Shown here: positions 1 through 64,000 of the stretch, piece after piece
How positions within the stretch are numbered: the first letter of the stretch is position 1
Layout of the letters: every line of letters starts with the position of its first letter
Assembly: GCA_025449845.1 (NCBI GenBank)
Contig: JANWIP010000028.1
Location: 1-64,000 of the forward strand
Length of the DNA: 64,000 nucleotides
From: Solirubrobacteraceae bacterium
Lineage (GTDB): Bacteria; Actinomycetota; Thermoleophilia; Solirubrobacterales; Solirubrobacteraceae
Direction: 5' to 3'
Position numbers and translations under genes: made by a program
The notes under the pieces: generated by a model
What the model was told of the DNA's origin: nothing
The model's input: the letters and a program-made list of their open reading frames with translations, nothing else
Databases searched by the model: none

Positions 1-252
1 GTTGACCAGAACATCGATCTCGCCTGCTGCGGCGGCGACGCGCCCGACCTCGGCCATCTCCGAGAACTCAGCGGCGATGAACGGCGCATCGGGCCCACCC
101 GCCCGGAGCTTCTCCACGGTGCTCGCGCCGCGGGTCTCGTCGCGGCCGGTGATGATCACCGACGCGCCCTTCTCGGCCATCGCCAGTGCGGTCGCGGAAC
201 CCATCCCGGATGTGCCGCCGGTGATGAGGGCGGTCTTGCCTTGAAGTGACAT
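1..252 (-). CDS. SDR family oxidoreductase, N-terminal part (cut by window edge)
   Basis: The first 84 residues of a short-chain dehydrogenase/reductase. It begins MSLQGKTALITGG and carries the Rossmann cofactor motif TGGTSGMG at residues 11-18, followed by an Arg-containing strand (ITGRDE) often seen in NADP-preferring members. The catalytic Ser-Tyr-Lys part lies outside the window, so the substrate cannot be inferred. A purine-rich Shine-Dalgarno (GAGGGAG) precedes the ATG. It is divergent from a TetR gene, and the shared intergenic region holds two copies of an operator-like palindrome, so it is probably the target of that repressor. Confidence 0.85.
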   Translation of the reverse strand, partial: MSLQGKTALITGGTSGMGSATALAMAEKGASVIITGRDETRGASTVEKLRAGGPDAPFIAAEFSEMAEVGRVAAAAGEIDVLVN

Positions 253-290
253 GTATCGCGTTCTCCCTCTGAGTGGTTGTCGCGACCCAT

Positions 291-352
291 AATGGATCGG
301 GCGTTCCACTCTAACACAGAATGGATAGGGCAATCCATTCCGTTGGTAGAAT
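291..352. promoter_or_regulatory. Divergent promoter/operator between SDR and TetR genes
   Basis: A perfect 8-bp inverted repeat, GAATGGAT-N6-ATCCATTC, lies at 319-340. A degenerate second copy (ATGGATCGGGCGTTCCAC) lies at 292-309, so two related sites are about 30 bp apart. A -10 like hexamer TAGAAT at 347-352 ends 7 bases before the TetR ATG at 360. On the other strand TAGAGT (308-313) could serve the SDR gene. The layout fits a TetR dimer site that controls both genes. Confidence 0.6.
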
Positions 353-359
353 CTGCGGC

Positions 360-983
360 ATGACCACGATTAGCCCCTCGCCTCGCCCGTTGACGCGCAA
401 GGGCCAGGAGACCCGTCAGCGCATAGTTGACGCGGCTGCTGGCCTGATCTTCCGGCAGGGCGTCGCGCACACGACGATCGAGGACGTACGCGCGGCGGCG
501 GACGTCTCAAGCTCGCAGCTCTACCACTACTTCGACGACAAGCCGGCCCTGGTCCGGGCAGTCGTTGACCACCAGGCCGACACGATGATCGGCGGGCAGG
601 AGACGTTCGATTTCAGCACGCTGGAGGGCCTGCGAGCCTGGCGCGACTTCCTGGTCGCGGCCCAGCGCGAGCACGACTGCAACGGCGGCTGCCCAATCGG
701 CTCTCTCGGAGGCCAGCTAGCCGAGACCGATCCCGAAGGGAGAGCCCACGTCGCCGAGGGCTTCAAACGTTGGGAAGCCACTATCCAGAGCGGTCTACGA
801 GAGATGCAAGCACGAGGCGAGCTCACGCCCGACACCGATCCCGACACCCTCGCCCTCGCGCTGCTAGCCGCCCTGCAGGGCGGCCTGCTCCTCACTCAGG
901 TCAAACGCGACACCAAGCCGCTAGAGGCCGCGCTTGACGCAATGATCGAGCTGGTCGCCCGACTCAGCGGCGGCAGCTGGTAG
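360..983 (+). CDS. TetR/AcrR family transcriptional regulator
   Basis: A 207-residue regulator. The N-terminal HTH runs from about residue 12 to 58 (RQRIVDAAAGLIFRQGV, then SSSQLYHYFDDKPALVRAV), a typical TetR DNA-binding domain with the tyrosine-rich recognition helix. The C-terminal ligand domain has a GCPIGSLGGQL segment common in TetR proteins that control oxidoreductases. An in-frame ATG at 321 would add 13 residues but lies inside the operator palindrome. The ATG at 360 follows a TAGAAT box by 7 bases and is preferred, which implies a leaderless mRNA. It probably represses itself and the divergent SDR gene. Confidence 0.85.
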   Translation: MTTISPSPRPLTRKGQETRQRIVDAAAGLIFRQGVAHTTIEDVRAAADVSSSQLYHYFDDKPALVRAVVDHQADTMIGGQETFDFSTLEGLRAWRDFLVAAQREHDCNGGCPIGSLGGQLAETDPEGRAHVAEGFKRWEATIQSGLREMQARGELTPDTDPDTLALALLAALQGGLLLTQVKRDTKPLEAALDAMIELVARLSGGSW

Positions 984-1183
984 CGGCCTCGCGCGACGCG
1001 CATCCTCTCCACCAGGTCGGAGGTCGTGGACTCATCGGGCATCCTGCATTTTCCCCGACCGCTGCTTTCGGCAGCTAAGCGAGCGCGCGAGGCGCCTGGC
1101 TCAGTGCTGTCGCTCTGGACGAAGACCACGTTTGAGGCGCGGGAACGTTACCGCGAGCGGGGCCCGACAGCACGAAACCCTGC

Positions 1184-2017
1184 TCAAGCCGTGACGCCCC
1201 AGCACGCCGCTGGGACGATGAACTCGCCGTCCCGCCGGTACTGTGCCAGGCTCTCCTCGATCGCGGCTCGTGTCGCCCTCTGCTCTTCGTCGGGCAGCCC
1301 GTTGATCACCGTGGCCAGCGGCCCGGCAATGCGCGTGAGCGTGTCCCAGAGGCCGTCGGCGGCGTAGCGCCACTCGAACGTGAGCTCCTCGAGTCGGGGC
1401 TCACCGAAGCCGGCACCGGTGACAAGCTCCACGATGCGGTCGGCCAGGCCCATGGCAAAGATCCCGGGCGCTCCGGGCTCAGGTGGCGGCATGTGCCCGC
1501 GCTGGACCAGCGTCATCGCGGGAATCGCTGCCCACGGGTTGCGGTCCGGCGTCTGCCACACAGCGAACGCGAGCGTGCTGCCGTCGCGTAGGACCCGCCG
1601 CGTCTCGCGCAGAGCGGCGGCGGGGTCCGCCATCAGCATGTAGCCCCAGCGACACAGCACACCGTCGACGCTGTTGTCATCGAGGTCCATGCGCTCGGCG
1701 TCCAGGACGCGGTACTCCACGTTGGACAAGCCGCGGCGCTCGCCGTTGCGGCGCGCGGCCTCCAGCATCTCGGGGGAGAAGTCCGTGCAAAGAACCTTCC
1801 CGTCCGCGCCGACACGCTCTGCCGCGATGAACCCGAGATCGCCCGTTCCAGCCGCCACGTCGAGGATCGACTGGCCGGGCTGCGGATCGACCTGGCCAGC
1901 GAGCCATTCGTTGATCGCTCCCGTGATTCCAAGGATCCATTCGCGACGGTCCTCCCAGCCTGGGGCCATCTCGTCCCAGATCCGCAGGCTCCTCTCGCGA
2001 TACGTCTGCAGGTCCAT
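1184..2017 (-). CDS. Class I SAM-dependent methyltransferase
   Basis: A 277-residue methyltransferase of the UbiE/Methyltransf_11 type. SAM motif I is LDVAAGTGD (residues 52-60), motif II lies around LCTDFSPEMLEAAR, and the post-I acidic motif is LDAERMDL, followed by a motif-IV like VDGVLCRWGYMLM segment. The methyl acceptor is not predictable. An upstream GTG/ATG in frame would add 10 residues, but AGGAGG lies just before the ATG at 2017, so that start is chosen. The gene stands alone: the 200 bases after its stop hold no recognisable gene and it converges with the TetR gene. Confidence 0.85.
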   Translation of the reverse strand: MDLQTYRERSLRIWDEMAPGWEDRREWILGITGAINEWLAGQVDPQPGQSILDVAAGTGDLGFIAAERVGADGKVLCTDFSPEMLEAARRNGERRGLSNVEYRVLDAERMDLDDNSVDGVLCRWGYMLMADPAAALRETRRVLRDGSTLAFAVWQTPDRNPWAAIPAMTLVQRGHMPPPEPGAPGIFAMGLADRIVELVTGAGFGEPRLEELTFEWRYAADGLWDTLTRIAGPLATVINGLPDEEQRATRAAIEESLAQYRRDGEFIVPAACWGVTA

Positions 2018-2331
2018 CCCATCCTCCTCTGATCGGACTGGACGCAAAAGCGATCCAGCAGTCTGACTCTACTCGCACGGGCACTCCCGCCGCAGCATGA
2101 GCCTCCTCGTCCGTGAGCCCGCGGACGACGTCTGAGCGAGCATAGGAGCCCGCCGTGCGTCGCGTCGCGCGCCTTCGCCCAGCTGGGAGCGTCTCAGCGT
2201 CGTCGGAGAGGTGAGCGCACGGACGAAAGGGAGCAGTCCGGGTTCGTGCCGCTTTGGCGGGGATTGTTGGCGCGAGCCGCCCCTCTTGCGATCGTGGACT
2301 CACAGGACTGACCTCCGGGTAAGGTGTGGGA

Positions 2332-2766
2332 ATGGGCCAGGATCGGGCGGCAGACTTCGTTAGGCGCTTTGCGGAGTTCTGGCAGGCGCCTGTGGTCGAG
2401 CACCTCGACACAGTGCTGGCACCCGACGCCCGCCTCTCCGCACCGATGGTCTCGACCACGTACGGACTGCAGGCGGGCAAGCGCACCTTCGCCGACCTCT
2501 TCGAGCTGATGCCTGACATGACCGCCGAAGTCCACCGCTGGGGCGCCACCTCCGATGGCGTTCTTATCGAGTTCACGGTTCGTGGTACAGCAAGCGGAGC
2601 CCCCATTTCTTGGCAGTCGGTCGACCGCTTCGTCCTCAACGAGGACGGGCTCGCCACCGAGCGGTTCACCTACTTCGATTCCTTGCCACTGGTGCTGGCC
2701 CTGGTTCGAAGCCCCCGAACGTGGCCCGGGTTCACTCGCAGCCGCATCAAACAGATGCGCCGCTAA
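2332..2766 (+). CDS. NTF2-like / SnoaL-like nuclear transport factor 2 fold protein
   Basis: A 144-residue protein with the usual length and pattern of the SnoaL-like fold. It has an N-terminal helix with FAEFWQAP, a conserved Asp-containing stretch (LAPDARLSAPM), TYGLQAGK, and alternating beta strands ending in ERFTYFDSLPLV. Proteins of this fold are small-molecule isomerases, hydrolases or binding proteins; no specific substrate can be given. A TAAGGT box at 2320-2325 ends 6 bases before the ATG and there is no clear Shine-Dalgarno, so it looks leaderless. A GTG at 2326 is an alternative start. Confidence 0.65.
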   Translation: MGQDRAADFVRRFAEFWQAPVVEHLDTVLAPDARLSAPMVSTTYGLQAGKRTFADLFELMPDMTAEVHRWGATSDGVLIEFTVRGTASGAPISWQSVDRFVLNEDGLATERFTYFDSLPLVLALVRSPRTWPGFTRSRIKQMRR

Positions 2767-2896
2767 GCCTGGGCAAGAATGAGAACAGCATGACCGGCCG
2801 GAGGCCGCGCCCCGCAAACACCGCAATCGACTGGCTCGTGCGTCGATCGGCCCAAATTACCCGGCACCCGTCCAGATCGACTAGAAAGGAATCACG

Positions 2897-3265
2897 ATGA
2901 TCGAACGAATCGACGACATGCCGGCAGGTACGATCGGCTTCCGCGCAAGAGGCAAGCTCACCCGCGATGACTACCGCAACGTCCTGGAGCCCGTCCTGCG
3001 TGAAGCCGCGGAGTCCGGGGAGATCCGGATGCTCTTCTCGCTCACTGCGTTTGAGGGACTCGAGCCCGCTGCCTGGTTCGACGACGTCAAAACCGGGCTC
3101 GGGCTCGGCATCGGCCACCACTCCGCATGGAAGCGCTCAGCGATCGTTACTGATGTGGACTGGGTCGGGAAGGCGTACCGGATGTTCGCCTGGATGACCC
3201 CCGGCGAAGTCAAGGTCTACGGGCTGGATCAGCTGGATGAGGCCAAGAACTGGGTCGCCGCCTGA
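2897..3265 (+). CDS. SpoIIAA-like (STAS-related) small protein
   Basis: A 122-residue protein of the SpoIIAA-like family. It starts MIERIDDMPAGTIGFRARGK and contains an RMLFSLTAFEGLEPAAWFDD segment and a C-terminal VDWVGKAYRMFAWMTPGEVKVY segment, both typical of this family. These proteins have a STAS-like fold but lack an obvious phosphorylatable serine signature, and their function is mostly unknown. A good AAAGGA Shine-Dalgarno precedes the ATG. It sits 130 bp after the NTF2-like gene on the same strand and may share its transcript. Confidence 0.75.
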   Translation: MIERIDDMPAGTIGFRARGKLTRDDYRNVLEPVLREAAESGEIRMLFSLTAFEGLEPAAWFDDVKTGLGLGIGHHSAWKRSAIVTDVDWVGKAYRMFAWMTPGEVKVYGLDQLDEAKNWVAA

Positions 3266-3578
3266 ACGACGACTGGCCTTGTCGCTCCCGCTTCCTCGAA
3301 GAGCAACCGTGTCGATCAACCCGCCGCAGACGCCTGCCTCGGACGAGGACCGAGTCTGAGGTGTGGCGCCGCGATCGCTTCTGCCTTTGCCTGGGCAAGC
3401 GGGCGTGTACCAGGTGCCCCTGCCTAACGTTGCCGCCGGCTCGTGTCAGCACGAGCAAGCCGGTCTTGAGAAAGTGGGGGTGTTTTCGTTCCCCACGGAG
3501 GCGCTTTTTTGCCCCCAGCACTGGTGAGATAGCCCGCAACCGTCCAAAAAAGCGTTTGCTGGAGCGGGATTGCAGCGA
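3266..3578. other. Intergenic region without a recognisable gene
   Basis: This 313-bp stretch between the SpoIIAA-like gene and tRNA-Thr has no convincing reading frame on either strand. The only structure seen is the hairpin GTGGGG-N11-CCCCAC at 3474-3496, which contains the 12-mer TGGGGGTGTTTT also found twice on the other side of the tRNA. Confidence 0.6.
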
Positions 3579-3651
3579 AGCCGACGCGGGGACTCGAACC
3601 CCGGACCCCCTCCTTACCATGGAGGTGCTCTACCATCTGAGCTACGTCGGC
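3579..3651 (-). tRNA. tRNA-Thr (GGT anticodon)
   Basis: On the minus strand the sequence folds as a cloverleaf. The acceptor stem GCCGACG pairs with CGTCGGC (3645-3651 with 3580-3586). The D arm contains AGCTC, the anticodon stem CCTCC/GGAGG encloses loop ATGGTAA with anticodon GGT, and the T arm CGGGG-TTCGAGT-CCCCG is canonical. The 3' CCA is not encoded. It reads ACC (and ACU) codons. Confidence 0.95.
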
Positions 3652-3730
3652 GCGAGCGACGAATCCTAGCGTTACGGGGTCCGATCGGTGCTCTCCGAGC
3701 CGATCTGATCACCCGAGACTCCCGTCTTCT

Positions 3731-3784
3731 TGGGGGTGTTTTTCGGGGCTTGCAGGGGTGATCCTGGGGGTGTTTTGGCCCCAG
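3731..3784. repeat. Two copies of a TGGGGGTGTTTT hairpin element
   Basis: The 12-mer TGGGGGTGTTTT occurs at 3731-3742 and 3765-3776, and a third copy lies at 3475-3486 on the far side of tRNA-Thr. The last copy forms CTGGGG-N9-CCCCAG (3764-3784), and the copy at 3475 forms GTGGGG-N11-CCCCAC. They may be transcription terminators for the tRNA and the HAD gene, or a small dispersed hairpin repeat. Confidence 0.5.
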
Positions 3785-3797
3785 CAACCCTGCCGGG

Positions 3798-4454
3798 TCA
3801 GCTGATTCCCAGCATCGCCGGCAGCTCGTCGAGTGCCAAGAGCGTCTCGGCGCCTGCCCGGCGCAGCGCCGTCTGGTCGCTGTCGGCTGCGTACCCGAGG
3901 GCGCGCATCCCGGCCGAGACCGCGGCGGTGACCCCGGATGGCGTGTCCTCCACGACCGCGCAGCGCGAGGGCTCGACCTCCATCCTCGCCGCGGCGTGCA
4001 GGAAGAGGTCCGGATGTGGCTTGCCGCGCGCCACCGAATAAGCGGAGAACAGGACCTCGTCGGGGAAGAGACCGTCGAGCTTCGTCAGTCTCAGCGACAG
4101 CCGCGTCTTCTGGAGCTTCCCCTGGGACGCCACGCACACCGGCACCCCGGCAGCTTTGATGCGCTTCACCGTCTCGGCGGCGCTCGGAACCGCTCGCAGC
4201 TCCTGGCGAAAGACGGCAGCGCGGTCGCGCTCGTATCGCTGGAGCCAGTCATTCGCCAGCGGCCGGCCGAGCTTGGCCTGTGCTCGGGAGTCGATGTCGG
4301 ACAGCAGCAGCCCCTGGTAGTCGCGTCGTGCCTCGGCCAGCGTGGTCGGTAGGCCCTGCTCCGTGAGCGAGCGGGCGAGCACGTCGTTAGAGATGACCTC
4401 ACTGTCGACGAGAACCCCATCGCAATCGAAGATGACCAATTGGAGATCGCGCAC
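3798..4454 (-). CDS. HAD family hydrolase (subfamily IA phosphatase/phosphoglucomutase-like)
   Basis: A 218-residue HAD-IA phosphatase. Motif I is FDCDGVLVDSE with nucleophile D10 and acid/base D12, motif II is the Ser in VASQG, motif III is the Lys in RGKPHPD, and motif IV is VEDTPSG. The helical cap between motifs I and II fits the beta-phosphoglucomutase / 6-phosphogluconate phosphatase group, so the substrate is probably a small sugar phosphate; the precise one is unknown. The start is GTG at 4454. TATAGA (4461-4466 on this strand) ends 6 bases before it with no Shine-Dalgarno, so it looks leaderless. Confidence 0.85.
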   Translation of the reverse strand: MRDLQLVIFDCDGVLVDSEVISNDVLARSLTEQGLPTTLAEARRDYQGLLLSDIDSRAQAKLGRPLANDWLQRYERDRAAVFRQELRAVPSAAETVKRIKAAGVPVCVASQGKLQKTRLSLRLTKLDGLFPDEVLFSAYSVARGKPHPDLFLHAAARMEVEPSRCAVVEDTPSGVTAAVSAGMRALGYAADSDQTALRRAGAETLLALDELPAMLGIS

Positions 4455-4492
4455 CGGATGTCTATAGCTGATTTGTGCCGATGCGGCGGCGT

Positions 4493-4604
4493 GCGGGTCC
4501 CTACCGGCGGCTCCGCGCGGGTCCCTACCGGCGGCTCCGCGCGGGTCCCTACCGGCGGCTCCGCGCGGGTCCCTACCGGCGGCTCCGCGCGGGTCCCCGC
4601 CGCG
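4493..4604. repeat. 24-bp tandem direct repeat, four full copies plus a partial
   Basis: The unit begins GCGGGTCCCTACCGGCGG and is 24 bp long. Identical copies lie at 4493-4516, 4517-4540, 4541-4564 and 4565-4588, with a degenerate partial from 4589. There are no spacers, so it is not a CRISPR. It lies between the HAD gene and the 3' end of a half-length MFS gene. Confidence 0.9.
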
Positions 4605-4652
4605 TGAGGCGCGAGGTCCGCTCAGCCGGCAAGCGCGGGCGCAGGCGCTCCA

Positions 4653-5327
4653 TCAGGCTCCTTCGCGGCGGCCGAGGAAGTGAGGCGAGCGGCAAGCGGC
4701 AGCCCAAGCAGCGATACGGCGGCCATCGCGCACGAGCACCAGTGCCACGGCCGGGAGGGCCGCAAGGACAGCCTCAAGTACCAGCAGCCGTTCGAGCTGC
4801 CCGTGGGCGCCAACGGTCGGGCCCAGCACCAGCGCCAGCAGCATTCCGACGAAGCTGCCAGCAGAAGCCACAGCGATGCCCGTCGCCCGCTGATCGGCAG
4901 GCAGGTACTCACCGCCGACCTTGCTGATGGCGCTCAGCACGATCGGCTGCGACACCGCGACGATGACCTGGCCGGCCATGGCCCAAGCAAACGTCTGACC
5001 GCCGAGGCGCACGAGTCCGCCGAGCGCGACCAGCCCACTGCCGGCCGCCAGCGCGGGGCGAAACCAACGATCGAGCAGTATCCCGGCGGGAATCGCGAGG
5101 ACCACATACAGCAGCGGAAATATCTCCGCCAGCCAACCCACCGCGCCAACGGAGACCCCGTAGTGCTTGGCCGTCTCGGTGGTGATCGGGGCGTAGGTGA
5201 GCCACAGCAGCTGTGTGGCTGCGCATACCAGCGCGAAGGCAACGATTAGGGGCCAGGCGCTTGCCTGCTTGGAGTCCTCCGACCGCCGGGTCAGGATCGT
5301 GGTGTCGCTGTTGCTGACTGGTGTCAC
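4653..5327 (-). CDS. MFS transporter, N-terminal half only (possible remnant)
   Basis: A 224-residue membrane protein that matches only the first six transmembrane segments of a major facilitator protein. Segments such as PLIVAFALVCAATQLLWLTYAP and EIFPLLYVVLAIPAGILLDRW are visible, with the motif-A like GILLDRW loop between TM2 and TM3. A full MFS protein has about 400 residues and 12 segments, so the C-terminal half is missing. Near the end, the -1/+1 alternative frame stays open to 4622 and reads like a normal tail (SLLGLPLAARLTSSAAAKEP), which suggests a frameshift or deletion next to the 24-bp tandem repeats. The start is GTG. It may be a decayed transporter gene. Confidence 0.6.
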   Translation of the reverse strand: MTPVSNSDTTILTRRSEDSKQASAWPLIVAFALVCAATQLLWLTYAPITTETAKHYGVSVGAVGWLAEIFPLLYVVLAIPAGILLDRWFRPALAAGSGLVALGGLVRLGGQTFAWAMAGQVIVAVSQPIVLSAISKVGGEYLPADQRATGIAVASAGSFVGMLLALVLGPTVGAHGQLERLLVLEAVLAALPAVALVLVRDGRRIAAWAAACRSPHFLGRREGA

Positions 5328-5394
5328 GCTACCTGGCTACCTGCGCCGGCGAGATTGGAGATAGGGCCGCTCTGGCGATGCCCTTGAGGCTGCT

Positions 5395-5613
5395 CTAGCG
5401 AATACCCTTGAGCAGCTCAGAGACCTCAGGCAACTCTAGCCCTCTGGAGAGGATGACAAGTGTCTCCAGGCGCGGCGAGCGCTTGCAGCGCTCGAGCAGG
5501 CTGATCTCGGTGCGGTGCAGGTCGCAGGCTTCTGCGAGCGCCTCCTGTGAGAGACCCGCTTTTTCACGATGGCCGCGTAGGTTGGCGGCGAACTGCTTAC
5601 GGACAGGTTCCAC
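5395..5613 (-). CDS. Small XRE-family HTH regulator
   Basis: A 72-residue single-domain Cro/C1-type DNA-binding protein. The HTH spans about residues 8-62, with LRGHREKAGLSQEALAEACDLHRTEISLLERCKRSPRLETLVILSRGLE following the family pattern. It has no ligand or partner domain. The start is GTG at 5613. The perfect inverted repeat TGTCT-AC-AGACA lies 31-42 bases upstream and is a likely autoregulatory site. The half-length MFS gene follows 67 bp downstream on the same strand, so the two may be co-transcribed. Confidence 0.8.
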   Translation of the reverse strand: MEPVRKQFAANLRGHREKAGLSQEALAEACDLHRTEISLLERCKRSPRLETLVILSRGLELPEVSELLKGIR

Positions 5614-5643
5614 GGCGATTACTCTCGCTTTCCGCAGACGAGA

Positions 5644-5655
5644 TGTCTACAGACA
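5644..5655. promoter_or_regulatory. Candidate XRE operator
   Basis: The perfect palindrome TGTCTACAGACA (5-2-5) lies just upstream of the XRE gene, with a further half-like ATGTC at 5657-5661. Its position suggests autoregulation by the XRE protein. Confidence 0.45.
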
Positions 5656-5774
5656 AATGTCCTAGCGACACCTCCGCTGTGCGGTGGGCTTGATATAGAA
5701 ACGTCATCCTATCCTACAAACAAGCCTGCGCGAAACAGTAACCAGTGCCGTCCTTAATGTGGACAGGGCCGTCC

Positions 5775-6227
5775 TCAGTGTGGAGCTGCCACGGGGGTGG
5801 GTGCCTCTTTGGGTGTAACGGTGGTGACGGGCAGGCCCATGCCGGCGAGCTTGCTGGGCAGATCGAGCTTCAGCCAGCGCGAGACGCGTGGCGAGAGCGT
5901 CGAGACGATGACCTCGTCGAAGCCGCGCAGATTGAGCGCGTCGTGCACCGCGGCCAGCGGATCGGCATCGCCGACGATTCCCTCCACGGGCGCGCCGGCA
6001 GCTGTGCTGAGGGCGGGTAAGGCACGGTCGAGCACGTTGCGGGCCTCGCCTGCTCCCTGATCCTCGGGATCGACGACCTTGTGTAGCCCGTGAGTTGTGT
6101 TGGGTACGAGCAGCGTGAATACGCAATCCCCGCGCTGGGCGCGCTCGCGCACGGCATCGAGCAGCGCCTGGGTAGCGGCCGTCTTGTGAGCCACCACGAG
6201 CACGCGGATGGAAGCAGAAGACTCCAT
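5775..6227 (-). CDS. Universal-stress-protein-like hypothetical protein
   Basis: A 150-residue protein with a Rossmann-like beginning (IRVLVVAHKTAATQALLDAVRERA) and a C-terminal GFDEVIVSTLSPRVSRWLKLDLPSKL segment that resembles the end of Usp-type alpha/beta domains. It lacks a clear ATP-binding GxxGxxGS motif, so it would be a non-ATP-binding member if it belongs to the family. It also has TLLVPNTTHGL and an acidic DPEDQGAGEAR loop. A GGGAG Shine-Dalgarno precedes the ATG. The function is unknown. Confidence 0.6.
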   Translation of the reverse strand: MESSASIRVLVVAHKTAATQALLDAVRERAQRGDCVFTLLVPNTTHGLHKVVDPEDQGAGEARNVLDRALPALSTAAGAPVEGIVGDADPLAAVHDALNLRGFDEVIVSTLSPRVSRWLKLDLPSKLAGMGLPVTTVTPKEAPTPVAAPH

Positions 6228-6270
6228 GGCTGGAACTCCCTTCTGGCTGTCTGGTTATCCGGGTGATCCT

Positions 6271-6286
6271 TCTATACCCGTATAGA
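6271..6286. promoter_or_regulatory. 16-bp palindrome between Usp-like gene and tRNA-Tyr
   Basis: TCTATAC-CC-GTATAGA is a perfect 7-2-7 inverted repeat about 45 bp upstream of the Usp-like start. It includes TATAGA-type hexamers on both strands, so it could be an operator overlapping a -10 element. Confidence 0.4.
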
Positions 6287-6327
6287 CGTCGTTTGGCGCC
6301 AAAAGTGCCCGTGTGACGTGAATCAGA

Positions 6328-6409
6328 TGGCGGGGGCAGGATTCGAACCTGCGAAGGCAGAGCCAACGCGTTTACAGCGCGTCCCCTTTGACCGCTCGGG
6401 AACCCCGCC
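6328..6409 (-). tRNA. tRNA-Tyr (GTA anticodon)
   Basis: A class II tRNA on the minus strand. The acceptor GGCGGGG (5') pairs with CCCCGCC followed by discriminator A. The anticodon loop CTGTAAA carries GTA, a long variable arm is present, and the T arm GCAGG-TTCGAAT-CCTGC is canonical. The total length is 82 nt. It lies between the sigma factor gene and the Usp-like gene, all on the minus strand. Confidence 0.96.
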
Positions 6410-6567
6410 AGGGAGCGGCGATGATAGCGATCGGGCCGGCTCGCCCGCGGACAATGGCTCCGCGGCCAGGAGCTCGCGGAAAACGCGCCTATGCCAACTT
6501 GCAGTCGAGGCGATAAACAATCCACAACCCAAACATACGTTCGGGTCAGGACGGAACGGTCTGGGGT

Positions 6568-7860
6568 CTAACTGGCCTCGCGCAGCAACTGCGCCTCAGG
6601 CAAGGTCTGAAGCTTCTTGAGCGTGCGGTTCTCGATCTGCCTGACCCGCTCGCGCGTGATGTTGAAGGCCCGTCCGACCTCCTCAAGCGTGCGGGAGCGC
6701 CCGCCGGTGATGCCGTAGCGCATCTCGATGACCTCGCGCTCACGGCGAGGCAGCACGGCCAGAACCCTCCCGACGCTCTCGCGGCGCAAGGTCTCTGAGG
6801 CGATCTCAAAAGGCGATTCGGCGCCGATGTCCTCGACGAAGTCGGCCAGCGCTGAGTCCTCCTCCTCGCCCACAGGCTTCTCCAAGGAGATGGGCTGCTG
6901 GGCCATGCGCTGTACCTCGCGTACCTCGGCGACGGGGTACTCAAGCTCGGAGGCGATCTCGGCCGGAGTGGGCTCGCGTCCCAGCTCCTGGATGAGCTGG
7001 CGTTCGGCGTGCGCGACCTTGTTCAGCTTTTCCACCATGTGCACGGGAATGCGGATGGTGCGGGCCTTGTCGGCGATGGCACGCGTGACGGCCTGGCGGA
7101 TCCACCAGGTGGCGTAGGTGGAGAACTTGTAGCCGCGGCGGTAGTCGAACTTCTCCACTGCGCGGATGAGCCCCAGCGATCCCTCCTGGATGAGGTCCAG
7201 GAAGGTCAGGCCGCGTCCCATGTAGCCCTTGGCGATGGAGACGACGAGACGCAGGTTGGCTTCGACCATGTGCTGCTTGGCAAGGGTGTCGCCACGCTCG
7301 ATGCGCTTGGCCAGCGCCACCTCCTCGGCTCCACTCAAGAGCGGCACGCGCCCGATCGAGCGCAGATAGAGGCGCAGCGAATCAAGCCCGGGTTCGACGC
7401 TGAGGTCGAGCTCGGTGGGGCTCTGCTCAAGACTCCCCGGGCGCAGCTCGCGCACGTTCTGGTCGAGCTCATGTGCGTCGTGCTCATCGGCCTCGAGATC
7501 GACTTCGTTGTCTCCGTCTTCGCCCGCTGAGGTAAAGGCGTGAGACTCGGGAGCCTCATGCAGCGCGATCGGATGCTCCTCTTCGGCAGGCTCCTCGACG
7601 ACGCTCACGCTGCCTTTGGTGGTCTCGCCGGCAGCGATGATCTCGATGCCGTGCTCCTCCAGATAGCTGAGTAGATCGCGTGCTTGCTCGGTGCCCACTT
7701 CGGCCTCTTCAAGCGCGGTGGCGATCGTCTCCGAGGTCAGGAAGCCATGCTCCTGGCCATCGGCGAGTATCGCCTGAATCTCCTCCATCTCCACCACAGG
7801 TATGCCTGTGGGGACGGCCGCTGTTGTGGCGGCCAACAGAACATCAACCTTGTTGCTCAC
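6568..7860 (-). CDS. rpoD: Primary RNA polymerase sigma factor (RpoD/SigA)
   Basis: A 430-residue group 1 sigma-70 factor. The N-terminus (residues 1 to about 70, [11 protein letters not shown] onwards) resembles region 1.1, followed by an acidic linker. Region 1.2 is [17 protein letters not shown]. Region 2 contains [18 protein letters not shown] and [20 protein letters not shown] plus [18 protein letters not shown] for -10 recognition. Region 4 has [14 protein letters not shown] and the [23 protein letters not shown] for the -35. The in-frame start could lie at 7929, but GTG at 7860 gives the usual N-terminus. It recruits core polymerase to housekeeping promoters, including the TANNNT boxes seen in this window. 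Confidence 0.95.
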
Positions 7861-8120
7861 CTCGGACCCCCAGGATCCATCCGTCTCCCTGTCGGAGCGA
7901 GCGATGCTCGCCCGACCTCCCCTGCGCATCTGCCCGACTGCTCCTCTCCCTGGTCCTCCATACCTATTTTCAACCCACGTGCATACCGGGAGTTCCGGTT
8001 CCCGCTGCGCGGGGGTTGACTGAAGTTATGTGCGGAGTGATACCAGAATCGGCGTGCGATGACGCTGGTTGTGCCCAGGGCCTCGCCCCGGCTCCTCTCC
8101 AGCTCCAGCCCGCGGCTCGC

Positions 8121-8126
8121 TAGGCT
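8121..8126 (+). promoter_or_regulatory. -10 box of a leaderless folE2 promoter
   Basis: TAGGCT ends 9 bases before the GTG start of folE2 and no Shine-Dalgarno is present, so transcription probably starts at or next to the start codon. A TTGACT at 8016-8021 is a less likely upstream promoter element. Confidence 0.4.
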
Positions 8127-8135
8127 TGCCACCTA

Positions 8136-9164
8136 GTGCAGACGACGACAAGCACCAAATCCCCTGCGCCTGCGCACCAGGACGATGTGCAGGCGCGTAT
8201 GCCCACGATCCCGGTGGGTCTCTCGCGCGTAGGCGTGACGGGAGTGGAGAAGGTGGTACGGATTCGTGAGGAGCTGTTCTTCGCGCGCATGGAGTGCTTC
8301 GTTGACCTGAGCCATGAGCAGAAGGGCGCGCATATGTCGCGCTTTGATGAGGTCGTCAACGAGGCCATCGGCGAAGTGGTGCTGAGCGGCAGCGCCTTCC
8401 AGGCTGAGACGCTGGCGCAGCGCATCGCCGAGCTGGTGCGCGAGCGCCAGGGCGCGGCGCGGGCCGAGGTGACGATCGCCGCGCGCTATCCCGAGCACAA
8501 GCCGGCGCCCGTCTCAGGGGTGCAGACGCAGGAGATCTACACGCTCTATGGTCGCGCCGTGGCATCTCCACGCGGGACGCGCCGTATGGTGGGCGTTTCG
8601 GCGACGGGCATGACGGCCTGCCCGTGCGCGCAGGAGCTCGTTGCGGGCAGGGCGCGGGCGAGGCTCAGCGAGGATGGCTTCTCAGACGAGCAGATCGAGC
8701 GAATTCTGGAGCGTGTGCCGGTGGCGACGCACAACCAGCGGGGCCTGGGGACGCTGCACATCGGCTGCTTGGAGGACTGCGATGCGCAGATCGACGCCAA
8801 GGCGCTGCTTGAGATCGTCGAGGGCTCGATGTCCTCGGAGATCTATGAGCTGATGAAGCGCAGCGATGAGGTGGAGGTGGTGGAAAAGGCCCACCGCCGG
8901 CCGCGCTTCGTGGAGGACTGCGTACGTGAGATGTTGGCGGGGGTGGTGAAAGCGTTTCCCCATCTCGATGGCGCGAGCTTCGTGCTGGCGCGGCAGGAGA
9001 ACCTGGAGACGATTCATCAGCACAACGTGGTGGCCGAGCGTCACGGCTTGATGCGGGAGCTGCGCGATGAGCTTGAGTCGGGGACGCCGGGGGGCAGGCA
9101 GACGACGCTTGAGGAATGGCTCGACGGGGTTGGGTCAGAGAGTCTTCGAAGAGGAAGTACCTAA
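8136..9164 (+). CDS. folE2: GTP cyclohydrolase FolE2/MptA type
   Basis: A 342-residue member of the GTP cyclohydrolase IB family, which opens GTP to 7,8-dihydroneopterin triphosphate at the head of folate synthesis. Family hallmarks visible are GLSRVGVTGVEKVVRI, the SHEQKGAHMSRF stretch, the metal-site Cys in the MTACPCAQ segment, the THNQRG motif, and the C-terminal QENLETIHQHNVVAER. The length agrees with MptA-like members. The start is GTG at 8136, preceded by a TAGGCT box rather than a ribosome site. It is divergent from the sigma factor gene and converges on pgsA. Confidence 0.92.
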   Translation: MQTTTSTKSPAPAHQDDVQARMPTIPVGLSRVGVTGVEKVVRIREELFFARMECFVDLSHEQKGAHMSRFDEVVNEAIGEVVLSGSAFQAETLAQRIAELVRERQGAARAEVTIAARYPEHKPAPVSGVQTQEIYTLYGRAVASPRGTRRMVGVSATGMTACPCAQELVAGRARARLSEDGFSDEQIERILERVPVATHNQRGLGTLHIGCLEDCDAQIDAKALLEIVEGSMSSEIYELMKRSDEVEVVEKAHRRPRFVEDCVREMLAGVVKAFPHLDGASFVLARQENLETIHQHNVVAERHGLMRELRDELESGTPGGRQTTLEEWLDGVGSESLRRGST

Positions 9165-9367
9165 AGGGAGGGGGAGTGGTCTTCAAAATTTCTTGAAAGA
9201 GCGCAATGGTCTATACGGCGTAGATACCATTGATATCAAACTTTCAAAACGACACATGCCCACCCTGCGCTTTACAAAACGTTCACACGGCACTCCACCT
9301 CCAACGAGCGCTCCTCCCCTCCGGCACATGCAGCAGAGGCCCCCGGCTCACAGGGCCCTCAGGACCC
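9165..9367. other. AT-richer convergent intergenic region with imperfect palindromes
   Basis: Between the convergent folE2 and pgsA genes lies a stretch with visibly lower GC. It has an imperfect palindrome AATGGT-CTA...TAG-AT-ACCATT at 9205-9231 and a TTCAA...TTGAA pair just before it. It may serve as a bidirectional termination zone. No gene is seen. Confidence 0.4.
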
Positions 9368-9925
9368 CTAAATTCCGCCTGCGCCCTCCGTCTGCGCCTG
9401 CTGCATGTGCCGGCGCAGGCCAAAGAAGTAGTCAAGTCCCGAGAGCACCGTCACGAGCACGGCGAGGTAGACGAGCAACGACACCCAGAGCGGCTGGCCG
9501 TGGACGGCGATGACGGCGAGGATGGCGGCGATCTGCAGGCAGGTCTTGACCTTGCCGAACATCGAAGCACCCATGACGACGCCGGCCTGCGTGGCGCCTA
9601 GGCGCAGCACGGTCACGGCCAGCTCGCGCGTGATGATCACCATGGCCACCCACGCGGCAAGGCGGTTGAGCGAGACCAGCGAGATCAAGGCGGCGACGAT
9701 CAGCAGCTTGTCGGCGAGTGGGTCCATGAGCTTGCCGAAGGTGGTGATGGAGTCGCGCGCGCGCGCTAAGTAGCCGTCAACAAAGTCGGTCAAAGAGGCC
9801 AGCGCGAAGACGATCGCGGCGAGCACATCCCCCGAAGGGGTATTGCCCAGGAGGGCCACCACCAGCACAGGCACCAGCATGATGCGCGCGACGGTGAGCA
9901 GATTGGGGAGGTTGAGAGCGAACAT
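9368..9925 (-). CDS. pgsA: CDP-diacylglycerol--glycerol-3-phosphate 3-phosphatidyltransferase
   Basis: A 185-residue integral membrane enzyme that makes phosphatidylglycerol phosphate. It starts [15 protein letters not shown], the usual PgsA beginning. The CDP-alcohol phosphotransferase motif is visible as [27 protein letters not shown], with the two-aspartate pair at each end. Four to five further hydrophobic segments follow, for example [21 protein letters not shown]. An upstream in-frame start would add 26 residues rich in Arg and Gly that do not look like PgsA, so ATG at 9925 is chosen. There is no obvious Shine-Dalgarno. It is divergent from the aldo/keto reductase. Confidence 0.9.
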
Positions 9926-10091
9926 GGTTGACTTGGAACGGCGAAGGTCCCGACTCGGTGGCCTGCCTGCCTGCCTGCCCCCGCGATGGGGGTGCCCCGC
10001 CATGGGGTGCGGCCGCCTGCGTCACCTTCTATGTATGGGCATTATGTCTTTCCTCGCCCGCACAGCCCGTCACGAAAGAGAGATGCCAGAG

Positions 10092-11075
<984 letters not shown>

Positions 11076-11164
11076 GCCTGGCGAAGCCGGCTGGATTGAG
11101 AAGGAGCGGGCCTGTGCGTGGGTGCACGGATAGGCCCAAGGGACGGAAGGCATGCCGAGCCCGC

Positions 11165-11170
11165 TAGGGT
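11165..11170 (+). promoter_or_regulatory. -10 box of a leaderless clpP promoter
   Basis: TAGGGT ends 10 bases before the clpP ATG at 11181, and no ribosome binding site lies between them. This fits the TANNNT-N6-10-start pattern seen at several genes of this window. Confidence 0.4.
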
Positions 11171-11180
11171 GGGCGCGAGT

Positions 11181-11762
11181 ATGCCGCTGATCCCAATGGT
11201 CATAGAGCGCACGGCGCGAGGCGAGCGCGAGTTCGACATCTACTCGCGCCTCTTGAACGAGCGCATCATCTTCCTCGGCACCCCGATCGACGATCAGGTG
11301 GCGAACCTCGTGGTGGCGCAGCTCCTGCACCTGGAGAGCCAGGACCCCGAAAAGGACATCTCGATCTACATCAACAGCCCGGGCGGCAGCGTCTACTCGG
11401 GCCTGGCGATCTACGACACGATGCACTTCGTCAAGCCTGACATCGCGACGATGTGCGTAGGCGTGGCGATGTCGATGGGCAGCCTGCTGCTGAGCGGCGG
11501 CACGAAAGGCAAGCGCGCAGCGCTACCCAACAGTCGCATCCTGATCCACCAGCCATCGGCAGGCTTTGAAGGCCAGTCGACGGACATCGAGATCCACGCC
11601 CGCGAGATCCTGGCGATCCGCGCGCGCCTGGACGGGATCTACGCCGAGCACACGGGCAAGTCTGAGGAGCAGGTGCGCAAAGACATGGAGCGCGACCGCT
11701 TCTTCACGGCCGAGCAGGCCCAGGAGTATGGCCTGATCGATCGGGTGCTCGAGAGTCACTGA
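11181..11762 (+). CDS. clpP: ATP-dependent Clp protease proteolytic subunit
   Basis: A 193-residue ClpP serine protease, which forms the tetradecameric chamber fed by ClpX or ClpC. The catalytic triad is S98 in [10 protein letters not shown]123 in ILIHQPS and D172 in ERDRFF. The N-terminal axial loop region [22 protein letters not shown] and INSPGGSV (oxyanion) are canonical. The start at 11181 gives the family N-terminus; an upstream GTG would add 21 unlike residues. No second clpP or clpX is adjacent, unlike the usual clpP1P2-clpX arrangement in actinobacteria, so this is probably one of several copies. Confidence 0.95.
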
Positions 11763-11892
11763 GCGCCGCGCACCCTAAAGGGCACAGGCGGGCGAGCGCG
11801 GGTCTTTGTAAAGAGAGGCTACGCCCCGGAGGGGCTCCGCCGTGTGGGCCGCGCTCAGCAGGTCTGAGGCTGGGTTGCATTAGCTTGCGTGC

Positions 11893-12705
11893 ATGTTGAG
11901 CCAGAGCGAAGTGATCCTGGGGGACAACCTTGAGGTGCTGCCCACCTTCGAGGACGGCGCCTTCCAACTGATCTACATCGATCCGCCGTTCAACACCGGC
12001 GGGGCGCAGACGCGTCGAACGCTGGAGACGCTGCCCGATGAAGCCGGTGACCGCAAAGGCTTCCAAGGCCGGCGCTACAAAACACGCCTGCTCGCGGAGT
12101 CCTCCTATCGCGACGAGTTCGAGGACTACTTGGTCTTCCTGGAGCCGCGCCTGCGCCAAGCGCATCGGCTGCTGGCGCAGAGCGGAACGCTGTACTTCCA
12201 CATCGACTACCGCGAGGCGCACTACTGCAAGCTGCTGCTGGACGAGATCTTCGGACGCAAGAGCTTCCTGAACGAGATCATCTGGGCGTATGACTACGGC
12301 GGGCGCACCAAGCGTCGCTGGCCGGCGAAGCACGACACCATCCTGGTGTACGTCAAAGACCCCTCGGCCTATCACTACGACAGCGAGGCGGTCGACCGCG
12401 AGCCGTACATGGCGCCGGGTCTGGTGACGCCGGAGAAGGTGGCAAAAGGCAAGCTGCCCACGGATGTGTGGTGGCACACGATCGTGGCCACCGGAGGCAG
12501 CGAGAAGACGGGTTATCCAACGCAGAAGCCGGAAGGAATCGTCAGACGCATGGTGCAGGCATCCACGCGCCCCGGCGACTGGTGCCTTGACTTTTTCTGT
12601 GGCAGTGGCACGCTGGGCGCGGTGGCCAAGCAGCTCGATCGCCGCTATGTGCTAATCGACAGCAACCCCGAGGCTGTGGCCATTGCGAGGCGGCGTCTGG
12701 GCTGA
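11893..12705 (+). CDS. Beta-class site-specific DNA methyltransferase (N6-adenine or N4-cytosine), orphan
   Basis: A 270-residue DNA methyltransferase. Catalytic motif IV comes first (YIDPPFNTG, residues 28-36) and the SAM motif I comes near the C-terminus (LDFFCGSGTLG), an order that defines the beta class. Between them are FLEPRLRQAHRLL, a target-recognition stretch, and the conserved HDTILVYVKD and TQKPEGIVRRMV motifs. No restriction endonuclease lies nearby, so it is an orphan, perhaps regulatory like CcrM. The target sequence cannot be read from the protein. A TAGCTT box at 11881-11886 ends 6 bases before the ATG. Confidence 0.88.
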   Translation: MLSQSEVILGDNLEVLPTFEDGAFQLIYIDPPFNTGGAQTRRTLETLPDEAGDRKGFQGRRYKTRLLAESSYRDEFEDYLVFLEPRLRQAHRLLAQSGTLYFHIDYREAHYCKLLLDEIFGRKSFLNEIIWAYDYGGRTKRRWPAKHDTILVYVKDPSAYHYDSEAVDREPYMAPGLVTPEKVAKGKLPTDVWWHTIVATGGSEKTGYPTQKPEGIVRRMVQASTRPGDWCLDFFCGSGTLGAVAKQLDRRYVLIDSNPEAVAIARRRLG

Positions 12706-12742
12706 GAGGCGCGCGAGATCAGGGCGCGCGAGATCAGCGCGC

Positions 12743-12771
12743 TTGCAGCGCTCCTACAGTTGTCTTACTAT
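12743..12771 (+). promoter_or_regulatory. Promoter of the S53 peptidase gene
   Basis: TTGCAG (12743-12748) and TACTAT (12766-12771) are separated by 17 bp. An AGGAGC Shine-Dalgarno lies before the ATG at 12837, so this gene has a conventional leader. Just upstream, the block GGCGCGCGAGATCA is repeated in tandem. Confidence 0.5.
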
Positions 12772-12836
12772 TGGTTCTCTTCTGACCATCTGACTTGGCG
12801 ACTGCCCTGGATCGCCGATGAACCATAGGAGCTGAC

Positions 12837-14444
12837 ATGCCTCACTCATCGGGCTTTACAGAAGTCGCCGGCAGCCATCGCGATCCACTGGAGGGAGCCA
12901 AGCGGGTGGGGCCGGTGGATCCACAGAGCGAGGTGACGGTCTCGCTGGTCGTCCGACGCGGCGGCTCAGGGAATGCGGCGGCGAGCGTCGCCAAGCTCGC
13001 TGAGACGGCCCCGGCCGAGCGAGAGCACGTCTCCCACGAGGAATTCGCTGCGCAGTACGGCGCCGATCCGGCTGATCTGGACGAGGTCAAGAAGTACGCC
13101 GAGCAGGCCGGACTGACCGTGACCCGCAGCAGCGCCGCGCGCAGGACGGTCGAGCTGCGTGGAAGCGCAGAGGCCATGAGCAAGGCGTTCGACGTGGAGC
13201 TGGACAACTACGAGCATCCCGGCGTGGGCACCTATCGCGGCCGGACTGGAACGGTAGGCGTACCGCAGGAGCTGAGCAAAGTGGTGCAGGCGGTCCTCGG
13301 GCTGGACAACCGCCCGCAGGCCGATCCCCGGATTCAGCCCCCCGCTGCGGTATCCGCCGGCGCGGCGGGCGGTGCCGCGGCGGCGGTCGCCGCGGGCTTC
13401 ACTCCCCCGCAGGTGGCCCAGATCTACGACTTCCCCAACGGCGCAGGTCAGAACCAGTGCATCGGCCTGATCGAGCTGGAAGGCGGCTACAACCCGAACG
13501 ACCTGAGCGAGTACTTCGCAGCGCTTGGTATCGCGGCACCAACGGTGCTCGACGTGGGCATCGATGGCTCCGGCAATGCGCCGGGCAGTGAAGCCGACGG
13601 CGAGGTAGTGCTCGACATCGACGTCTCGGGCTCGATCGCTAACCAGGCCACGATCGCGGTGTACTTCGCGCCGAACACCACCCAGGGGTTCCTCGACGCC
13701 ATCACCACCGCGGTGCACGACAGCACCAACAATCCAAGCGTCATCTCCATCAGCTGGGGATCGGCTGAGAAACGCTGGACTGAACAGACCGTCAACGCCA
13801 TGGATGCCGCGTTTGCCGATGCTGCGCTGCTCGGGGTCACAGTGTGCTGCGCCGCGGGAGACCATGGTGCCGGCGACAGTGAGGGTGATCGGCTGGCCCA
13901 CGCCGACTTCCCTGCGGCAAGCCCCCATGTGCTGGGCTGCGGCGGCACGCACCTGGAGGTCGATGGCAAGGCGATCACGCTCGAGAACGTCTGGAACGAC
14001 GGCAACGAATGGGCCACGGGTGGAGGCGTCAGCGAATACTTCCCGGTTCCGCCCTGGCAGGTGGGCGTGAACGTGCCTTCGGTCAATCCCGAAGGGCCCG
14101 CCAAAGGACGGTGTGTTCCCGACGTCGCCGGCGACGCCGATCGCGAAACCGGCTACATCATCCATTTGAATGGCGAAGACGGCCTGGTTGGTGGCACCAG
14201 CGCCGTCGCCCCGCTGTGGGCGGCGCTGGTGGCGATCCTCAACGAAAACCTCGGGCGCCGCGTGGGCCTGCTCAACCCGGTGCTCTACACAGCGCTGACC
14301 TCGCAGGTCGCCTTCAATGACATCGTCGAAGGCAGCAACGAACTGCCGGACGCGCCCGGCTACAGCGCCGCCGCTGGATGGGACGCCTGCACCGGCTGGG
14401 GCAGCCCGATCGGGAGCGAACTGCTCAACGCACTCGAACCGTAA
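12837..14444 (+). CDS. S53 family peptidase (sedolisin/kumamolisin type)
   Basis: A 535-residue acid serine-carboxyl peptidase with its propeptide. Residues 1 to about 160 form a pro-kumamolisin activation domain (VTVSLVVRRGG, EEFAAQYGADPADLDEVKKYAEQAG). In the catalytic domain the Glu-Asp pair is in EADGEVVLDID, the oxyanion Asp in CAAGDHGAG, and the nucleophile in GGTSAVAPLWAAL. A C-terminal calcium site is suggested by FNDIVEGSN...AGWDACTGWG. It has no N-terminal signal peptide, so export must be by another route or the enzyme is intracellular. It has its own promoter. Confidence 0.92.
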   Translation: MPHSSGFTEVAGSHRDPLEGAKRVGPVDPQSEVTVSLVVRRGGSGNAAASVAKLAETAPAEREHVSHEEFAAQYGADPADLDEVKKYAEQAGLTVTRSSAARRTVELRGSAEAMSKAFDVELDNYEHPGVGTYRGRTGTVGVPQELSKVVQAVLGLDNRPQADPRIQPPAAVSAGAAGGAAAAVAAGFTPPQVAQIYDFPNGAGQNQCIGLIELEGGYNPNDLSEYFAALGIAAPTVLDVGIDGSGNAPGSEADGEVVLDIDVSGSIANQATIAVYFAPNTTQGFLDAITTAVHDSTNNPSVISISWGSAEKRWTEQTVNAMDAAFADAALLGVTVCCAAGDHGAGDSEGDRLAHADFPAASPHVLGCGGTHLEVDGKAITLENVWNDGNEWATGGGVSEYFPVPPWQVGVNVPSVNPEGPAKGRCVPDVAGDADRETGYIIHLNGEDGLVGGTSAVAPLWAALVAILNENLGRRVGLLNPVLYTALTSQVAFNDIVEGSNELPDAPGYSAAAGWDACTGWGSPIGSELLNALEP

Positions 14445-14447
14445 GGG

Positions 14448-14630
14448 CGCGGCGCCTACGCGGAGGCGCGGGGCGCGGCGCCTGCGCGCAGGATTAGTAA
14501 GGGCGCGGCGCCCGGCGCCTGCGCGGAGGATCAGGGGGCGCGGCGCCTACGCAAGGGGCGCGGCGCCCGGCGCCTGCGCGGAGGATCAGGGGGCGCGGCG
14601 CCTACGCAAGGGGCGCAGCGCCTGCGCGCG
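14448..14630. repeat. GGCGCGGCGCC-based repeat cluster with a 55-bp tandem duplication
   Basis: The palindromic core GGCGCGGCGCC followed by T(A/G)CGC recurs about seven times between the S53 stop and the CaCA gene. Two identical 55-bp units lie at 14501-14555 and 14556-14610. Each core can form a small hairpin. It may act as a terminator or a recombination-prone spacer. Confidence 0.8.
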
Positions 14631-14649
14631 GGCTATTGTCGCGGGCGCC

Positions 14650-15864
14650 ATGGCCGGGATGACTCGCTTCGAGCGCGCCGCGCTGCTTTTGATCGCCTTT
14701 CTGGCGGCGCTCGCTGGAGTGGCCAACTACCAGGCCTGGGCCGCGGTGCCGCGCTTCGCTGTGGCGACGCTGGCGCTGGCGGGGCTCGCCTGGGTGGTGT
14801 CCTTCGCCACCGAGCAGCTCGGCGAGCGCTTCGGGCCGGCGATCACCGGCATGCTGCAGTCGACGCTCGGCAACCTGCCTGAGCTGTTCGTCGTGATCTT
14901 CGCGCTGCGCAAGGGCGAGCTGGTGGTGGCGCAGACGGCGATCATCGGCTCAATCTTCGCCAACGCATTGCTGGTGCTGGGGCTCGTGATCGTGATCGGC
15001 GCGCGCCGCTCGAGGGATGGGGTAATGCGCTTCTCCCATCGCCTGCCGAGCGACACCGCGACGCTGCTGCTGGTCGCCGTCTTCATCATCGTGCTGCTTG
15101 GCCTCTCCCTCGGCTCGCACGATCCCGCCAGCCATCACGTGAAGCAGATCTCGATCGTCGGCGCGGTCTGCCTGCTGGTCGTCTACTTCGCCTGGGTGAT
15201 CCCGTACCTGCGCGCGGACAAGCGGCCGGATGCGCCTGGGGGAGCGGGGGAGCCGTCCGCTGTCGCGTCACCTGCCGCTGGTGGAGTCCTTGCCACGGGT
15301 GGAGCCCCTGCCGTTGGTGGAGCCCTTGCCGTTGGTGTAGCCCCTGCCGCAGGCGAGACCCCCGCTGCGGGCGATGTCTCCGGCACGGGCGAGCACCCCG
15401 GACCGCGACTCTCGCTGCCGTTCACGCTCGTGCTGCTGGGCGTCGCCGGGGTCAGCTCGGCGTTCGTCTCGGACTGGTTCGTCAACGGTCTCTCGCCGGC
15501 GATTGAAGTGCTGAACCTCTCGCAGGCCTTCGCAGGCCTCGTGATCGTGGCGATCGCGGGCAACGCCGTCGAGAACGTTGCCGGCATGGTGCTCGCCTGG
15601 AAGGGTCGCTCGGATCTGGCCATCTCGGTCGTCAAGAACTCGGTCGCCCAGATCGCGGCGATGCTCTATCCGCTACTGGTGCTCATCTCGCTGCTGCTGG
15701 CAACCACGCTGACCTTCGCGCTGGCCCCCGTCTACGTCGGCGCCCTCGCCTTGACCGCCGTGGTCGTCTGGCAGGTCACCGGCGACGGCGAGGCGATGAT
15801 GTTTGAGGGGCTGGCCTTGGTGGCGCTCTATGTGATCCTTGCCACGCTCACTCTCTACGAGTAG
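14650..15864 (+). CDS. CaCA-superfamily cation/proton exchanger (Ca2+/H+ antiporter-like)
   Basis: A 404-residue membrane antiporter with two homologous halves. The alpha-repeat signatures are GNLPELFVVIFALRKGE in the first half and GNAVENVAGMVLAWKGRSD in the second; these conserved acidic residues bind the cation in Cax/ChaA proteins. About 11 hydrophobic segments are visible. The cytoplasmic loop between the halves (about residues 195-255) is a degenerate Ala/Gly/Pro/Val repeat. The upstream open frame reads through GC-rich repeats; the ATG at 14650 begins the first helix (MAGMTRFERAALLLIAF). TATTGT at 14634-14639 lies 10 bases before the start, so it may be leaderless. Confidence 0.88.
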   Translation: MAGMTRFERAALLLIAFLAALAGVANYQAWAAVPRFAVATLALAGLAWVVSFATEQLGERFGPAITGMLQSTLGNLPELFVVIFALRKGELVVAQTAIIGSIFANALLVLGLVIVIGARRSRDGVMRFSHRLPSDTATLLLVAVFIIVLLGLSLGSHDPASHHVKQISIVGAVCLLVVYFAWVIPYLRADKRPDAPGGAGEPSAVASPAAGGVLATGGAPAVGGALAVGVAPAAGETPAAGDVSGTGEHPGPRLSLPFTLVLLGVAGVSSAFVSDWFVNGLSPAIEVLNLSQAFAGLVIVAIAGNAVENVAGMVLAWKGRSDLAISVVKNSVAQIAAMLYPLLVLISLLLATTLTFALAPVYVGALALTAVVVWQVTGDGEAMMFEGLALVALYVILATLTLYE

Positions 15865-15946
15865 CTCTCGTTCCGCTTGCGGTCGCGCGCGTCGGGCGTG
15901 GCACGCGCGACCCAACCCCTCCTCAAAAGCATTTTTGACCTCTGTC

Positions 15947-16711
15947 TCAGCCGCGCGCCAGTCCGCTGATGAGCGCGCCGGCGACGCCACCGGCAGCGGC
16001 GGAGCTCATGTTGGAATCCATGCCCTCAAGCGGCGCGATGAACATCGTCTGGATCGCCAGCCGTCCTGGTCCCGTGAAGCGGTTCCACGTGAGCTTGCCG
16101 CCGCCGCCGAACATGCCTGTCTTCAGGCCCATCGTCACGGACTCCAGCTTCACGCTTGGGTCCTTGTAGAGCCAAGCCCCCGCCTCCACGTCGAGCTGCT
16201 CGCCTTGGCCGAGCTCCACCAGGAAGACGTTGCCGTGGCCGTGCAGCCACACCAGCGCGTCGCCCTCTGTCGCGCGGAATTTGTCCATGAAGAAACCCGT
16301 GCCGCCGAGCAGCATGTTCTGTACGCCTTTGATGCGTTCGAAGCTGTAGTCGAGGTTGTCCGTGGCGGCGATGAACTGGTGCTCGCGCACGTCCAGGCCT
16401 TCGCCTTGGCGCAGATGCAGCGGTATGCACTGGCCGGGTGAGTCGCGCGAGAAGGCGATGCGCCCGCTGCCGCTCGTGCGCGTTACGAAGAACTCAAGGC
16501 CCGCGATCTTACGCTTCATGCCGCCGGGTAGCTTCTTGAGCTCGATGTTCAGCTGCGTCTGCTTCCACAGCAGCACATGGTGCTCAAACATCACCGCGCG
16601 ATTGCTCACCTCGATCTGCAGCTCGGGCACCAGCTCGCCGCGCACGTGGTAGGTGACGCCTGCGAAGCTCTCGTCGTGGATCGTGCTCTGGATCGGCTCT
16701 GGCAGTTGCAT
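15947..16711 (-). CDS. AIM24 family protein
   Basis: A 254-residue protein of the AIM24/TIGR00266-like family (a trimeric beta-rich fold). Family features visible are YHVRGELVPELQIEVSNRAVMFEHHVLLW, GPGRLAIQTMF, and a central GDALVWLHGHGNVFLVELGQGE. The C-terminal GGVAGALISGLARG stretch is glycine/alanine rich. Its biochemical role is not established. A GAGGAGA Shine-Dalgarno precedes the ATG. It is divergent from the rpmG-secE operon. Confidence 0.85.
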   Translation of the reverse strand: MQLPEPIQSTIHDESFAGVTYHVRGELVPELQIEVSNRAVMFEHHVLLWKQTQLNIELKKLPGGMKRKIAGLEFFVTRTSGSGRIAFSRDSPGQCIPLHLRQGEGLDVREHQFIAATDNLDYSFERIKGVQNMLLGGTGFFMDKFRATEGDALVWLHGHGNVFLVELGQGEQLDVEAGAWLYKDPSVKLESVTMGLKTGMFGGGGKLTWNRFTGPGRLAIQTMFIAPLEGMDSNMSSAAAGGVAGALISGLARG

Positions 16712-16796
16712 CTGGTCTCCTCGCTAGGTTGGCCTTCAGGCGGTCGGAGACATTGCCACGCGACCGTTCGTCCCGTTGCGATAGGTTCGCGCCAAG

Positions 16797-16828
16797 CTAG
16801 CGCTCCCGTAGGCGGAAAAGAGCGCTAG
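16797..16828. promoter_or_regulatory. Perfect 9-bp inverted repeat upstream of rpmG
   Basis: CTAGCGCTC and GAGCGCTAG are separated by 14 bp. The element lies about 90 bp upstream of rpmG, and the right arm runs into TAGACT, a possible -10 element. It could be an operator for the operon or a stem-loop in its leader. A GC-rich stretch followed by GGGGTTTTT at about 16851-16863 may be an attenuator. Confidence 0.4.
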
Positions 16829-16919
16829 ACTTGGCTGCACCTCGCGCTTGGGCGGGGTTTTTCTTCGTCCCAGGCTGCCAGGGCACTCTTTCTTCCACCA
16901 CCACGCAGGGATTCTCTAC

Positions 16920-17084
16920 ATGGCTCGCGGAGACGTTCGGATAGCTATCACCCTCGCTTGCGAGGATTGCAAGCATCGCAACTATCAGACCAATAAGAGC
17001 AAGCGCAACAGCCCCGACCGGGTCTCGCTGCGCAAGTACTGTCGCTGGTGTCGGCACCACACCAGCCACCGGGAGACCCGCTAG
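16920..17084 (+). CDS. rpmG: 50S ribosomal protein L33
   Basis: A 54-residue L33. It keeps both zinc-ribbon pairs (CEDC and CRWC), so it is the zinc-binding C+ form, and it has the typical [21 protein letters not shown] core. L33 sits near the E site of the 50S subunit. It is the first gene of the rpmG-secE-nusG cluster, directly upstream of secE. Confidence 0.95.
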
Positions 17085-17098
17085 CGCGGGATCGCGCT

Positions 17099-17674
17099 TT
17101 GGCTCGTGACCGCAAACGTGCGAAGCAGCGTGCGCAGCGCCGTGGCGCGGCCAAAACCAGCGGCGTGCCGGGGGCGCCGGGCACGCCGGGAGCCGCTGAG
17201 GGCCAGCAGCACGCCTCGCAGCTCACGCGCGCCGACCTGCCCGCCGCCCTGGGGCACATGGGCGATGTCGACGAGTTCGACGCGGCGCTCGTGCGCGGCG
17301 CCGGCGGTGTGCCGATGCCCGAGGGCTCGCCTCTGCCCGGCTCCGAGGATCTCACTGGACTGCCCGACGGCGACGGCGAGCAGCCTGATGGGAGCGACGA
17401 GGAAGCTGTCTCCGCGGGTAACGGCAAGGGCAACGGCGTCACCTCCGCGCCTGTGCGTGCCCCCGCGCGCCCCGATCGCTCCAACCTGTCATTGCCCAAG
17501 CGTGCCAGCGCCTTCCTGCGCGCCTCTTGGGCTGAGCTTCAGCGCGTGCAGTGGCCAAACCGCGCTCAGGTCACTCAGGCCACCGCTGTTGTACTGGGCT
17601 TTGTCGCTGTTGCCGGCATCTATTTCGGTGTCGCCGACTACGTGGCGAAGGAAGTCGTGGAAGCCATCCTCTAG
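17099..17674 (+). CDS. secE: Preprotein translocase subunit SecE with long N-terminal extension
   Basis: The C-terminal 60 residues are a canonical single-span SecE: LRASWAELQRVQWPNRAQVTQATAV followed by the transmembrane segment VVLGFVAVAGIYFGVADYV. It clamps SecY in the translocon. The preceding 130 residues or so form an extension of low complexity: a basic RKRAKQRAQRR start, a Gly/Pro/Ala region, then an acidic stretch with PDGDGEQPDGSDEE. The likely start is TTG at 17099, 14 bases after the rpmG stop; in-frame ATGs in this region do not give a better start. A typical SecE has only 60-130 residues. Confidence 0.85.
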   Translation: MARDRKRAKQRAQRRGAAKTSGVPGAPGTPGAAEGQQHASQLTRADLPAALGHMGDVDEFDAALVRGAGGVPMPEGSPLPGSEDLTGLPDGDGEQPDGSDEEAVSAGNGKGNGVTSAPVRAPARPDRSNLSLPKRASAFLRASWAELQRVQWPNRAQVTQATAVVLGFVAVAGIYFGVADYVAKEVVEAIL

Positions 17675-17838
17675 TCCCATCCTCTAGTCTCTTGCACCCC
17701 GTCTCGGCTTTCAGCGCCGGCGCGGGCCATCGGCGCGGGGGTGGATGGGGTTCCCATCGCTCTCGCGGAGGACGGAAGTCCCGGTGGATCTCTGTCTCGC
17801 TTCTTCTTCGCTCTCTAACTGAACACGTCAGGAATCGC

Positions 17839-18360
17839 ATGTTTCGCTGGTATGTCGTCAACACCTATTCGGGCCACGAGAACAAGGTCAAGCAGAACCT
17901 CGAGCATCGCATCGTCTCGCTCGGGCAGCAGCGTGCCGTGCGCCAGGTGGTGGTCCCCACCGAATCCGTCTCGGAGATGAAGGACAACCAGAAGATCACC
18001 GTCGAGAAGCGCACCATGCCCGGCTACGTTTTGGTCAACATGGAGCTGAACGAGGATTCTTGGGGTGTCGTCAAGGGAACCCCTGGCGTGACCGGCTTCG
18101 TCGGCGCCTCCCAGGAGCCTGTGCCGCTGACCCAGCCTGAGGTGGATCGCCTGCTGCACAAGGAGGTCGCCACGGCTCCGCGCACGCGCGCTCAGTTCAC
18201 GATCGGCGAGACCGTCAAGGTTGTCTCCGGTCCTCTGTCAGACTTCTCCGGCGAGATCTCCGAGATCAACGACGATGCGGCCAAGCTCAAGGTGCTGGTA
18301 TCAATCTTTGGTCGTGAGACTCCCGTAGAGGTAGGCTTCGACCAGGTGAAGAAGCTCTAG
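17839..18360 (+). CDS. nusG: Transcription termination/antitermination protein NusG
   Basis: A 173-residue NusG. The NGN domain begins [21 protein letters not shown] and includes [33 protein letters not shown], which binds RNA polymerase. The C-terminal KOW domain is [25 protein letters not shown]. The ATG at 17839 follows an AGGA site. The 160-bp gap from secE starts with a 13-bp direct duplication around the secE stop (CCATCCTCTAGTC twice). Confidence 0.96.
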
Positions 18361-18362
18361 TT

Positions 18363-18791
18363 ATGGCAAAGAAAGTCCTCACAACCATCAAGCTCCAGGC
18401 CCGCGCCGGCCAGGCTTCGCCTGCGCCCCCGGTTGGTCCTGCGCTGGGCCAGCACGGCATCAACATCATGGAGTTCTGCAAGGCCTTCAATGCGCAGACG
18501 CAGAGCGAAACGGGAACGATCATCCCGGTCGTCATCACCGTCTATGAGGACCGCTCCTTCACCTTCATCACCAAGACGCCGCCTGCCGCTGTGCTGATCC
18601 GCGAAACGCTGCGACTTGAGAAAGGCTCGGGCGAGCCGCATCGCACCAAAGTCGGCAAGCTCACGCAGAAGCAGCTGCGCGAGATCGCCGAGCGCAAGCT
18701 GCCCGATCTGAATGCTCACGATGTGGAGCAGGCCTCGAAGATCATCGCCGGCACCGCTCGTTCGATGGGCGTCGATGTGGAGGCTGCCTGA
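18363..18791 (+). CDS. rplK: 50S ribosomal protein L11
   Basis: A 142-residue L11. The N-terminal domain has [31 protein letters not shown], the thiostrepton-region proline-rich segment, and the C-terminal 23S rRNA-binding domain ends ARSMGVDVE. It starts two bases after nusG and overlaps rplA by one base (TGATG), so translation is coupled. Confidence 0.97.
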
Positions 18792-19522
18792 TGAGCACCC
18801 ATCACGGCAAGCGCCACAAGGAGGCGCTGACGAAGGTCGACCGCGAGCGCGAGTATCAGCCTGCGGAAGCCATCGCGTTGGTCAAGGAGCTCTCGAGCTC
18901 CAAGTTCGATGAGTCCATCGAGGTGCATCTGCGCATGGGGCTCAACGTGCGCCACGCCGACGAGCAGCTGCGCGGGACCGTTGCGCTGCCTAATGGCCTC
19001 GGCAAGGAAGTCAAGATTGCCGTCTTCGCGCAGGGTGAGAAGGCCAAGGAGGCTGAAGCCGCTGGTGCCGATGTCGTCGGCGGTGAGGACCTCGCCAAGA
19101 AGATCCAGGAGGGCTTTGATGACTTCGACGTCGCCATCGCCACGCCTGACCTGATGTCGGTTGTGGGGCGCCTCGGTCGCATCTTGGGTCCTTCGGGCAA
19201 GATGCCTAATCCCAAGGTCGGCACCGTTACCATGGATGTCTCCAAGGCCGTTGAGGAATCCAAGTCGGGCAAGGTCGAGTACCGCACCGACCGCACCGCC
19301 ATCGTGCACCTCGTCATCGGCAAGGCCAGCTTCGATTCTCACCAGCTGCTTGAGAACTATGCCGCTGTCATCGAGGAGCTCATTCGCGCCAAGCCTTCGG
19401 TTGCCAAGGGGCGCTACCTGCGCAGCATCACGCTTGCTTCCACCATGGGGCCCGGCGTCAAGGTCGATCCCAGTCGTACCCGCGATATCGTTGAGGAGGC
19501 GCATACAGCAGCTGCTGCATAG
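18791..19522 (+). CDS. rplA: 50S ribosomal protein L1
   Basis: A 243-residue L1 of the L1 stalk. It has the RMGLNVRHADEQLRGTVALPNG segment, LGRILGPSGKMPNPKVGTVT, and the C-terminal YLRSITLASTMGPGVKVD. In many bacteria L1 represses its own operon by binding the rplK leader; no clear mimic was identified here. Its stop is followed by the rplJ leader. Confidence 0.97.
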   Translation: MSTHHGKRHKEALTKVDREREYQPAEAIALVKELSSSKFDESIEVHLRMGLNVRHADEQLRGTVALPNGLGKEVKIAVFAQGEKAKEAEAAGADVVGGEDLAKKIQEGFDDFDVAIATPDLMSVVGRLGRILGPSGKMPNPKVGTVTMDVSKAVEESKSGKVEYRTDRTAIVHLVIGKASFDSHQLLENYAAVIEELIRAKPSVAKGRYLRSITLASTMGPGVKVDPSRTRDIVEEAHTAAAA

Positions 19523-19653
19523 TGGGTGGCTCGGTCGGCTGTAGGTCGACTGAGCCGGGTCCCTCTATCGCACATTACGCGCCCTCCACAACGGCCACCA
19601 AAGACCCCCGGCGGCGAGCATGCGCCACAAGACCGGGATAGGAGCCACATGAC
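19523..19653 (+). promoter_or_regulatory. Probable L10 leader RNA upstream of rplJ
   Basis: The 131-nt gap between rplA and rplJ begins with a hairpin at 19528-19556 (GGCTC-g-GTCG ... CGAC-t-GAGCC). It continues with a purine/pyrimidine-mixed region ending in GGGATAGGAGCC before the ATG. The position matches the autoregulatory site bound by the L10-L7/L12 complex in many bacteria. The assignment rests on position and the hairpin, not on a covariance match. Confidence 0.5.
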
Positions 19654-20445
19654 ATGAACCGAGAGCAGAAGGCGGAGGCGATCGCTGAGATCGCCACCAA
19701 CATCAAGGAATCCCAGGCTATTTTCGCGGTCGACTACCGCGGTATCTCCGTGCCGCAGGTGGCTGAGCTGCGCGGCAAGCTGCGCGAGGCCGATGCCACT
19801 TTCCGCGTCGTCAAGAACTCCTTGACCGAGCGCGCCGCCGAGGAGACCGGCACGCCTGAGCTCAAGCCTTTCCTGAAGGGTCCTACCGCTTTGACCTTCG
19901 TACGCGGCGACGCTGCGCTGGCCGCCAAGGCCGTTGCCGACTACGCGCGCGCCACTCAGCTGCTGCCTTTCAAGGGTGGCCTCATGGATGGCAGCGAGGT
20001 GGACGCTGAGCAGATCCGCGCGATCTCGCGCCTGCCTTCGCGCGAAGTGCTCTATGGGCAGCTTGTGGGCATGGTCGCCTCGCCCATCAGTGGCCTCGTA
20101 CGCAGCCTTGGCGGGCTGCTCGGCGGTCTTGCCGTGGCCCTTGGCCAGGTGCAGGAGAAGAAGGTCTCGGGCGAGATCCCCGCGGGCGAGCCGCCTGCGG
20201 CGGCTGAGGCCCCTGCCGCGCCGGAGACGCCTGCTGAGCCGGAGGCTGAGGCTCCTGCCGAGGAGACCCCGGAGGCTGAGGCTCCTGCCGAGGACACGGC
20301 ACCCGAGGCTTCCGCTGAGGAGGCCCCAGCCGGGGACGCTGCACCCGAGAACCAGACTGAGCCGGATTCAGAGCCGGCAACAGACGACAACCCGACGGAG
20401 GCATCGGCTGAGTCCGAGACCGCCGAAGCTAACAAGGAGGACTGA
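19654..20445 (+). CDS. rplJ: 50S ribosomal protein L10 with acidic C-terminal extension
   Basis: Residues 1 to about 167 are a normal L10 ([34 protein letters not shown], and a C-terminal helix that carries L7/L12 dimers). Then come about 96 residues of Ala/Pro/Glu-rich disorder ([21 protein letters not shown] and similar). L10 normally has 165-180 residues, so this tail is an addition. The tail DNA has imperfect repeats of GAGGCTCCTGCCGAGGA. rplL follows four bases after the stop. Confidence 0.95.
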
Positions 20446-20449
20446 ACCA

Positions 20450-20836
20450 ATGGCTACCAGCACACAGGATTGGATCGAGGAGCTGAAGGGCATCTCGGTG
20501 CTCGAACTCGCCGAGCGCATCAAAGCGCTTGAGGAGGAGTTCGGCGTCTCGGCGGCGGCCATGGCTGCCCCGGCAGCTGCCCCCGCGGGCGGCGGCGGCG
20601 ATGGCGCCGCTGCTGAAGAAGAAAGCTCCACCGTCGACGTGATCCTCACGGCCGCCGGCGACAAGAAGATCCAGGTCATCAAGGTCGTTCGCGCTGCCAC
20701 CGGCCTCGGCCTGAAGGAGGCCAAGGCGCTCGTGGACGAGGCCCCCAAGCCGGTCAAGGAGGGCATCGAGCGCGAGGAGGCCGACAAGCTCAAGCAGGAA
20801 CTGGAGGAGGCCGGCGGGGCGGTTGAGGTCAAGTAG
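20450..20836 (+). CDS. rplL: 50S ribosomal protein L7/L12
   Basis: A 128-residue L7/L12. The N-terminal dimerisation domain is [26 protein letters not shown], followed by an Ala/Gly hinge. The factor-binding C-terminal domain is [44 protein letters not shown]. It recruits EF-G and EF-Tu to the ribosome. AAGGAGGA lies just upstream. A strong hairpin follows the stop. Confidence 0.97.
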
Positions 20837-20842
20837 GGCTGA

Positions 20843-20873
20843 GGAGCCCCGGGACCCCCGGGGCTCCTGCTTT
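20843..20873 (+). terminator. Terminator/attenuator between rplL and rpoB
   Basis: A perfect 11-bp stem GGAGCCCCGGG / CCCGGGGCTCC with an ACC loop, followed by TGCTTT. It lies 6 bases after the rplL stop. It probably reduces read-through from the rplJL genes into rpoBC, as in other bacteria. Confidence 0.8.
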
Positions 20874-21010
20874 ACCCACGCCTTACATTTTTGCTGCTCA
20901 TCCGGTAGAATCCCGCCCGCTAGCCGATAGCCGCAGCCGCCCAAAGACGGCGAAACCGCGCCACATACGCGGGTTCGAGAGGGCGGGGTCCGTGAGCGCT
21001 GGCTGCCCCC

Positions 21011-21040
21011 TTGAAGGGCAACGATGACCTGTGCTATATT
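21011..21040 (+). promoter_or_regulatory. rpoBC promoter
   Basis: TTGAAG (21011-21016) and TATATT (21035-21040) are separated by 18 bp, a good housekeeping promoter. It would give a leader of about 105 nt. The leader is strikingly pyrimidine-rich, with CTCGT/CTCGTTT pentamer repeats, and ends in AAGGAG 7 bases before the TTG start of rpoB. The rest of the 316-bp rplL-rpoB gap holds the terminator and no gene. Confidence 0.7.
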
Positions 21041-21152
21041 TGCTGGTCGCGCCTCGGCGCCCTCGTTTTTGTCCTCCGCGTCGCCTTATCTCGTCTCGTC
21101 TCGTTTCGCCCGTCTCGTCTCTGCCCGTCTCTAGCCTCGAAGGAGTCGTTCC

Positions 21153-24932
<3,780 letters not shown>

Positions 24933-24934
24933 TC

Positions 24935-24968
24935 GTAAGAGGGCTTCGCCCCCTTACGGCCTTCGGCC
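24935..24968 (+). promoter_or_regulatory. Tandem hairpins in the rpoB-rpoC gap
   Basis: GTAAG-a-GGG-CTTCG-CCC-c-CTTAC at 24935-24957 is followed directly by GGCCTTCGGCC at 24958-24968. Both have UUCG-type loops. With no U tract they are more likely RNA processing or stability elements than terminators. Confidence 0.55.
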
Positions 24969-25007
24969 TAACCCCCAGTCAGAGAAACGTCGAAAGAGGA
25001 CTTCAGA

Positions 25008-29120
<4,113 letters not shown>

Positions 29121-29142
29121 GCGGGGCAGATTGCGGCAGGAC

Positions 29143-29173
29143 AAAGGGCCGGCCATCAGGTCGGCCCTTTTTT
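29143..29173 (+). terminator. Intrinsic terminator after rpoC
   Basis: AAAGGGCCG ... CGGCCCTTTTTT: a GC stem of 6 bp, extended by A/T pairs, followed by six T. It closes the rpoBC operon 22 bases after the stop and marks the start of the accessory block. Confidence 0.9.
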
Positions 29174-29435
29174 ATGGGCTGATGAGGGTTGCTTGTTCGC
29201 GCGCCTGCTGTTTGAGTTTGTGGGTTGGGGGTTGACGTCATGTGTGTTTTATGGTTACAATGACCGGACATTGAGATATGGATCAGGTTGGGTTTGGTCC
29301 TCTCAGGCCGGGTTGTGCGCTACTGAGGGATTTTGGGAGAGGCTGGGTCAGAACGATGAAGGGGTTGTTTGCGCGTGACTGCTAGGGAGACAGACGTGTT
29401 GGGAGTGGTTGTGGCCTCTGTTGGGGGTCCTTCTA

Positions 29436-29480
29436 GATGCGTCAGCGTCACTGACGCATCTCTCTCTCTCTCTCTCTCTC
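29436..29480. promoter_or_regulatory. Perfect 10-bp palindrome plus (TC)11 tract upstream of the fusion regulator
   Basis: GATGCGTCAG-CGTCA-CTGACGCATC (29436-29460) is a perfect 10-5-10 inverted repeat. It runs straight into a (TC)11 microsatellite (29459-29480). It lies 80-120 bp before the TetR-winged-helix fusion gene and is its most likely operator. The rest of the 386-bp gap after the rpoC terminator (29174-29559) holds no recognisable gene and is T/G-rich on the plus strand. Confidence 0.6.
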
Positions 29481-29559
29481 TTGGCCGGGGTGGCTAGCTT
29501 CTAGGCGCTGTCGTCCGGCGCTTCGGTGTCGTTCCCGCTCCCCTTGGGGGGTGGTGTAG

Positions 29560-30633
29560 GTGGCTGGCGTCGTTGCGGCGCGGGCTGTCCGCCGGGGTGT
29601 TTCTCGCTCTGTGCCTGTTGGCCGTCCGCGGGTGGGTGCTGCGCAGGTCACCGAAGTTCAGCGTTCGCGGATGCTCGCGGCGACGGTGCAGGTCGTGGGG
29701 GAGTTGGGTTACGAGAAGATGTCCGTCGCGCGGGTCACTGCGCGGGCAGGTGTGTCGCGGCGCACGTTCTATGACCTCTTCGAGGACCGTGAAGCGTGCT
29801 TCCTGGCTGCCTTCACGGAGACCGTGGAGCGCGCTCGCATGCTCGTGATCGAGGCCACCGTGGACGAGCGGGATTGGCGCTCGCGCTTGCGCGCCGGCCT
29901 GGCCGTGCTGCTGGCGCTCTTCGCGGAGGAGCCGCTGGCGGGCCGTGTCCTGGTGGTCGATGCCTTGAAGGCTGGGCCGGCGGTGCTGGAGCGTCGCGCA
30001 GGTGTGGTGGGGGAGTTGATCGGTGTGGTCGAGGGCGGTCGCGCGCCGGTTGGTGGCAAGCACGCCCAGGGCCGTGGCGGGCGCGAGGTCGCGCCGCTGA
30101 CGGCCGAGGGTGTTGTCGGGGCGGTGCTCGCCGTGGTCCACGCGCGCCTGTCCGAGCAGGGAGGCGGGGCGCGGAAGGCTGGCCTCGACGGAGAGGGACG
30201 CTCGCTGGTCGAGCTTTTGAACCCGTTGATGGCGATGATCGTGCGCCCCTATCTCGGGGCGGCCGCGGCTGAGCGGGAGCTCGAGCGTCCGCTGCCCACG
30301 GGGCGGCGTGCGCGGCGCAAGGCGCCTGTGGATCCGTTGGGGGGCCTGGATATGCGCTTGACGTATCGCACGCTGCGGGTGCTTGCGACGATCGCCGCGG
30401 CGCCGGGGGCGAGTAACAGGCGGGTCGCCGAGGAGGCCGGCGTCGCCGACCAGGGGCAGATATCGAAGCTGCTCGCGCGCCTGGAGAACTTGGGTCTCAT
30501 CCACAACGCCGGTGTCGGGCACCTCAAGGGGGAGCCCAATGCATGGCGGTTGACGAGCAGGGGCCGGGAGGTAGAGCAGGCAGTCCGCGGCGAAGCCGTG
30601 ATCGCAAACCACGAGGAGGGAGCAGTTCAATGA
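29560..30633 (+). CDS. TetR-type regulator fused to a C-terminal winged-helix domain
   Basis: A 357-residue regulator with two DNA-binding domains. Residues about 32-82 form a TetR HTH (RSRMLAATVQVVGELGYEKMSVARVTARAGVSRRTFYDLFEDREACFLAAF). A TetR-like helical ligand domain follows to about 245. Then comes a basic linker and a MarR/ArsR-like winged helix at about 260-345 (TYRTLRVLATIAAAPGASNRRVAEEAGVADQGQISKLLARLENLGLIHN). The start is GTG. Its stop overlaps the ATG of the next gene (ATGA), so it is translationally coupled to the giant secreted protein genes and is presumably their regulator. The ligand is unknown. Confidence 0.82.
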   Translation: MAGVVAARAVRRGVSRSVPVGRPRVGAAQVTEVQRSRMLAATVQVVGELGYEKMSVARVTARAGVSRRTFYDLFEDREACFLAAFTETVERARMLVIEATVDERDWRSRLRAGLAVLLALFAEEPLAGRVLVVDALKAGPAVLERRAGVVGELIGVVEGGRAPVGGKHAQGRGGREVAPLTAEGVVGAVLAVVHARLSEQGGGARKAGLDGEGRSLVELLNPLMAMIVRPYLGAAAAERELERPLPTGRRARRKAPVDPLGGLDMRLTYRTLRVLATIAAAPGASNRRVAEEAGVADQGQISKLLARLENLGLIHNAGVGHLKGEPNAWRLTSRGREVEQAVRGEAVIANHEEGAVQ

Positions 30634-33600
30634 GGAGTTTCAAGGGTATCGTCGCTGTGCTCGCGGTCGTGGTGTGCGGAGTGCTGGTGTTGGGCGCGGG
30701 CTCGGCGCTGGCGGCGTTTACGTACTCGTTTGAACGACAATTCGTGCCGTCGGGTGGGTCGTTTGGCTCGCTTGAAGTGGGCAGTGTGGCGGTTGATGAC
30801 TCGAACGGGAAGACGTATGTAGGCGATTCGGCTTCGGGCACGGTGGATGTCTTTGAAACGGCGACGGGGACCGAACTCCCGGGCTGGAACGGATCGGCCG
30901 CGACCAACCCTCCGGGTACGCCGGCGGGGTCCTTTGGCGGGGGCCAGGTGGAGGTCGCGGCGAACAACGGGACGGGCGATGTGTATGTCCTTGACTCAAC
31001 GGACAACGTCGTCGACGTATTCGACTCGCTGGGTGGCTATGTGTGTCAGATCACGGGCAGCGCGACGCCTTCGGCGAGCGAGTGCAACGGCGCGGCGGGC
31101 AGCAGAACACCGGCGGGCAGGTTCTCCCAGCCGGGTGGGATAGCGGTGGATCAGGCCACTGGGAATGTGTACGTGGTGGACGCGTTCGATGGTGTGGTCG
31201 ATGTGTTCAGCGCGACTGGTGCGTATCTGCCTTCCGCTTCGATCTCGCTCGCTTCGATCCCCGGTGGCTTCCAAGCCAGCGAAGCCAGGTATACGCGTGG
31301 GGTCGCGGTCGATGACTTCAACGGCGATGTGTACGTGTCGGACTCCGGCCGCCCTCGCGTGTACGTCTTCAATGCGGCCGGGGGGTACCTCACGACGTGG
31401 ACAGGGGCGAGTACCCCGGCGGGATCGTTCGGTGGCGGGTATGTCAGCGTCGCCGCGGACGACGGGGGCGGCGAGGTGTACGTCACCGACTCGGCGCACG
31501 GCGTCACCGATGTCTTCGAAGCCTCGGGGGGCTACGTCACCCAGTTCAGCAACTCCTTCGTCAAACCGCTCGGGACCGCCGTGGATCAGGCAACCCACAG
31601 CGTTTACGTCTCTGACAATGAACCGGGCGCCGTCGACATCTTCGGCGCCCTGCTCGTCCCCGACGTCACGACGGGGTCCGCGTCGAACGCGCGGCCCACG
31701 AGCGTGACGCTGAGCGGGACGGTCAACCCCGACGGTCTGCCCGTCACCTCGTGCCTGTTCGAATACGGCACGGAAACCTCCTACGGGCAGACCGCCGAAT
31801 GCGTACCGAGCCCCGGGTCGGGTACCGGCCCGGTCGCGGTCAGCGCAAACCTCTCGGGTCTGCAGGTAGGCGCCGCCTACCACTACCGCTTGGTCGCCGC
31901 GAACGCCAACGGCCTCAACCAGGGCGCCGACGCGCAAGTCACGCTGCCCAGCGCACCGACGATCGACAGCGCGAGCACGGAAAATCTGAGCTCCAGCTCA
32001 GCGGATCTACGCGCCGCGATCAACCCGCACGCCGCAGCGACGACCTACCGCTTCCAGTACGGCACCAGCAGCGCCTACGGCACCAGCGTTCCCGTCCCCG
32101 ACGGGAGCATCGCCGCGGGTCTCGCCAACCGGACCGTCCTCCAGCACGTGACCGGGCTGCAGCCGAACACGACCTACCACTGGCGGGTCATCGCGCAAAA
32201 CCTCGCCGGCACCACCACCGGAGTAGACCACACCTTCTTCTACACCACCACCGGGGTGGCGCTACCGGATAACCGTCAGTATGAGATGGTCACACCGCCG
32301 CACAAGAACGCGGCGCTGATCGGGACTGGGTTCTTCGTTCTTCGTCCCGATGTCTCTCAGGATGGTTCGCGGGTGGTCCTCCAGAGTATTCAGTGTTTTG
32401 GTGGTGCGGGCTCTTGTACAGGGGACAGGGAAGCTAATGGGGAGCCGTTTGGGTTTACGCGTATGAGCGGTGGCTGGGTGACGACGCCATTGGCGCCGCC
32501 GGCGACGCAGTTCGGCGCGAACACTATGAGGTTGGTGAGCGCGGATGCAGGTACCGCGTTGTTCGGTATCCAGACGTCTCCGGCGGGTGGGGATGAGTGG
32601 TATGCGCGCCAACCAGATGGGTCTTTTCTCGATGTCGGCCCGGTGACTCCTCCTTCGCTGGGAACAGTCCTCTCGGCGGTGAGGAAAGTCGTGGCGACGA
32701 CGGCGGATCTCTCACACATCGTATGGAGCACAGCGCCCACGAATGCTGGGTTGTGGCCGTTCGATGCCACGACGGAAGGCACCGGTGGGTCGCTGTACGA
32801 GTATGTGGGCGCCGGTAATGCTGCGCCTGTCCTTGTGGGTGTGAGTGGTGGTGCGGGCAGCACCGATCTGATCGGCGTGTGTGGGGCCGAAGGGGGCGGT
32901 GCTCCTGGGTCGTTGTCTGCTGATGGGCGGGTGGTGTTCTTCGCCGTGGATCCGTGTTCGTCGGGTTCGGGTGTCAATGCGGGTGTTCCCGTGCCGGCGA
33001 GAGAGTTGTTTGCGCGTATCGATGAGTCGCGGTCGGTGTTGGTGTCGGGTCGCTCGCCGGCTGGCTGTACGAGCGTTGCGTGCCTGGGCTCTCCCGTGGG
33101 TGATGCCTGGTTCGTGGGTGCGTCGGTGGATGGGTCCAAGGCGTTCTTCACGAGCACTCAGCAGCTCACCGATGGTGCGAGCGAGGACAGTAGGAGCGGC
33201 GACAGCGCGTATGGCGGCGCGGGCTGCGCTAATGCGACTGGTGTGAATGGTTGTAACTTGTATGAGTATGATTTCGCGAATCCTGCCGGGCATGGTCTGC
33301 TCGCGGTCTCTGCGGGTGATACGAGTGGTGGTGGGCCGCGTGTGCAGGGTGTGGTGGCGAGCTCATCTGATGGTTCGCATGTGTATTTCGTCGCGCGGGG
33401 CGTGTTGAGCGGCGCGGCGAACAGCGAGGGTGGTGTTGCGCGGGATGGTGCGGAGAACCTGTATGTGTTCGAGCGCGACGCGGCTCATCCCGAAGGCCAT
33501 TTGACGTTCATCGCGTCGCTGCCCGAATCCGACGATGAAAATTGGCTAGAAAATTCCCATTCCCGGCTGGCGAATTTGACTCCCGATGGGCGTTTCCTGG

Positions 33601-34460
33601 TGTTCACGAGTCATGGTGCGTTGACGGCGGACGATACGAGCGTGAGCGGCGCGATGCAGGTGTTTCGCTATGACGCGCAGACGGGTGAGCTGGTCAGGGT
33701 CTCGGTTGGGGATCGCGGGTTCAACGACAACGGCAACCGTCCCGCCGGCACGCCCTGCCTGAGCAGTGGGTCTTTTGTGTGTTCGGAGGATGCGACTATC
33801 GCGGAACCGCAGACCACTCGTGCTGGTGTGGCGCGCTTGGATCCGACGATGTCTCATGATGGGTCGTTTGTGTTCTTCCGCAGTCCTGTCGCGTTGACAC
33901 CTGGTGCGCTTGATGATGTGCGGATCGGGGAAGAACCGGGGACGGGCCTGCCGGGGTATACGCAGAATGTGTACGAGTATCACGACGGGAGGGTGTTCCT
34001 GGTCTCTGATGGCAGGGATACGGGGCAGTCCGGCAATGGGTATGAACGCGGTGTGTCCGATGTGCACCTGATCGGCAGCGATGCGACGGGCGCGAATGTG
34101 TTCTTCACGACCGCGGATCGGCTGGTGGGGTCCGATACGGACACGCAGCTCGATTTCTATGACGCGCGGGTGTGTACCGCGGGCGACCCGTGCGTACCGT
34201 CCAGTCCGCCGTCCGTGGCGATGTGTGACGGGGAAGCGTGTCATGGTGCCGCGGGTGTCGCGCCGCCAGTGCCGGCTGGTGCGACCGTGACGTTCGCTGG
34301 CCCGGGGAATCTCGCTGCCGCGCTGGTGGCGCCGAGGAAGGCTGTGGTCAAGAAGCATGTCAAGCATAGGCGTCGTCGTGGGCGACCCGCCAGGCGGCGT
34401 GCGAAGAGCCACGGGGCCACGCACCGTGTTGGCCGTGGGAACAGGGGTGGCAGGTCATGA
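30630..34460 (+). CDS. Giant secreted NHL/FN3/beta-propeller protein with basic C-terminal tail
   Basis: A 1276-residue exported protein. Residues 1-29 are a signal peptide (basic MRSFKG, hydrophobic core, AxA site at SALAA). Residues 30-345 contain NHL-like propeller repeats with the recurring pattern VAVD-N-G-VYV-DS---VDVF. Residues 345-545 hold two FN3-like domains (SVTLSGTVNPDG, then TYRFQYGTSSAYG). Residues 545-1230 look like a TolB/WD40-type propeller (VSQDGSRVV, LTPDGRFLVFTS). The last 40 residues are Lys/Arg/His-rich. There is no LPXTG anchor. GGAGG precedes the ATG, which overlaps the stop of the regulator. Third codon positions are richer in T and G than in neighbours. The function is unknown. 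Confidence 0.8.
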   Translation: MRSFKGIVAVLAVVVCGVLVLGAGSALAAFTYSFERQFVPSGGSFGSLEVGSVAVDDSNGKTYVGDSASGTVDVFETATGTELPGWNGSAATNPPGTPAGSFGGGQVEVAANNGTGDVYVLDSTDNVVDVFDSLGGYVCQITGSATPSASECNGAAGSRTPAGRFSQPGGIAVDQATGNVYVVDAFDGVVDVFSATGAYLPSASISLASIPGGFQASEARYTRGVAVDDFNGDVYVSDSGRPRVYVFNAAGGYLTTWTGASTPAGSFGGGYVSVAADDGGGEVYVTDSAHGVTDVFEASGGYVTQFSNSFVKPLGTAVDQATHSVYVSDNEPGAVDIFGALLVPDVTTGSASNARPTSVTLSGTVNPDGLPVTSCLFEYGTETSYGQTAECVPSPGSGTGPVAVSANLSGLQVGAAYHYRLVAANANGLNQGADAQVTLPSAPTIDSASTENLSSSSADLRAAINPHAAATTYRFQYGTSSAYGTSVPVPDGSIAAGLANRTVLQHVTGLQPNTTYHWRVIAQNLAGTTTGVDHTFFYTTTGVALPDNRQYEMVTPPHKNAALIGTGFFVLRPDVSQDGSRVVLQSIQCFGGAGSCTGDREANGEPFGFTRMSGGWVTTPLAPPATQFGANTMRLVSADAGTALFGIQTSPAGGDEWYARQPDGSFLDVGPVTPPSLGTVLSAVRKVVATTADLSHIVWSTAPTNAGLWPFDATTEGTGGSLYEYVGAGNAAPVLVGVSGGAGSTDLIGVCGAEGGGAPGSLSADGRVVFFAVDPCSSGSGVNAGVPVPARELFARIDESRSVLVSGRSPAGCTSVACLGSPVGDAWFVGASVDGSKAFFTSTQQLTDGASEDSRSGDSAYGGAGCANATGVNGCNLYEYDFANPAGHGLLAVSAGDTSGGGPRVQGVVASSSDGSHVYFVARGVLSGAANSEGGVARDGAENLYVFERDAAHPEGHLTFIASLPESDDENWLENSHSRLANLTPDGRFLVFTSHGALTADDTSVSGAMQVFRYDAQTGELVRVSVGDRGFNDNGNRPAGTPCLSSGSFVCSEDATIAEPQTTRAGVARLDPTMSHDGSFVFFRSPVALTPGALDDVRIGEEPGTGLPGYTQNVYEYHDGRVFLVSDGRDTGQSGNGYERGVSDVHLIGSDATGANVFFTTADRLVGSDTDTQLDFYDARVCTAGDPCVPSSPPSVAMCDGEACHGAAGVAPPVPAGATVTFAGPGNLAAALVAPRKAVVKKHVKHRRRRGRPARRRAKSHGATHRVGRGNRGGRS

Positions 34461-34486
34461 ACGGGTACTGGACAGGGGAGGTCTCT

Positions 34487-37400
34487 ATGCGCGGGCAGGT
34501 AACGGCCGGACGGTCGTTGGTGGTGTGGCTGGCTGTGTTCTTGGCGGCTGGTTGTGTTTCGCTGCTGCTCGCGAGTTCGGTGCTCGCGGTAGCGCCGAGT
34601 GCGGGGTTGACGATTCATTCGTTCGCGTCGCCGAGCAACTTCACCGTTGAGAGTGACCAGACCGCTGCATGTCTGGCGAGCCTTAGCGGCAGAGAATTCG
34701 TGTGTGATGAGTATGAGGTGACGGTGAGGAACGTGGGTAGCGTAGCGACGGATGGAAGCCCGATCGTGATCGCGGATACGCTGCCCGCTGGTGTGATGGT
34801 GCGGAGCATTCATTCTTACCTGTACACGCCGAACGGCCACCCAACGGAAGGTTTCCCCTGCGATACGGTGTCGGTGCGGTGTGAATTCCCGCTAGCGTTG
34901 GCACCGGATGAAACGCTGAACATGTATATCCAGGTGGCGCTCGAACCGGGCGCTTCGGGGGCTCTCGTGAACACCGCGAGGGTCTCGGGTGGCGGCGCAT
35001 CGGAAGCTGTCACGAGCGCGCGGAACAAGATCTCGACAATTCCTGCGGTATTCGGTGTGAGTCTCAGCCCGAGTATCGCCGGGTTGGACGGTGCGCCGTA
35101 TACCCAGGCGGGTGGTCATCCGTACGGGTTCACAACGAGGATCGACTTCAACAACGACCACGCGCACCATCCAGAAGAAGGCACCGACAGTGCGGGGCAT
35201 CGGGCAGCAACAAGTGTACAGGATATCAAGGATTTGGCGGTGGATCTGCCGTTGGGGTTCCTCGGCAGCGCTCTCGCGACCCCGAAGTGCACGCTTGCGC
35301 AGCTCTCTACCGGAGGCGGTGGAGGGGTTGGAAACGCCAGTAGCTGTCCGCCCGCTTCGCAGGTCGGGTATATAACGACGGAGCCTTCCAACGAGGCAGG
35401 TGTCGATAGTCGGTTGTTCAACATGGTGCCCGAGCGTGGCGTCGCATCGGAGTTCGGTTTTTACGATAATCTCAGGGGTTCGCATGTGCTGTATGCGAGC
35501 GTCGTCCCGACACCCAAGGGTTATGTGCTGCGCACGACGAGCCCCGACGCGCCGCAGGTCTCCCTGGTGGATATCGAAGTGACGTTGTATGGGAATCCCG
35601 CGGCGCGCGACGGCGCCGGGGGCACGCCGGTGGCGTTATTCACGAACCCCTCGAGCTGCTCGGGGGAACCGTTGGTCACGTCGATTCACATGGATTCGTG
35701 GCAGAGCCCTGGCCGGTTCAACGCGGATGGCACGCCTGATTTCAGCGATCCTGCGTGGGTGTCGAGCACGTCGGAATCGCCGCCTGTGACGGGTTGTAAC
35801 TTGTTGCGTTTCGAACCGTCGTTGAGTGTGCGGCCGGAAACGGCGGTGGCGGATAGTCCGACGGGGTTGAGTGTGGATGTGAGGGTCCCGCAGAGTGAGG
35901 ATCCCGAAACGCTTGCGACGTCGCCGCTAAGGGATGCGGCGGTGATGCTGCCGGCGGGGTTGACGCTGAACCCCTCCGCCGCGACGGGACTGGGCGCGTG
36001 CTCAGAAGCGCAGATCGGGTTGGGTAGCGCGGGTGAGCCCACGTGCCCAGGATCTTCGAAGATCGGGTCGGTGGAAGTGAGTACCCCGCTGGTCGAAGGG
36101 ACCCTGGTGGGGTCGGTGTACTTGGCGAGGCAGAACGAAAACCCGTTCCACACCCTATTGGCGGGGTACATCGTGATCGACGACCCCACGACGGGTGTGG
36201 TCGTGAAGCTTCCAGGGAGCCTCACGCCGGACCCGAGCACGGGTCAGATCACGGGGGTGTTCAAGGACAACCCGCAGTTCCCCGTCGGTGATTTGAAGCT
36301 CCACTTCTTCGGTGGTGCAAGGGGGGAGCTGGCGACCCCCACTGGTTGCGGGACGTACACCACCACGTCGGATTTGATGCCGTGGTCCGCACCGGATTCC
36401 GGGCCCGACGCGACACCCTCGGATAGCTTCCCGATCAACACCGGGTGCGTAAGCGCCTTCACGCCAGGCTTCACCGCGGGGAGTACGAGTACGCAGGCGG
36501 GTGGGTACTCCCCGTTCACGCTGTCCCTCTCAAGGAGCGATGGGGATCAGACTCTCGGGGGGGTCAGTGTGACGTTGCCGCAGGGTTTGTTGGGGAAAAT
36601 CGCGGGGATACCCCGGTGCCCCGATGCGAACGCGAACGCCGGGACGTGCCCCGAAGTTTCACGGGTCGGGACCGTCAACGTCGGTGCGGGTGTCGGCCCG
36701 GACCCGTTGTTCGTGGCCGGCAAGGCGTATCTGACGGGCCCGTATAACGGTGGGCCCTATGGGTTGGTGGTCGAGGTCCCGGCGGTCGCGGGCCCGTTTG
36801 ACCTCGGGATGGTCGCTGTCCGCCAGTCGCTGCGGATCGACCCGCATACCGCGCAGGTCACGGATGTCTCCGACGCGTTCCCCACGATCCTTCAGGGCAT
36901 TCCCCTGCGGGTGCGCAGGGTGGACGTGACGTTGGATAGGCCCGGGTTCACGTTTAACCCGACGAACTGCACCCCGATGGCGGTCACGGGCACCGTGAGC
37001 TCTACCGCGGGTGCTACGGCGAGCGTGTCCTCACGCTTCCAGGCGGGTGGCTGCCGTGAACTCGCGTTCAAACCGTCGTTCAAGGTCTCAACACAGGCGA
37101 GGACGAGTAAGAAGAACGGTGCGAGCCTCGATGTGAAAGTCGCCTACCCCGCGGGGGCCCAGGCGAACATCCGCAGTGTCGCGGTGACGTTGCCCAAGGC
37201 GCTGCCCTCACGGCTCTCCACGATCCAGCAGGCGTGCACCGAAGCGGCGTTCAACACGAACCCCGCTTCTTGTCCGGCGGGGTCGAACATCGGGACGGCG
37301 ACGGCGACCACACCGGTCCTCGCGAACCCCCTCACGGGCCCTGCGTACCTGGTGTCTCATGGTGGCGCGGCGTTCCCGGATGTCGTGATCGTGTTCCAAA

Positions 37401-37723
37401 GCGAAGGCGTCACCCTCGACCTCGTGGGGAGCGTCAACATCAAGAAACAGGTCACCAGCAGCGCGTTCAACAGTGTCCCCGACGCGCCGATCTCGAGCTT
37501 CGAGCTGAAGCTCCCCGAGGGACCGCACTCCGGGCTCGCCGCCGTACTCCCCGCGAAAGCGAAGGGGAACCTCTGCGGCACGAGCCTCACGATGCCCACC
37601 ACCCTCACCGGCCAGAACGGAGCGCAACTCAAACAGAACACCAAGATCCAGATCACCGGCTGCCCCAAGACCAAGAAGAAGACTAAGCCCAAGCACAAGA
37701 AGGCACATAAAGCAGCGGAGTAA
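34487..37723 (+). CDS. Second giant secreted protein with DUF11-like N-terminus and basic tail
   Basis: A protein of about 1078 residues. The first in-frame ATG (34457) overlaps the previous stop, but AGGGGAGG lies 5 bases before ATG 34487. That start gives a standard signal peptide (MRGQVTAGRS, then a Leu/Ala/Val core ending near SSVLA). The N-terminal 120 residues resemble a DUF11-type domain (VTVRNVGSVATDGSPIVIAD, LPAGV). The rest contains three loosely repeated modules with LPAGLTLNP, CxxAQIG-PxCPxxSKIG and VYLA-NPF-LL motifs. Paired cysteines suggest disulfides outside the cell. It ends in a Lys-rich tail (KTKKKTKPKHKKAHK). It is probably co-exported and a partner of the preceding protein; the role is unknown. 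Confidence 0.75.
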   Translation: MRGQVTAGRSLVVWLAVFLAAGCVSLLLASSVLAVAPSAGLTIHSFASPSNFTVESDQTAACLASLSGREFVCDEYEVTVRNVGSVATDGSPIVIADTLPAGVMVRSIHSYLYTPNGHPTEGFPCDTVSVRCEFPLALAPDETLNMYIQVALEPGASGALVNTARVSGGGASEAVTSARNKISTIPAVFGVSLSPSIAGLDGAPYTQAGGHPYGFTTRIDFNNDHAHHPEEGTDSAGHRAATSVQDIKDLAVDLPLGFLGSALATPKCTLAQLSTGGGGGVGNASSCPPASQVGYITTEPSNEAGVDSRLFNMVPERGVASEFGFYDNLRGSHVLYASVVPTPKGYVLRTTSPDAPQVSLVDIEVTLYGNPAARDGAGGTPVALFTNPSSCSGEPLVTSIHMDSWQSPGRFNADGTPDFSDPAWVSSTSESPPVTGCNLLRFEPSLSVRPETAVADSPTGLSVDVRVPQSEDPETLATSPLRDAAVMLPAGLTLNPSAATGLGACSEAQIGLGSAGEPTCPGSSKIGSVEVSTPLVEGTLVGSVYLARQNENPFHTLLAGYIVIDDPTTGVVVKLPGSLTPDPSTGQITGVFKDNPQFPVGDLKLHFFGGARGELATPTGCGTYTTTSDLMPWSAPDSGPDATPSDSFPINTGCVSAFTPGFTAGSTSTQAGGYSPFTLSLSRSDGDQTLGGVSVTLPQGLLGKIAGIPRCPDANANAGTCPEVSRVGTVNVGAGVGPDPLFVAGKAYLTGPYNGGPYGLVVEVPAVAGPFDLGMVAVRQSLRIDPHTAQVTDVSDAFPTILQGIPLRVRRVDVTLDRPGFTFNPTNCTPMAVTGTVSSTAGATASVSSRFQAGGCRELAFKPSFKVSTQARTSKKNGASLDVKVAYPAGAQANIRSVAVTLPKALPSRLSTIQQACTEAAFNTNPASCPAGSNIGTATATTPVLANPLTGPAYLVSHGGAAFPDVVIVFQSEGVTLDLVGSVNIKKQVTSSAFNSVPDAPISSFELKLPEGPHSGLAAVLPAKAKGNLCGTSLTMPTTLTGQNGAQLKQNTKIQITGCPKTKKKTKPKHKKAHKAAE

Positions 37724-37744
37724 GACGAAGCAGTAGCGAGGCTA

Positions 37745-37803
37745 GGAGAGCGACGCCCTCCCCAAATGGCCCGTGGGTGGCGGGGGAGGGGCGTCGCTCT
37801 CCT
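37745..37803. terminator. Long hairpin terminator after the giant-protein operon
   Basis: GGAGAGCGACGCCC-TCCCC pairs with GGGGA-GGGGCGTCGCTCTCC with one bulged base, enclosing about 18 nt. It ends the TetR fusion/giant protein operon 22 bases after the last stop. No T tract follows, so it may be a processing stop or a factor-aided terminator. Confidence 0.7.
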
Positions 37804-37840
37804 TAGGGGTGATTGGACGCACGATCGCTAGCATGGACAC

Positions 37841-38437
37841 ATGAGCTTGGTGTTGAAGCAGTTGGCGGATGAAGTGGGAGCAAGCGAGCGCACCCTGCGC
37901 CGGGGGGTGGGCAGTCAGCTCATCAGGGCGCAGCGTCCCAGCTCTCGCCTCCTCCTCCTGTCCGAGGAGGAGGCGACGTGGGTTCGACTGCATTGGTCGC
38001 TGGTCGGTCAGCTGCGTGCCGCGCTCAGGACGGAGCCTAACCTGGAGTTGGCTGTGCTCTTTGGGTCGACCGCGCGCGGAGATGACGTGGCGGGAGCCTC
38101 CGATTTGGACCTGCTGGTCGAGCTGCGTCGTTCTTCCCCGGGCGCCCTGGAGGCGCTGCGTCAGCGGTTGAGCAGGCAACTGCCCACCGAGGTGCAGATC
38201 GTGCCTTTGGAGGGAGCACGACGCAATCCGCGCCTGTTGAGCGAGGTCTTGCGCGATGGCCGTCCGCTGGTGGATCGCGAGCAGGCCTGGTTGCGCCTGC
38301 AGGCGCAGGCAAAGCAGACACAGGCGCAGGCCGACCAGCTCGGAGGCGAATTGCGTGAGGGGGCTCAGGCCGCCCTTGGCTACTTCCAGGAACTGGCTGC
38401 CGCACGTGCACGGTCGCCGGTTGCGGCCGGCTCATGA
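37841..38437 (+). CDS. HTH-nucleotidyltransferase (MntA-like) antitoxin
   Basis: A 198-residue protein. Residues 1-50 form a helix-turn-helix like region (LKQLADEVGASERTLRRGV). Residues about 65-140 form a minimal nucleotidyltransferase domain with GSTARGD (G75-S76) and catalytic D88xD90 in SDLDLLVEL. MntA enzymes AMPylate and so neutralise the HepT toxin. The classical signature is GSX10DXD, and here the spacer is 11 residues. The gene overlaps the HEPN gene (ATGA). TAGCAT at 37829-37834 lies 6 bases before the ATG, so it looks leaderless. The HTH fusion suggests that the antitoxin also represses its own operon. Confidence 0.8.
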   Translation: MSLVLKQLADEVGASERTLRRGVGSQLIRAQRPSSRLLLLSEEEATWVRLHWSLVGQLRAALRTEPNLELAVLFGSTARGDDVAGASDLDLLVELRRSSPGALEALRQRLSRQLPTEVQIVPLEGARRNPRLLSEVLRDGRPLVDREQAWLRLQAQAKQTQAQADQLGGELREGAQAALGYFQELAAARARSPVAAGS

Positions 38438-38943
38438 GCGGCTCTGCCCGGCCGCCAGTGGGCGCCCGGGCCCGTCGAAACGCCTTGGATGACGCCTTAG
38501 GGCAGCTGGCGCGCACCATGGAACAGCTCGAGAGCGCGGTCTCTGCCTTCCCCCCGGATTTCGATTCCTCGGCGTTCGATGCCGCCTGGGACTCGAAGGT
38601 TCCAGAGGAGCGCAACCGGGCCATGCTGGTACGGTCGAACATGGACGACCTGCACAACCTTTGCCAGGCACTGATTGGCCTCAGCGTGCGCGTGGCCCAA
38701 GATCTGGGCGCGATTCCCGCGGACCGCAAGACTCCCGCGGCCGATCAGTTGCGAGCCCAGCGTCTGTATCCGAAGACCGCGGAGCAGATCATGCAGGAGG
38801 TGGTGGAATTGCGCAACAGGAGTCAGCACGAATACTGGATCCTGGCGCCAGGCGATGTGCATGCTGCCGTCAATCGCCAGCGACAGCACCTCCCGTCCTT
38901 CATCGCCGCCGTAGGCGCTTGGATCGAGGGTCTTACGGCCTGA
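38434..38943 (+). CDS. HEPN-domain (HepT-like) toxin
   Basis: A 169-residue helical protein. Its key feature is R127-X4-H132-X-Y134 in ELRNRSQHEYW. RX4HXY is the signature of HepT RNases, in which the Tyr is the AMPylation site used by MntA. The protein is longer than the usual HepT (about 130-145 residues) because of an N-terminal helix rich in Ser/Ala/Phe. It overlaps the MntA-like gene by 4 bases, typical of a toxin-antitoxin pair. It probably cleaves RNA (tRNA in characterised cases) when not modified. Confidence 0.75.
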   Translation: MSGSARPPVGARARRNALDDALGQLARTMEQLESAVSAFPPDFDSSAFDAAWDSKVPEERNRAMLVRSNMDDLHNLCQALIGLSVRVAQDLGAIPADRKTPAADQLRAQRLYPKTAEQIMQEVVELRNRSQHEYWILAPGDVHAAVNRQRQHLPSFIAAVGAWIEGLTA

Positions 38944-39015
38944 AGGACGCTGCGCCAGGATTCTTGTTGGAGGTCTATATGTCGTCCCAGCCACTCCACC
39001 TAAGGCACTTTACGA

Positions 39016-39134
39016 GGGTCTTTAGAGCTAGAATTACATGTATAGGCCCTTGTAAAGGGCATTCAATTTGATAGAATACTAAGTTGAAAGTCCCTTATCT
39101 AGGTCCCTGAGACAAAATAAGTGCGTAAAGACCC
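39016..39134 (+). promoter_or_regulatory. hipBA promoter with spaced operator half-sites
   Basis: An AT-rich island. TTGTAA (39050-39055) and TAGAAT (39072-39077) with a 16-bp spacer form the promoter. GCCCTT-GTA-AAGGGC (39046-39060) overlaps the -35. GGGTCTTTA (39016-39024) and its exact reverse complement TAAAGACCC (39126-39134) flank the promoter about 100 bp apart, and a related AAAGTCCCT lies at 39087. The layout suggests cooperative binding or looping by HipB. GGAGG lies before the GTG. Confidence 0.55.
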
Positions 39135-39148
39135 ATAGGAGGTACTTT

Positions 39149-39541
39149 GTGAAGATCAAATCATATCTGACGGACGAGGCGGTGCTCTCCGAGCTGGGAG
39201 CGCGCTTGGAGCGCCAGCGGCTCGAGCGCAACCTCACCCAGCGGGAGCTGGCCACGCAGGCCGGGGTGGAGCGCAAGGCGGTGCAGCGCATGGAGAGTGG
39301 GGAGCCGGTGAAGCTCACGAGCTTCGTAAGGGTGCTGCGGGCACTGGGCCTGGTCGATGCCCTCGAGCAGTTGGTGCCCGAGCCGGTGCCGAGCCCAATT
39401 GAGCTGCTTAAGCTGCACGGTAAGGAGCGCCGTCGTGCGTCGGGCACCCGCGGCCGGCGTCCCCCCAACCGCGAGAAGCGGGTAGAGAGCGCACCGTGGC
39501 AGTGGGGGGATGAGACTGAGACGCACGCCGGCAACTCGTGA
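39149..39541 (+). CDS. hipB: HipB-like XRE antitoxin/repressor
   Basis: A 130-residue protein. The Cro/C1-type HTH lies at about residues 14-68 (LERQRLERNLTQRELATQAGVERKAVQRMESG). It is followed by a Pro-rich hinge and a basic/Trp-containing C-terminal tail (RRPPNREKR, PWQWGD). It starts with GTG after AGGAGG and overlaps hipA by four bases (GTGA). HipB binds HipA and represses the operon. Confidence 0.85.
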   Translation: MKIKSYLTDEAVLSELGARLERQRLERNLTQRELATQAGVERKAVQRMESGEPVKLTSFVRVLRALGLVDALEQLVPEPVPSPIELLKLHGKERRRASGTRGRRPPNREKRVESAPWQWGDETETHAGNS

Positions 39542-40857
39542 GCACGCTGGCGGAGGTCAGCATGTGGGGCACCCGCATTGGCGCCGTCTCGATGCCCGAG
39601 GACGGCCGCGTGGCGGCTTTTCAGTACGACCCCGGCTTCCTGGGCAGCGGCATCGAGGTCGCCCCACTCACGATGCCGCTGCGCCCCCTGCCCTACACGT
39701 TCGGGGCGTTGAACCCCGCGAGCTTCCACGGGCTGCCGGGCCTGCTGGCCGATAGCCTGCCGGATCGCTATGGCCATGCGCTGATCGACGCCTGGCTGGC
39801 GGGGCAGGGACGCAGTCCGGAGAGCTTCGACGCGGTCGAGCGTCTGTGTTACATCGGTCAGCGCGGGATGGGTGCTCTGGAGTTCGCGCCCAGCCGCGGC
39901 CCGCGACCCTCGACCAATCACGAGTTGCACGTCGCGGAGCTGGTGCGGCTCGCCTCCGAAGTGCTCTCACGACGGGAGGCGCTCGTCGTCTCGCTCACAG
40001 AGGGCCATCGCGAGCGGGCGATGCGCGACATTCTCAGCGTTGGCACCTCCGCCGGGGGAGCACGTGCCAAGGCGCTCATCGCGTGGAACCCCACCACCGA
40101 AGTCGTGCGCTCCGGTCAGCTCGATGACCTCGGAGCGGGCTTCGAGCACTGGCTCCTGAAGTTCGATGGGGTGGCCAACAACAGAGACAAGGACTCGCTG
40201 GCCGATCCGCAGGGCTATGGCGCGGTCGAGTACGCCTACTCGCTGATGGCGCGCGACGCCGGTATCGTCATGAGCGAGTGCCGGCTGCTGAGAGAGAACG
40301 GCCGGCGGCACTTCATGACCCGCCGCTTCGATCGCGGCGAGGACGGCGCCCGCCGGCACATGCAGTCGCTGGGCGCGCTCGCCCATTTCGACTTCAACGA
40401 TGCCGGCGCTCACTCTTATGAGCAGGCCTTCATGGTTATCCGTCAGCTGGGCCTCTCCACCACGACGGTCGAGCAGATGTTCCGTCGCATGGCCTTCAAC
40501 ATCGTGGCCCGCAATCAGGACGATCACGTCAAGAACATCGCCTTCCTGATGGACCGCTCCGGGCGCTGGCAGCTCGCCCCCGCCTTCGACATCACCTACG
40601 CTCACCGGCCTGGGAGCAAGTGGACGAGCCAGCATCAGATGAGCATGAACGGGAAGCGCGAGGGCTTCACGCTGGAGGACTTCAGCGCATGCGGCCGCAC
40701 AGCCTCGTTGCCGCGCGGCCGCGCCACGCGGATCGTCTCGGAGGTCTGCGAGATCGTTGCCGGCTGGGATGACTACGCCGGGCGGGCCCAGGTCGAGGAG
40801 GAGCATGTGCGACGCGTTGCCCCGGCGCTGAGGCTCGGCTTCCTGCACGCGCGCTGA
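39538..40857 (+). CDS. hipA: HipA-like serine/threonine kinase toxin
   Basis: A 439-residue kinase of the HipA family. The nucleotide/activation segment S171-AGGARAK-178, the catalytic loop N326QDDHVKN333 with D329 as general base, and the metal-binding D351 in PAFDITY are all present, so it should be active. The N-terminal subdomain (SMWGTRIGAVSM, LADSLPDRYG) matches HipA. E. coli HipA phosphorylates glutamyl-tRNA synthetase. The GTG start lies inside the end of hipB. Confidence 0.88.
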   Translation: MSTLAEVSMWGTRIGAVSMPEDGRVAAFQYDPGFLGSGIEVAPLTMPLRPLPYTFGALNPASFHGLPGLLADSLPDRYGHALIDAWLAGQGRSPESFDAVERLCYIGQRGMGALEFAPSRGPRPSTNHELHVAELVRLASEVLSRREALVVSLTEGHRERAMRDILSVGTSAGGARAKALIAWNPTTEVVRSGQLDDLGAGFEHWLLKFDGVANNRDKDSLADPQGYGAVEYAYSLMARDAGIVMSECRLLRENGRRHFMTRRFDRGEDGARRHMQSLGALAHFDFNDAGAHSYEQAFMVIRQLGLSTTTVEQMFRRMAFNIVARNQDDHVKNIAFLMDRSGRWQLAPAFDITYAHRPGSKWTSQHQMSMNGKREGFTLEDFSACGRTASLPRGRATRIVSEVCEIVAGWDDYAGRAQVEEEHVRRVAPALRLGFLHAR

Positions 40858-41095
40858 GGCTCAGCTTCGCACGCGCGCGCTGAGGCTCGCTTCGTGCGCG
40901 CGTAGGGCAAAACGAGAACGCCAGGCGGTGGCTCGTATCGGGATTTGCTCCGCGGATAGACCGCTCCTCCGAATACTTCCAGCTTCCGCTTTGCCTCGTA
41001 GTACATTGGCTCGCTCAGGAGGGGGCTATGTCAGGGACGAGCCGATGGCACGTCTGGAGCGACCCTCTCAGACCAGCGACGGAGAAGGAGACGGC

Positions 41096-41611
41096 ATGGC
41101 AGACACGACTGGGATCTGTGCGAGCTGTGGGATGTCCAAGGACCCCGCCTGGGCGTACTGCGTTCACTGCGGTGGCCCCGCGACGGCGAGCGCGGCGACA
41201 GGTGCAGGCGCGATACCCCTGCCTCAAGCACCGCCGCCACCTCCGGAGCAACCCAGCTCCACGGCGCCGTCCTCAGCGGCGTCCGGCGTAGGACACAACG
41301 GCGGCCTGGGAACGCAGCGCGGCTTCTTCGCGTCCCTTTTCGACGTGTCTTTCACCTCTCTGGTGATGACCAAGATCATCAGGGCCCTCTACATCCTTTC
41401 GATGATCTGGATCGGACTGTCCGCGCTGCTTTACATAATCTTGGCCTTTCACACCAGCGGGGCGGCCGGCATCCTGATGCTCTTCGTCGTCGCACCGGCG
41501 ATCTCGCTGCTCTTGCTCATATACACGCGCCTGCTGCTCGAGCTCTCGATCGCGATCTTCCGAATCATGGAGAACACCAGCGATCTCGTCGCTCAGGGAC
41601 TTCGGGAGTAA
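41096..41611 (+). CDS. DUF4282 membrane protein with N-terminal zinc ribbon
   Basis: A 171-residue protein. Residues 1-32 hold a zinc ribbon (CASCG ... CVHCG). A Pro/Ala/Ser linker follows, then a DUF4282 domain with two transmembrane helices (IIRALYILSMIWIGLSALLYIILAF and ILMLFVVAPAISLLLLIYTRLLLELSIAIF). AGAAGGAG lies before the ATG; the longer upstream open frame is discounted. It converges with the following split gene. The 238-bp gap before it contains a degenerate duplication just after hipA and no gene. Confidence 0.75.
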   Translation: MADTTGICASCGMSKDPAWAYCVHCGGPATASAATGAGAIPLPQAPPPPPEQPSSTAPSSAASGVGHNGGLGTQRGFFASLFDVSFTSLVMTKIIRALYILSMIWIGLSALLYIILAFHTSGAAGILMLFVVAPAISLLLLIYTRLLLELSIAIFRIMENTSDLVAQGLRE

Positions 41612-41629
41612 GAGAGTAATGCGGCAGTC

Positions 41630-42742
41630 TCACGCGGCTGTGCTCGCCGCGCGCGCCGCGCGCGGCGAGAGAGCGATCTCCGGATGGCAGTCGATGTTGA
41701 TGGGCCTGCGGCCTGAGCCGGGGAGAACCGCCACGCGGATCATCCCCGTGGCGGGCAGGCTCATGAGGACCTCCGTGGCGAGGACGGCCTCGCGTACGCG
41801 CTCCTCTGCGCTTGCGTACTCCAGGCCCTGGCCGAAGGCCTCGCCGTAGGAGCGACCCTCTGCCCTGTCCTGCCCAAGCGACGCGTTGAGGGAAGGTCCA
41901 GACAGGCTCCCTGAGAGTCCAAGCTTACGAGCGGTGGACACACTCTCCTGGCGGCTGGAGGTTTGCGTGAGCGACCTGCTTGCCGAGGCGGTGTGTTGGG
42001 ATTCGACCCACTTGTACTCGGAGCCAATGAATTCGCTTGCCTCCTTTGCCTCATGGTGATTGCCGAGCACGAGAAATGCCGCGGCAGCGCCGCCGCTGCC
42101 GACGATCTCGATGGCATCTCGGCGCAGATGCTCGAAGAACAGCACCACTCTCGTGCTGCCCTGCTCGGCGTGGGTCATCAGCGACTCCAGCGCCTCGCTG
42201 CGAATGCGATCGGCGCCGAGGACGACCAGCACGTCCGCCTGGGCGGCGCCCAGCCGCACCCGGCGCAGCAGCAACTGGAAGAGCAGGTCTGCGAAACGGT
42301 CGTTCTCCAATTCGTCGCTCTGCTTGTCGACGCCGATCACATGCAATCCTGCGCGACGCTCGCCGGCCTCAGACGAGCGCCCAGCCACCCCGGGGCCGGC
42401 GGCGCCGGGGGGTTGCGACGTGGCGCCGCCGAGCGCATCGAAGTCGCGCAGCGCGCGCTCGATGCGGGTCACGCGCTCCATCACTCCGCCGTGCCGGCGT
42501 TGCGCCTCGCCGAACAGTTCCGCGAGGCGCTCGCGCTCGCCGGCGCCAAGGGTGCCGCTGCCATTGCCAGAGACTTCGGAGCCTTGGACGATGAGCAGCG
42601 CCTGGCGCAGGCGGCCGATCGACACCGGAGCGCTCGCGTCCAGGCACTGCGCCACCTCGCGGATCACCGACCGGTCGGCCTGGCGTTCGTGGCGTGACGC
42701 ATCGAGGTCCCGCTGCGCCGAGTGCAGCACCTCGACGAGCAC
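41630..42742 (-). CDS. C-terminal part of a TGA-split membrane/NTPase-like protein
   Basis: A 370-residue reading frame that begins with a GTG 18 bases after the TGA of the upstream frame, in the same phase. It holds an N-terminal helical segment (RSVIREVAQCLDASAPVSIGRLRQALLIVQG), a disordered Gly/Pro linker, a hydrophobic strand ending in acidic residues (ADVLVVLGAD), and VVLFFEHLRRDAIEIVGSGGAAAAFLVLGNHHEAKEASEFIG. A Ser/Thr-rich region (SASRSLTQTSSRQESVS) and a C-terminal domain follow. It resembles the C-terminal part of HerA/FtsK-like conjugation ATPases, but Walker motifs are not clear. It is probably the continuation of the 42758-43645 frame. Confidence 0.6.
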   Translation of the reverse strand: MLVEVLHSAQRDLDASRHERQADRSVIREVAQCLDASAPVSIGRLRQALLIVQGSEVSGNGSGTLGAGERERLAELFGEAQRRHGGVMERVTRIERALRDFDALGGATSQPPGAAGPGVAGRSSEAGERRAGLHVIGVDKQSDELENDRFADLLFQLLLRRVRLGAAQADVLVVLGADRIRSEALESLMTHAEQGSTRVVLFFEHLRRDAIEIVGSGGAAAAFLVLGNHHEAKEASEFIGSEYKWVESQHTASASRSLTQTSSRQESVSTARKLGLSGSLSGPSLNASLGQDRAEGRSYGEAFGQGLEYASAEERVREAVLATEVLMSLPATGMIRVAVLPGSGRRPINIDCHPEIALSPRAARAASTAA

Positions 42743-42757
42743 CGTGCTGAGATCGTC

Positions 42758-43645
42758 TCAGCTCATCTGCCCGAACAGGTCGGCGATGGCGACATCGCCC
42801 GGCAGGACAGCCTCCGCGGTGGGGATGCCTCGCGCGCGGGCGAGGCTGCACAAAACATCCGCGGTGACGCGCCGCGAGAGATCGCCGATCACAACCTGGG
42901 CTCCGGAGCCGAGCAGGGAGGCTCCGAGCGTGGTCAGCGCGGCGGTCCACGAGACAGGGGTGCCGCCGAACACGCACGTCATCCGGTCGCTGTCCGTAAG
43001 CGCCACCGGATACCAGACCAGAGCGCTCTCGAACCGCTTGAGATCGGCTGCCTCGGCCTGAACGATGCGCTTCTGCCAGGCGGATATGGACCTTTCGTAC
43101 TCGGCCTGGGCGCGCTTGGCCTCGCCGGGGTGGGGAACCAGGTCGCCTCGCTCGCGCCGGATGCGCCGCCACCCGATAATTGCCTCGACTGGCAGCACGA
43201 CGTAGGGGACGCAGAAAGCACCAAAGGCGTTGATCGAGGGGATCAGATAACGCCCCACGGCAGAGGCCTCACCGCCAATCTGCCCGTCGGGGGAAGATCG
43301 CTGCCACGCCCGTGCCGCTCGGAACGCGATGATGGCCGCGAGGATGTGCACGGCGATAGTGGCGGCGCCGGCGAAAATCCCTTTCACGCCGCCGGCGGAG
43401 AAGAAGCCGAGCTCGGAATCCAAGATGATGGCCCCAATGCCGCCGCCGGCAGCGAGCGCGGTTGCCTCCCACAATCCCGCAGCCTGAGCGCGGGGTATCT
43501 TTCGAACTTGTTCGCGGATGGGCGGGTGGCCGCGCTCGGGGCTCTGGACCGGCGGTGGAGGTTCGACGTACTCATACCCCCAACGCGCCGGCGCCGCGAA
43601 CAGCGGCGAGGAGTCGATCTCCTCACTGGGCGCGCCCGCTCTCAC
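42758..43645 (-). CDS. N-terminal part of a TGA-split membrane/NTPase-like protein
   Basis: A 295-residue protein. It has an acidic/Pro-rich start, then two membrane regions (ALAAGGGIGAIILDSELGFFS with AATIAVHILAAIIAFRAAR, and LIPSINAFGAFCVPYVVLPVEAII). A coiled segment follows (AKRAQAEYERSISAWQKRIVQAEAADLKRF), then a domain beginning RMTCVFGGTPVSWTAALTTLGASLLG that looks like a degenerate P-loop. It ends DLFGQMS-TGA. The next five codons read DDLST and join the 41630-42742 frame without a shift. The GTG at 43645 is the furthest start; the true one is uncertain. The family function is unknown. Confidence 0.6.
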   Translation of the reverse strand: MRAGAPSEEIDSSPLFAAPARWGYEYVEPPPPVQSPERGHPPIREQVRKIPRAQAAGLWEATALAAGGGIGAIILDSELGFFSAGGVKGIFAGAATIAVHILAAIIAFRAARAWQRSSPDGQIGGEASAVGRYLIPSINAFGAFCVPYVVLPVEAIIGWRRIRRERGDLVPHPGEAKRAQAEYERSISAWQKRIVQAEAADLKRFESALVWYPVALTDSDRMTCVFGGTPVSWTAALTTLGASLLGSGAQVVIGDLSRRVTADVLCSLARARGIPTAEAVLPGDVAIADLFGQMS

Positions 43646-43889
43646 GATGGTGGTTGGGAGAGCACAGGAGTCACTTGAGCGCGCGCTTGCGGCACGGGCG
43701 CGAGCTTACCTGGTAGGCAGGATCGAGCCAACGGACAGATGCCAACCGATAGGAGCCGCAGAGTGCTCCTGCTTAGTTGCCTTAGGTGGCCCGACGGGTG
43801 ATCGCTGTTTTGCGGCGAACAACCCAGATGGCATCATCCCCCTTCTGGATATTTGGCCGAGAGATATTTTGGCCGGGAAGGAGAACGCC

Positions 43890-44156
43890 ATGGCAGACGT
43901 GGAGAAGGGGGAGGCGGAAGACGACGAGCTGGGGCACGACCCGGTGAACAAGCTCGGCGCGGAAGTGGCCGCCCAGATGGAGGCGATCGAAAACGATTTC
44001 GGCGACGACTACAAAATCGGCGCTGTGGTGACGGTTGTCGAAGTCCTCACCTCTGACGGGGCAGGAGTGCGTGTGCGCTGCAACGCTCCGCCGTGGGTCG
44101 GGCTCGGCATGTTGCGGATCGCGGAAAAGGCCCTGGAAGCTCAGGGGCAGGACTGA
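43890..44156 (+). CDS. Small acidic protein of unknown function
   Basis: An 88-residue protein that starts MADVEKGEAEDDELGHDPVNKLGAEVAAQMEAIENDFGDDYKIG, followed by a predicted beta-hairpin (VVTVVEVLTSDGAGVRVRCNAPPWVGLGMLRIAEKAL). No family is recognised. GGAAGGAG lies before the ATG. Upstream, GATATTTGGCCGA and GATATTTTGGCCG form a direct repeat that includes a possible -10 (TATTTT). It is divergent from the split membrane protein gene, with a 244-bp gap. Confidence 0.65.
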   Translation: MADVEKGEAEDDELGHDPVNKLGAEVAAQMEAIENDFGDDYKIGAVVTVVEVLTSDGAGVRVRCNAPPWVGLGMLRIAEKALEAQGQD

Positions 44157-44211
44157 GAGGATTCTCACCCCGTCGCCGCGACATCGGTGCAGAATGAGGT
44201 TTGTGGGGTCG

Positions 44212-45462
44212 ATGAGCGGACGCGGCATGACACGCCGGTCGCTGCTGGCGGCCACGGCCGGCGCGGCGGCCGGGGGTGCACTGGGCTCCGCGGCGCTGCG
44301 GGCCAAGGCCGCCGATGCCGCGGGTCCCGCCACCTTCGCCTCGGACGCCGCCGCCGCCGCGCCGAGCGCGACCCTACAAACCCTCCCCCAAACCCTGCCC
44401 GCGGGTCCCGGTCAACCGCCGATGATCGCGCGGGAAGCATGGGCACAAGGCCGCTGTCCGCCAAAGGTGACGCCTGAATACGGGGAAGTGCTGATGGCGT
44501 TCGTGCATCACACCGAGAACCCCAACGGGTACTCCCGCGAGGAAGTGCCCCGCATGCTGCGCGCGATCTACCAGTTCCACCGCTATGGCAGAGGGTGGAA
44601 CGACATCGGCTACAACTTCGTGGTCGACCGCTTCGGGCGCATCTTCGAGGCGCGCGCCGGTGGCGTGGACGAGCCGGTGACCGGGGCACAGGCAGGGGGC
44701 TACAACTACTGCTCGACGGGTATCGCGGTGCTGGGCGAATACGGCGCGCAGCGGATCTCCCCGGCCGCCCGGGAGGCGCTGGCGCACCTGCTCGCATGGA
44801 AGCTGTCCTTGCACGGGGTCCCGCTAAAAGGCCGCGTGACGGTGCGCGTCAACCCGGCAGGCGCGATCTACAGCCGCTTCCCGGCGCGCTCGCGCGTCTC
44901 GCTGCCCCGCATCGCGGGGCACCGCGACGCGGACTCCACCAACTGCCCGGGCAACGCGCTGTACGGCGAGCTGCCGGGGCTGCGCCAGGCGACGAAGGGC
45001 CTGGCGGGCAAGGTGGCGAGGCTGACGCTGGCGGCCCAGCGCGACGAAGGCGGCGCGATCGTGGCGTTCAGCGGCGCCTTCAGGTGGCTGGGAGGAACCG
45101 CCGAAGCGGGCGGCATCGCTGGCGCGCCGATCCAACTTCAGGCCCGCGGCTCATCCCAGCGGGGGGAGCTGGTGAGCGAGCAGACGCTCGCGCAGGTTCA
45201 GACGGGACCGGACGGTAGCTTTACGGCGCCGATCGCGCAGCAGCAGGCCGGGCCGCCGGGCATGTCGCTGCGCGCGCTGTGTCCGGGCGCGGCGGGCGTA
45301 CCGGCGGCGGTGTCCCCGCCGTTGCAGCTCACGGGCACCGTCTCCTTTACGAGCCCCGCGGCTCCGCCTGCCCCTCCGCCTACTCCCGCAACTCCGCCTG
45401 CCCCCGCGGCTCCCCCTACTCCCGCGGCTCCGCCTGCCCCTGCGAGCCAGCCCACTCCGTGA
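44212..45462 (+). CDS. Tat-exported N-acetylmuramoyl-L-alanine amidase / PGRP-domain protein
   Basis: A protein of about 416 residues. The N-terminus MSGRGMTRRSLLAATAGAAAGGALG is a twin-arginine signal. The amidase_2/PGRP domain (about residues 65-260) keeps zinc ligands: the His pair in FVHHTENPNGY, the His in AGHRDADSTNCPGN and its Cys. DIGYNFVVDRFGRIFEARAGG and TGIAVLGEYG are typical. A C-terminal beta domain and a Pro/Ala/Thr tail (PPAPAAPPTPAAPP) follow. It probably cleaves peptidoglycan stem peptides outside the cell. ATG 44194 is an alternative start. It overlaps the convergent HAD gene by 47 bases. Confidence 0.85.
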   Translation: MSGRGMTRRSLLAATAGAAAGGALGSAALRAKAADAAGPATFASDAAAAAPSATLQTLPQTLPAGPGQPPMIAREAWAQGRCPPKVTPEYGEVLMAFVHHTENPNGYSREEVPRMLRAIYQFHRYGRGWNDIGYNFVVDRFGRIFEARAGGVDEPVTGAQAGGYNYCSTGIAVLGEYGAQRISPAAREALAHLLAWKLSLHGVPLKGRVTVRVNPAGAIYSRFPARSRVSLPRIAGHRDADSTNCPGNALYGELPGLRQATKGLAGKVARLTLAAQRDEGGAIVAFSGAFRWLGGTAEAGGIAGAPIQLQARGSSQRGELVSEQTLAQVQTGPDGSFTAPIAQQQAGPPGMSLRALCPGAAGVPAAVSPPLQLTGTVSFTSPAAPPAPPPTPATPPAPAAPPTPAAPPAPASQPTP

Positions 45463-45985
45463 GCTTTAGAGCCTCCAGTCGCGTGAGCCCGATCTCGGGC
45501 GCCGTCTGTACGAGCAGGGTCGGCCCGGCCCGGGCGGCGGCCCACTCGTGGCAGGACTCATCGAAGGCATCGTCGATCCACGCCAGCGGTCGCTGCGGCC
45601 CGGCATAACCGTCGATCGCGGCAAGCTTCCAATGCGCGCGCGTGACCTGCGCGACCCCGTCGTACATACCATCGCGCTCAAAGCGCAAAAAAGGAAGGCC
45701 CGAAGGCAGCCCCAGCAGGTGCGGCAGGTATTCATCGGCCTTCTCCTCCCAGCCCGAGCACCAGGCAAGATCGAAGACAGAAACGAGCGAGAGCAGGTTC
45801 TCGGCGGCGGCGGTGGAAAGGAAGTGCGGTATGCCATCGATCGAGTGGAAGCCCCCCTCGCGCCCCACCTCGCGCTGGCCGTCGCGCATCCCCGCGCGCA
45901 GATCGCCGGCCGAGAAGCCGAACAGCGAGATGACCCCATCGATATCGACCAGCAGCAGCGGCCGGGAACGCTCTTTAGCTAACAC
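45416..45985 (-). CDS. HAD-like domain protein
   Basis: A 189-residue protein. The N-terminal LLLVDIDGVISLFG is a HAD motif I (DxDG). The C-terminal part has an acidic WIDDAFDE motif consistent with motif IV, and LAWCSGWEEKADEYLPHLLGLP matches HAD proteins described as 'HAD domain in Swiss Army Knife RNA repair' or secreted-like types. The Lys of motif III is not clear, so the activity is uncertain. The start is GTG at 45985. Its 3' end overlaps the Pro-rich tail of the amidase gene on the opposite strand. Confidence 0.7.
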   Translation of the reverse strand: MLAKERSRPLLLVDIDGVISLFGFSAGDLRAGMRDGQREVGREGGFHSIDGIPHFLSTAAAENLLSLVSVFDLAWCSGWEEKADEYLPHLLGLPSGLPFLRFERDGMYDGVAQVTRAHWKLAAIDGYAGPQRPLAWIDDAFDESCHEWAAARAGPTLLVQTAPEIGLTRLEALKLTEWAGSQGQAEPRE

Positions 45986-46051
45986 TGAGGTGTCTACGAG
46001 TAATCTGCCTGCACAGTTCCTCGGCAGTAAAGCAAGCAGCAGGGGTTGCCG

Positions 46052-46945
46052 ATGGAGCCCACGACCATGACCTTAGAGCTAGGCATCCTCCTCTCACTCG
46101 CGTGCGCCTTCGTGGCGAACCTGGGCTTCTTCTACAAGTACAGAGGAGCCAACACGGTGGCGAAGGTCGAGGTGAGCCACCCGTGGCAGAGCGCCAAGGC
46201 GCTGTTCAGCTCGAAGTGGTTCGCGCTGGGCATGCTCGTGGCCACGCTCTCCTGGACGCTCCATGTAGCCGCGCTGGCCCTGGCCCCGATGTCGGTCGTC
46301 CAGGTGGCCTTGGCCGCGGGCGTCGTCTTCATCGCCGTCATGGCCGATCGCCTCTTCGGCTTCGAGGTAGGCCCGAGGCAGTGGCTCGGCCTATGGCTGA
46401 TGACAGCCGGCCTGATCTTGCTAGGCGTCACGCTCCCCGCGACGCACGGCGCGCACTCGCAGTTCTCGGAGGTGGCGATGGTCAGCTTCGAGGCAGGCTT
46501 CTTCGGCCTCGGCGGTTTGCTGATCATGGGTCCCCGCATGGGCGGCAAGGCGGAGCACCACGGCGTAATGCTGGGCGCGGCCTCAGGCATCCTCTTTGGA
46601 GTATCAGACACAGCGATCAAGGCTCTGACGGGCATCACCCACGCGCACGGCATGCTGGGCCTGCTGTTGAGCCCTTGGCTGGCGGTAGCGATCCTGGCCT
46701 CGATCGTGGCCTTCTACGCATCAGCGCGCGGCCTGCAGGACGGAGACGCGGTGCCGGTCATCGCCGTGACGGGCACGACGGCGAACATCGCGGGCATCGC
46801 GGGTGGCATCCTCGTGTTCGGCGATCCGATGGCGGGCAGCCCCCTCGGGGTGGTCTGCCAGTCGCTGGCCTTCGTGCTGGTGGTGGCGGCCTCGGCGCTG
46901 ATGCCGGCGCCGGTCCGCAGCGCCGGCCTGCGCGCGACGGCCTAG
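46052..46945 (+). CDS. DMT-superfamily (EamA/NIPA-like) transporter
   Basis: A 297-residue membrane protein with about nine to ten hydrophobic segments in two halves. The first is [22 protein letters not shown], then a [33 protein letters not shown] repeat unit, and a second half ending [34 protein letters not shown] is typical of the drug/metabolite transporter fold. The substrate is unknown. ATG 46052 is preferred over TTG 46046. It lies 22 bases before rpsL and could feed transcripts into the str operon. Confidence 0.8.
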
Positions 46946-46967
46946 CGCTGCTAGGATTCGCAACCGA

Positions 46968-47363
46968 ATGCCGACGACTTCTCAGCTGGTGCGCAAGGGC
47001 CGCGTGGCCCCAAAGAAAAAGCTGGCGACCCCTGGCTTGAAGTCGGGCAAAGGCCGCAAGAAGAAGGTCGCGGCTCCGCAGCGGCGCGGCGTGTGCACGC
47101 GCGTGTATACGACGACCCCGAAGAAGCCGAACTCGGCGCTGCGCAAGGTCGCGCGTGTACGCATCAGCGGCTCGATGGAAGTCACCGCCTACATCCCCGG
47201 CGAGGGCCACAACTTGCAGGAGCACTCCGTCGTGCTCGTCAGAGGTGGTCGCGTGAAGGATCTGCCAGGCGTCCGCTACAAGGTCGTGCGAGGCACCTTG
47301 GACGCGGCAGGCGTGAGCGACCGCAAGAAGTCACGCTCGATGTACGGCGTGAAAAAGAAATAG
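46968..47363 (+). CDS. rpsL: 30S ribosomal protein S12
   Basis: A 131-residue S12 of the decoding centre. It has [21 protein letters not shown] and [17 protein letters not shown], with the two lysines linked to streptomycin sensitivity unchanged. A TAGGAT box at 46952-46957 lies 10 bases before the ATG and no Shine-Dalgarno is visible, so the str operon may begin with a leaderless start. Confidence 0.97.
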
Positions 47364-47374
47364 TGGTCCTCTAG

Positions 47375-47845
47375 ATGCCTCGTCGCGCAGCCGCCCAGAT
47401 ACGGCCTCTTGAGGCCGACCCCGTCCACCGCAGCAAGCTCGTGGCACAGGTCATCAACAAGGTGATGCTGGACGGCAAGAAGTCCACCGCCGAGCGGATC
47501 GTCTACGACGCGCTGGCACTGATCGCCGAGCGCAGCGACAAAGACCCGGTGGAGACGCTGGAGGCCGCAATCAAGACCTTGACCCCCGCCCTTGAGGTGC
47601 GCAGCCGCCGCGTAGGAGGCGCGACCTACCAGGTTCCCGTGGAGGTCCCCGCGCGCCGCGCGCGCACGCTGGCGGTGCGCTGGCTCGTGGAGTTCGCGCG
47701 CGCCCGCCGCGAGAAGACCATGGCACAGCGCCTTGCGAATGAGCTGACGGACGCGCTCTCCCAGCAGGGAGGCGCCTACAAGCGCAAGGACGACATCTAC
47801 CGCATGGCCCAGGCCAACAAGGCCTTCGCGCACTACCGCTGGTAG
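47375..47845 (+). CDS. rpsG: 30S ribosomal protein S7
   Basis: A 156-residue S7, the assembly-initiating protein of the 30S head. It has [47 protein letters not shown] and [14 protein letters not shown]. It starts 11 bases after rpsL. Its usual neighbour fusA is displaced by an MFS gene. Confidence 0.97.
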
Positions 47846-47907
47846 ACGGATTCACCCCTGGCGGGGGAGAAGTCGTGAATCTCCTTAGGAGGCCGCCAAG
47901 CCTTCGC

Positions 47908-47913
47908 TACGGT
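47908..47913 (+). promoter_or_regulatory. -10 box of the intra-operon MFS gene
   Basis: TACGGT ends 6 bases before the ATG at 47920. It suggests that the transporter inside the str operon has its own leaderless promoter. Confidence 0.4.
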
Positions 47914-47919
47914 GAGCCG

Positions 47920-49428
47920 ATGGCCTCCGCTCCCGCTGCTTCCATGGCTGCACCTGCACCTGACGCTCCCGAGACGCCGGCCGCGGGCGACCGCATCGAG
48001 CGCCACGTATGGATCGTTGCGGGCGTCGTGATTCTGGGCATGATCATGTCGATCCTCGACACGACGATCGTGAACGTGGCGCTGCACACGCTGGGCCACG
48101 ACCTGCACAGCCCGATCTCGCAGATCCAGTGGGTGATCACCGGCTACCTGCTGGCGCTCGCGGCGGTGATCCCGGTGACGGGCTGGGCCGCGCGGCGCTT
48201 CGGCGCCAGGCAGGTCTACCTCAGCTCGCTGGTGCTGTTCACGGTCGGCAGCGCGCTGTGCGCCGTATCGAACTCGACCACGACGCTGGTGCTGTGCCGC
48301 GTACTGCAGGGCGCAGGCGGCGGCATGATCATGCCGGTGGCGCAGCTGATCATGGCGCAGGTCGCGGGCCCCAAGCGGATGGGCAGGGTGATGGGCGTAG
48401 TGTCGATGCCGGCGATGCTCGCGCCGATCATGGGCCCAGTGCTCGGCGGAGTGATCCTGGAGCACCTGCACTGGTCGTGGATCTTCCTCGTGAACGTGCC
48501 GATCGGCGCGCTGGCGTTCTTCCTGGGCTGGCGCCTGGTGCCGCACACCGACTCAGGCGAGGCGGGACGCCTTGACGTGGTGGGTCTGGGGCTGCTGTCC
48601 ACGGGCTCAACGGCGATCGTCTACGGCCTCAGCGAGCTTGGCAGCGGCGCCGGCGTGGGCTCGGCAAAAGTGCTGCTGCCGGTGATCATCGGCGTGGCGC
48701 TGGGCGCGGCCTTCTGCTTCCATGCGCTGCGCACGGAGCGCCCGCTGCTGGATGTGCGCTTGTACTCAAACCGCGTCTTCGCAGGCGCCTCCTTCACCAC
48801 CTTCGGCGTAGGCGCTGCCTTGTTCGGGGCGATGATCTTGGTGCCGCTGTACTACCAGGAAGTGCGCGGGCAGAGCGTCATCAGCACAGGCCTGCTGTGC
48901 GGGCCGCAGGGCATCGGCGCGCTCGTGGCGATGCCCCTGGCGGGCCGTCTGACGGAGCGCTTCGGCGGTGGTCGCATCGCGCTCGTGGGGGTGTCGCTGC
49001 TGGCCGTGAGCACAATCCCCTTCGCCTTCATTGGGCCGAGCACTTCGATCGTGGCGATCTCGCTGGTGCTCGTCGTGCGCGGCGTGAGCATCGGCATGTC
49101 CTTCATGCCGGCGATGACGGCGGCCTTCACATCGATGCGCCCCGACCAGCTCTCCGACGCGACGCCGCAGATCAACGTGCTCATGCGCCTCGGTGGTGCG
49201 ATCGGCACGGCGATCCTTGCGGTGGTTTTGCAGCGGGCCGAGGTGGGCACGGCGCGCACTCCCGTGGAGCTGGCAGGTGCCTTCCAGGCTGCCTACTGGG
49301 CCGCCTTGGGGATCGCGCTGCTGTCGCTGATCCCTTGCGTCATGCTGCTGCGCGCCGAGCGCCCGCAGCGGCGGGCGCTGGCCAAGTCGGCGGCGGGCGA
49401 GGCAGGCATGGAGGCGATGGGGGCGTAG
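47920..49428 (+). CDS. DHA2-family MFS drug efflux transporter
   Basis: A 502-residue 14-helix transporter of the EmrB/QacA type. It has TM1 VWIVAGVVILGMIMSILDTTIVNVAL (the family LDTTIVNVA motif), WVITGYLL, and RRFGARQVYLSSLVLFTVGSALCAVS (motif A). The antiporter motif C region is MPAMLAPIMGPVLGGVILEHLHWSWIFLVNVPIG. Such pumps export hydrophobic cations or antibiotics. GTG 47875 would add 15 residues; ATG 47920 sits 6 bases after TACGGT and is preferred. Its place between rpsG and fusA is unusual. Confidence 0.9.
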   Translation: MASAPAASMAAPAPDAPETPAAGDRIERHVWIVAGVVILGMIMSILDTTIVNVALHTLGHDLHSPISQIQWVITGYLLALAAVIPVTGWAARRFGARQVYLSSLVLFTVGSALCAVSNSTTTLVLCRVLQGAGGGMIMPVAQLIMAQVAGPKRMGRVMGVVSMPAMLAPIMGPVLGGVILEHLHWSWIFLVNVPIGALAFFLGWRLVPHTDSGEAGRLDVVGLGLLSTGSTAIVYGLSELGSGAGVGSAKVLLPVIIGVALGAAFCFHALRTERPLLDVRLYSNRVFAGASFTTFGVGAALFGAMILVPLYYQEVRGQSVISTGLLCGPQGIGALVAMPLAGRLTERFGGGRIALVGVSLLAVSTIPFAFIGPSTSIVAISLVLVVRGVSIGMSFMPAMTAAFTSMRPDQLSDATPQINVLMRLGGAIGTAILAVVLQRAEVGTARTPVELAGAFQAAYWAALGIALLSLIPCVMLLRAERPQRRALAKSAAGEAGMEAMGA

Positions 49429-49532
49429 GTATTCGCGCTCGCCGCGATGCGCTGCCTGGCGTCGCCGCGATGCCTTGCCTACTGCCTCTGCAACGCCCCG
49501 CCCGTACTGCTCATCCGAGCGCAGAACCCTGG

Positions 49533-49680
49533 TATAGTCGCTGTCGCCTCGTGGTGAGCACAGTCGTGCGAACGTTGCCTGCCGCGGAGTGTGAACCTCA
49601 AGATGAAGACATCGAGCACATAGCGACGCGAAACGGCTCATAAACCGGCAGCGCGCGTGGGCCTGAGGCCCTCTTTTTTT
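49533..49680 (+). promoter_or_regulatory. fusA leader: promoter and early terminator, or a small RNA gene
   Basis: TATAGT (49533-49538) is a strong -10 with no good -35. About 115 bases later the stem GGGCC-TGA-GGCCC with a T7 tract (49659-49680) can stop transcription 43 bases before fusA. The product would be an RNA of about 135 nt. It could be an attenuated leader of fusA-tuf or an independent small RNA. The rest of the 294-bp gap after the MFS gene shows nothing else. Confidence 0.5.
49659..49680 (+). terminator. Intrinsic terminator upstream of fusA
   Basis: GGGCC-TGA-GGCCC followed by TC and seven T. It either ends the MFS transcript or attenuates the fusA leader. Confidence 0.75.
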
Positions 49681-49722
49681 GCCCTGAACCGCCCGTAGCG
49701 CAACCCACAGAGACGATAGATC

Positions 49723-51825
<2,103 letters not shown>

Positions 51826-51970
51826 GCTGGATGGCCCGCGCCGCGGCGTCCCAGAGCAAAGAGCACAGTCAAAGACAACCAGTAATCACGAAGACCCATA
51901 TTTAGATAGATTCCCCGGTTCGCCCTAAAACAGCGGCGAGCCTACAAGTCGATACAGGAGCTGACACAAA

Positions 51971-53155
51971 GTGGCGAAGGAGAAGTTCGAGCGCGACAAG
52001 CCGCACGTCAACGTCGGGACCATCGGTCACATCGATCATGGCAAGACGACGTTGACCGCTGCCATCACGACTGTGCTGGCGGAGAAGTCGGGCGGCGAGG
52101 CCCGCAGCTTCGAGGAGATCGACAACGCTCCGGAGGAGAAGGAGCGCGGTATCACGATCGCCACCTCGCACGTGGAGTACCAGACTGACAAGCGCCACTA
52201 TGCGCACGTCGACTGCCCGGGCCACGCCGATTACGTGAAGAACATGATCACGGGCGCCGCGCAGATGGACGGCGCGATCCTGGTCGTAAGCGCCGCCGAT
52301 GGCCCGATGCCCCAGACGCGCGAGCACATCCTGCTTGCCCGCCAGGTGGGTGTGCCCTACATCGTGGTGTTCCTCAACAAGGCCGACATGGTCGATGACG
52401 AGGAGCTGCTGGAACTGGTCGAGGTCGAGGTGCGCGAGCTGCTCAGCGAATACGACTTCCCCGGCGATGACATCCCATTCATCACCGGCTCGGCGCTGAA
52501 GGCGCTGGAAGGCGATGAGGCGTACAAGGCCAAGATCTTCGAGCTGGCCGACGCGCTCGACAGCTACATCCCCGAGCCCGTACGCGAGCTCGACAAGCCC
52601 TTCCTGATGCCGGTCGAGGATGTCTTCTCGATCACGGGCCGCGGCACGGTTGCCACGGGCCGCATCGAGCAGGGCATCATCAACACCGGCGACACCGTTG
52701 AGATTGTGGGCGTGCACGACACGACGACGACGGTCGTGACGGGCGTTGAGATGTTCCGCAAGATCCTTGATGAGGGTCGCGCGGGCGACAACGTGGGCTG
52801 CCTTTTGCGCGGTACCAAGCGCGAGGAGATCGAGCGCGGCCAGGTGCTGTGCAAGCCCGGCTCGATCACGCCCCATACCAAGTTCAAGTCCGAGGTCTAC
52901 GTGCTCAAGAAGGAGGAGGGCGGTCGCCACACTCCGTTCTTCTCGGGCTACAGGCCGCAGTTCTATTTCCGTACAACCGACGTGACCGGGGTAGCCAAGC
53001 TGCCCGAGGGCGTCGAGATGGTGATGCCCGGAGACAACGTCCAGATGGAGATCGAGCTGATCCAGCCGATCGCCATGGACCAGGGCCTGCGCTTCGCGAT
53101 CCGTGAGGGTGGTCGCACGGTCGGGTCAGGCGTGGTCTCCGAGATCATCGAGTAG
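51971..53155 (+). CDS. tuf: Elongation factor Tu
   Basis: A 394-residue EF-Tu. It has [14 protein letters not shown] (P-loop), [34 protein letters not shown] and NKADMVDD. Domains II and III end [12 protein letters not shown]. The start is GTG at 51971 with AGGAGC upstream. The 145-bp gap after fusA is AT-richer and may hold its own promoter (TAGATA/TAGATT around 51903-51912), giving extra EF-Tu expression. Confidence 0.98.
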
Positions 53156-53161
53156 CACAAG

Positions 53162-53186
53162 CGGCCCCCTCGGGGGCCGTTTATTT
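53162..53186 (+). terminator. Intrinsic terminator after tuf
   Basis: CGGCCCC-CTCG-GGGGCCG (7-bp GC stem) followed by TTTATTT. It closes the str operon. Confidence 0.88.
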
Positions 53187-53293
53187 GGCAGTCCATAGAG
53201 GGTGGCGCAGTCGGCCGGAGGCCGGCGAGCCGGGCCCCTCGTTTACAAGACAGATACGACATTTGATGCTCCGCCGATTATGGGTGCGGTACG

Positions 53294-53342
53294 GGGCGGA
53301 TTCCGGGTCATGGAGTCCGCCCTTTCTCTCGCCCTGTATAGA
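53294..53342 (+). promoter_or_regulatory. Hairpin and -10 box in the rpsJ leader
   Basis: GGGCGGA-tTCC ... GGA-gTCCGCCC (53294-53322) forms an 11-bp stem followed by TTTCTCTC. TATAGA (53337-53342) could be the -10 of the S10 operon, with the hairpin just upstream. The hairpin may be a second terminator for tuf or an S10-leader attenuator. Confidence 0.45.
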
Positions 53343-53372
53343 GCGGTAAAACACTGAGACGAACTGAGAACG

Positions 53373-53699
53373 ATGGCAGCCACAACACAGAACAAGATCC
53401 GCATCCGCTTGAAGGCGTACGACACGTCCGCCATCGAGTCGGCCGCGAAGGAGATCGTGGAGACCGCCACGCGCACAGGCGCGACGGTCTCCGGCCCCGT
53501 GCCGCTGCCGACGGAGAAGAACGTCTACTGCGTGATCCGCTCGCCTTTCAAGGACAAGGACTCACGCGAGCACTTCGAGATCCGCACGCACAAGCGTCTG
53601 ATCGACATTCATCAGCCGACCCCTAAGACCGTGGATTCGTTGCAGCGCCTGGACCATTTGCCGGCCGGCGTGGACATCGAGATCCGCCTGGCTACCTGA
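53373..53699 (+). CDS. rpsJ: 30S ribosomal protein S10
   Basis: A 108-residue S10 (NusE), head protein and antitermination partner of NusB. It has [25 protein letters not shown] and [26 protein letters not shown]. It starts the S10 cluster, about 215 bp after tuf. Confidence 0.97.
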
Positions 53700-53776
53700 G
53701 CGCTCAGCCAACTCTCTTCACCCAGCCCATTTCAATCAAGCCAATTCCTTCTAAAGCCAACGAGACCCTTTTTGAA

Positions 53777-54394
53777 ATGCCCGCGATACTTGCCAAGAAG
53801 CTCGGAATGACGCAGGTCTTCCAGGAGGACGGCAGCGTCGCAAGGGTGACTGTCTTGCAGGCAGGCCCGTGCCCGGTGACGGCGATTCGCCGGCAGGATC
53901 GCGACGGCTACGACGCGGTGCAGCTGGCGTTTGGCGCGAGCAAGGAGAAGCACCTGACGCGGGCCGAGCTGGGCCACCTGAAGAAGGCCGACGCCCCGCC
54001 GATGCGCCATCTCGTGGAGTTTCGTGATGAGGGCGCTGGCTTGGAACTGGGCGGAAACGTCACAGTTGAGTCCTTCGAGGTAGGCGCGCGCGTGAAGATC
54101 TCAGGCACCTCCAAGGGCAAGGGCTTCCAGGGCACGATCAAGCGCCACAACTTCAAAAGCGGCCCCAAAAGCCACGGTTCGCACAATGTGCGCGCGCCAG
54201 GCTCGATCGGCGCTTCGGCAACCCCTTCGCGCGTCTTCAAGGGCATGCGCGGCCCAGGGCAGATGGGCAACAAGCGCGTGACTCAGAAGGGCCTTGAGAT
54301 CGTCGGCGTGGACGCCAAAGAGAACCTGCTGCTGGTGCGCGGCTCGGTACCTGGCCCGCGCGGCGGCGTGGTGGAGGTGCGCGGCGATGCCTGA
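53777..54394 (+). CDS. rplC: 50S ribosomal protein L3
   Basis: A 205-residue L3. It starts [32 protein letters not shown] and has the central [25 protein letters not shown] loop that reaches the peptidyl transferase centre. It overlaps rplD by 8 bases. The 77-bp gap before it is pyrimidine/A-rich and lacks a strong Shine-Dalgarno. Confidence 0.97.
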
Positions 54395-55175
54395 CGCCCC
54401 CATGCTTGGCGCAACCAAGAAAGTGAAGCTCGATGAGAGCGCGTTCACAGCGGGCTTCCACGAAGCGTTGGTGCACCAGAGCGTGCGCGCCGAGCAGGCC
54501 GCGCGCCGGCGCGGAACCGCCGCGACGAAGACGCGCGCCATGGTGCGCGGCGGCAGCGCCAAGCCGTGGCGCCAGAAGGGCACTGGCCGTGCCCGTGCGG
54601 GCTCAAGCCGCTCGCCGATCTGGACGGGCGGTGGCGTTGTATTCGGCCCCCAGCCGCGCAGCTTTACGTTCAAGGTGAATCGCAAGGAGAAGCGCGTGGC
54701 GCTGCGCAGCGCACTGTCGCTGCATGCCGAGCGCGGCTCGATCGCGGTGCTTGATGCAAGCGCCTTCAAAGCGCCCAAGACCAGCCAGGCCGCAGACCTT
54801 CTTGATGGATGGGGTCCCGCCCGCCCGGCCGGCCCAACGCTGGTGGTGTTGGCGGCAGAGGAGTCCTCAGCGGCACTGTCCTTCCGCAACATCGACCGCG
54901 TTGCCGTATTGGCGCACGAGAGTGTAGGCGTGGTCGATCTGCTCGGTGCGGCTTCAGTTGTCGTCTCGCAGGCCGCGCTCGATGCGCTCACTGCGCGTGC
55001 TGGCGGCAAGGCTGAGGAGCCTAACGCTGCGGCTAAGGTGCCCGCTGAGAAGACTGCCCCCAAGGCTGCTGCCGAGGAGCCAAAGGCCGCGGCTAAGGTG
55101 CCCGCTGAGAAGTCCGCCTCCAAGGCTGCTGCCGAGGAGCCAGAGGCGAGCGACGCCGAGGAGGATAAGTCCTGA
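54387..55175 (+). CDS. rplD: 50S ribosomal protein L4 with C-terminal repeat tail
   Basis: A 262-residue protein. The first 207 or so are L4 ([43 protein letters not shown], the exit-tunnel loop). The last 55 are a Lys/Ala/Glu tail made of two near-identical 20-residue units (AAAKVPAEK...KAAAEEP), encoded by a 60-bp tandem DNA duplication at 55026-55085 and 55086-55145. The ATG at 54387 lies within the end of rplC. L4 also has an autoregulatory role in enterobacteria, not assumed here. Confidence 0.95.
55026..55145 (+). repeat. 60-bp tandem duplication in rplD tail
   Basis: Two 60-bp units (55026-55085, 55086-55145) differ at only a few positions and keep the reading frame. They encode the Lys/Ala/Glu tail of L4. 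Confidence 0.9.
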
Positions 55176-55474
55176 TGGACCACTCCCAGGTGATCATCCG
55201 TCCCGTGGTTTCAGAGAAGAGCTACGTGCTGAGCGACGCGGGGAAGTACACGTTCCGCGTTCATCCCGATGCTCACAAGACGCAGATCCGCCAGGCGGTG
55301 GAGGCGATGTTCGATGTGCACGTCGTCGGCGTGCACACGATCAGCATGAAGTCAAAGCCCAAGACGCGCGGCGTGACGCGCGGGCGCACGCGCGCTTGGA
55401 AGAAGGCCATCGTGCAGGTCCGCGCCGGCGAGAGCATTCAGATCTTCCGCGGCCTTGAGGGCCTACAGGGCTAA
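55175..55474 (+). CDS. rplW: 50S ribosomal protein L23
   Basis: A 99-residue L23 at the tunnel exit, docking site of trigger factor and SRP. It has [41 protein letters not shown]. The ATG overlaps the rplD stop by one base. No extension. Confidence 0.97.
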
Positions 55475-55488
55475 GGGAAAGAGCAACC

Positions 55489-56334
55489 ATGCCAATTCGC
55501 AAGCCTAAGCCCACGAGCCCCGGACGACGCTTCGTCTCCTATCCGGACTTCGCGGAGATCACGAAGACCGAGCCCGAGAAGACGCTCGTCGAAGGTCTGA
55601 AGAAGAGTGGCGGGCGCAACGCGCACGGCCGCAAGACCGCGCGTCACCGCGGCGGCGGCGCCAAGCGGCTGTATCGCAAGATCGACTTCAAGCGTCGCAA
55701 GGATGGCGTGCCGGCGAAGGTGGCGGCGATCGAGTACGACCCCAATCGCTCCTCCTACATCGCACTACTGCACTATGTAGACGGCGAGAAGCGCTACATT
55801 CTCGCCCCGCAGCGGCTGACGGTGGGCATGATGGTCGCCTCAGGCGACGGTGCGGACATCACCGTGGGCAACTGCCTGGCACTTGCGAAGATGCCGGTGG
55901 GTACGGTGGTACACAACGTGGAGTTGCAGCCCGGTCGCGGCGGCCAGATGGCGCGCTCGGCGGGAGCTGGGGTGCAGTTGATGGCCAAGGACGGCGATAT
56001 GGCCACGCTGCGGCTGCCCTCGGGCGAGATGCGCCTGGTGCGGGCGGAGTGTCGAGCCACGGTAGGCACGATCGGCAACCCCGAACACCAGAACGTGAAG
56101 ATCGGTAAGGCCGGACGCAAACGCCACATGGGCGTGCGTCCGCAGACGCGAGGCACCGCGATGAACCCGGTCGACCACCCGCACGGCGGTGGCGAGGGCT
56201 CGACGACTCCCGGCCGTCACCCGGTGACGCCTTGGGGCGTGCCGACGCTCGGTTATCGCACGCGTAAGAAGAACAAGACTTCAGACAGGTACATCGTGCG
56301 CGGACGTAGGCGCGGGAAGGGCAAGCAGCGATGA
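55489..56334 (+). CDS. rplB: 50S ribosomal protein L2
   Basis: A 281-residue L2 at the base of the peptidyl transferase centre. It has [40 protein letters not shown] and the conserved [16 protein letters not shown] with the key His. AAAGAG lies before the ATG. Its stop overlaps rpsS (ATGA). Confidence 0.98.
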
Positions 56335-56603
56335 GTCGTTCAAGCAAGAAGGGCCCTTGGGTTGAAGAGCGTCTGATGACGCGCATCGAGAAGATGAACG
56401 AGGAGAACCGTCGCCAGATGATCAGAACATGGTCGCGGGCCTCGACGATCTTCCCGGAGATGGTGGGTCACACGATCGCGGTGCACGACGGCAAGAAACA
56501 CGTGCCGGTGTTCGTGAGCGAGTCGATGGTCGGTCACAAGCTCGGCGAGTTCGCGCCGACAAGGACGTATCGCGGTCACGTAGGCTCGGGGAAGGTTCGC
56601 TAG
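56331..56603 (+). CDS. rpsS: 30S ribosomal protein S19
   Basis: A 90-residue S19 of the 30S head. It has [54 protein letters not shown] and a C-terminal [16 protein letters not shown]. rplV starts at the base after its stop. Confidence 0.97.
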
Positions 56604-57449
56604 ATGAGCCCCGAGGAGAAGACACCGGCCGAGCCCGAGGAGGCGGCGGCCAAGAAGCCGGCGGCCAAGGAGCCTGCCGAGAAGCCGGCCGCGAAGAAGC
56701 CTGCTGAGAAGCCGGCGGCCGAGAAGAAACCGGCGACGAAGGCTACGGCTGAGAAGAAGCCGGCTACGGCCGAGAAGAAACCTACTGAGAAGGCTGTCGC
56801 CGAGGAGGCCGCCGAGAAGAAGCCCGCTCGCGCCGCCAAGGCTCCTGCGGCCAAGACTGAGGCCGCTGCGGAGAAGAAGCCGGCGACGGCGAAGAAGGCG
56901 AGCGAGGAGACCAGCGCCGAGGCAAAGCCGGCGGCGAAGGCCAAGAGCGCCAAGAAGGACAATGAGTCTGAGGGCGAGCCCAAGTCCGAGGGCGAGGCCA
57001 AGCCCAAGACGCCGGCCAAGCCCAAGCCCTCCGCGGATGAGCCGGCTGACAAGCCAGCCGAGAAGCCAGCGCCTGCTCCTCGGCGCGGCACGACGGCACC
57101 CCGCCGCGCGGTGGTGCGCGCCCACGCGCGCTACGTACGCACCTCGGCGCGCAAGGCGCGGATGGTGTGCGGCCACATCCGTGGGAAGAGCGTGCAGGAG
57201 GCACGCGCTATCCTCGCGTTCACCCCTCGTGACGTGGCCCGCGACTGGAGCAAGCTGCTTGAGTCGGCGGTGGCCAACGCGGAGAACAACCACGAGCTGC
57301 TCGAGGATGATCTGATTATCCGCGAGGCCTACGCTGATGAGGGACCCACGATCAAGCGCTTTCGGCCGCGCGCCATGGGTAGGGCGACGCCGATTCGCAA
57401 GCGCACCAGCCACCTGACGATCACGCTTACGCCTGAAGAGAAGCGCTAG
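56604..57449 (+). CDS. rplV: 50S ribosomal protein L22 with histone-H1-like N-terminal extension
   Basis: A 281-residue protein. The normal L22 begins at about residue 160 ([31 protein letters not shown]) and includes the tunnel loop [20 protein letters not shown]. The first 160 residues are made almost only of Lys, Ala, Pro and Glu in [16 protein letters not shown] units, like histone H1 or mycobacterial HupB tails. The ATG directly after the rpsS stop is the only reasonable start. No stop breaks this frame, so the extension is likely translated. Confidence 0.92.
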
Positions 57450-57488
57450 CGCGACCAGGACATCAAGGACAGGATTAGAGAGAAAGAT

Positions 57489-58562
57489 ATGGGTCAGAAG
57501 GTTCATCCAGAGGCAATGCGAGTCGGGTATATCCACGACTGGAAGTCGAACTGGTTCAACGAGCGTCACTTCGCGGAGTACCTCCATGAGGACATCAAGA
57601 TCCGTGAGCACATCATCGGTCGCCTCGCGCACGCTGGCCTCTCGGACATAACGATCCGCAAGGACTCAAACGAGCTTGAGGTCGACATTCACACCGCGCG
57701 CCCGGGCATCGTGATCGGCAAGTCGGGCAGCGAGGTGGACGCGCTGCGCCGCGATCTGCACAAGATGACCAAGAAGCAGATCAAGGTCAACATTCACGAG
57801 ATCAAGCGTCCCGAGCTCGACGCCAAACTGGTGGCGCAGTCGATCGCCGAGCAGCTTCAGAACCGCGTCGCCTTCCGCCGCGCCATGAAGCGCGCGCTCA
57901 CAAGCGCCATGCGCAGCGGCGCCAAGGGCGTCAAGGTTCAGGTCTCCGGCCGCCTGGGCGGCGCCGAGATGGCGCGCACCGAGAGCTACTCCGACGGCAG
58001 AGTGCCGCTGCACACGATGCGCGCGGACATCGACTACGGCTTTTATGAGGCCCGCACCACCTTCGGCCGCATCGGCGTGAAGTGCTGGGTCAACAAGGGC
58101 GAGATCATGCCCGAGGGCTACACCGGCGCTGACCTCACGGACATGAGCGCACCTGCTCCCCCCAGCGATCGCGACAGCCGCGGGGGACGTGACGGGCGCG
58201 ACGGACGCGGACGCGGGCGCGGCGGGCCGGGCGGTGGTGGCGGTCGTGGCCGTGGTCCTGGCGGTCCGGGCGGGTCCGGTGGAGGCGGACGTGGCGGCCC
58301 TGGTGGCGGCTCAGGCGGCGGTCGTGGCGGTGGCGGCTTTGGTGGCGGCGGTGGCGGTCGTGGTTCCGGCGGACCGGGCGGTAATCGCGGCGGCGGGCCC
58401 GGCGGTGGCGGTGGCGGACGTGGTCCTGGCGGTCCGGGTGGCGGTCGTGGGCCGGGTGGCCCCGGTGGTGGTTCCGGCGGCGGTCGCGGGCCGGGTGGGC
58501 CGGGTGGTCCTGGCGGCGGACGCGGTGGGCGAGGCTCAGGCAGTCCTGAGGTGACGCGCTGA
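57489..58562 (+). CDS. rpsC: 30S ribosomal protein S3 with RGG-type C-terminal extension
   Basis: A 357-residue protein. Residues 1 to about 217 are S3: [22 protein letters not shown], a KH domain with [16 protein letters not shown], and the C-terminal [23 protein letters not shown]. The last 137 are nearly all Gly, Arg and Pro ([22 protein letters not shown]), a long RGG box. S3 lies at the mRNA entry site and has helicase activity, so the tail could contact incoming mRNA. The tail DNA is internally repetitive. The stop overlaps rplP (TGATG). Confidence 0.93.
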
Positions 58563-58972
58563 TGCTGTCCCCAAAGCGTGTAAAGCACCGCAAGCAGCAC
58601 CGCGGACGCCGCGGCGGCATGTCGCGCGGCCAGGTCAAGGTGCAGTTCGGCGAGTTCGGCCTGAAGTCACTGGAGGAGGGCTGGCTGACCAACCGCCAGA
58701 TCGAGGCCGCTCGTATCGCGATGACGCGCAAGATCAAGCGTGGCGGCAAGGTGTGGATCAACGTTTTCCCTGACAAGCCCGTGACCAAGAAGCCGGCCGA
58801 GACCCGCATGGGCTCCGGCAAGGGCTCGCCCGAGGGCTGGGTCGCGGTCGTGAAGCCAGGGCGAGTGATGTTTGAGCTGGCGGGCGTGCCCGAGCCGCTG
58901 GCACGTGACGCGATCAGGCTGGCAGCGCACAAGCTGCCAGTGAAGTCCAAGTTCGTGCAGCGCGAGGACTAG
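58562..58972 (+). CDS. rplP: 50S ribosomal protein L16
   Basis: A 136-residue L16 near the A site. It has [56 protein letters not shown] and [24 protein letters not shown]. Normal length. Confidence 0.97.
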
Positions 58973-58986
58973 GGCGGATCGAGATC

Positions 58987-59187
58987 ATGGAGGCCAAGGA
59001 GATGCGAGACATGCTCGGCGACGAACTGGCGGAGCAGATCGGAACGTTCCGCAAGGAGCTGTTCGGACTGCGTTTCGCCAATGCCACAGGCGAGCTGGAG
59101 GACACCGCGAGCATGGCGCGCACCAAGCGCGACCTCGCGCGGGCATTGACGGTGGAGCGCGAGCGCGAGATCGCGGCGCGCAAGTAA
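58987..59187 (+). CDS. rpmC: 50S ribosomal protein L29
   Basis: A 66-residue two-helix L29 at the tunnel exit. It has MEAKEMRDMLGDELAEQIGTFRKELFGLRFANATGELEDT, with the conserved LRFxxATGxLE motif. Normal length. Confidence 0.96.
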   Translation: MEAKEMRDMLGDELAEQIGTFRKELFGLRFANATGELEDTASMARTKRDLARALTVEREREIAARK

Positions 59188-59234
59188 CAACTCAAAGCAA
59201 CGATTGAACGAGAACGAGAAGATCGAGAAACCAA

Positions 59235-59924
59235 ATGGCTGACGACGCAGACAACGAGACAACTGAGACCTCCGAGCCGCAGGCTCCCGAGAGCGAGGCC
59301 GCTGCCGCTGAGGCTCCCGCGGCGGATGCCCCTACCCCTGAGGCTGCTGAGGCACAGGACGCCCCGGCTGCCGAGGCTGAGAGCGCCAAGCCCGTGGCCG
59401 AGGAGGCCCCGGTGCAGGCACAGGCGCCAGCGGCCCCGAGCGAGCCCGTGGAGCAGATCTCCTCCAAAGAGCGTCGCCGCGGCGAACGCTCCAAGCACAG
59501 CGGCGAGGCCAAGCCGCGGCGCACCCCCGAGGAGCGCCATGCCGAGCGTCTTGCTGAGCGTAAAGCCAAGGCCATCAAGCGCCGCACGCGGCGCTTGCAG
59601 GAACGCGCCAAGGCGGCAGAGCGCCGCAAGACCGCCCCTGCACAGGAGCCGTTGGCGCCGGTGCATGCCCGCACCGAGGGCACGCGCAAGGTACGGCAGG
59701 GCGTCGTCACCTCCGACAAGGCCGACAAGACGATCACGGTGCGCATCGACATCGCCCGCCGTCATCGGCGCTACGAGAAGATCGTGCGCAGCTCGAGCAC
59801 GCTGCACGCCCACGACGAGAACAACGAGGCGCACGAGGGCGACGTGGTGCGCGTGGAGGAGAGCCGGCCGCTGTCGCGCTCCAAGCGCTGGCGCCTCATC
59901 GATGTGCTGGAGAAGGCCCGATGA
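59235..59924 (+). CDS. rpsQ: 30S ribosomal protein S17 with long N-terminal extension
   Basis: A 229-residue protein. The OB-fold S17 core starts at about residue 147 ([35 protein letters not shown]). Before it comes an acidic Ala/Pro/Glu region (residues 1-75) and then a strongly basic helix ([38 protein letters not shown]). A normal S17 has 80-95 residues. AAACC rather than a clear Shine-Dalgarno precedes the ATG at 59235. A start nearer the core is possible but no in-frame alternative stands out. Confidence 0.92.
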
Positions 59925-60289
59925 TCCAGAACGAGACCCGACTGCGCGTCGCTGACAACACGGGCGCGCGCGAGATCCTCTGTATCCGCGTAAAGGGTGG
60001 CTCCAAGCGCCGCTATGCCTTCGTTGGCGACATCATCACGGCCACCGTCAAGCAGGCCAACCCCCAGGGGACGGTCAAGAAGGGCGAGGTGGTGACGGCT
60101 GTCGTGGTGCGCACCAAGAAGCCTTTGGGGCGCGACGATGGCACCTATATCGCCTTCGACGACAACGCCGCGGTGATCATCGATGACCAGAACAACCCGC
60201 GCGGCACGCGCGTCTTCGGGCCGGTGGCGCGCGAATTGCGCGATCGCAACTTCATGAAGATCGTCTCGCTGGCGCCGGAGGTTCTGTGA
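59921..60289 (+). CDS. rplN: 50S ribosomal protein L14
   Basis: A 122-residue L14 at the subunit interface. It begins [33 protein letters not shown] and has [29 protein letters not shown]. It overlaps rpsQ (ATGA) and rplX. Confidence 0.98.
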
Positions 60290-60666
60290 TGCCTCGCATC
60301 GCCGCCAAAAGCGCTCCCAAGAAGCGCCACATGAAGGTGCACTCGGGCGACCAGGTGCAGGTGATGGCCGGCAAGGATCGCGGCAAGCGCGGTCGCGTGC
60401 TGCGCGTGGAGACCAAGAATGAGCGCGTCTACGTGGAGGGCCTGAATATGCGCAAGCGCCACGTCCGCCCCCAGCAGACGCCTGAAGGCATCACCCAGAC
60501 CACCGCTGCCCAGTTAGGCGGAGTGATTGAGAGCGAGGGCCCGATCCACGTCTCCAACGTGATGGTGCTCGACCCCAAAGGTGGCAAGCCCACACGCGTA
60601 GGCATCGAGCGCGAGAACGGCAGACCCTTCCGCGTGGCCAAGGGCTCGGGCACGAGGATCGACTGA
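60289..60666 (+). CDS. rplX: 50S ribosomal protein L24
   Basis: A 125-residue L24, an assembly initiator near the tunnel exit. The KOW motif is [23 protein letters not shown], followed by [20 protein letters not shown] 60289 overlaps the rplN stop; a GTG three bases upstream is possible. Confidence 0.96.
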
Positions 60667-60679
60667 GAGCCAGAGCGAC

Positions 60680-61582
60680 ATGAGCACATCCACATCCACA
60701 CAGACACCTCGACTGAAGACCCGCTACCTGGAGGAGATCCGCCCGGCGCTGATCGAGCGCTTCGGCTACTCCACGCCGATGCAGGCTCCGCGCTTGACGA
60801 AGATCACTCTGAACATGGGCGTAGGCGACGCCAAGCAGGACTCCAAGGCCTTGGGTAACGCACAGGAGCAGCTGGCCACGATCGCTGGTCAGCAGCCCAG
60901 CGTGCGCCGTGCACGCAAGTCGATTGCCGCCTTCAAGCTGCGCGAGGGCATGCCCGTGGGCGTTGCCGTCACGCTGCGAGCCGAGCGCTGCTACGAGTTC
61001 CTCGATCGTCTCACCTCAATCGCGCTGCCCCGCGTGCGCGACTTCCGCGGTCTTACGCCGAAGTCCTTCGATGGGCGCGGCAACTACTCGCTCGGCGTGC
61101 GCGAGCAGATCATCTTCCCCGAGATCGACTATGACTCGATCGATCAGGTGCGCGGGCTTGACATTACGATCACTACCACCGCCGTCACCGATGTCGAGGC
61201 GTTTGCGCTGCTCACGGCGCTGGGGATGCCCTTCTCGACCTATCAGCGCCCAGCTGGCTTCAACGAGGCCGTCGGCTATGTGCCCGAGGAGGACCCGCGG
61301 CCCGGCTCCAAGCCTGCGCCCCCCAAGGTGACCCCCGAGCCTGTAGCGGAGGAGCCTGCTGCTGAGGCGGCCTCTGAGCCCGCTGCCGAGGAGGCGCCGG
61401 TGCCCGCTGCCGAGGAGGCGCCGGTGCCCGCTGTCGAGGAGGCGCCGGTGCCCGCTGTCGAGGAGGCGCCCGAGCCCGCTGCCGAAGGGACCCCTGAGCC
61501 CGCTGCCGAGGCAGCAACTGATACCAACCCCGATTCCGCGAGCGCCGAGACCGACGCAAACGAGCAGGAGGACGAAGCCTGA
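60680..61582 (+). CDS. rplE: 50S ribosomal protein L5 with acidic repeat tail
   Basis: A 300-residue protein. Residues 1 to about 200 are L5 ([57 protein letters not shown]). The last 98 are acidic and Pro/Ala-rich, including four copies of EEAPVPA(A/V) from a 24-bp DNA repeat at 61388-61483. L5 binds 5S rRNA and contacts the P-site tRNA. The stop overlaps rpsN by one base. Confidence 0.95.
61388..61483 (+). repeat. 24-bp tandem repeat in rplE tail
   Basis: Four units of 24 bp (start GAGGAGGCGCCGGTGCCC) at 61388, 61412, 61436 and 61460, in frame, encode EEAPVPA(A/V). The unit length allows copy-number change without a frameshift. Confidence 0.9.
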
Positions 61583-61767
61583 TGGCCAAGACCGCGATGC
61601 GCGTCAAGCAGGCGCGCCCCCCCAAGTACAAGACACGTGCATATACTCGCTGCAACCGCTGCGGTCGTCCACGCTCGGTGTATCGCAAGTTCGGCGTCTG
61701 CCGCATATGTTTGCGCGAGCTCGCCCACAACGGCTACATCCCGGGAATGACCAAGTCCTCCTGGTAA
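61582..61767 (+). CDS. rpsN: 30S ribosomal protein S14 (zinc-binding, type Z)
   Basis: A 61-residue S14 with four zinc cysteines (CNRCG ... CRICLRE) and the C-terminal [11 protein letters not shown] typical of the zinc form. It is the vegetative S14 of most Actinobacteria with this operon order. Confidence 0.97.
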
Positions 61768-61801
61768 GCCTCCAAGAAAGCCTTCGACCCTTCATCAAGC
61801 C

Positions 61802-62209
61802 ATGTCAATGACCGACCCCATAGCCGACTTCCTCACGCGGATTCGCAATGCGATCCACGCTGCTCACGAGACCGCCGACATCCCCGCCTCCAAGCTGAAG
61901 GGCGAGATGGCGCGGATTCTCACCGAGCAGGGTTACATCGAATCCTGGTCGGTGGCCCCCGCGCCCGACGGCGCGGCCGGCGAAGTGATCCAGATTCGCC
62001 TCAAGTACACCGACGACCGCCGCTCGGCCATCTCTGGCCTACGTCGCGTGTCGCGACCGGGCAGGCGCACCTACGTCGATGCTCGCAGCATCCCCAAGGT
62101 GCAGGGCGGCATGGGCACCTCGATCGTCTCAACCTCGCGTGGCGTAATGACCGGCCACGATGCTCGCGCTGCGGGCGTCGGCGGCGAGGTCCTGGCGCAG
62201 GTCTGGTAG
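61802..62209 (+). CDS. rpsH: 30S ribosomal protein S8
   Basis: A 135-residue S8. It starts MSMTDPIADFLTRIRNAIHAAHETADIPASKLK and ends with the conserved GMGTSIVSTSRGVMTGHDARAAGVGGEVLAQVW. Normal length. Confidence 0.97.
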   Translation: MSMTDPIADFLTRIRNAIHAAHETADIPASKLKGEMARILTEQGYIESWSVAPAPDGAAGEVIQIRLKYTDDRRSAISGLRRVSRPGRRTYVDARSIPKVQGGMGTSIVSTSRGVMTGHDARAAGVGGEVLAQVW

Positions 62210-62218
62210 TCAAGAGCG

Positions 62219-62752
62219 ATGTCGAGAATCGGTAGACAGCCTATTCCCTTGCCCGCCGGCGTTAGCGTCGCCATCGAGCCAGAGTCGGTCAGCGTTAAAG
62301 GCCCCAAGGGCGAGCTTTCCGAGCGCATCCCGCGCGACATCGACGTCGTGCAGGAGGGCGAGCAGCTGCTCGTCTCGCGTCCCACCGACCGCGGCCAGCA
62401 CCGCGCGCTGCACGGTCTCACGCGTTCGCTGGTGGCCAACATGGTGCAGGGCGTCACGGCGGGCTACGAGAAGCGCCTGGAGATCCAGGGCGTCGGCTAT
62501 CGCGCGCAGCTGAAGGGCAAGAACCTTGAGCTGGCCGTGGGCTACTCCCACCCGGTGCCAATTCCCGCCCCCGAGGGCATCGAATTTGAAGTGCCTCAGC
62601 CCACGAGGATCGTGGTGAAGGGCATCTCCAAGCAGCAGGTTGGCGAGACGGCGGCGATCATCCGCAAGCAGCGCCCGCCGGAGCCTTACAAGGGCAAGGG
62701 CATCCGCTACGAGGGCGAGTACGTCGCTCGCAAGGTCGGTAAGCGCGCATGA
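62219..62752 (+). CDS. rplF: 50S ribosomal protein L6
   Basis: A 177-residue L6 near the factor-binding site. It has [59 protein letters not shown] and the C-terminal [14 protein letters not shown]. It overlaps rplR (ATGA). Confidence 0.97.
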
Positions 62753-63102
62753 CCGTTCTTACGAAGGGCGATCGCCGGCTCTCGCGCCGCCGCCGCGTGC
62801 GTGCCAAGGTCTCGGGCACCGCCGCGCGTCCGCGCGTCTCCGTCTTCCGCTCCAACAAGGGCCTCTCCGCGCAGCTCATCGACGACGACTCAGGCCGCAC
62901 GCTGGCCGCCGTCAACTGGTACGAGCCAGATCTGCGCCAGCTCAGCAAAGCCGAGCGCACCTCGCGCGCCGCCGCGTTGCTAGGCGAGCGCGCCAAGGCC
63001 GCCGGTGTCGACACCGTCGTGTTCGATCGCGGCGGCTACCGCTACCACGGCCACGTCCGCACCTTCGCCGAAGCGCTGCGCGAGACCGGCATCGCTTTCT
63101 AG
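62749..63102 (+). CDS. rplR: 50S ribosomal protein L18
   Basis: A 117-residue 5S-rRNA binding L18. It has [44 protein letters not shown] and [26 protein letters not shown]. Normal length. Confidence 0.97.
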
Positions 63103-63191
63103 GCCCCTCACCTTCCTCTTCATTTGCAGACCCCTCACCTCACCTTCTCTCCTTCTCACACCTTCCCCCGCTACCCTCACCTCTTCCTCTT
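63103..63191 (+). other. Polypyrimidine spacer between rplR and rpsE
   Basis: An 89-base gap that is almost wholly C and T (for example CTCACCTCACCTTCTCTCC). It runs right up to the rpsE ATG with CCTCTTCCTCTT and has no purine Shine-Dalgarno. No gene is seen in it. Confidence 0.8.
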
Positions 63192-64000
63192 ATGAACTCA
63201 GATCGCTCAGTTAGCTCAGCCGGCCTCGACCTCCAGGAGCGCGTCGTGGAGATCAACCGCGTCGCCAAGGTCGTCAAGGGCGGTCGTCGCTTCTCTTTCA
63301 CCGCCCTCGTCGTCGTCGGTGATGAGCGCGAGATCGTTGGCATCGGCTATGGCAAGGCCAACGAGGTGCCGCTGGCGATCCAGAAGGGTGTCGAGCGCGC
63401 CAAGAAAGATCTCTTCCGGGTGCCTAAGCACGGCAGCACCATCACGCATCAGACCACGGGTGTCTTCGGTGCGGGGCGCGTGTTCCTCAAGCCTGCCGCT
63501 CCGGGTACGGGAGTCATCGCCGGTGGTGGCGTACGCGCGGTGCTGGAGCTTGCGGGGATTCACGACATTCTTTCCAAGAGCCTTGGCACGCAGAACCCGA
63601 TCAACCTGGTTAAGGCCACCGTTGCCGGCCTGCGCGGACTGCGCACGCCTGCCGAGGTAGCCGAGCTGCGCGGCCTTTCGATAAACAAGGTCCTGGGTCT
63701 CACCGAGCAGCCGACCAATGGCGCTGCCGAGGCCGCCCCGGCCAGGGAGTCGGAGACAGAGGCAGCCGCTCCGGCCGGCGATAGCGCGCCCGAGGCAGCC
63801 GCGGCCGAGGCCGCTCCCGCCGAGGCCCCAGCTGCTGCGGAGACTGCATCTGCTCCTGCCGAGGCTCCCACTGCTGCGGAGGCCGCGTCTGCTCCTGCCG
63901 AGGCCCCCGCTGCTGCGGAGGCCGCGTCTGCTCCTGCCGAGGCTCCCGCTGCTGCGGAGGCCGCGTCTGCTCCTGCCGAGGCTCCCGCCGAGGCCCCAGT
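63192..64000 (+). CDS. rpsE: 30S ribosomal protein S5 with Ala/Pro/Glu tail (runs off window)
   Basis: At least 269 codons, open to the window edge. The start [47 protein letters not shown] and the loop [21 protein letters not shown] are canonical S5, as is [34 protein letters not shown]. After about residue 170 an Ala/Glu/Pro tail begins, with four 13-residue units ([13 protein letters not shown]) from a 39-bp DNA repeat at 63831-63986. The ATG is preceded by pyrimidines, not a Shine-Dalgarno. Confidence 0.95.
63831..63986 (+). repeat. 39-bp tandem repeat in rpsE tail
   Basis: Four units of 39 bp at 63831, 63870, 63909 and 63948. The last two are identical and the first two differ at a few bases. 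Each encodes 13 residues. Confidence 0.9.

Follow-up and report, generated by a model that had tools for sequence, protein, structure and literature searches.

The window analysed here, a 64,000-nucleotide stretch of a Solirubrobacteraceae genome, encodes ribosomal and polymerase proteins with long low-complexity additions at one end. This raises the question of whether such additions are genuine, selected protein, how far they reach beyond a single genome, and what they might do for the ribosomes that carry them.

Extent and composition of the extensions

Nine extended proteins had been named in the preliminary description (SecE, L10, RpoB, L4, L5, S5, L22, S17 and S3), and all nine extensions are present in the sequence:

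17099..17500, + strand: SecE N-extension, 134 aa (TTG 17099) or 112 aa (GTG 17165); in the same-genus genome G145 the protein starts VARDRKRAKQR, similar to LARDRKRAKQR at 17099
20164..20442, + strand: 93-aa acidic tail at the C-terminus of L10, net charge -28
24588..24929, + strand: RpoB C-terminal acidic tail past LGIDLSG, about 114 aa
55005..55172, + strand: 56-aa tail at the C-terminus of L4, net charge -4; contains a tandem repeat of 60 bp
56604..57101, + strand: 166-aa tail at the N-terminus of L22, a polyampholyte of Ala/Lys/Glu/Pro, net charge +9
58242..58559, + strand: S3 C-terminal Gly/Arg tail, 106 aa past the core, net +11
59235..59462, + strand: S17 N-extension, outer acidic part, residues 1-76
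59463..59669, + strand: S17 N-extension, inner basic module, residues 77-145 (predicted helix 98-133 at 59526-59633)
61241..61579, + strand: 113-aa acidic tail at the C-terminus of L5, net charge -25; contains a tandem repeat of 24 bp
63699..64000, continuing to 64079, + strand: 127-aa acidic tail at the C-terminus of S5, net charge -23; contains a tandem repeat of 39 bp

Extra residues were counted as the excess over HMM cores built from ten compact Bacillota loci (Clostridia and kin). On this measure L22 and S17 gain 166 and 145 residues at the N-terminus, while S3, L5, S5 and L4 gain 106, 113, 127 and 56 at the C-terminus, the S5 gene starting at ATG 63192 and ending beyond the window. L15, missing from the original list, has 22 additional N-terminal residues, and L10 runs 93 residues past a core end whose boundary was set in this analysis; all eight of these r-proteins thus exceed their compact homologues by more than 20 terminal residues. 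RpoB extends 141 residues past the universal core end, a stretch that includes the LGIDLSG segment common to other actinobacteria, and the length given for SecE depends on its uncertain start. Outside the window, the same genome encodes an S2 with 169 residues downstream of its Pfam domain, an S9 with 154 residues upstream, and S6 and IF-3 with 53 and 79 residues past theirs, so the list of nine was correct but incomplete. Summed over the genome, and with about 42 r-proteins of the full set inspected, the additions amount to roughly 1,100-1,200 extra residues per ribosome.

The proteins regarded as normal are indeed compact: S10, L3, L23, L2, S19, L16, L29, L14, S14, S8, L6 and L18 lie within about 10 residues of the core (for S10 and L29 this depends on the start codon chosen), NusG, L11 and L1 have 0 to 7 extra residues, and L33, S12, S7, EF-G and EF-Tu appear normal by eye. 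Since neighbouring r-proteins are compact, a general effect on all genes is unsupported. A rough gene list for the contig, indicative only because it missed L4, S3 and S5 and includes shadow frames, flags 8 of 71 frames, five of them r-proteins, as having low-complexity ends. Such ends are also seen on other proteins of the genome, among them IF-3 and a TruA-like protein.

The tails differ in charge. Those of L10, L5, S5 and RpoB are acidic and that of S3 is Gly/Arg-rich, as first reported, but the L22 tail, described as basic, is a polyampholyte with a net charge of only +9 over 166 residues. AlphaFold2 assigns low confidence to L22 residues 1-170 (pLDDT block means 41-59), which are thus predicted to be disordered; for tails other than those of L22 and S17, disorder was judged from composition only.

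The description of the S17 extension as disordered holds for its outer part alone. Residues 1-70 have pLDDT block means of 41-52, but the inner half is a basic module in which the best model places two helices, the first (77-89) with moderate confidence and the second (98-133) confidently, with block means of 94-97 over residues 101-130; two of the five models had a mean pLDDT above 70, and the remaining three were near 54. This arrangement recurs elsewhere in the class, where 32 of 34 S17 tails of at least 80 aa have a negative outer half and 32 of 34 a positive inner one. The basic module is a specific and testable element, and surveys that label such regions as disordered would overlook it.

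Distribution across the order and beyond

The tails characterise an order of the class Thermoleophilia (Solirubrobacterales and kin), not the window genome alone. Tails at the same termini are found order-wide, Paraconexibacter antarcticus with its complete genome included; an assembly artefact of one draft genome is ruled out by the many genomes that have tails, a complete one among them. The combination had been called extreme. In length it is: the six-protein total of the window genome, 713 residues, ranks first of 67 genomes (the loci, out of 81, with all six proteins), with the most upstream allowed start taken for L22 and S17, here as in the tree counts, which may overstate length. The number of extended proteins is not clearly extreme, since 11 of 52 r-proteins are reported to be extended in Mycoplasma pneumoniae (PMC9534751). 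For some L22, S17 and S5 genes automatic calling settled on an internal start, which gave negative N-terminal values.

S17 provides the sharpest phylogenetic signal. N-terminal tails of 62-193 aa (most upstream start) are present in 32 of 32 tree genomes of the order, with zero losses, as opposed to 5-9 aa in all seven genomes of a sister family. A profile model finds the basic module, common to four families, in 32 of 35 genomes of the order and in 0 of 115 others of the class; nine of the 32 positive genomes supplied rows to the model, so the independent count is 23 of 26. The preliminary description had named wide presence of the same tails in unrelated actinobacteria as evidence against its reading, and this is seen in part. 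S3 and RpoB tails do occur outside the class, but the S17 module is in none of the 115 class genomes outside the order. S3 C-tails of at least 20 residues are present in 11 of 20 loci from outside the class and are missing in several genomes of families f2 and f3. In family f8, of the same class, r-proteins are nearly tail-free, without S3, L22 or S17 tails. Two f8 genomes nonetheless carry RpoB tails of 107 and 109 residues, and acidic RpoB tails are found outside the class too. The window RpoB tail is the longest among the 21 measurable ones (from 41 rif loci, 6 of which had no end motif and the remainder no gene end or match), and SecE N-extensions of 22-91 residues exist in other families of the class. 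Given these similar tails elsewhere, RpoB and SecE are the weaker cases within the set.

Charge sign is largely kept across the order. Among tails of at least 20 aa, L10 is negative in 19 of 19 (such tails being present in 19 of 22 genomes), S5 in 28 of 29 (one zero) and L5 in 19 of 21 (two zero); S3 is positive in 18 of 20 and acidic in the other two. L22 tails divide evenly, nine negative and nine positive, after exclusion of one genome whose frame looked wrong. Added up over six r-proteins, the tail charge comes out negative in 22 of 25 genomes, the positive sums being +1 (G106), +3 (G099) and +11 (G133); with L10 included, two of 20 are positive. The order offers a natural series for the study of r-protein tail function, with the same termini, a several-fold range of lengths and charge kept on three proteins, and it includes the named species P. 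antarcticus and Solirubrobacter phytolaccae, with f8 as a control.

Signs of selection on the tails and their possible role

The tails look translated and under selection. Their dN/dS is 0.15-0.63 (0.03-0.27 for cores), about 1.5 to 11 times that of the cores, and stays below 1 in all 16 related pairs, 12 of which come from one genus and two genomes of which serve in two pairs each; dS is high in the distant pairs, and the signal is inflated by the aligner's preference, in low-complexity sequence, for matching amino acids and for gaps of three. Frame-blind DNA alignment of six of these pairs gave 19, 19 and 36% differences by codon position, with 50 of 50 gaps divisible by three; in the weakest pair the third position differed by 25%, against 18 and 20%. 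The two other forward frames of the L10, L5, S5 and RpoB tail DNA would encode positively charged chains, with median charges of 0.23 to 0.38 per residue. For L10 and S5, one frame of the reverse strand also leans slightly negative, with medians of -0.05 and -0.02, and composition therefore accounts for a little of the acidity of these tails. Chance or a frame artefact is ruled out by the dN/dS values, the alternative-frame charges and the codon-position differences, and the recurrence of tails at the same termini across the order, together with purifying selection in frame, likewise argues against chance.

The explanation we favour, to which we give about an even chance, is that tails born of repeats are retained as a surface layer of mostly acidic character, in which S17 is anchored on 16S rRNA. 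Tails would arise and change length mainly through in-frame expansion of short tandem repeats, which are present in eight of the nine. Charge-sign conservation and the dN/dS values suggest that selection preserves a bulk property, chiefly negative charge with few hydrophobic residues, and not the exact sequence. Taking L10 to lie at the stalk, L5 at the central protuberance, S5 at the back of the 30S subunit, S3 at the mRNA entry and L22 on the 50S surface, an acidic flexible layer would cover the first three sites, and Arg/Gly or mixed-charge tails the last two. The inner S17 module, basic and largely helical, would most likely lie on 16S rRNA near h7 and h9, as uS17 does with a shorter extension in Mycobacterium smegmatis and Cutibacterium acnes, leaving its outer acidic tail exposed to solvent. 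Such a layer would act by electrostatics, keeping ribosomes from each other, from DNA and from stray RNA in a crowded cytoplasm. The charged coat first proposed for this locus fits the negative sums and the acidic sign kept on L10, S5 and L5. With so many r-proteins bearing long, mostly acidic and presumably flexible tails, the ribosome surface of the order looks unusually thickly coated.

A near-neutral ratchet is a serious, if somewhat doubtful, alternative. Here slippage in GC-rich DNA adds residues to solvent-exposed termini, where they are tolerated; selection purges only hydrophobic, aggregating or strongly RNA-binding versions, and, apart from the S17 module, most tails would lack a positive function. 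This would account for the strong length differences inside one genus (S5 127 versus 35 residues and L5 113 versus 187, in G000 and G145), for the repeats in these eight tails, whose listed periods are all divisible by three, for the low-complexity ends on other proteins, and for the fact that HMMs built from the S5, L10, L22 and SecE tails of family f1 match only f1 tails at an E-value of 0.001. It does not sit well, however, with the charge sign kept on L10, S5 and L5 throughout the order, the dN/dS below 1 in every pair, the S17 tail that is never lost or the cost of so many extra residues per ribosome. It is also conceivable, if unlikely, that the acidic surface layer is a selected two-layer corona, with basic rRNA-anchored segments (the S17 helix and parts of L22 and S3) inside and a brush of about 1,000 acidic or mixed residues outside; on this reading the brush, spread over ten proteins and both subunits, would set ribosome spacing and nucleoid exclusion. 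No dedicated colloidal coat on ribosomes was found in the open-licence literature searched.

That the tails are mainly rRNA-binding arms aiding 30S and 50S folding seems decidedly improbable. The conserved, basic and largely helical S17 module speaks for it, as do the rRNA contacts of the uS17, uL5 and N-terminal uL22 extensions of C. acnes (PMC10085706), but the tails of L10, L5, S5 and outer S17 are acidic and ill-suited to rRNA binding, and that of L22 is near neutral and predicted to be disordered throughout.

Least probable is a tether or condensate in which acidic RpoB and basic or Gly/Arg tails (S3, L22) join polymerase, nucleoid and ribosomes: the window genome does combine long RpoB and S3 tails, but the ribosomal tails are net negative in most genomes of the order, several f2 and f3 genomes lack the S3 tail, and a ribosome-polymerase tether is unsupported given the like charges on RpoB, L10, S5 and L5 and the long RpoB tails of f8 without S3, S17 or L22 tails. 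For a nucleoid tether there is one hint, a predicted SAP domain at the L22 N-terminus of one genome, L015 (Pfam E-value 9.4e-13). A SAP-like pattern, hand-written and liable to miss relatives, appears in that single contig (L015 = L109) among the loci searched; Ribosomal_L22 is the sole Pfam match of the window L22 above the gathering score, with no SAP domain, and no title in the open-licence literature searched concerns a SAP-L22 fusion.

Comparison with known ribosomes

No paper on r-protein extensions in Thermoleophilia was found by title in the open-licence literature searched, but comparable systems have been described in other bacteria. In M. pneumoniae most r-protein extensions are predicted to be disordered and their disruption affects fitness or survival, and the authors describe additions of this type as common across bacteria (PMC9534751). 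The likeness lies in multiple r-proteins with disordered extensions; the set described here differs in the sign-conserved acidic tails of L10, L5 and S5, in the conserved basic module of S17 and in a distribution mapped on the tree of one class.

Parallels also come from actinobacterial 70S structures. In C. acnes the uS17 N-extension contacts h9, the uL5 C-extension has 31 aa, the uL4 C-extension is disordered and 100 aa longer than in E. coli, uL22 and uS5 are extended at both ends, and uS9 has a mostly disordered N-extension of 46 aa (PMC10085706). Several of the same proteins are thus extended, with longer tails here on S17, L5, L22 and S9; that account, in the parts considered here, makes no mention of tails on L10 or S3, and the S5 tail of the window genome is C-terminal only. 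In M. smegmatis flexible uS3 and uS5 extensions lie at the mRNA entry, and the uS17 N-extension, of about 13 residues compared with 145 here, contacts h7 and h9 (PMC5876184). Like both species, the window genome encodes an S17 extended at its N-terminus. Extensions of this kind are known, then, in Mycoplasma, Mycobacterium and Cutibacterium, and what the order presents is a longer, clade-wide variant of them.

Extent of the extensions in the window

The draft genome totals 3.27 Mb, and the window spans bases 1-64000 of one of its contigs, 169 kb in length. Compared by L2, its nearest named relatives are records of Solirubrobacteraceae and Solirubrobacterales, which puts the organism most probably in the class Thermoleophilia. 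The window contains the secE-nusG-L11-L1-L10-L7/L12-rpoBC cluster, together with the str, S10 and spc clusters. Relative to HMMs of 21 r-proteins built on ten loci from Clostridia and kin, with residues beyond the core counted, N-terminal additions are found on L22 (+166), S17 (+145), L15 (+22) and L24 (+13), and C-terminal ones on S3 (+106), L5 (+113), S5 (+127) and L4 (+56); the remaining proteins of the set depart from the core by at most about ten residues. Within the rif cluster, L10 ends in a C-terminal tail of 93 residues, RpoB continues for 141 residues beyond the universal core end and SecE carries 112 or 134 residues ahead of its core. All nine long additions listed in the preliminary description (SecE, L10, RpoB, L4, L5, S5, L22, S17 and S3) were therefore measured beyond cores, and the normal length it ascribed to L11 and L1 holds as well, both being compact, as is NusG.

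Elsewhere in the genome, 169 residues follow the Pfam domain of S2, 154 precede that of S9 and 53 lie past that of S6; L21 has 53 residues ahead of its domain if the longest open frame is taken, its start being provisional, and L13, L20 and S16 are of ordinary length. Extended or low-complexity ends were seen on three proteins beyond r-proteins, at loci L193, L197 and L082 (in the last near contig position 71.8-72.7 kb). One, which we take to be TruA-like, ends in repeated GDDAS units, and another, presumably RluD-like, has a low-complexity N-terminal start. The third is IF-3, encoded elsewhere in the window's genome, with a 79-residue end after its Pfam domain. They indicate that tail growth extends past r-proteins. 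Other features of the window were as follows.

4493-4597: perfect 24-bp tandem repeat
14501-14622: repeat of 55 bp with 98% matches, lying in the open frame of a Na/Ca-exchanger-like protein
29560-37720, rpoC-str interval: frame with a TetR_N match, and a MarR match below cut-off, followed by a pair of large frames that match NHL/Fn3 and DUF11 weakly
39149-40854, between rpoC and the str cluster: HipA-like gene (Pfam HipA_C, Couple_hipA), preceded by a small ORF in antitoxin position

Distribution and charge of the tails

The survey covered 40 rif loci and 80 S10/spc loci, the latter from 80 genomes (33 of the order, window excluded, 27 from elsewhere in the class and 20 from elsewhere in the phylum), and tail lengths were placed on a tree of concatenated cores. 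S17 N-terminal tails of 62-193 residues occur in all 32 genomes of the order on this tree, and the S17 ends of sister family f5 measure only 5-9 residues (7/7). L22 tails are found in families f3 and f4, in most of f1 and in some f2 genomes, and those of L5 and S5 are frequent yet patchy. Of 22 genomes of the order, 19 have an L10 tail of 20 residues or more. Families f6, f7 and f10 carry S3 C-terminal and S17 N-terminal tails; f8 is without such tails except for S5 ends of 14-35 residues. Tail residues were summed over six proteins (L22, S17, S3, L5, S5, L4) in the 67 genomes where each of them could be measured. The window has the highest sum, 713; the median is 375 for the order (n=25), 167 elsewhere in the class (n=25) and 90 elsewhere in the phylum (n=17). 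Two public MAG records, labelled Chlamydiae and Bifidobacterium breve (L009, L019), encode L2 proteins with 84 and 70% identity to that of the window, near r-proteins with Thermoleophilia-type tails, and hence look mislabelled or contaminated.

For tails of at least 20 residues within the order, net charge is negative in L10 (19/19), RpoB (10/10), S5 (28/29) and L5 (19/21, two neutral), and positive in 18 of 20 S3 tails; L22 is split, nine of one sign and nine of the other. The L10, L5, S5 and RpoB tail DNA would encode positive chains if read in the two alternative forward frames (medians 0.23 to 0.38), and the reverse-strand frames give values between -0.05 and 0.42. The two acidic S3 tails, and a positive six-protein sum in 3 of 25 genomes of the order, count against a uniform acidic coat. 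The acidic sign of L5 is not kept beyond the order, since the short L5 ends of sister family f5 are basic (7/7). A conserved L5-tail segment, LEQLKEENPEAY or near it, is shared by f2, some f1 genomes and a single f3 genome (an f2-built HMM matches 6/7, 3/12 and 1/2 tails of f2, f1 and f3, respectively); in the window it is replaced by Ala/Glu/Pro/Val repeats, and tail sequence can thus change while acidity is kept.

The inner module of S17

In S17 tails of at least 80 residues across the class, the outer half is acidic and the inner half basic (32/34 each), leaving the tail near neutral overall. An HMM covering the 75 inner residues, with rows from f1 alone, matches S17 tails of f2 (7/7), f3 (3/3, one at E 0.0038 only) and f4 (2/2), and no further tail at E 0.01; HMM searches did not find the module in f6, f7 and f10. 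Whole-genome searches with nine inner pieces matched 32 of the order's 35 genomes, once each and no more than some 300 bases upstream of L14, S17's place, although the model is not independent of the nine genomes among these 32 that supplied its rows. Of the module-negative genomes, G017 and G099 nonetheless have S17 tails in the core tree measurements, and the contig of G005 starts 339 bases before L14. The concern that the same tails might occur in unrelated actinobacteria is borne out in part: outside the class, 20 loci include 11 S3 tails of at least 20 residues (8 of them acidic), but the S17 module is found in 0 of 115 other class genomes.

The best AlphaFold2 model predicts a helix at S17 residues 98-133 (block means 94-97), with residues 1-70 of low confidence; three of five models have a mean near 54. 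Unlike S17, the L22 tail is low-confidence end to end.

Origin of the tails and relation to known systems

Nei-Gojobori dN/dS on protein-guided alignments of 16 pairs ranges from 0.15 to 0.63 in tails and from 0.03 to 0.27 in the corresponding cores, the tail value exceeding its own core's in every pair. In DNA-only alignments of six of these pairs, meant to reduce aligner bias, the first, second and third codon positions differ at 280, 283 and 538 sites, each of 1488 (18, 20 and 25% in the weakest pair), and 50 of 50 gaps are divisible by three, a pattern that period-three repeats can also promote. Tandem arrays overlap eight of nine tails, SecE being the exception. We favor a reading in which slippage would generate the tails and selection would keep them for bulk charge, S17 acting as an anchored basic arm with an acidic brush. 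A near-neutral ratchet is a strong rival. The tethering of ribosome to polymerase put forward in the preliminary description is weakened, since polymerase and ribosomal tails carry like charges and two f8 genomes lack ribosomal tails despite their long RpoB tails. For tethering to nucleic acid, one isolated hint is the N-terminal SAP domain on L22 of a Thermoleophilaceae MAG (L015:11127-11753, Pfam E 9.4e-13, same contig as locus L109), a motif that a hand-written pattern found in no further contig searched. The L22 N-terminus of L092 and L094 (genomes G082 and G095, one genus) has a His-rich acidic stretch, which perhaps binds metal.

Disordered r-protein extensions as such are already known. 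In M. pneumoniae 11 of 52 proteins bear them, and the same source calls such extensions common in bacteria (PMC9534751), several of the r-proteins extended here are likewise extended in C. acnes (PMC10085706) and M. smegmatis (PMC5876184), and a review exists (PMC11764897). The uS17 extension is described as touching h7/h9 in M. smegmatis (PMC5876184) and h9 in C. acnes (PMC10085706). Since the kind is known and the open-licence literature yielded no paper on such extensions in Thermoleophilia, what our analysis adds to these systems is limited to the S17 module and the clade-wide conservation of charge sign.
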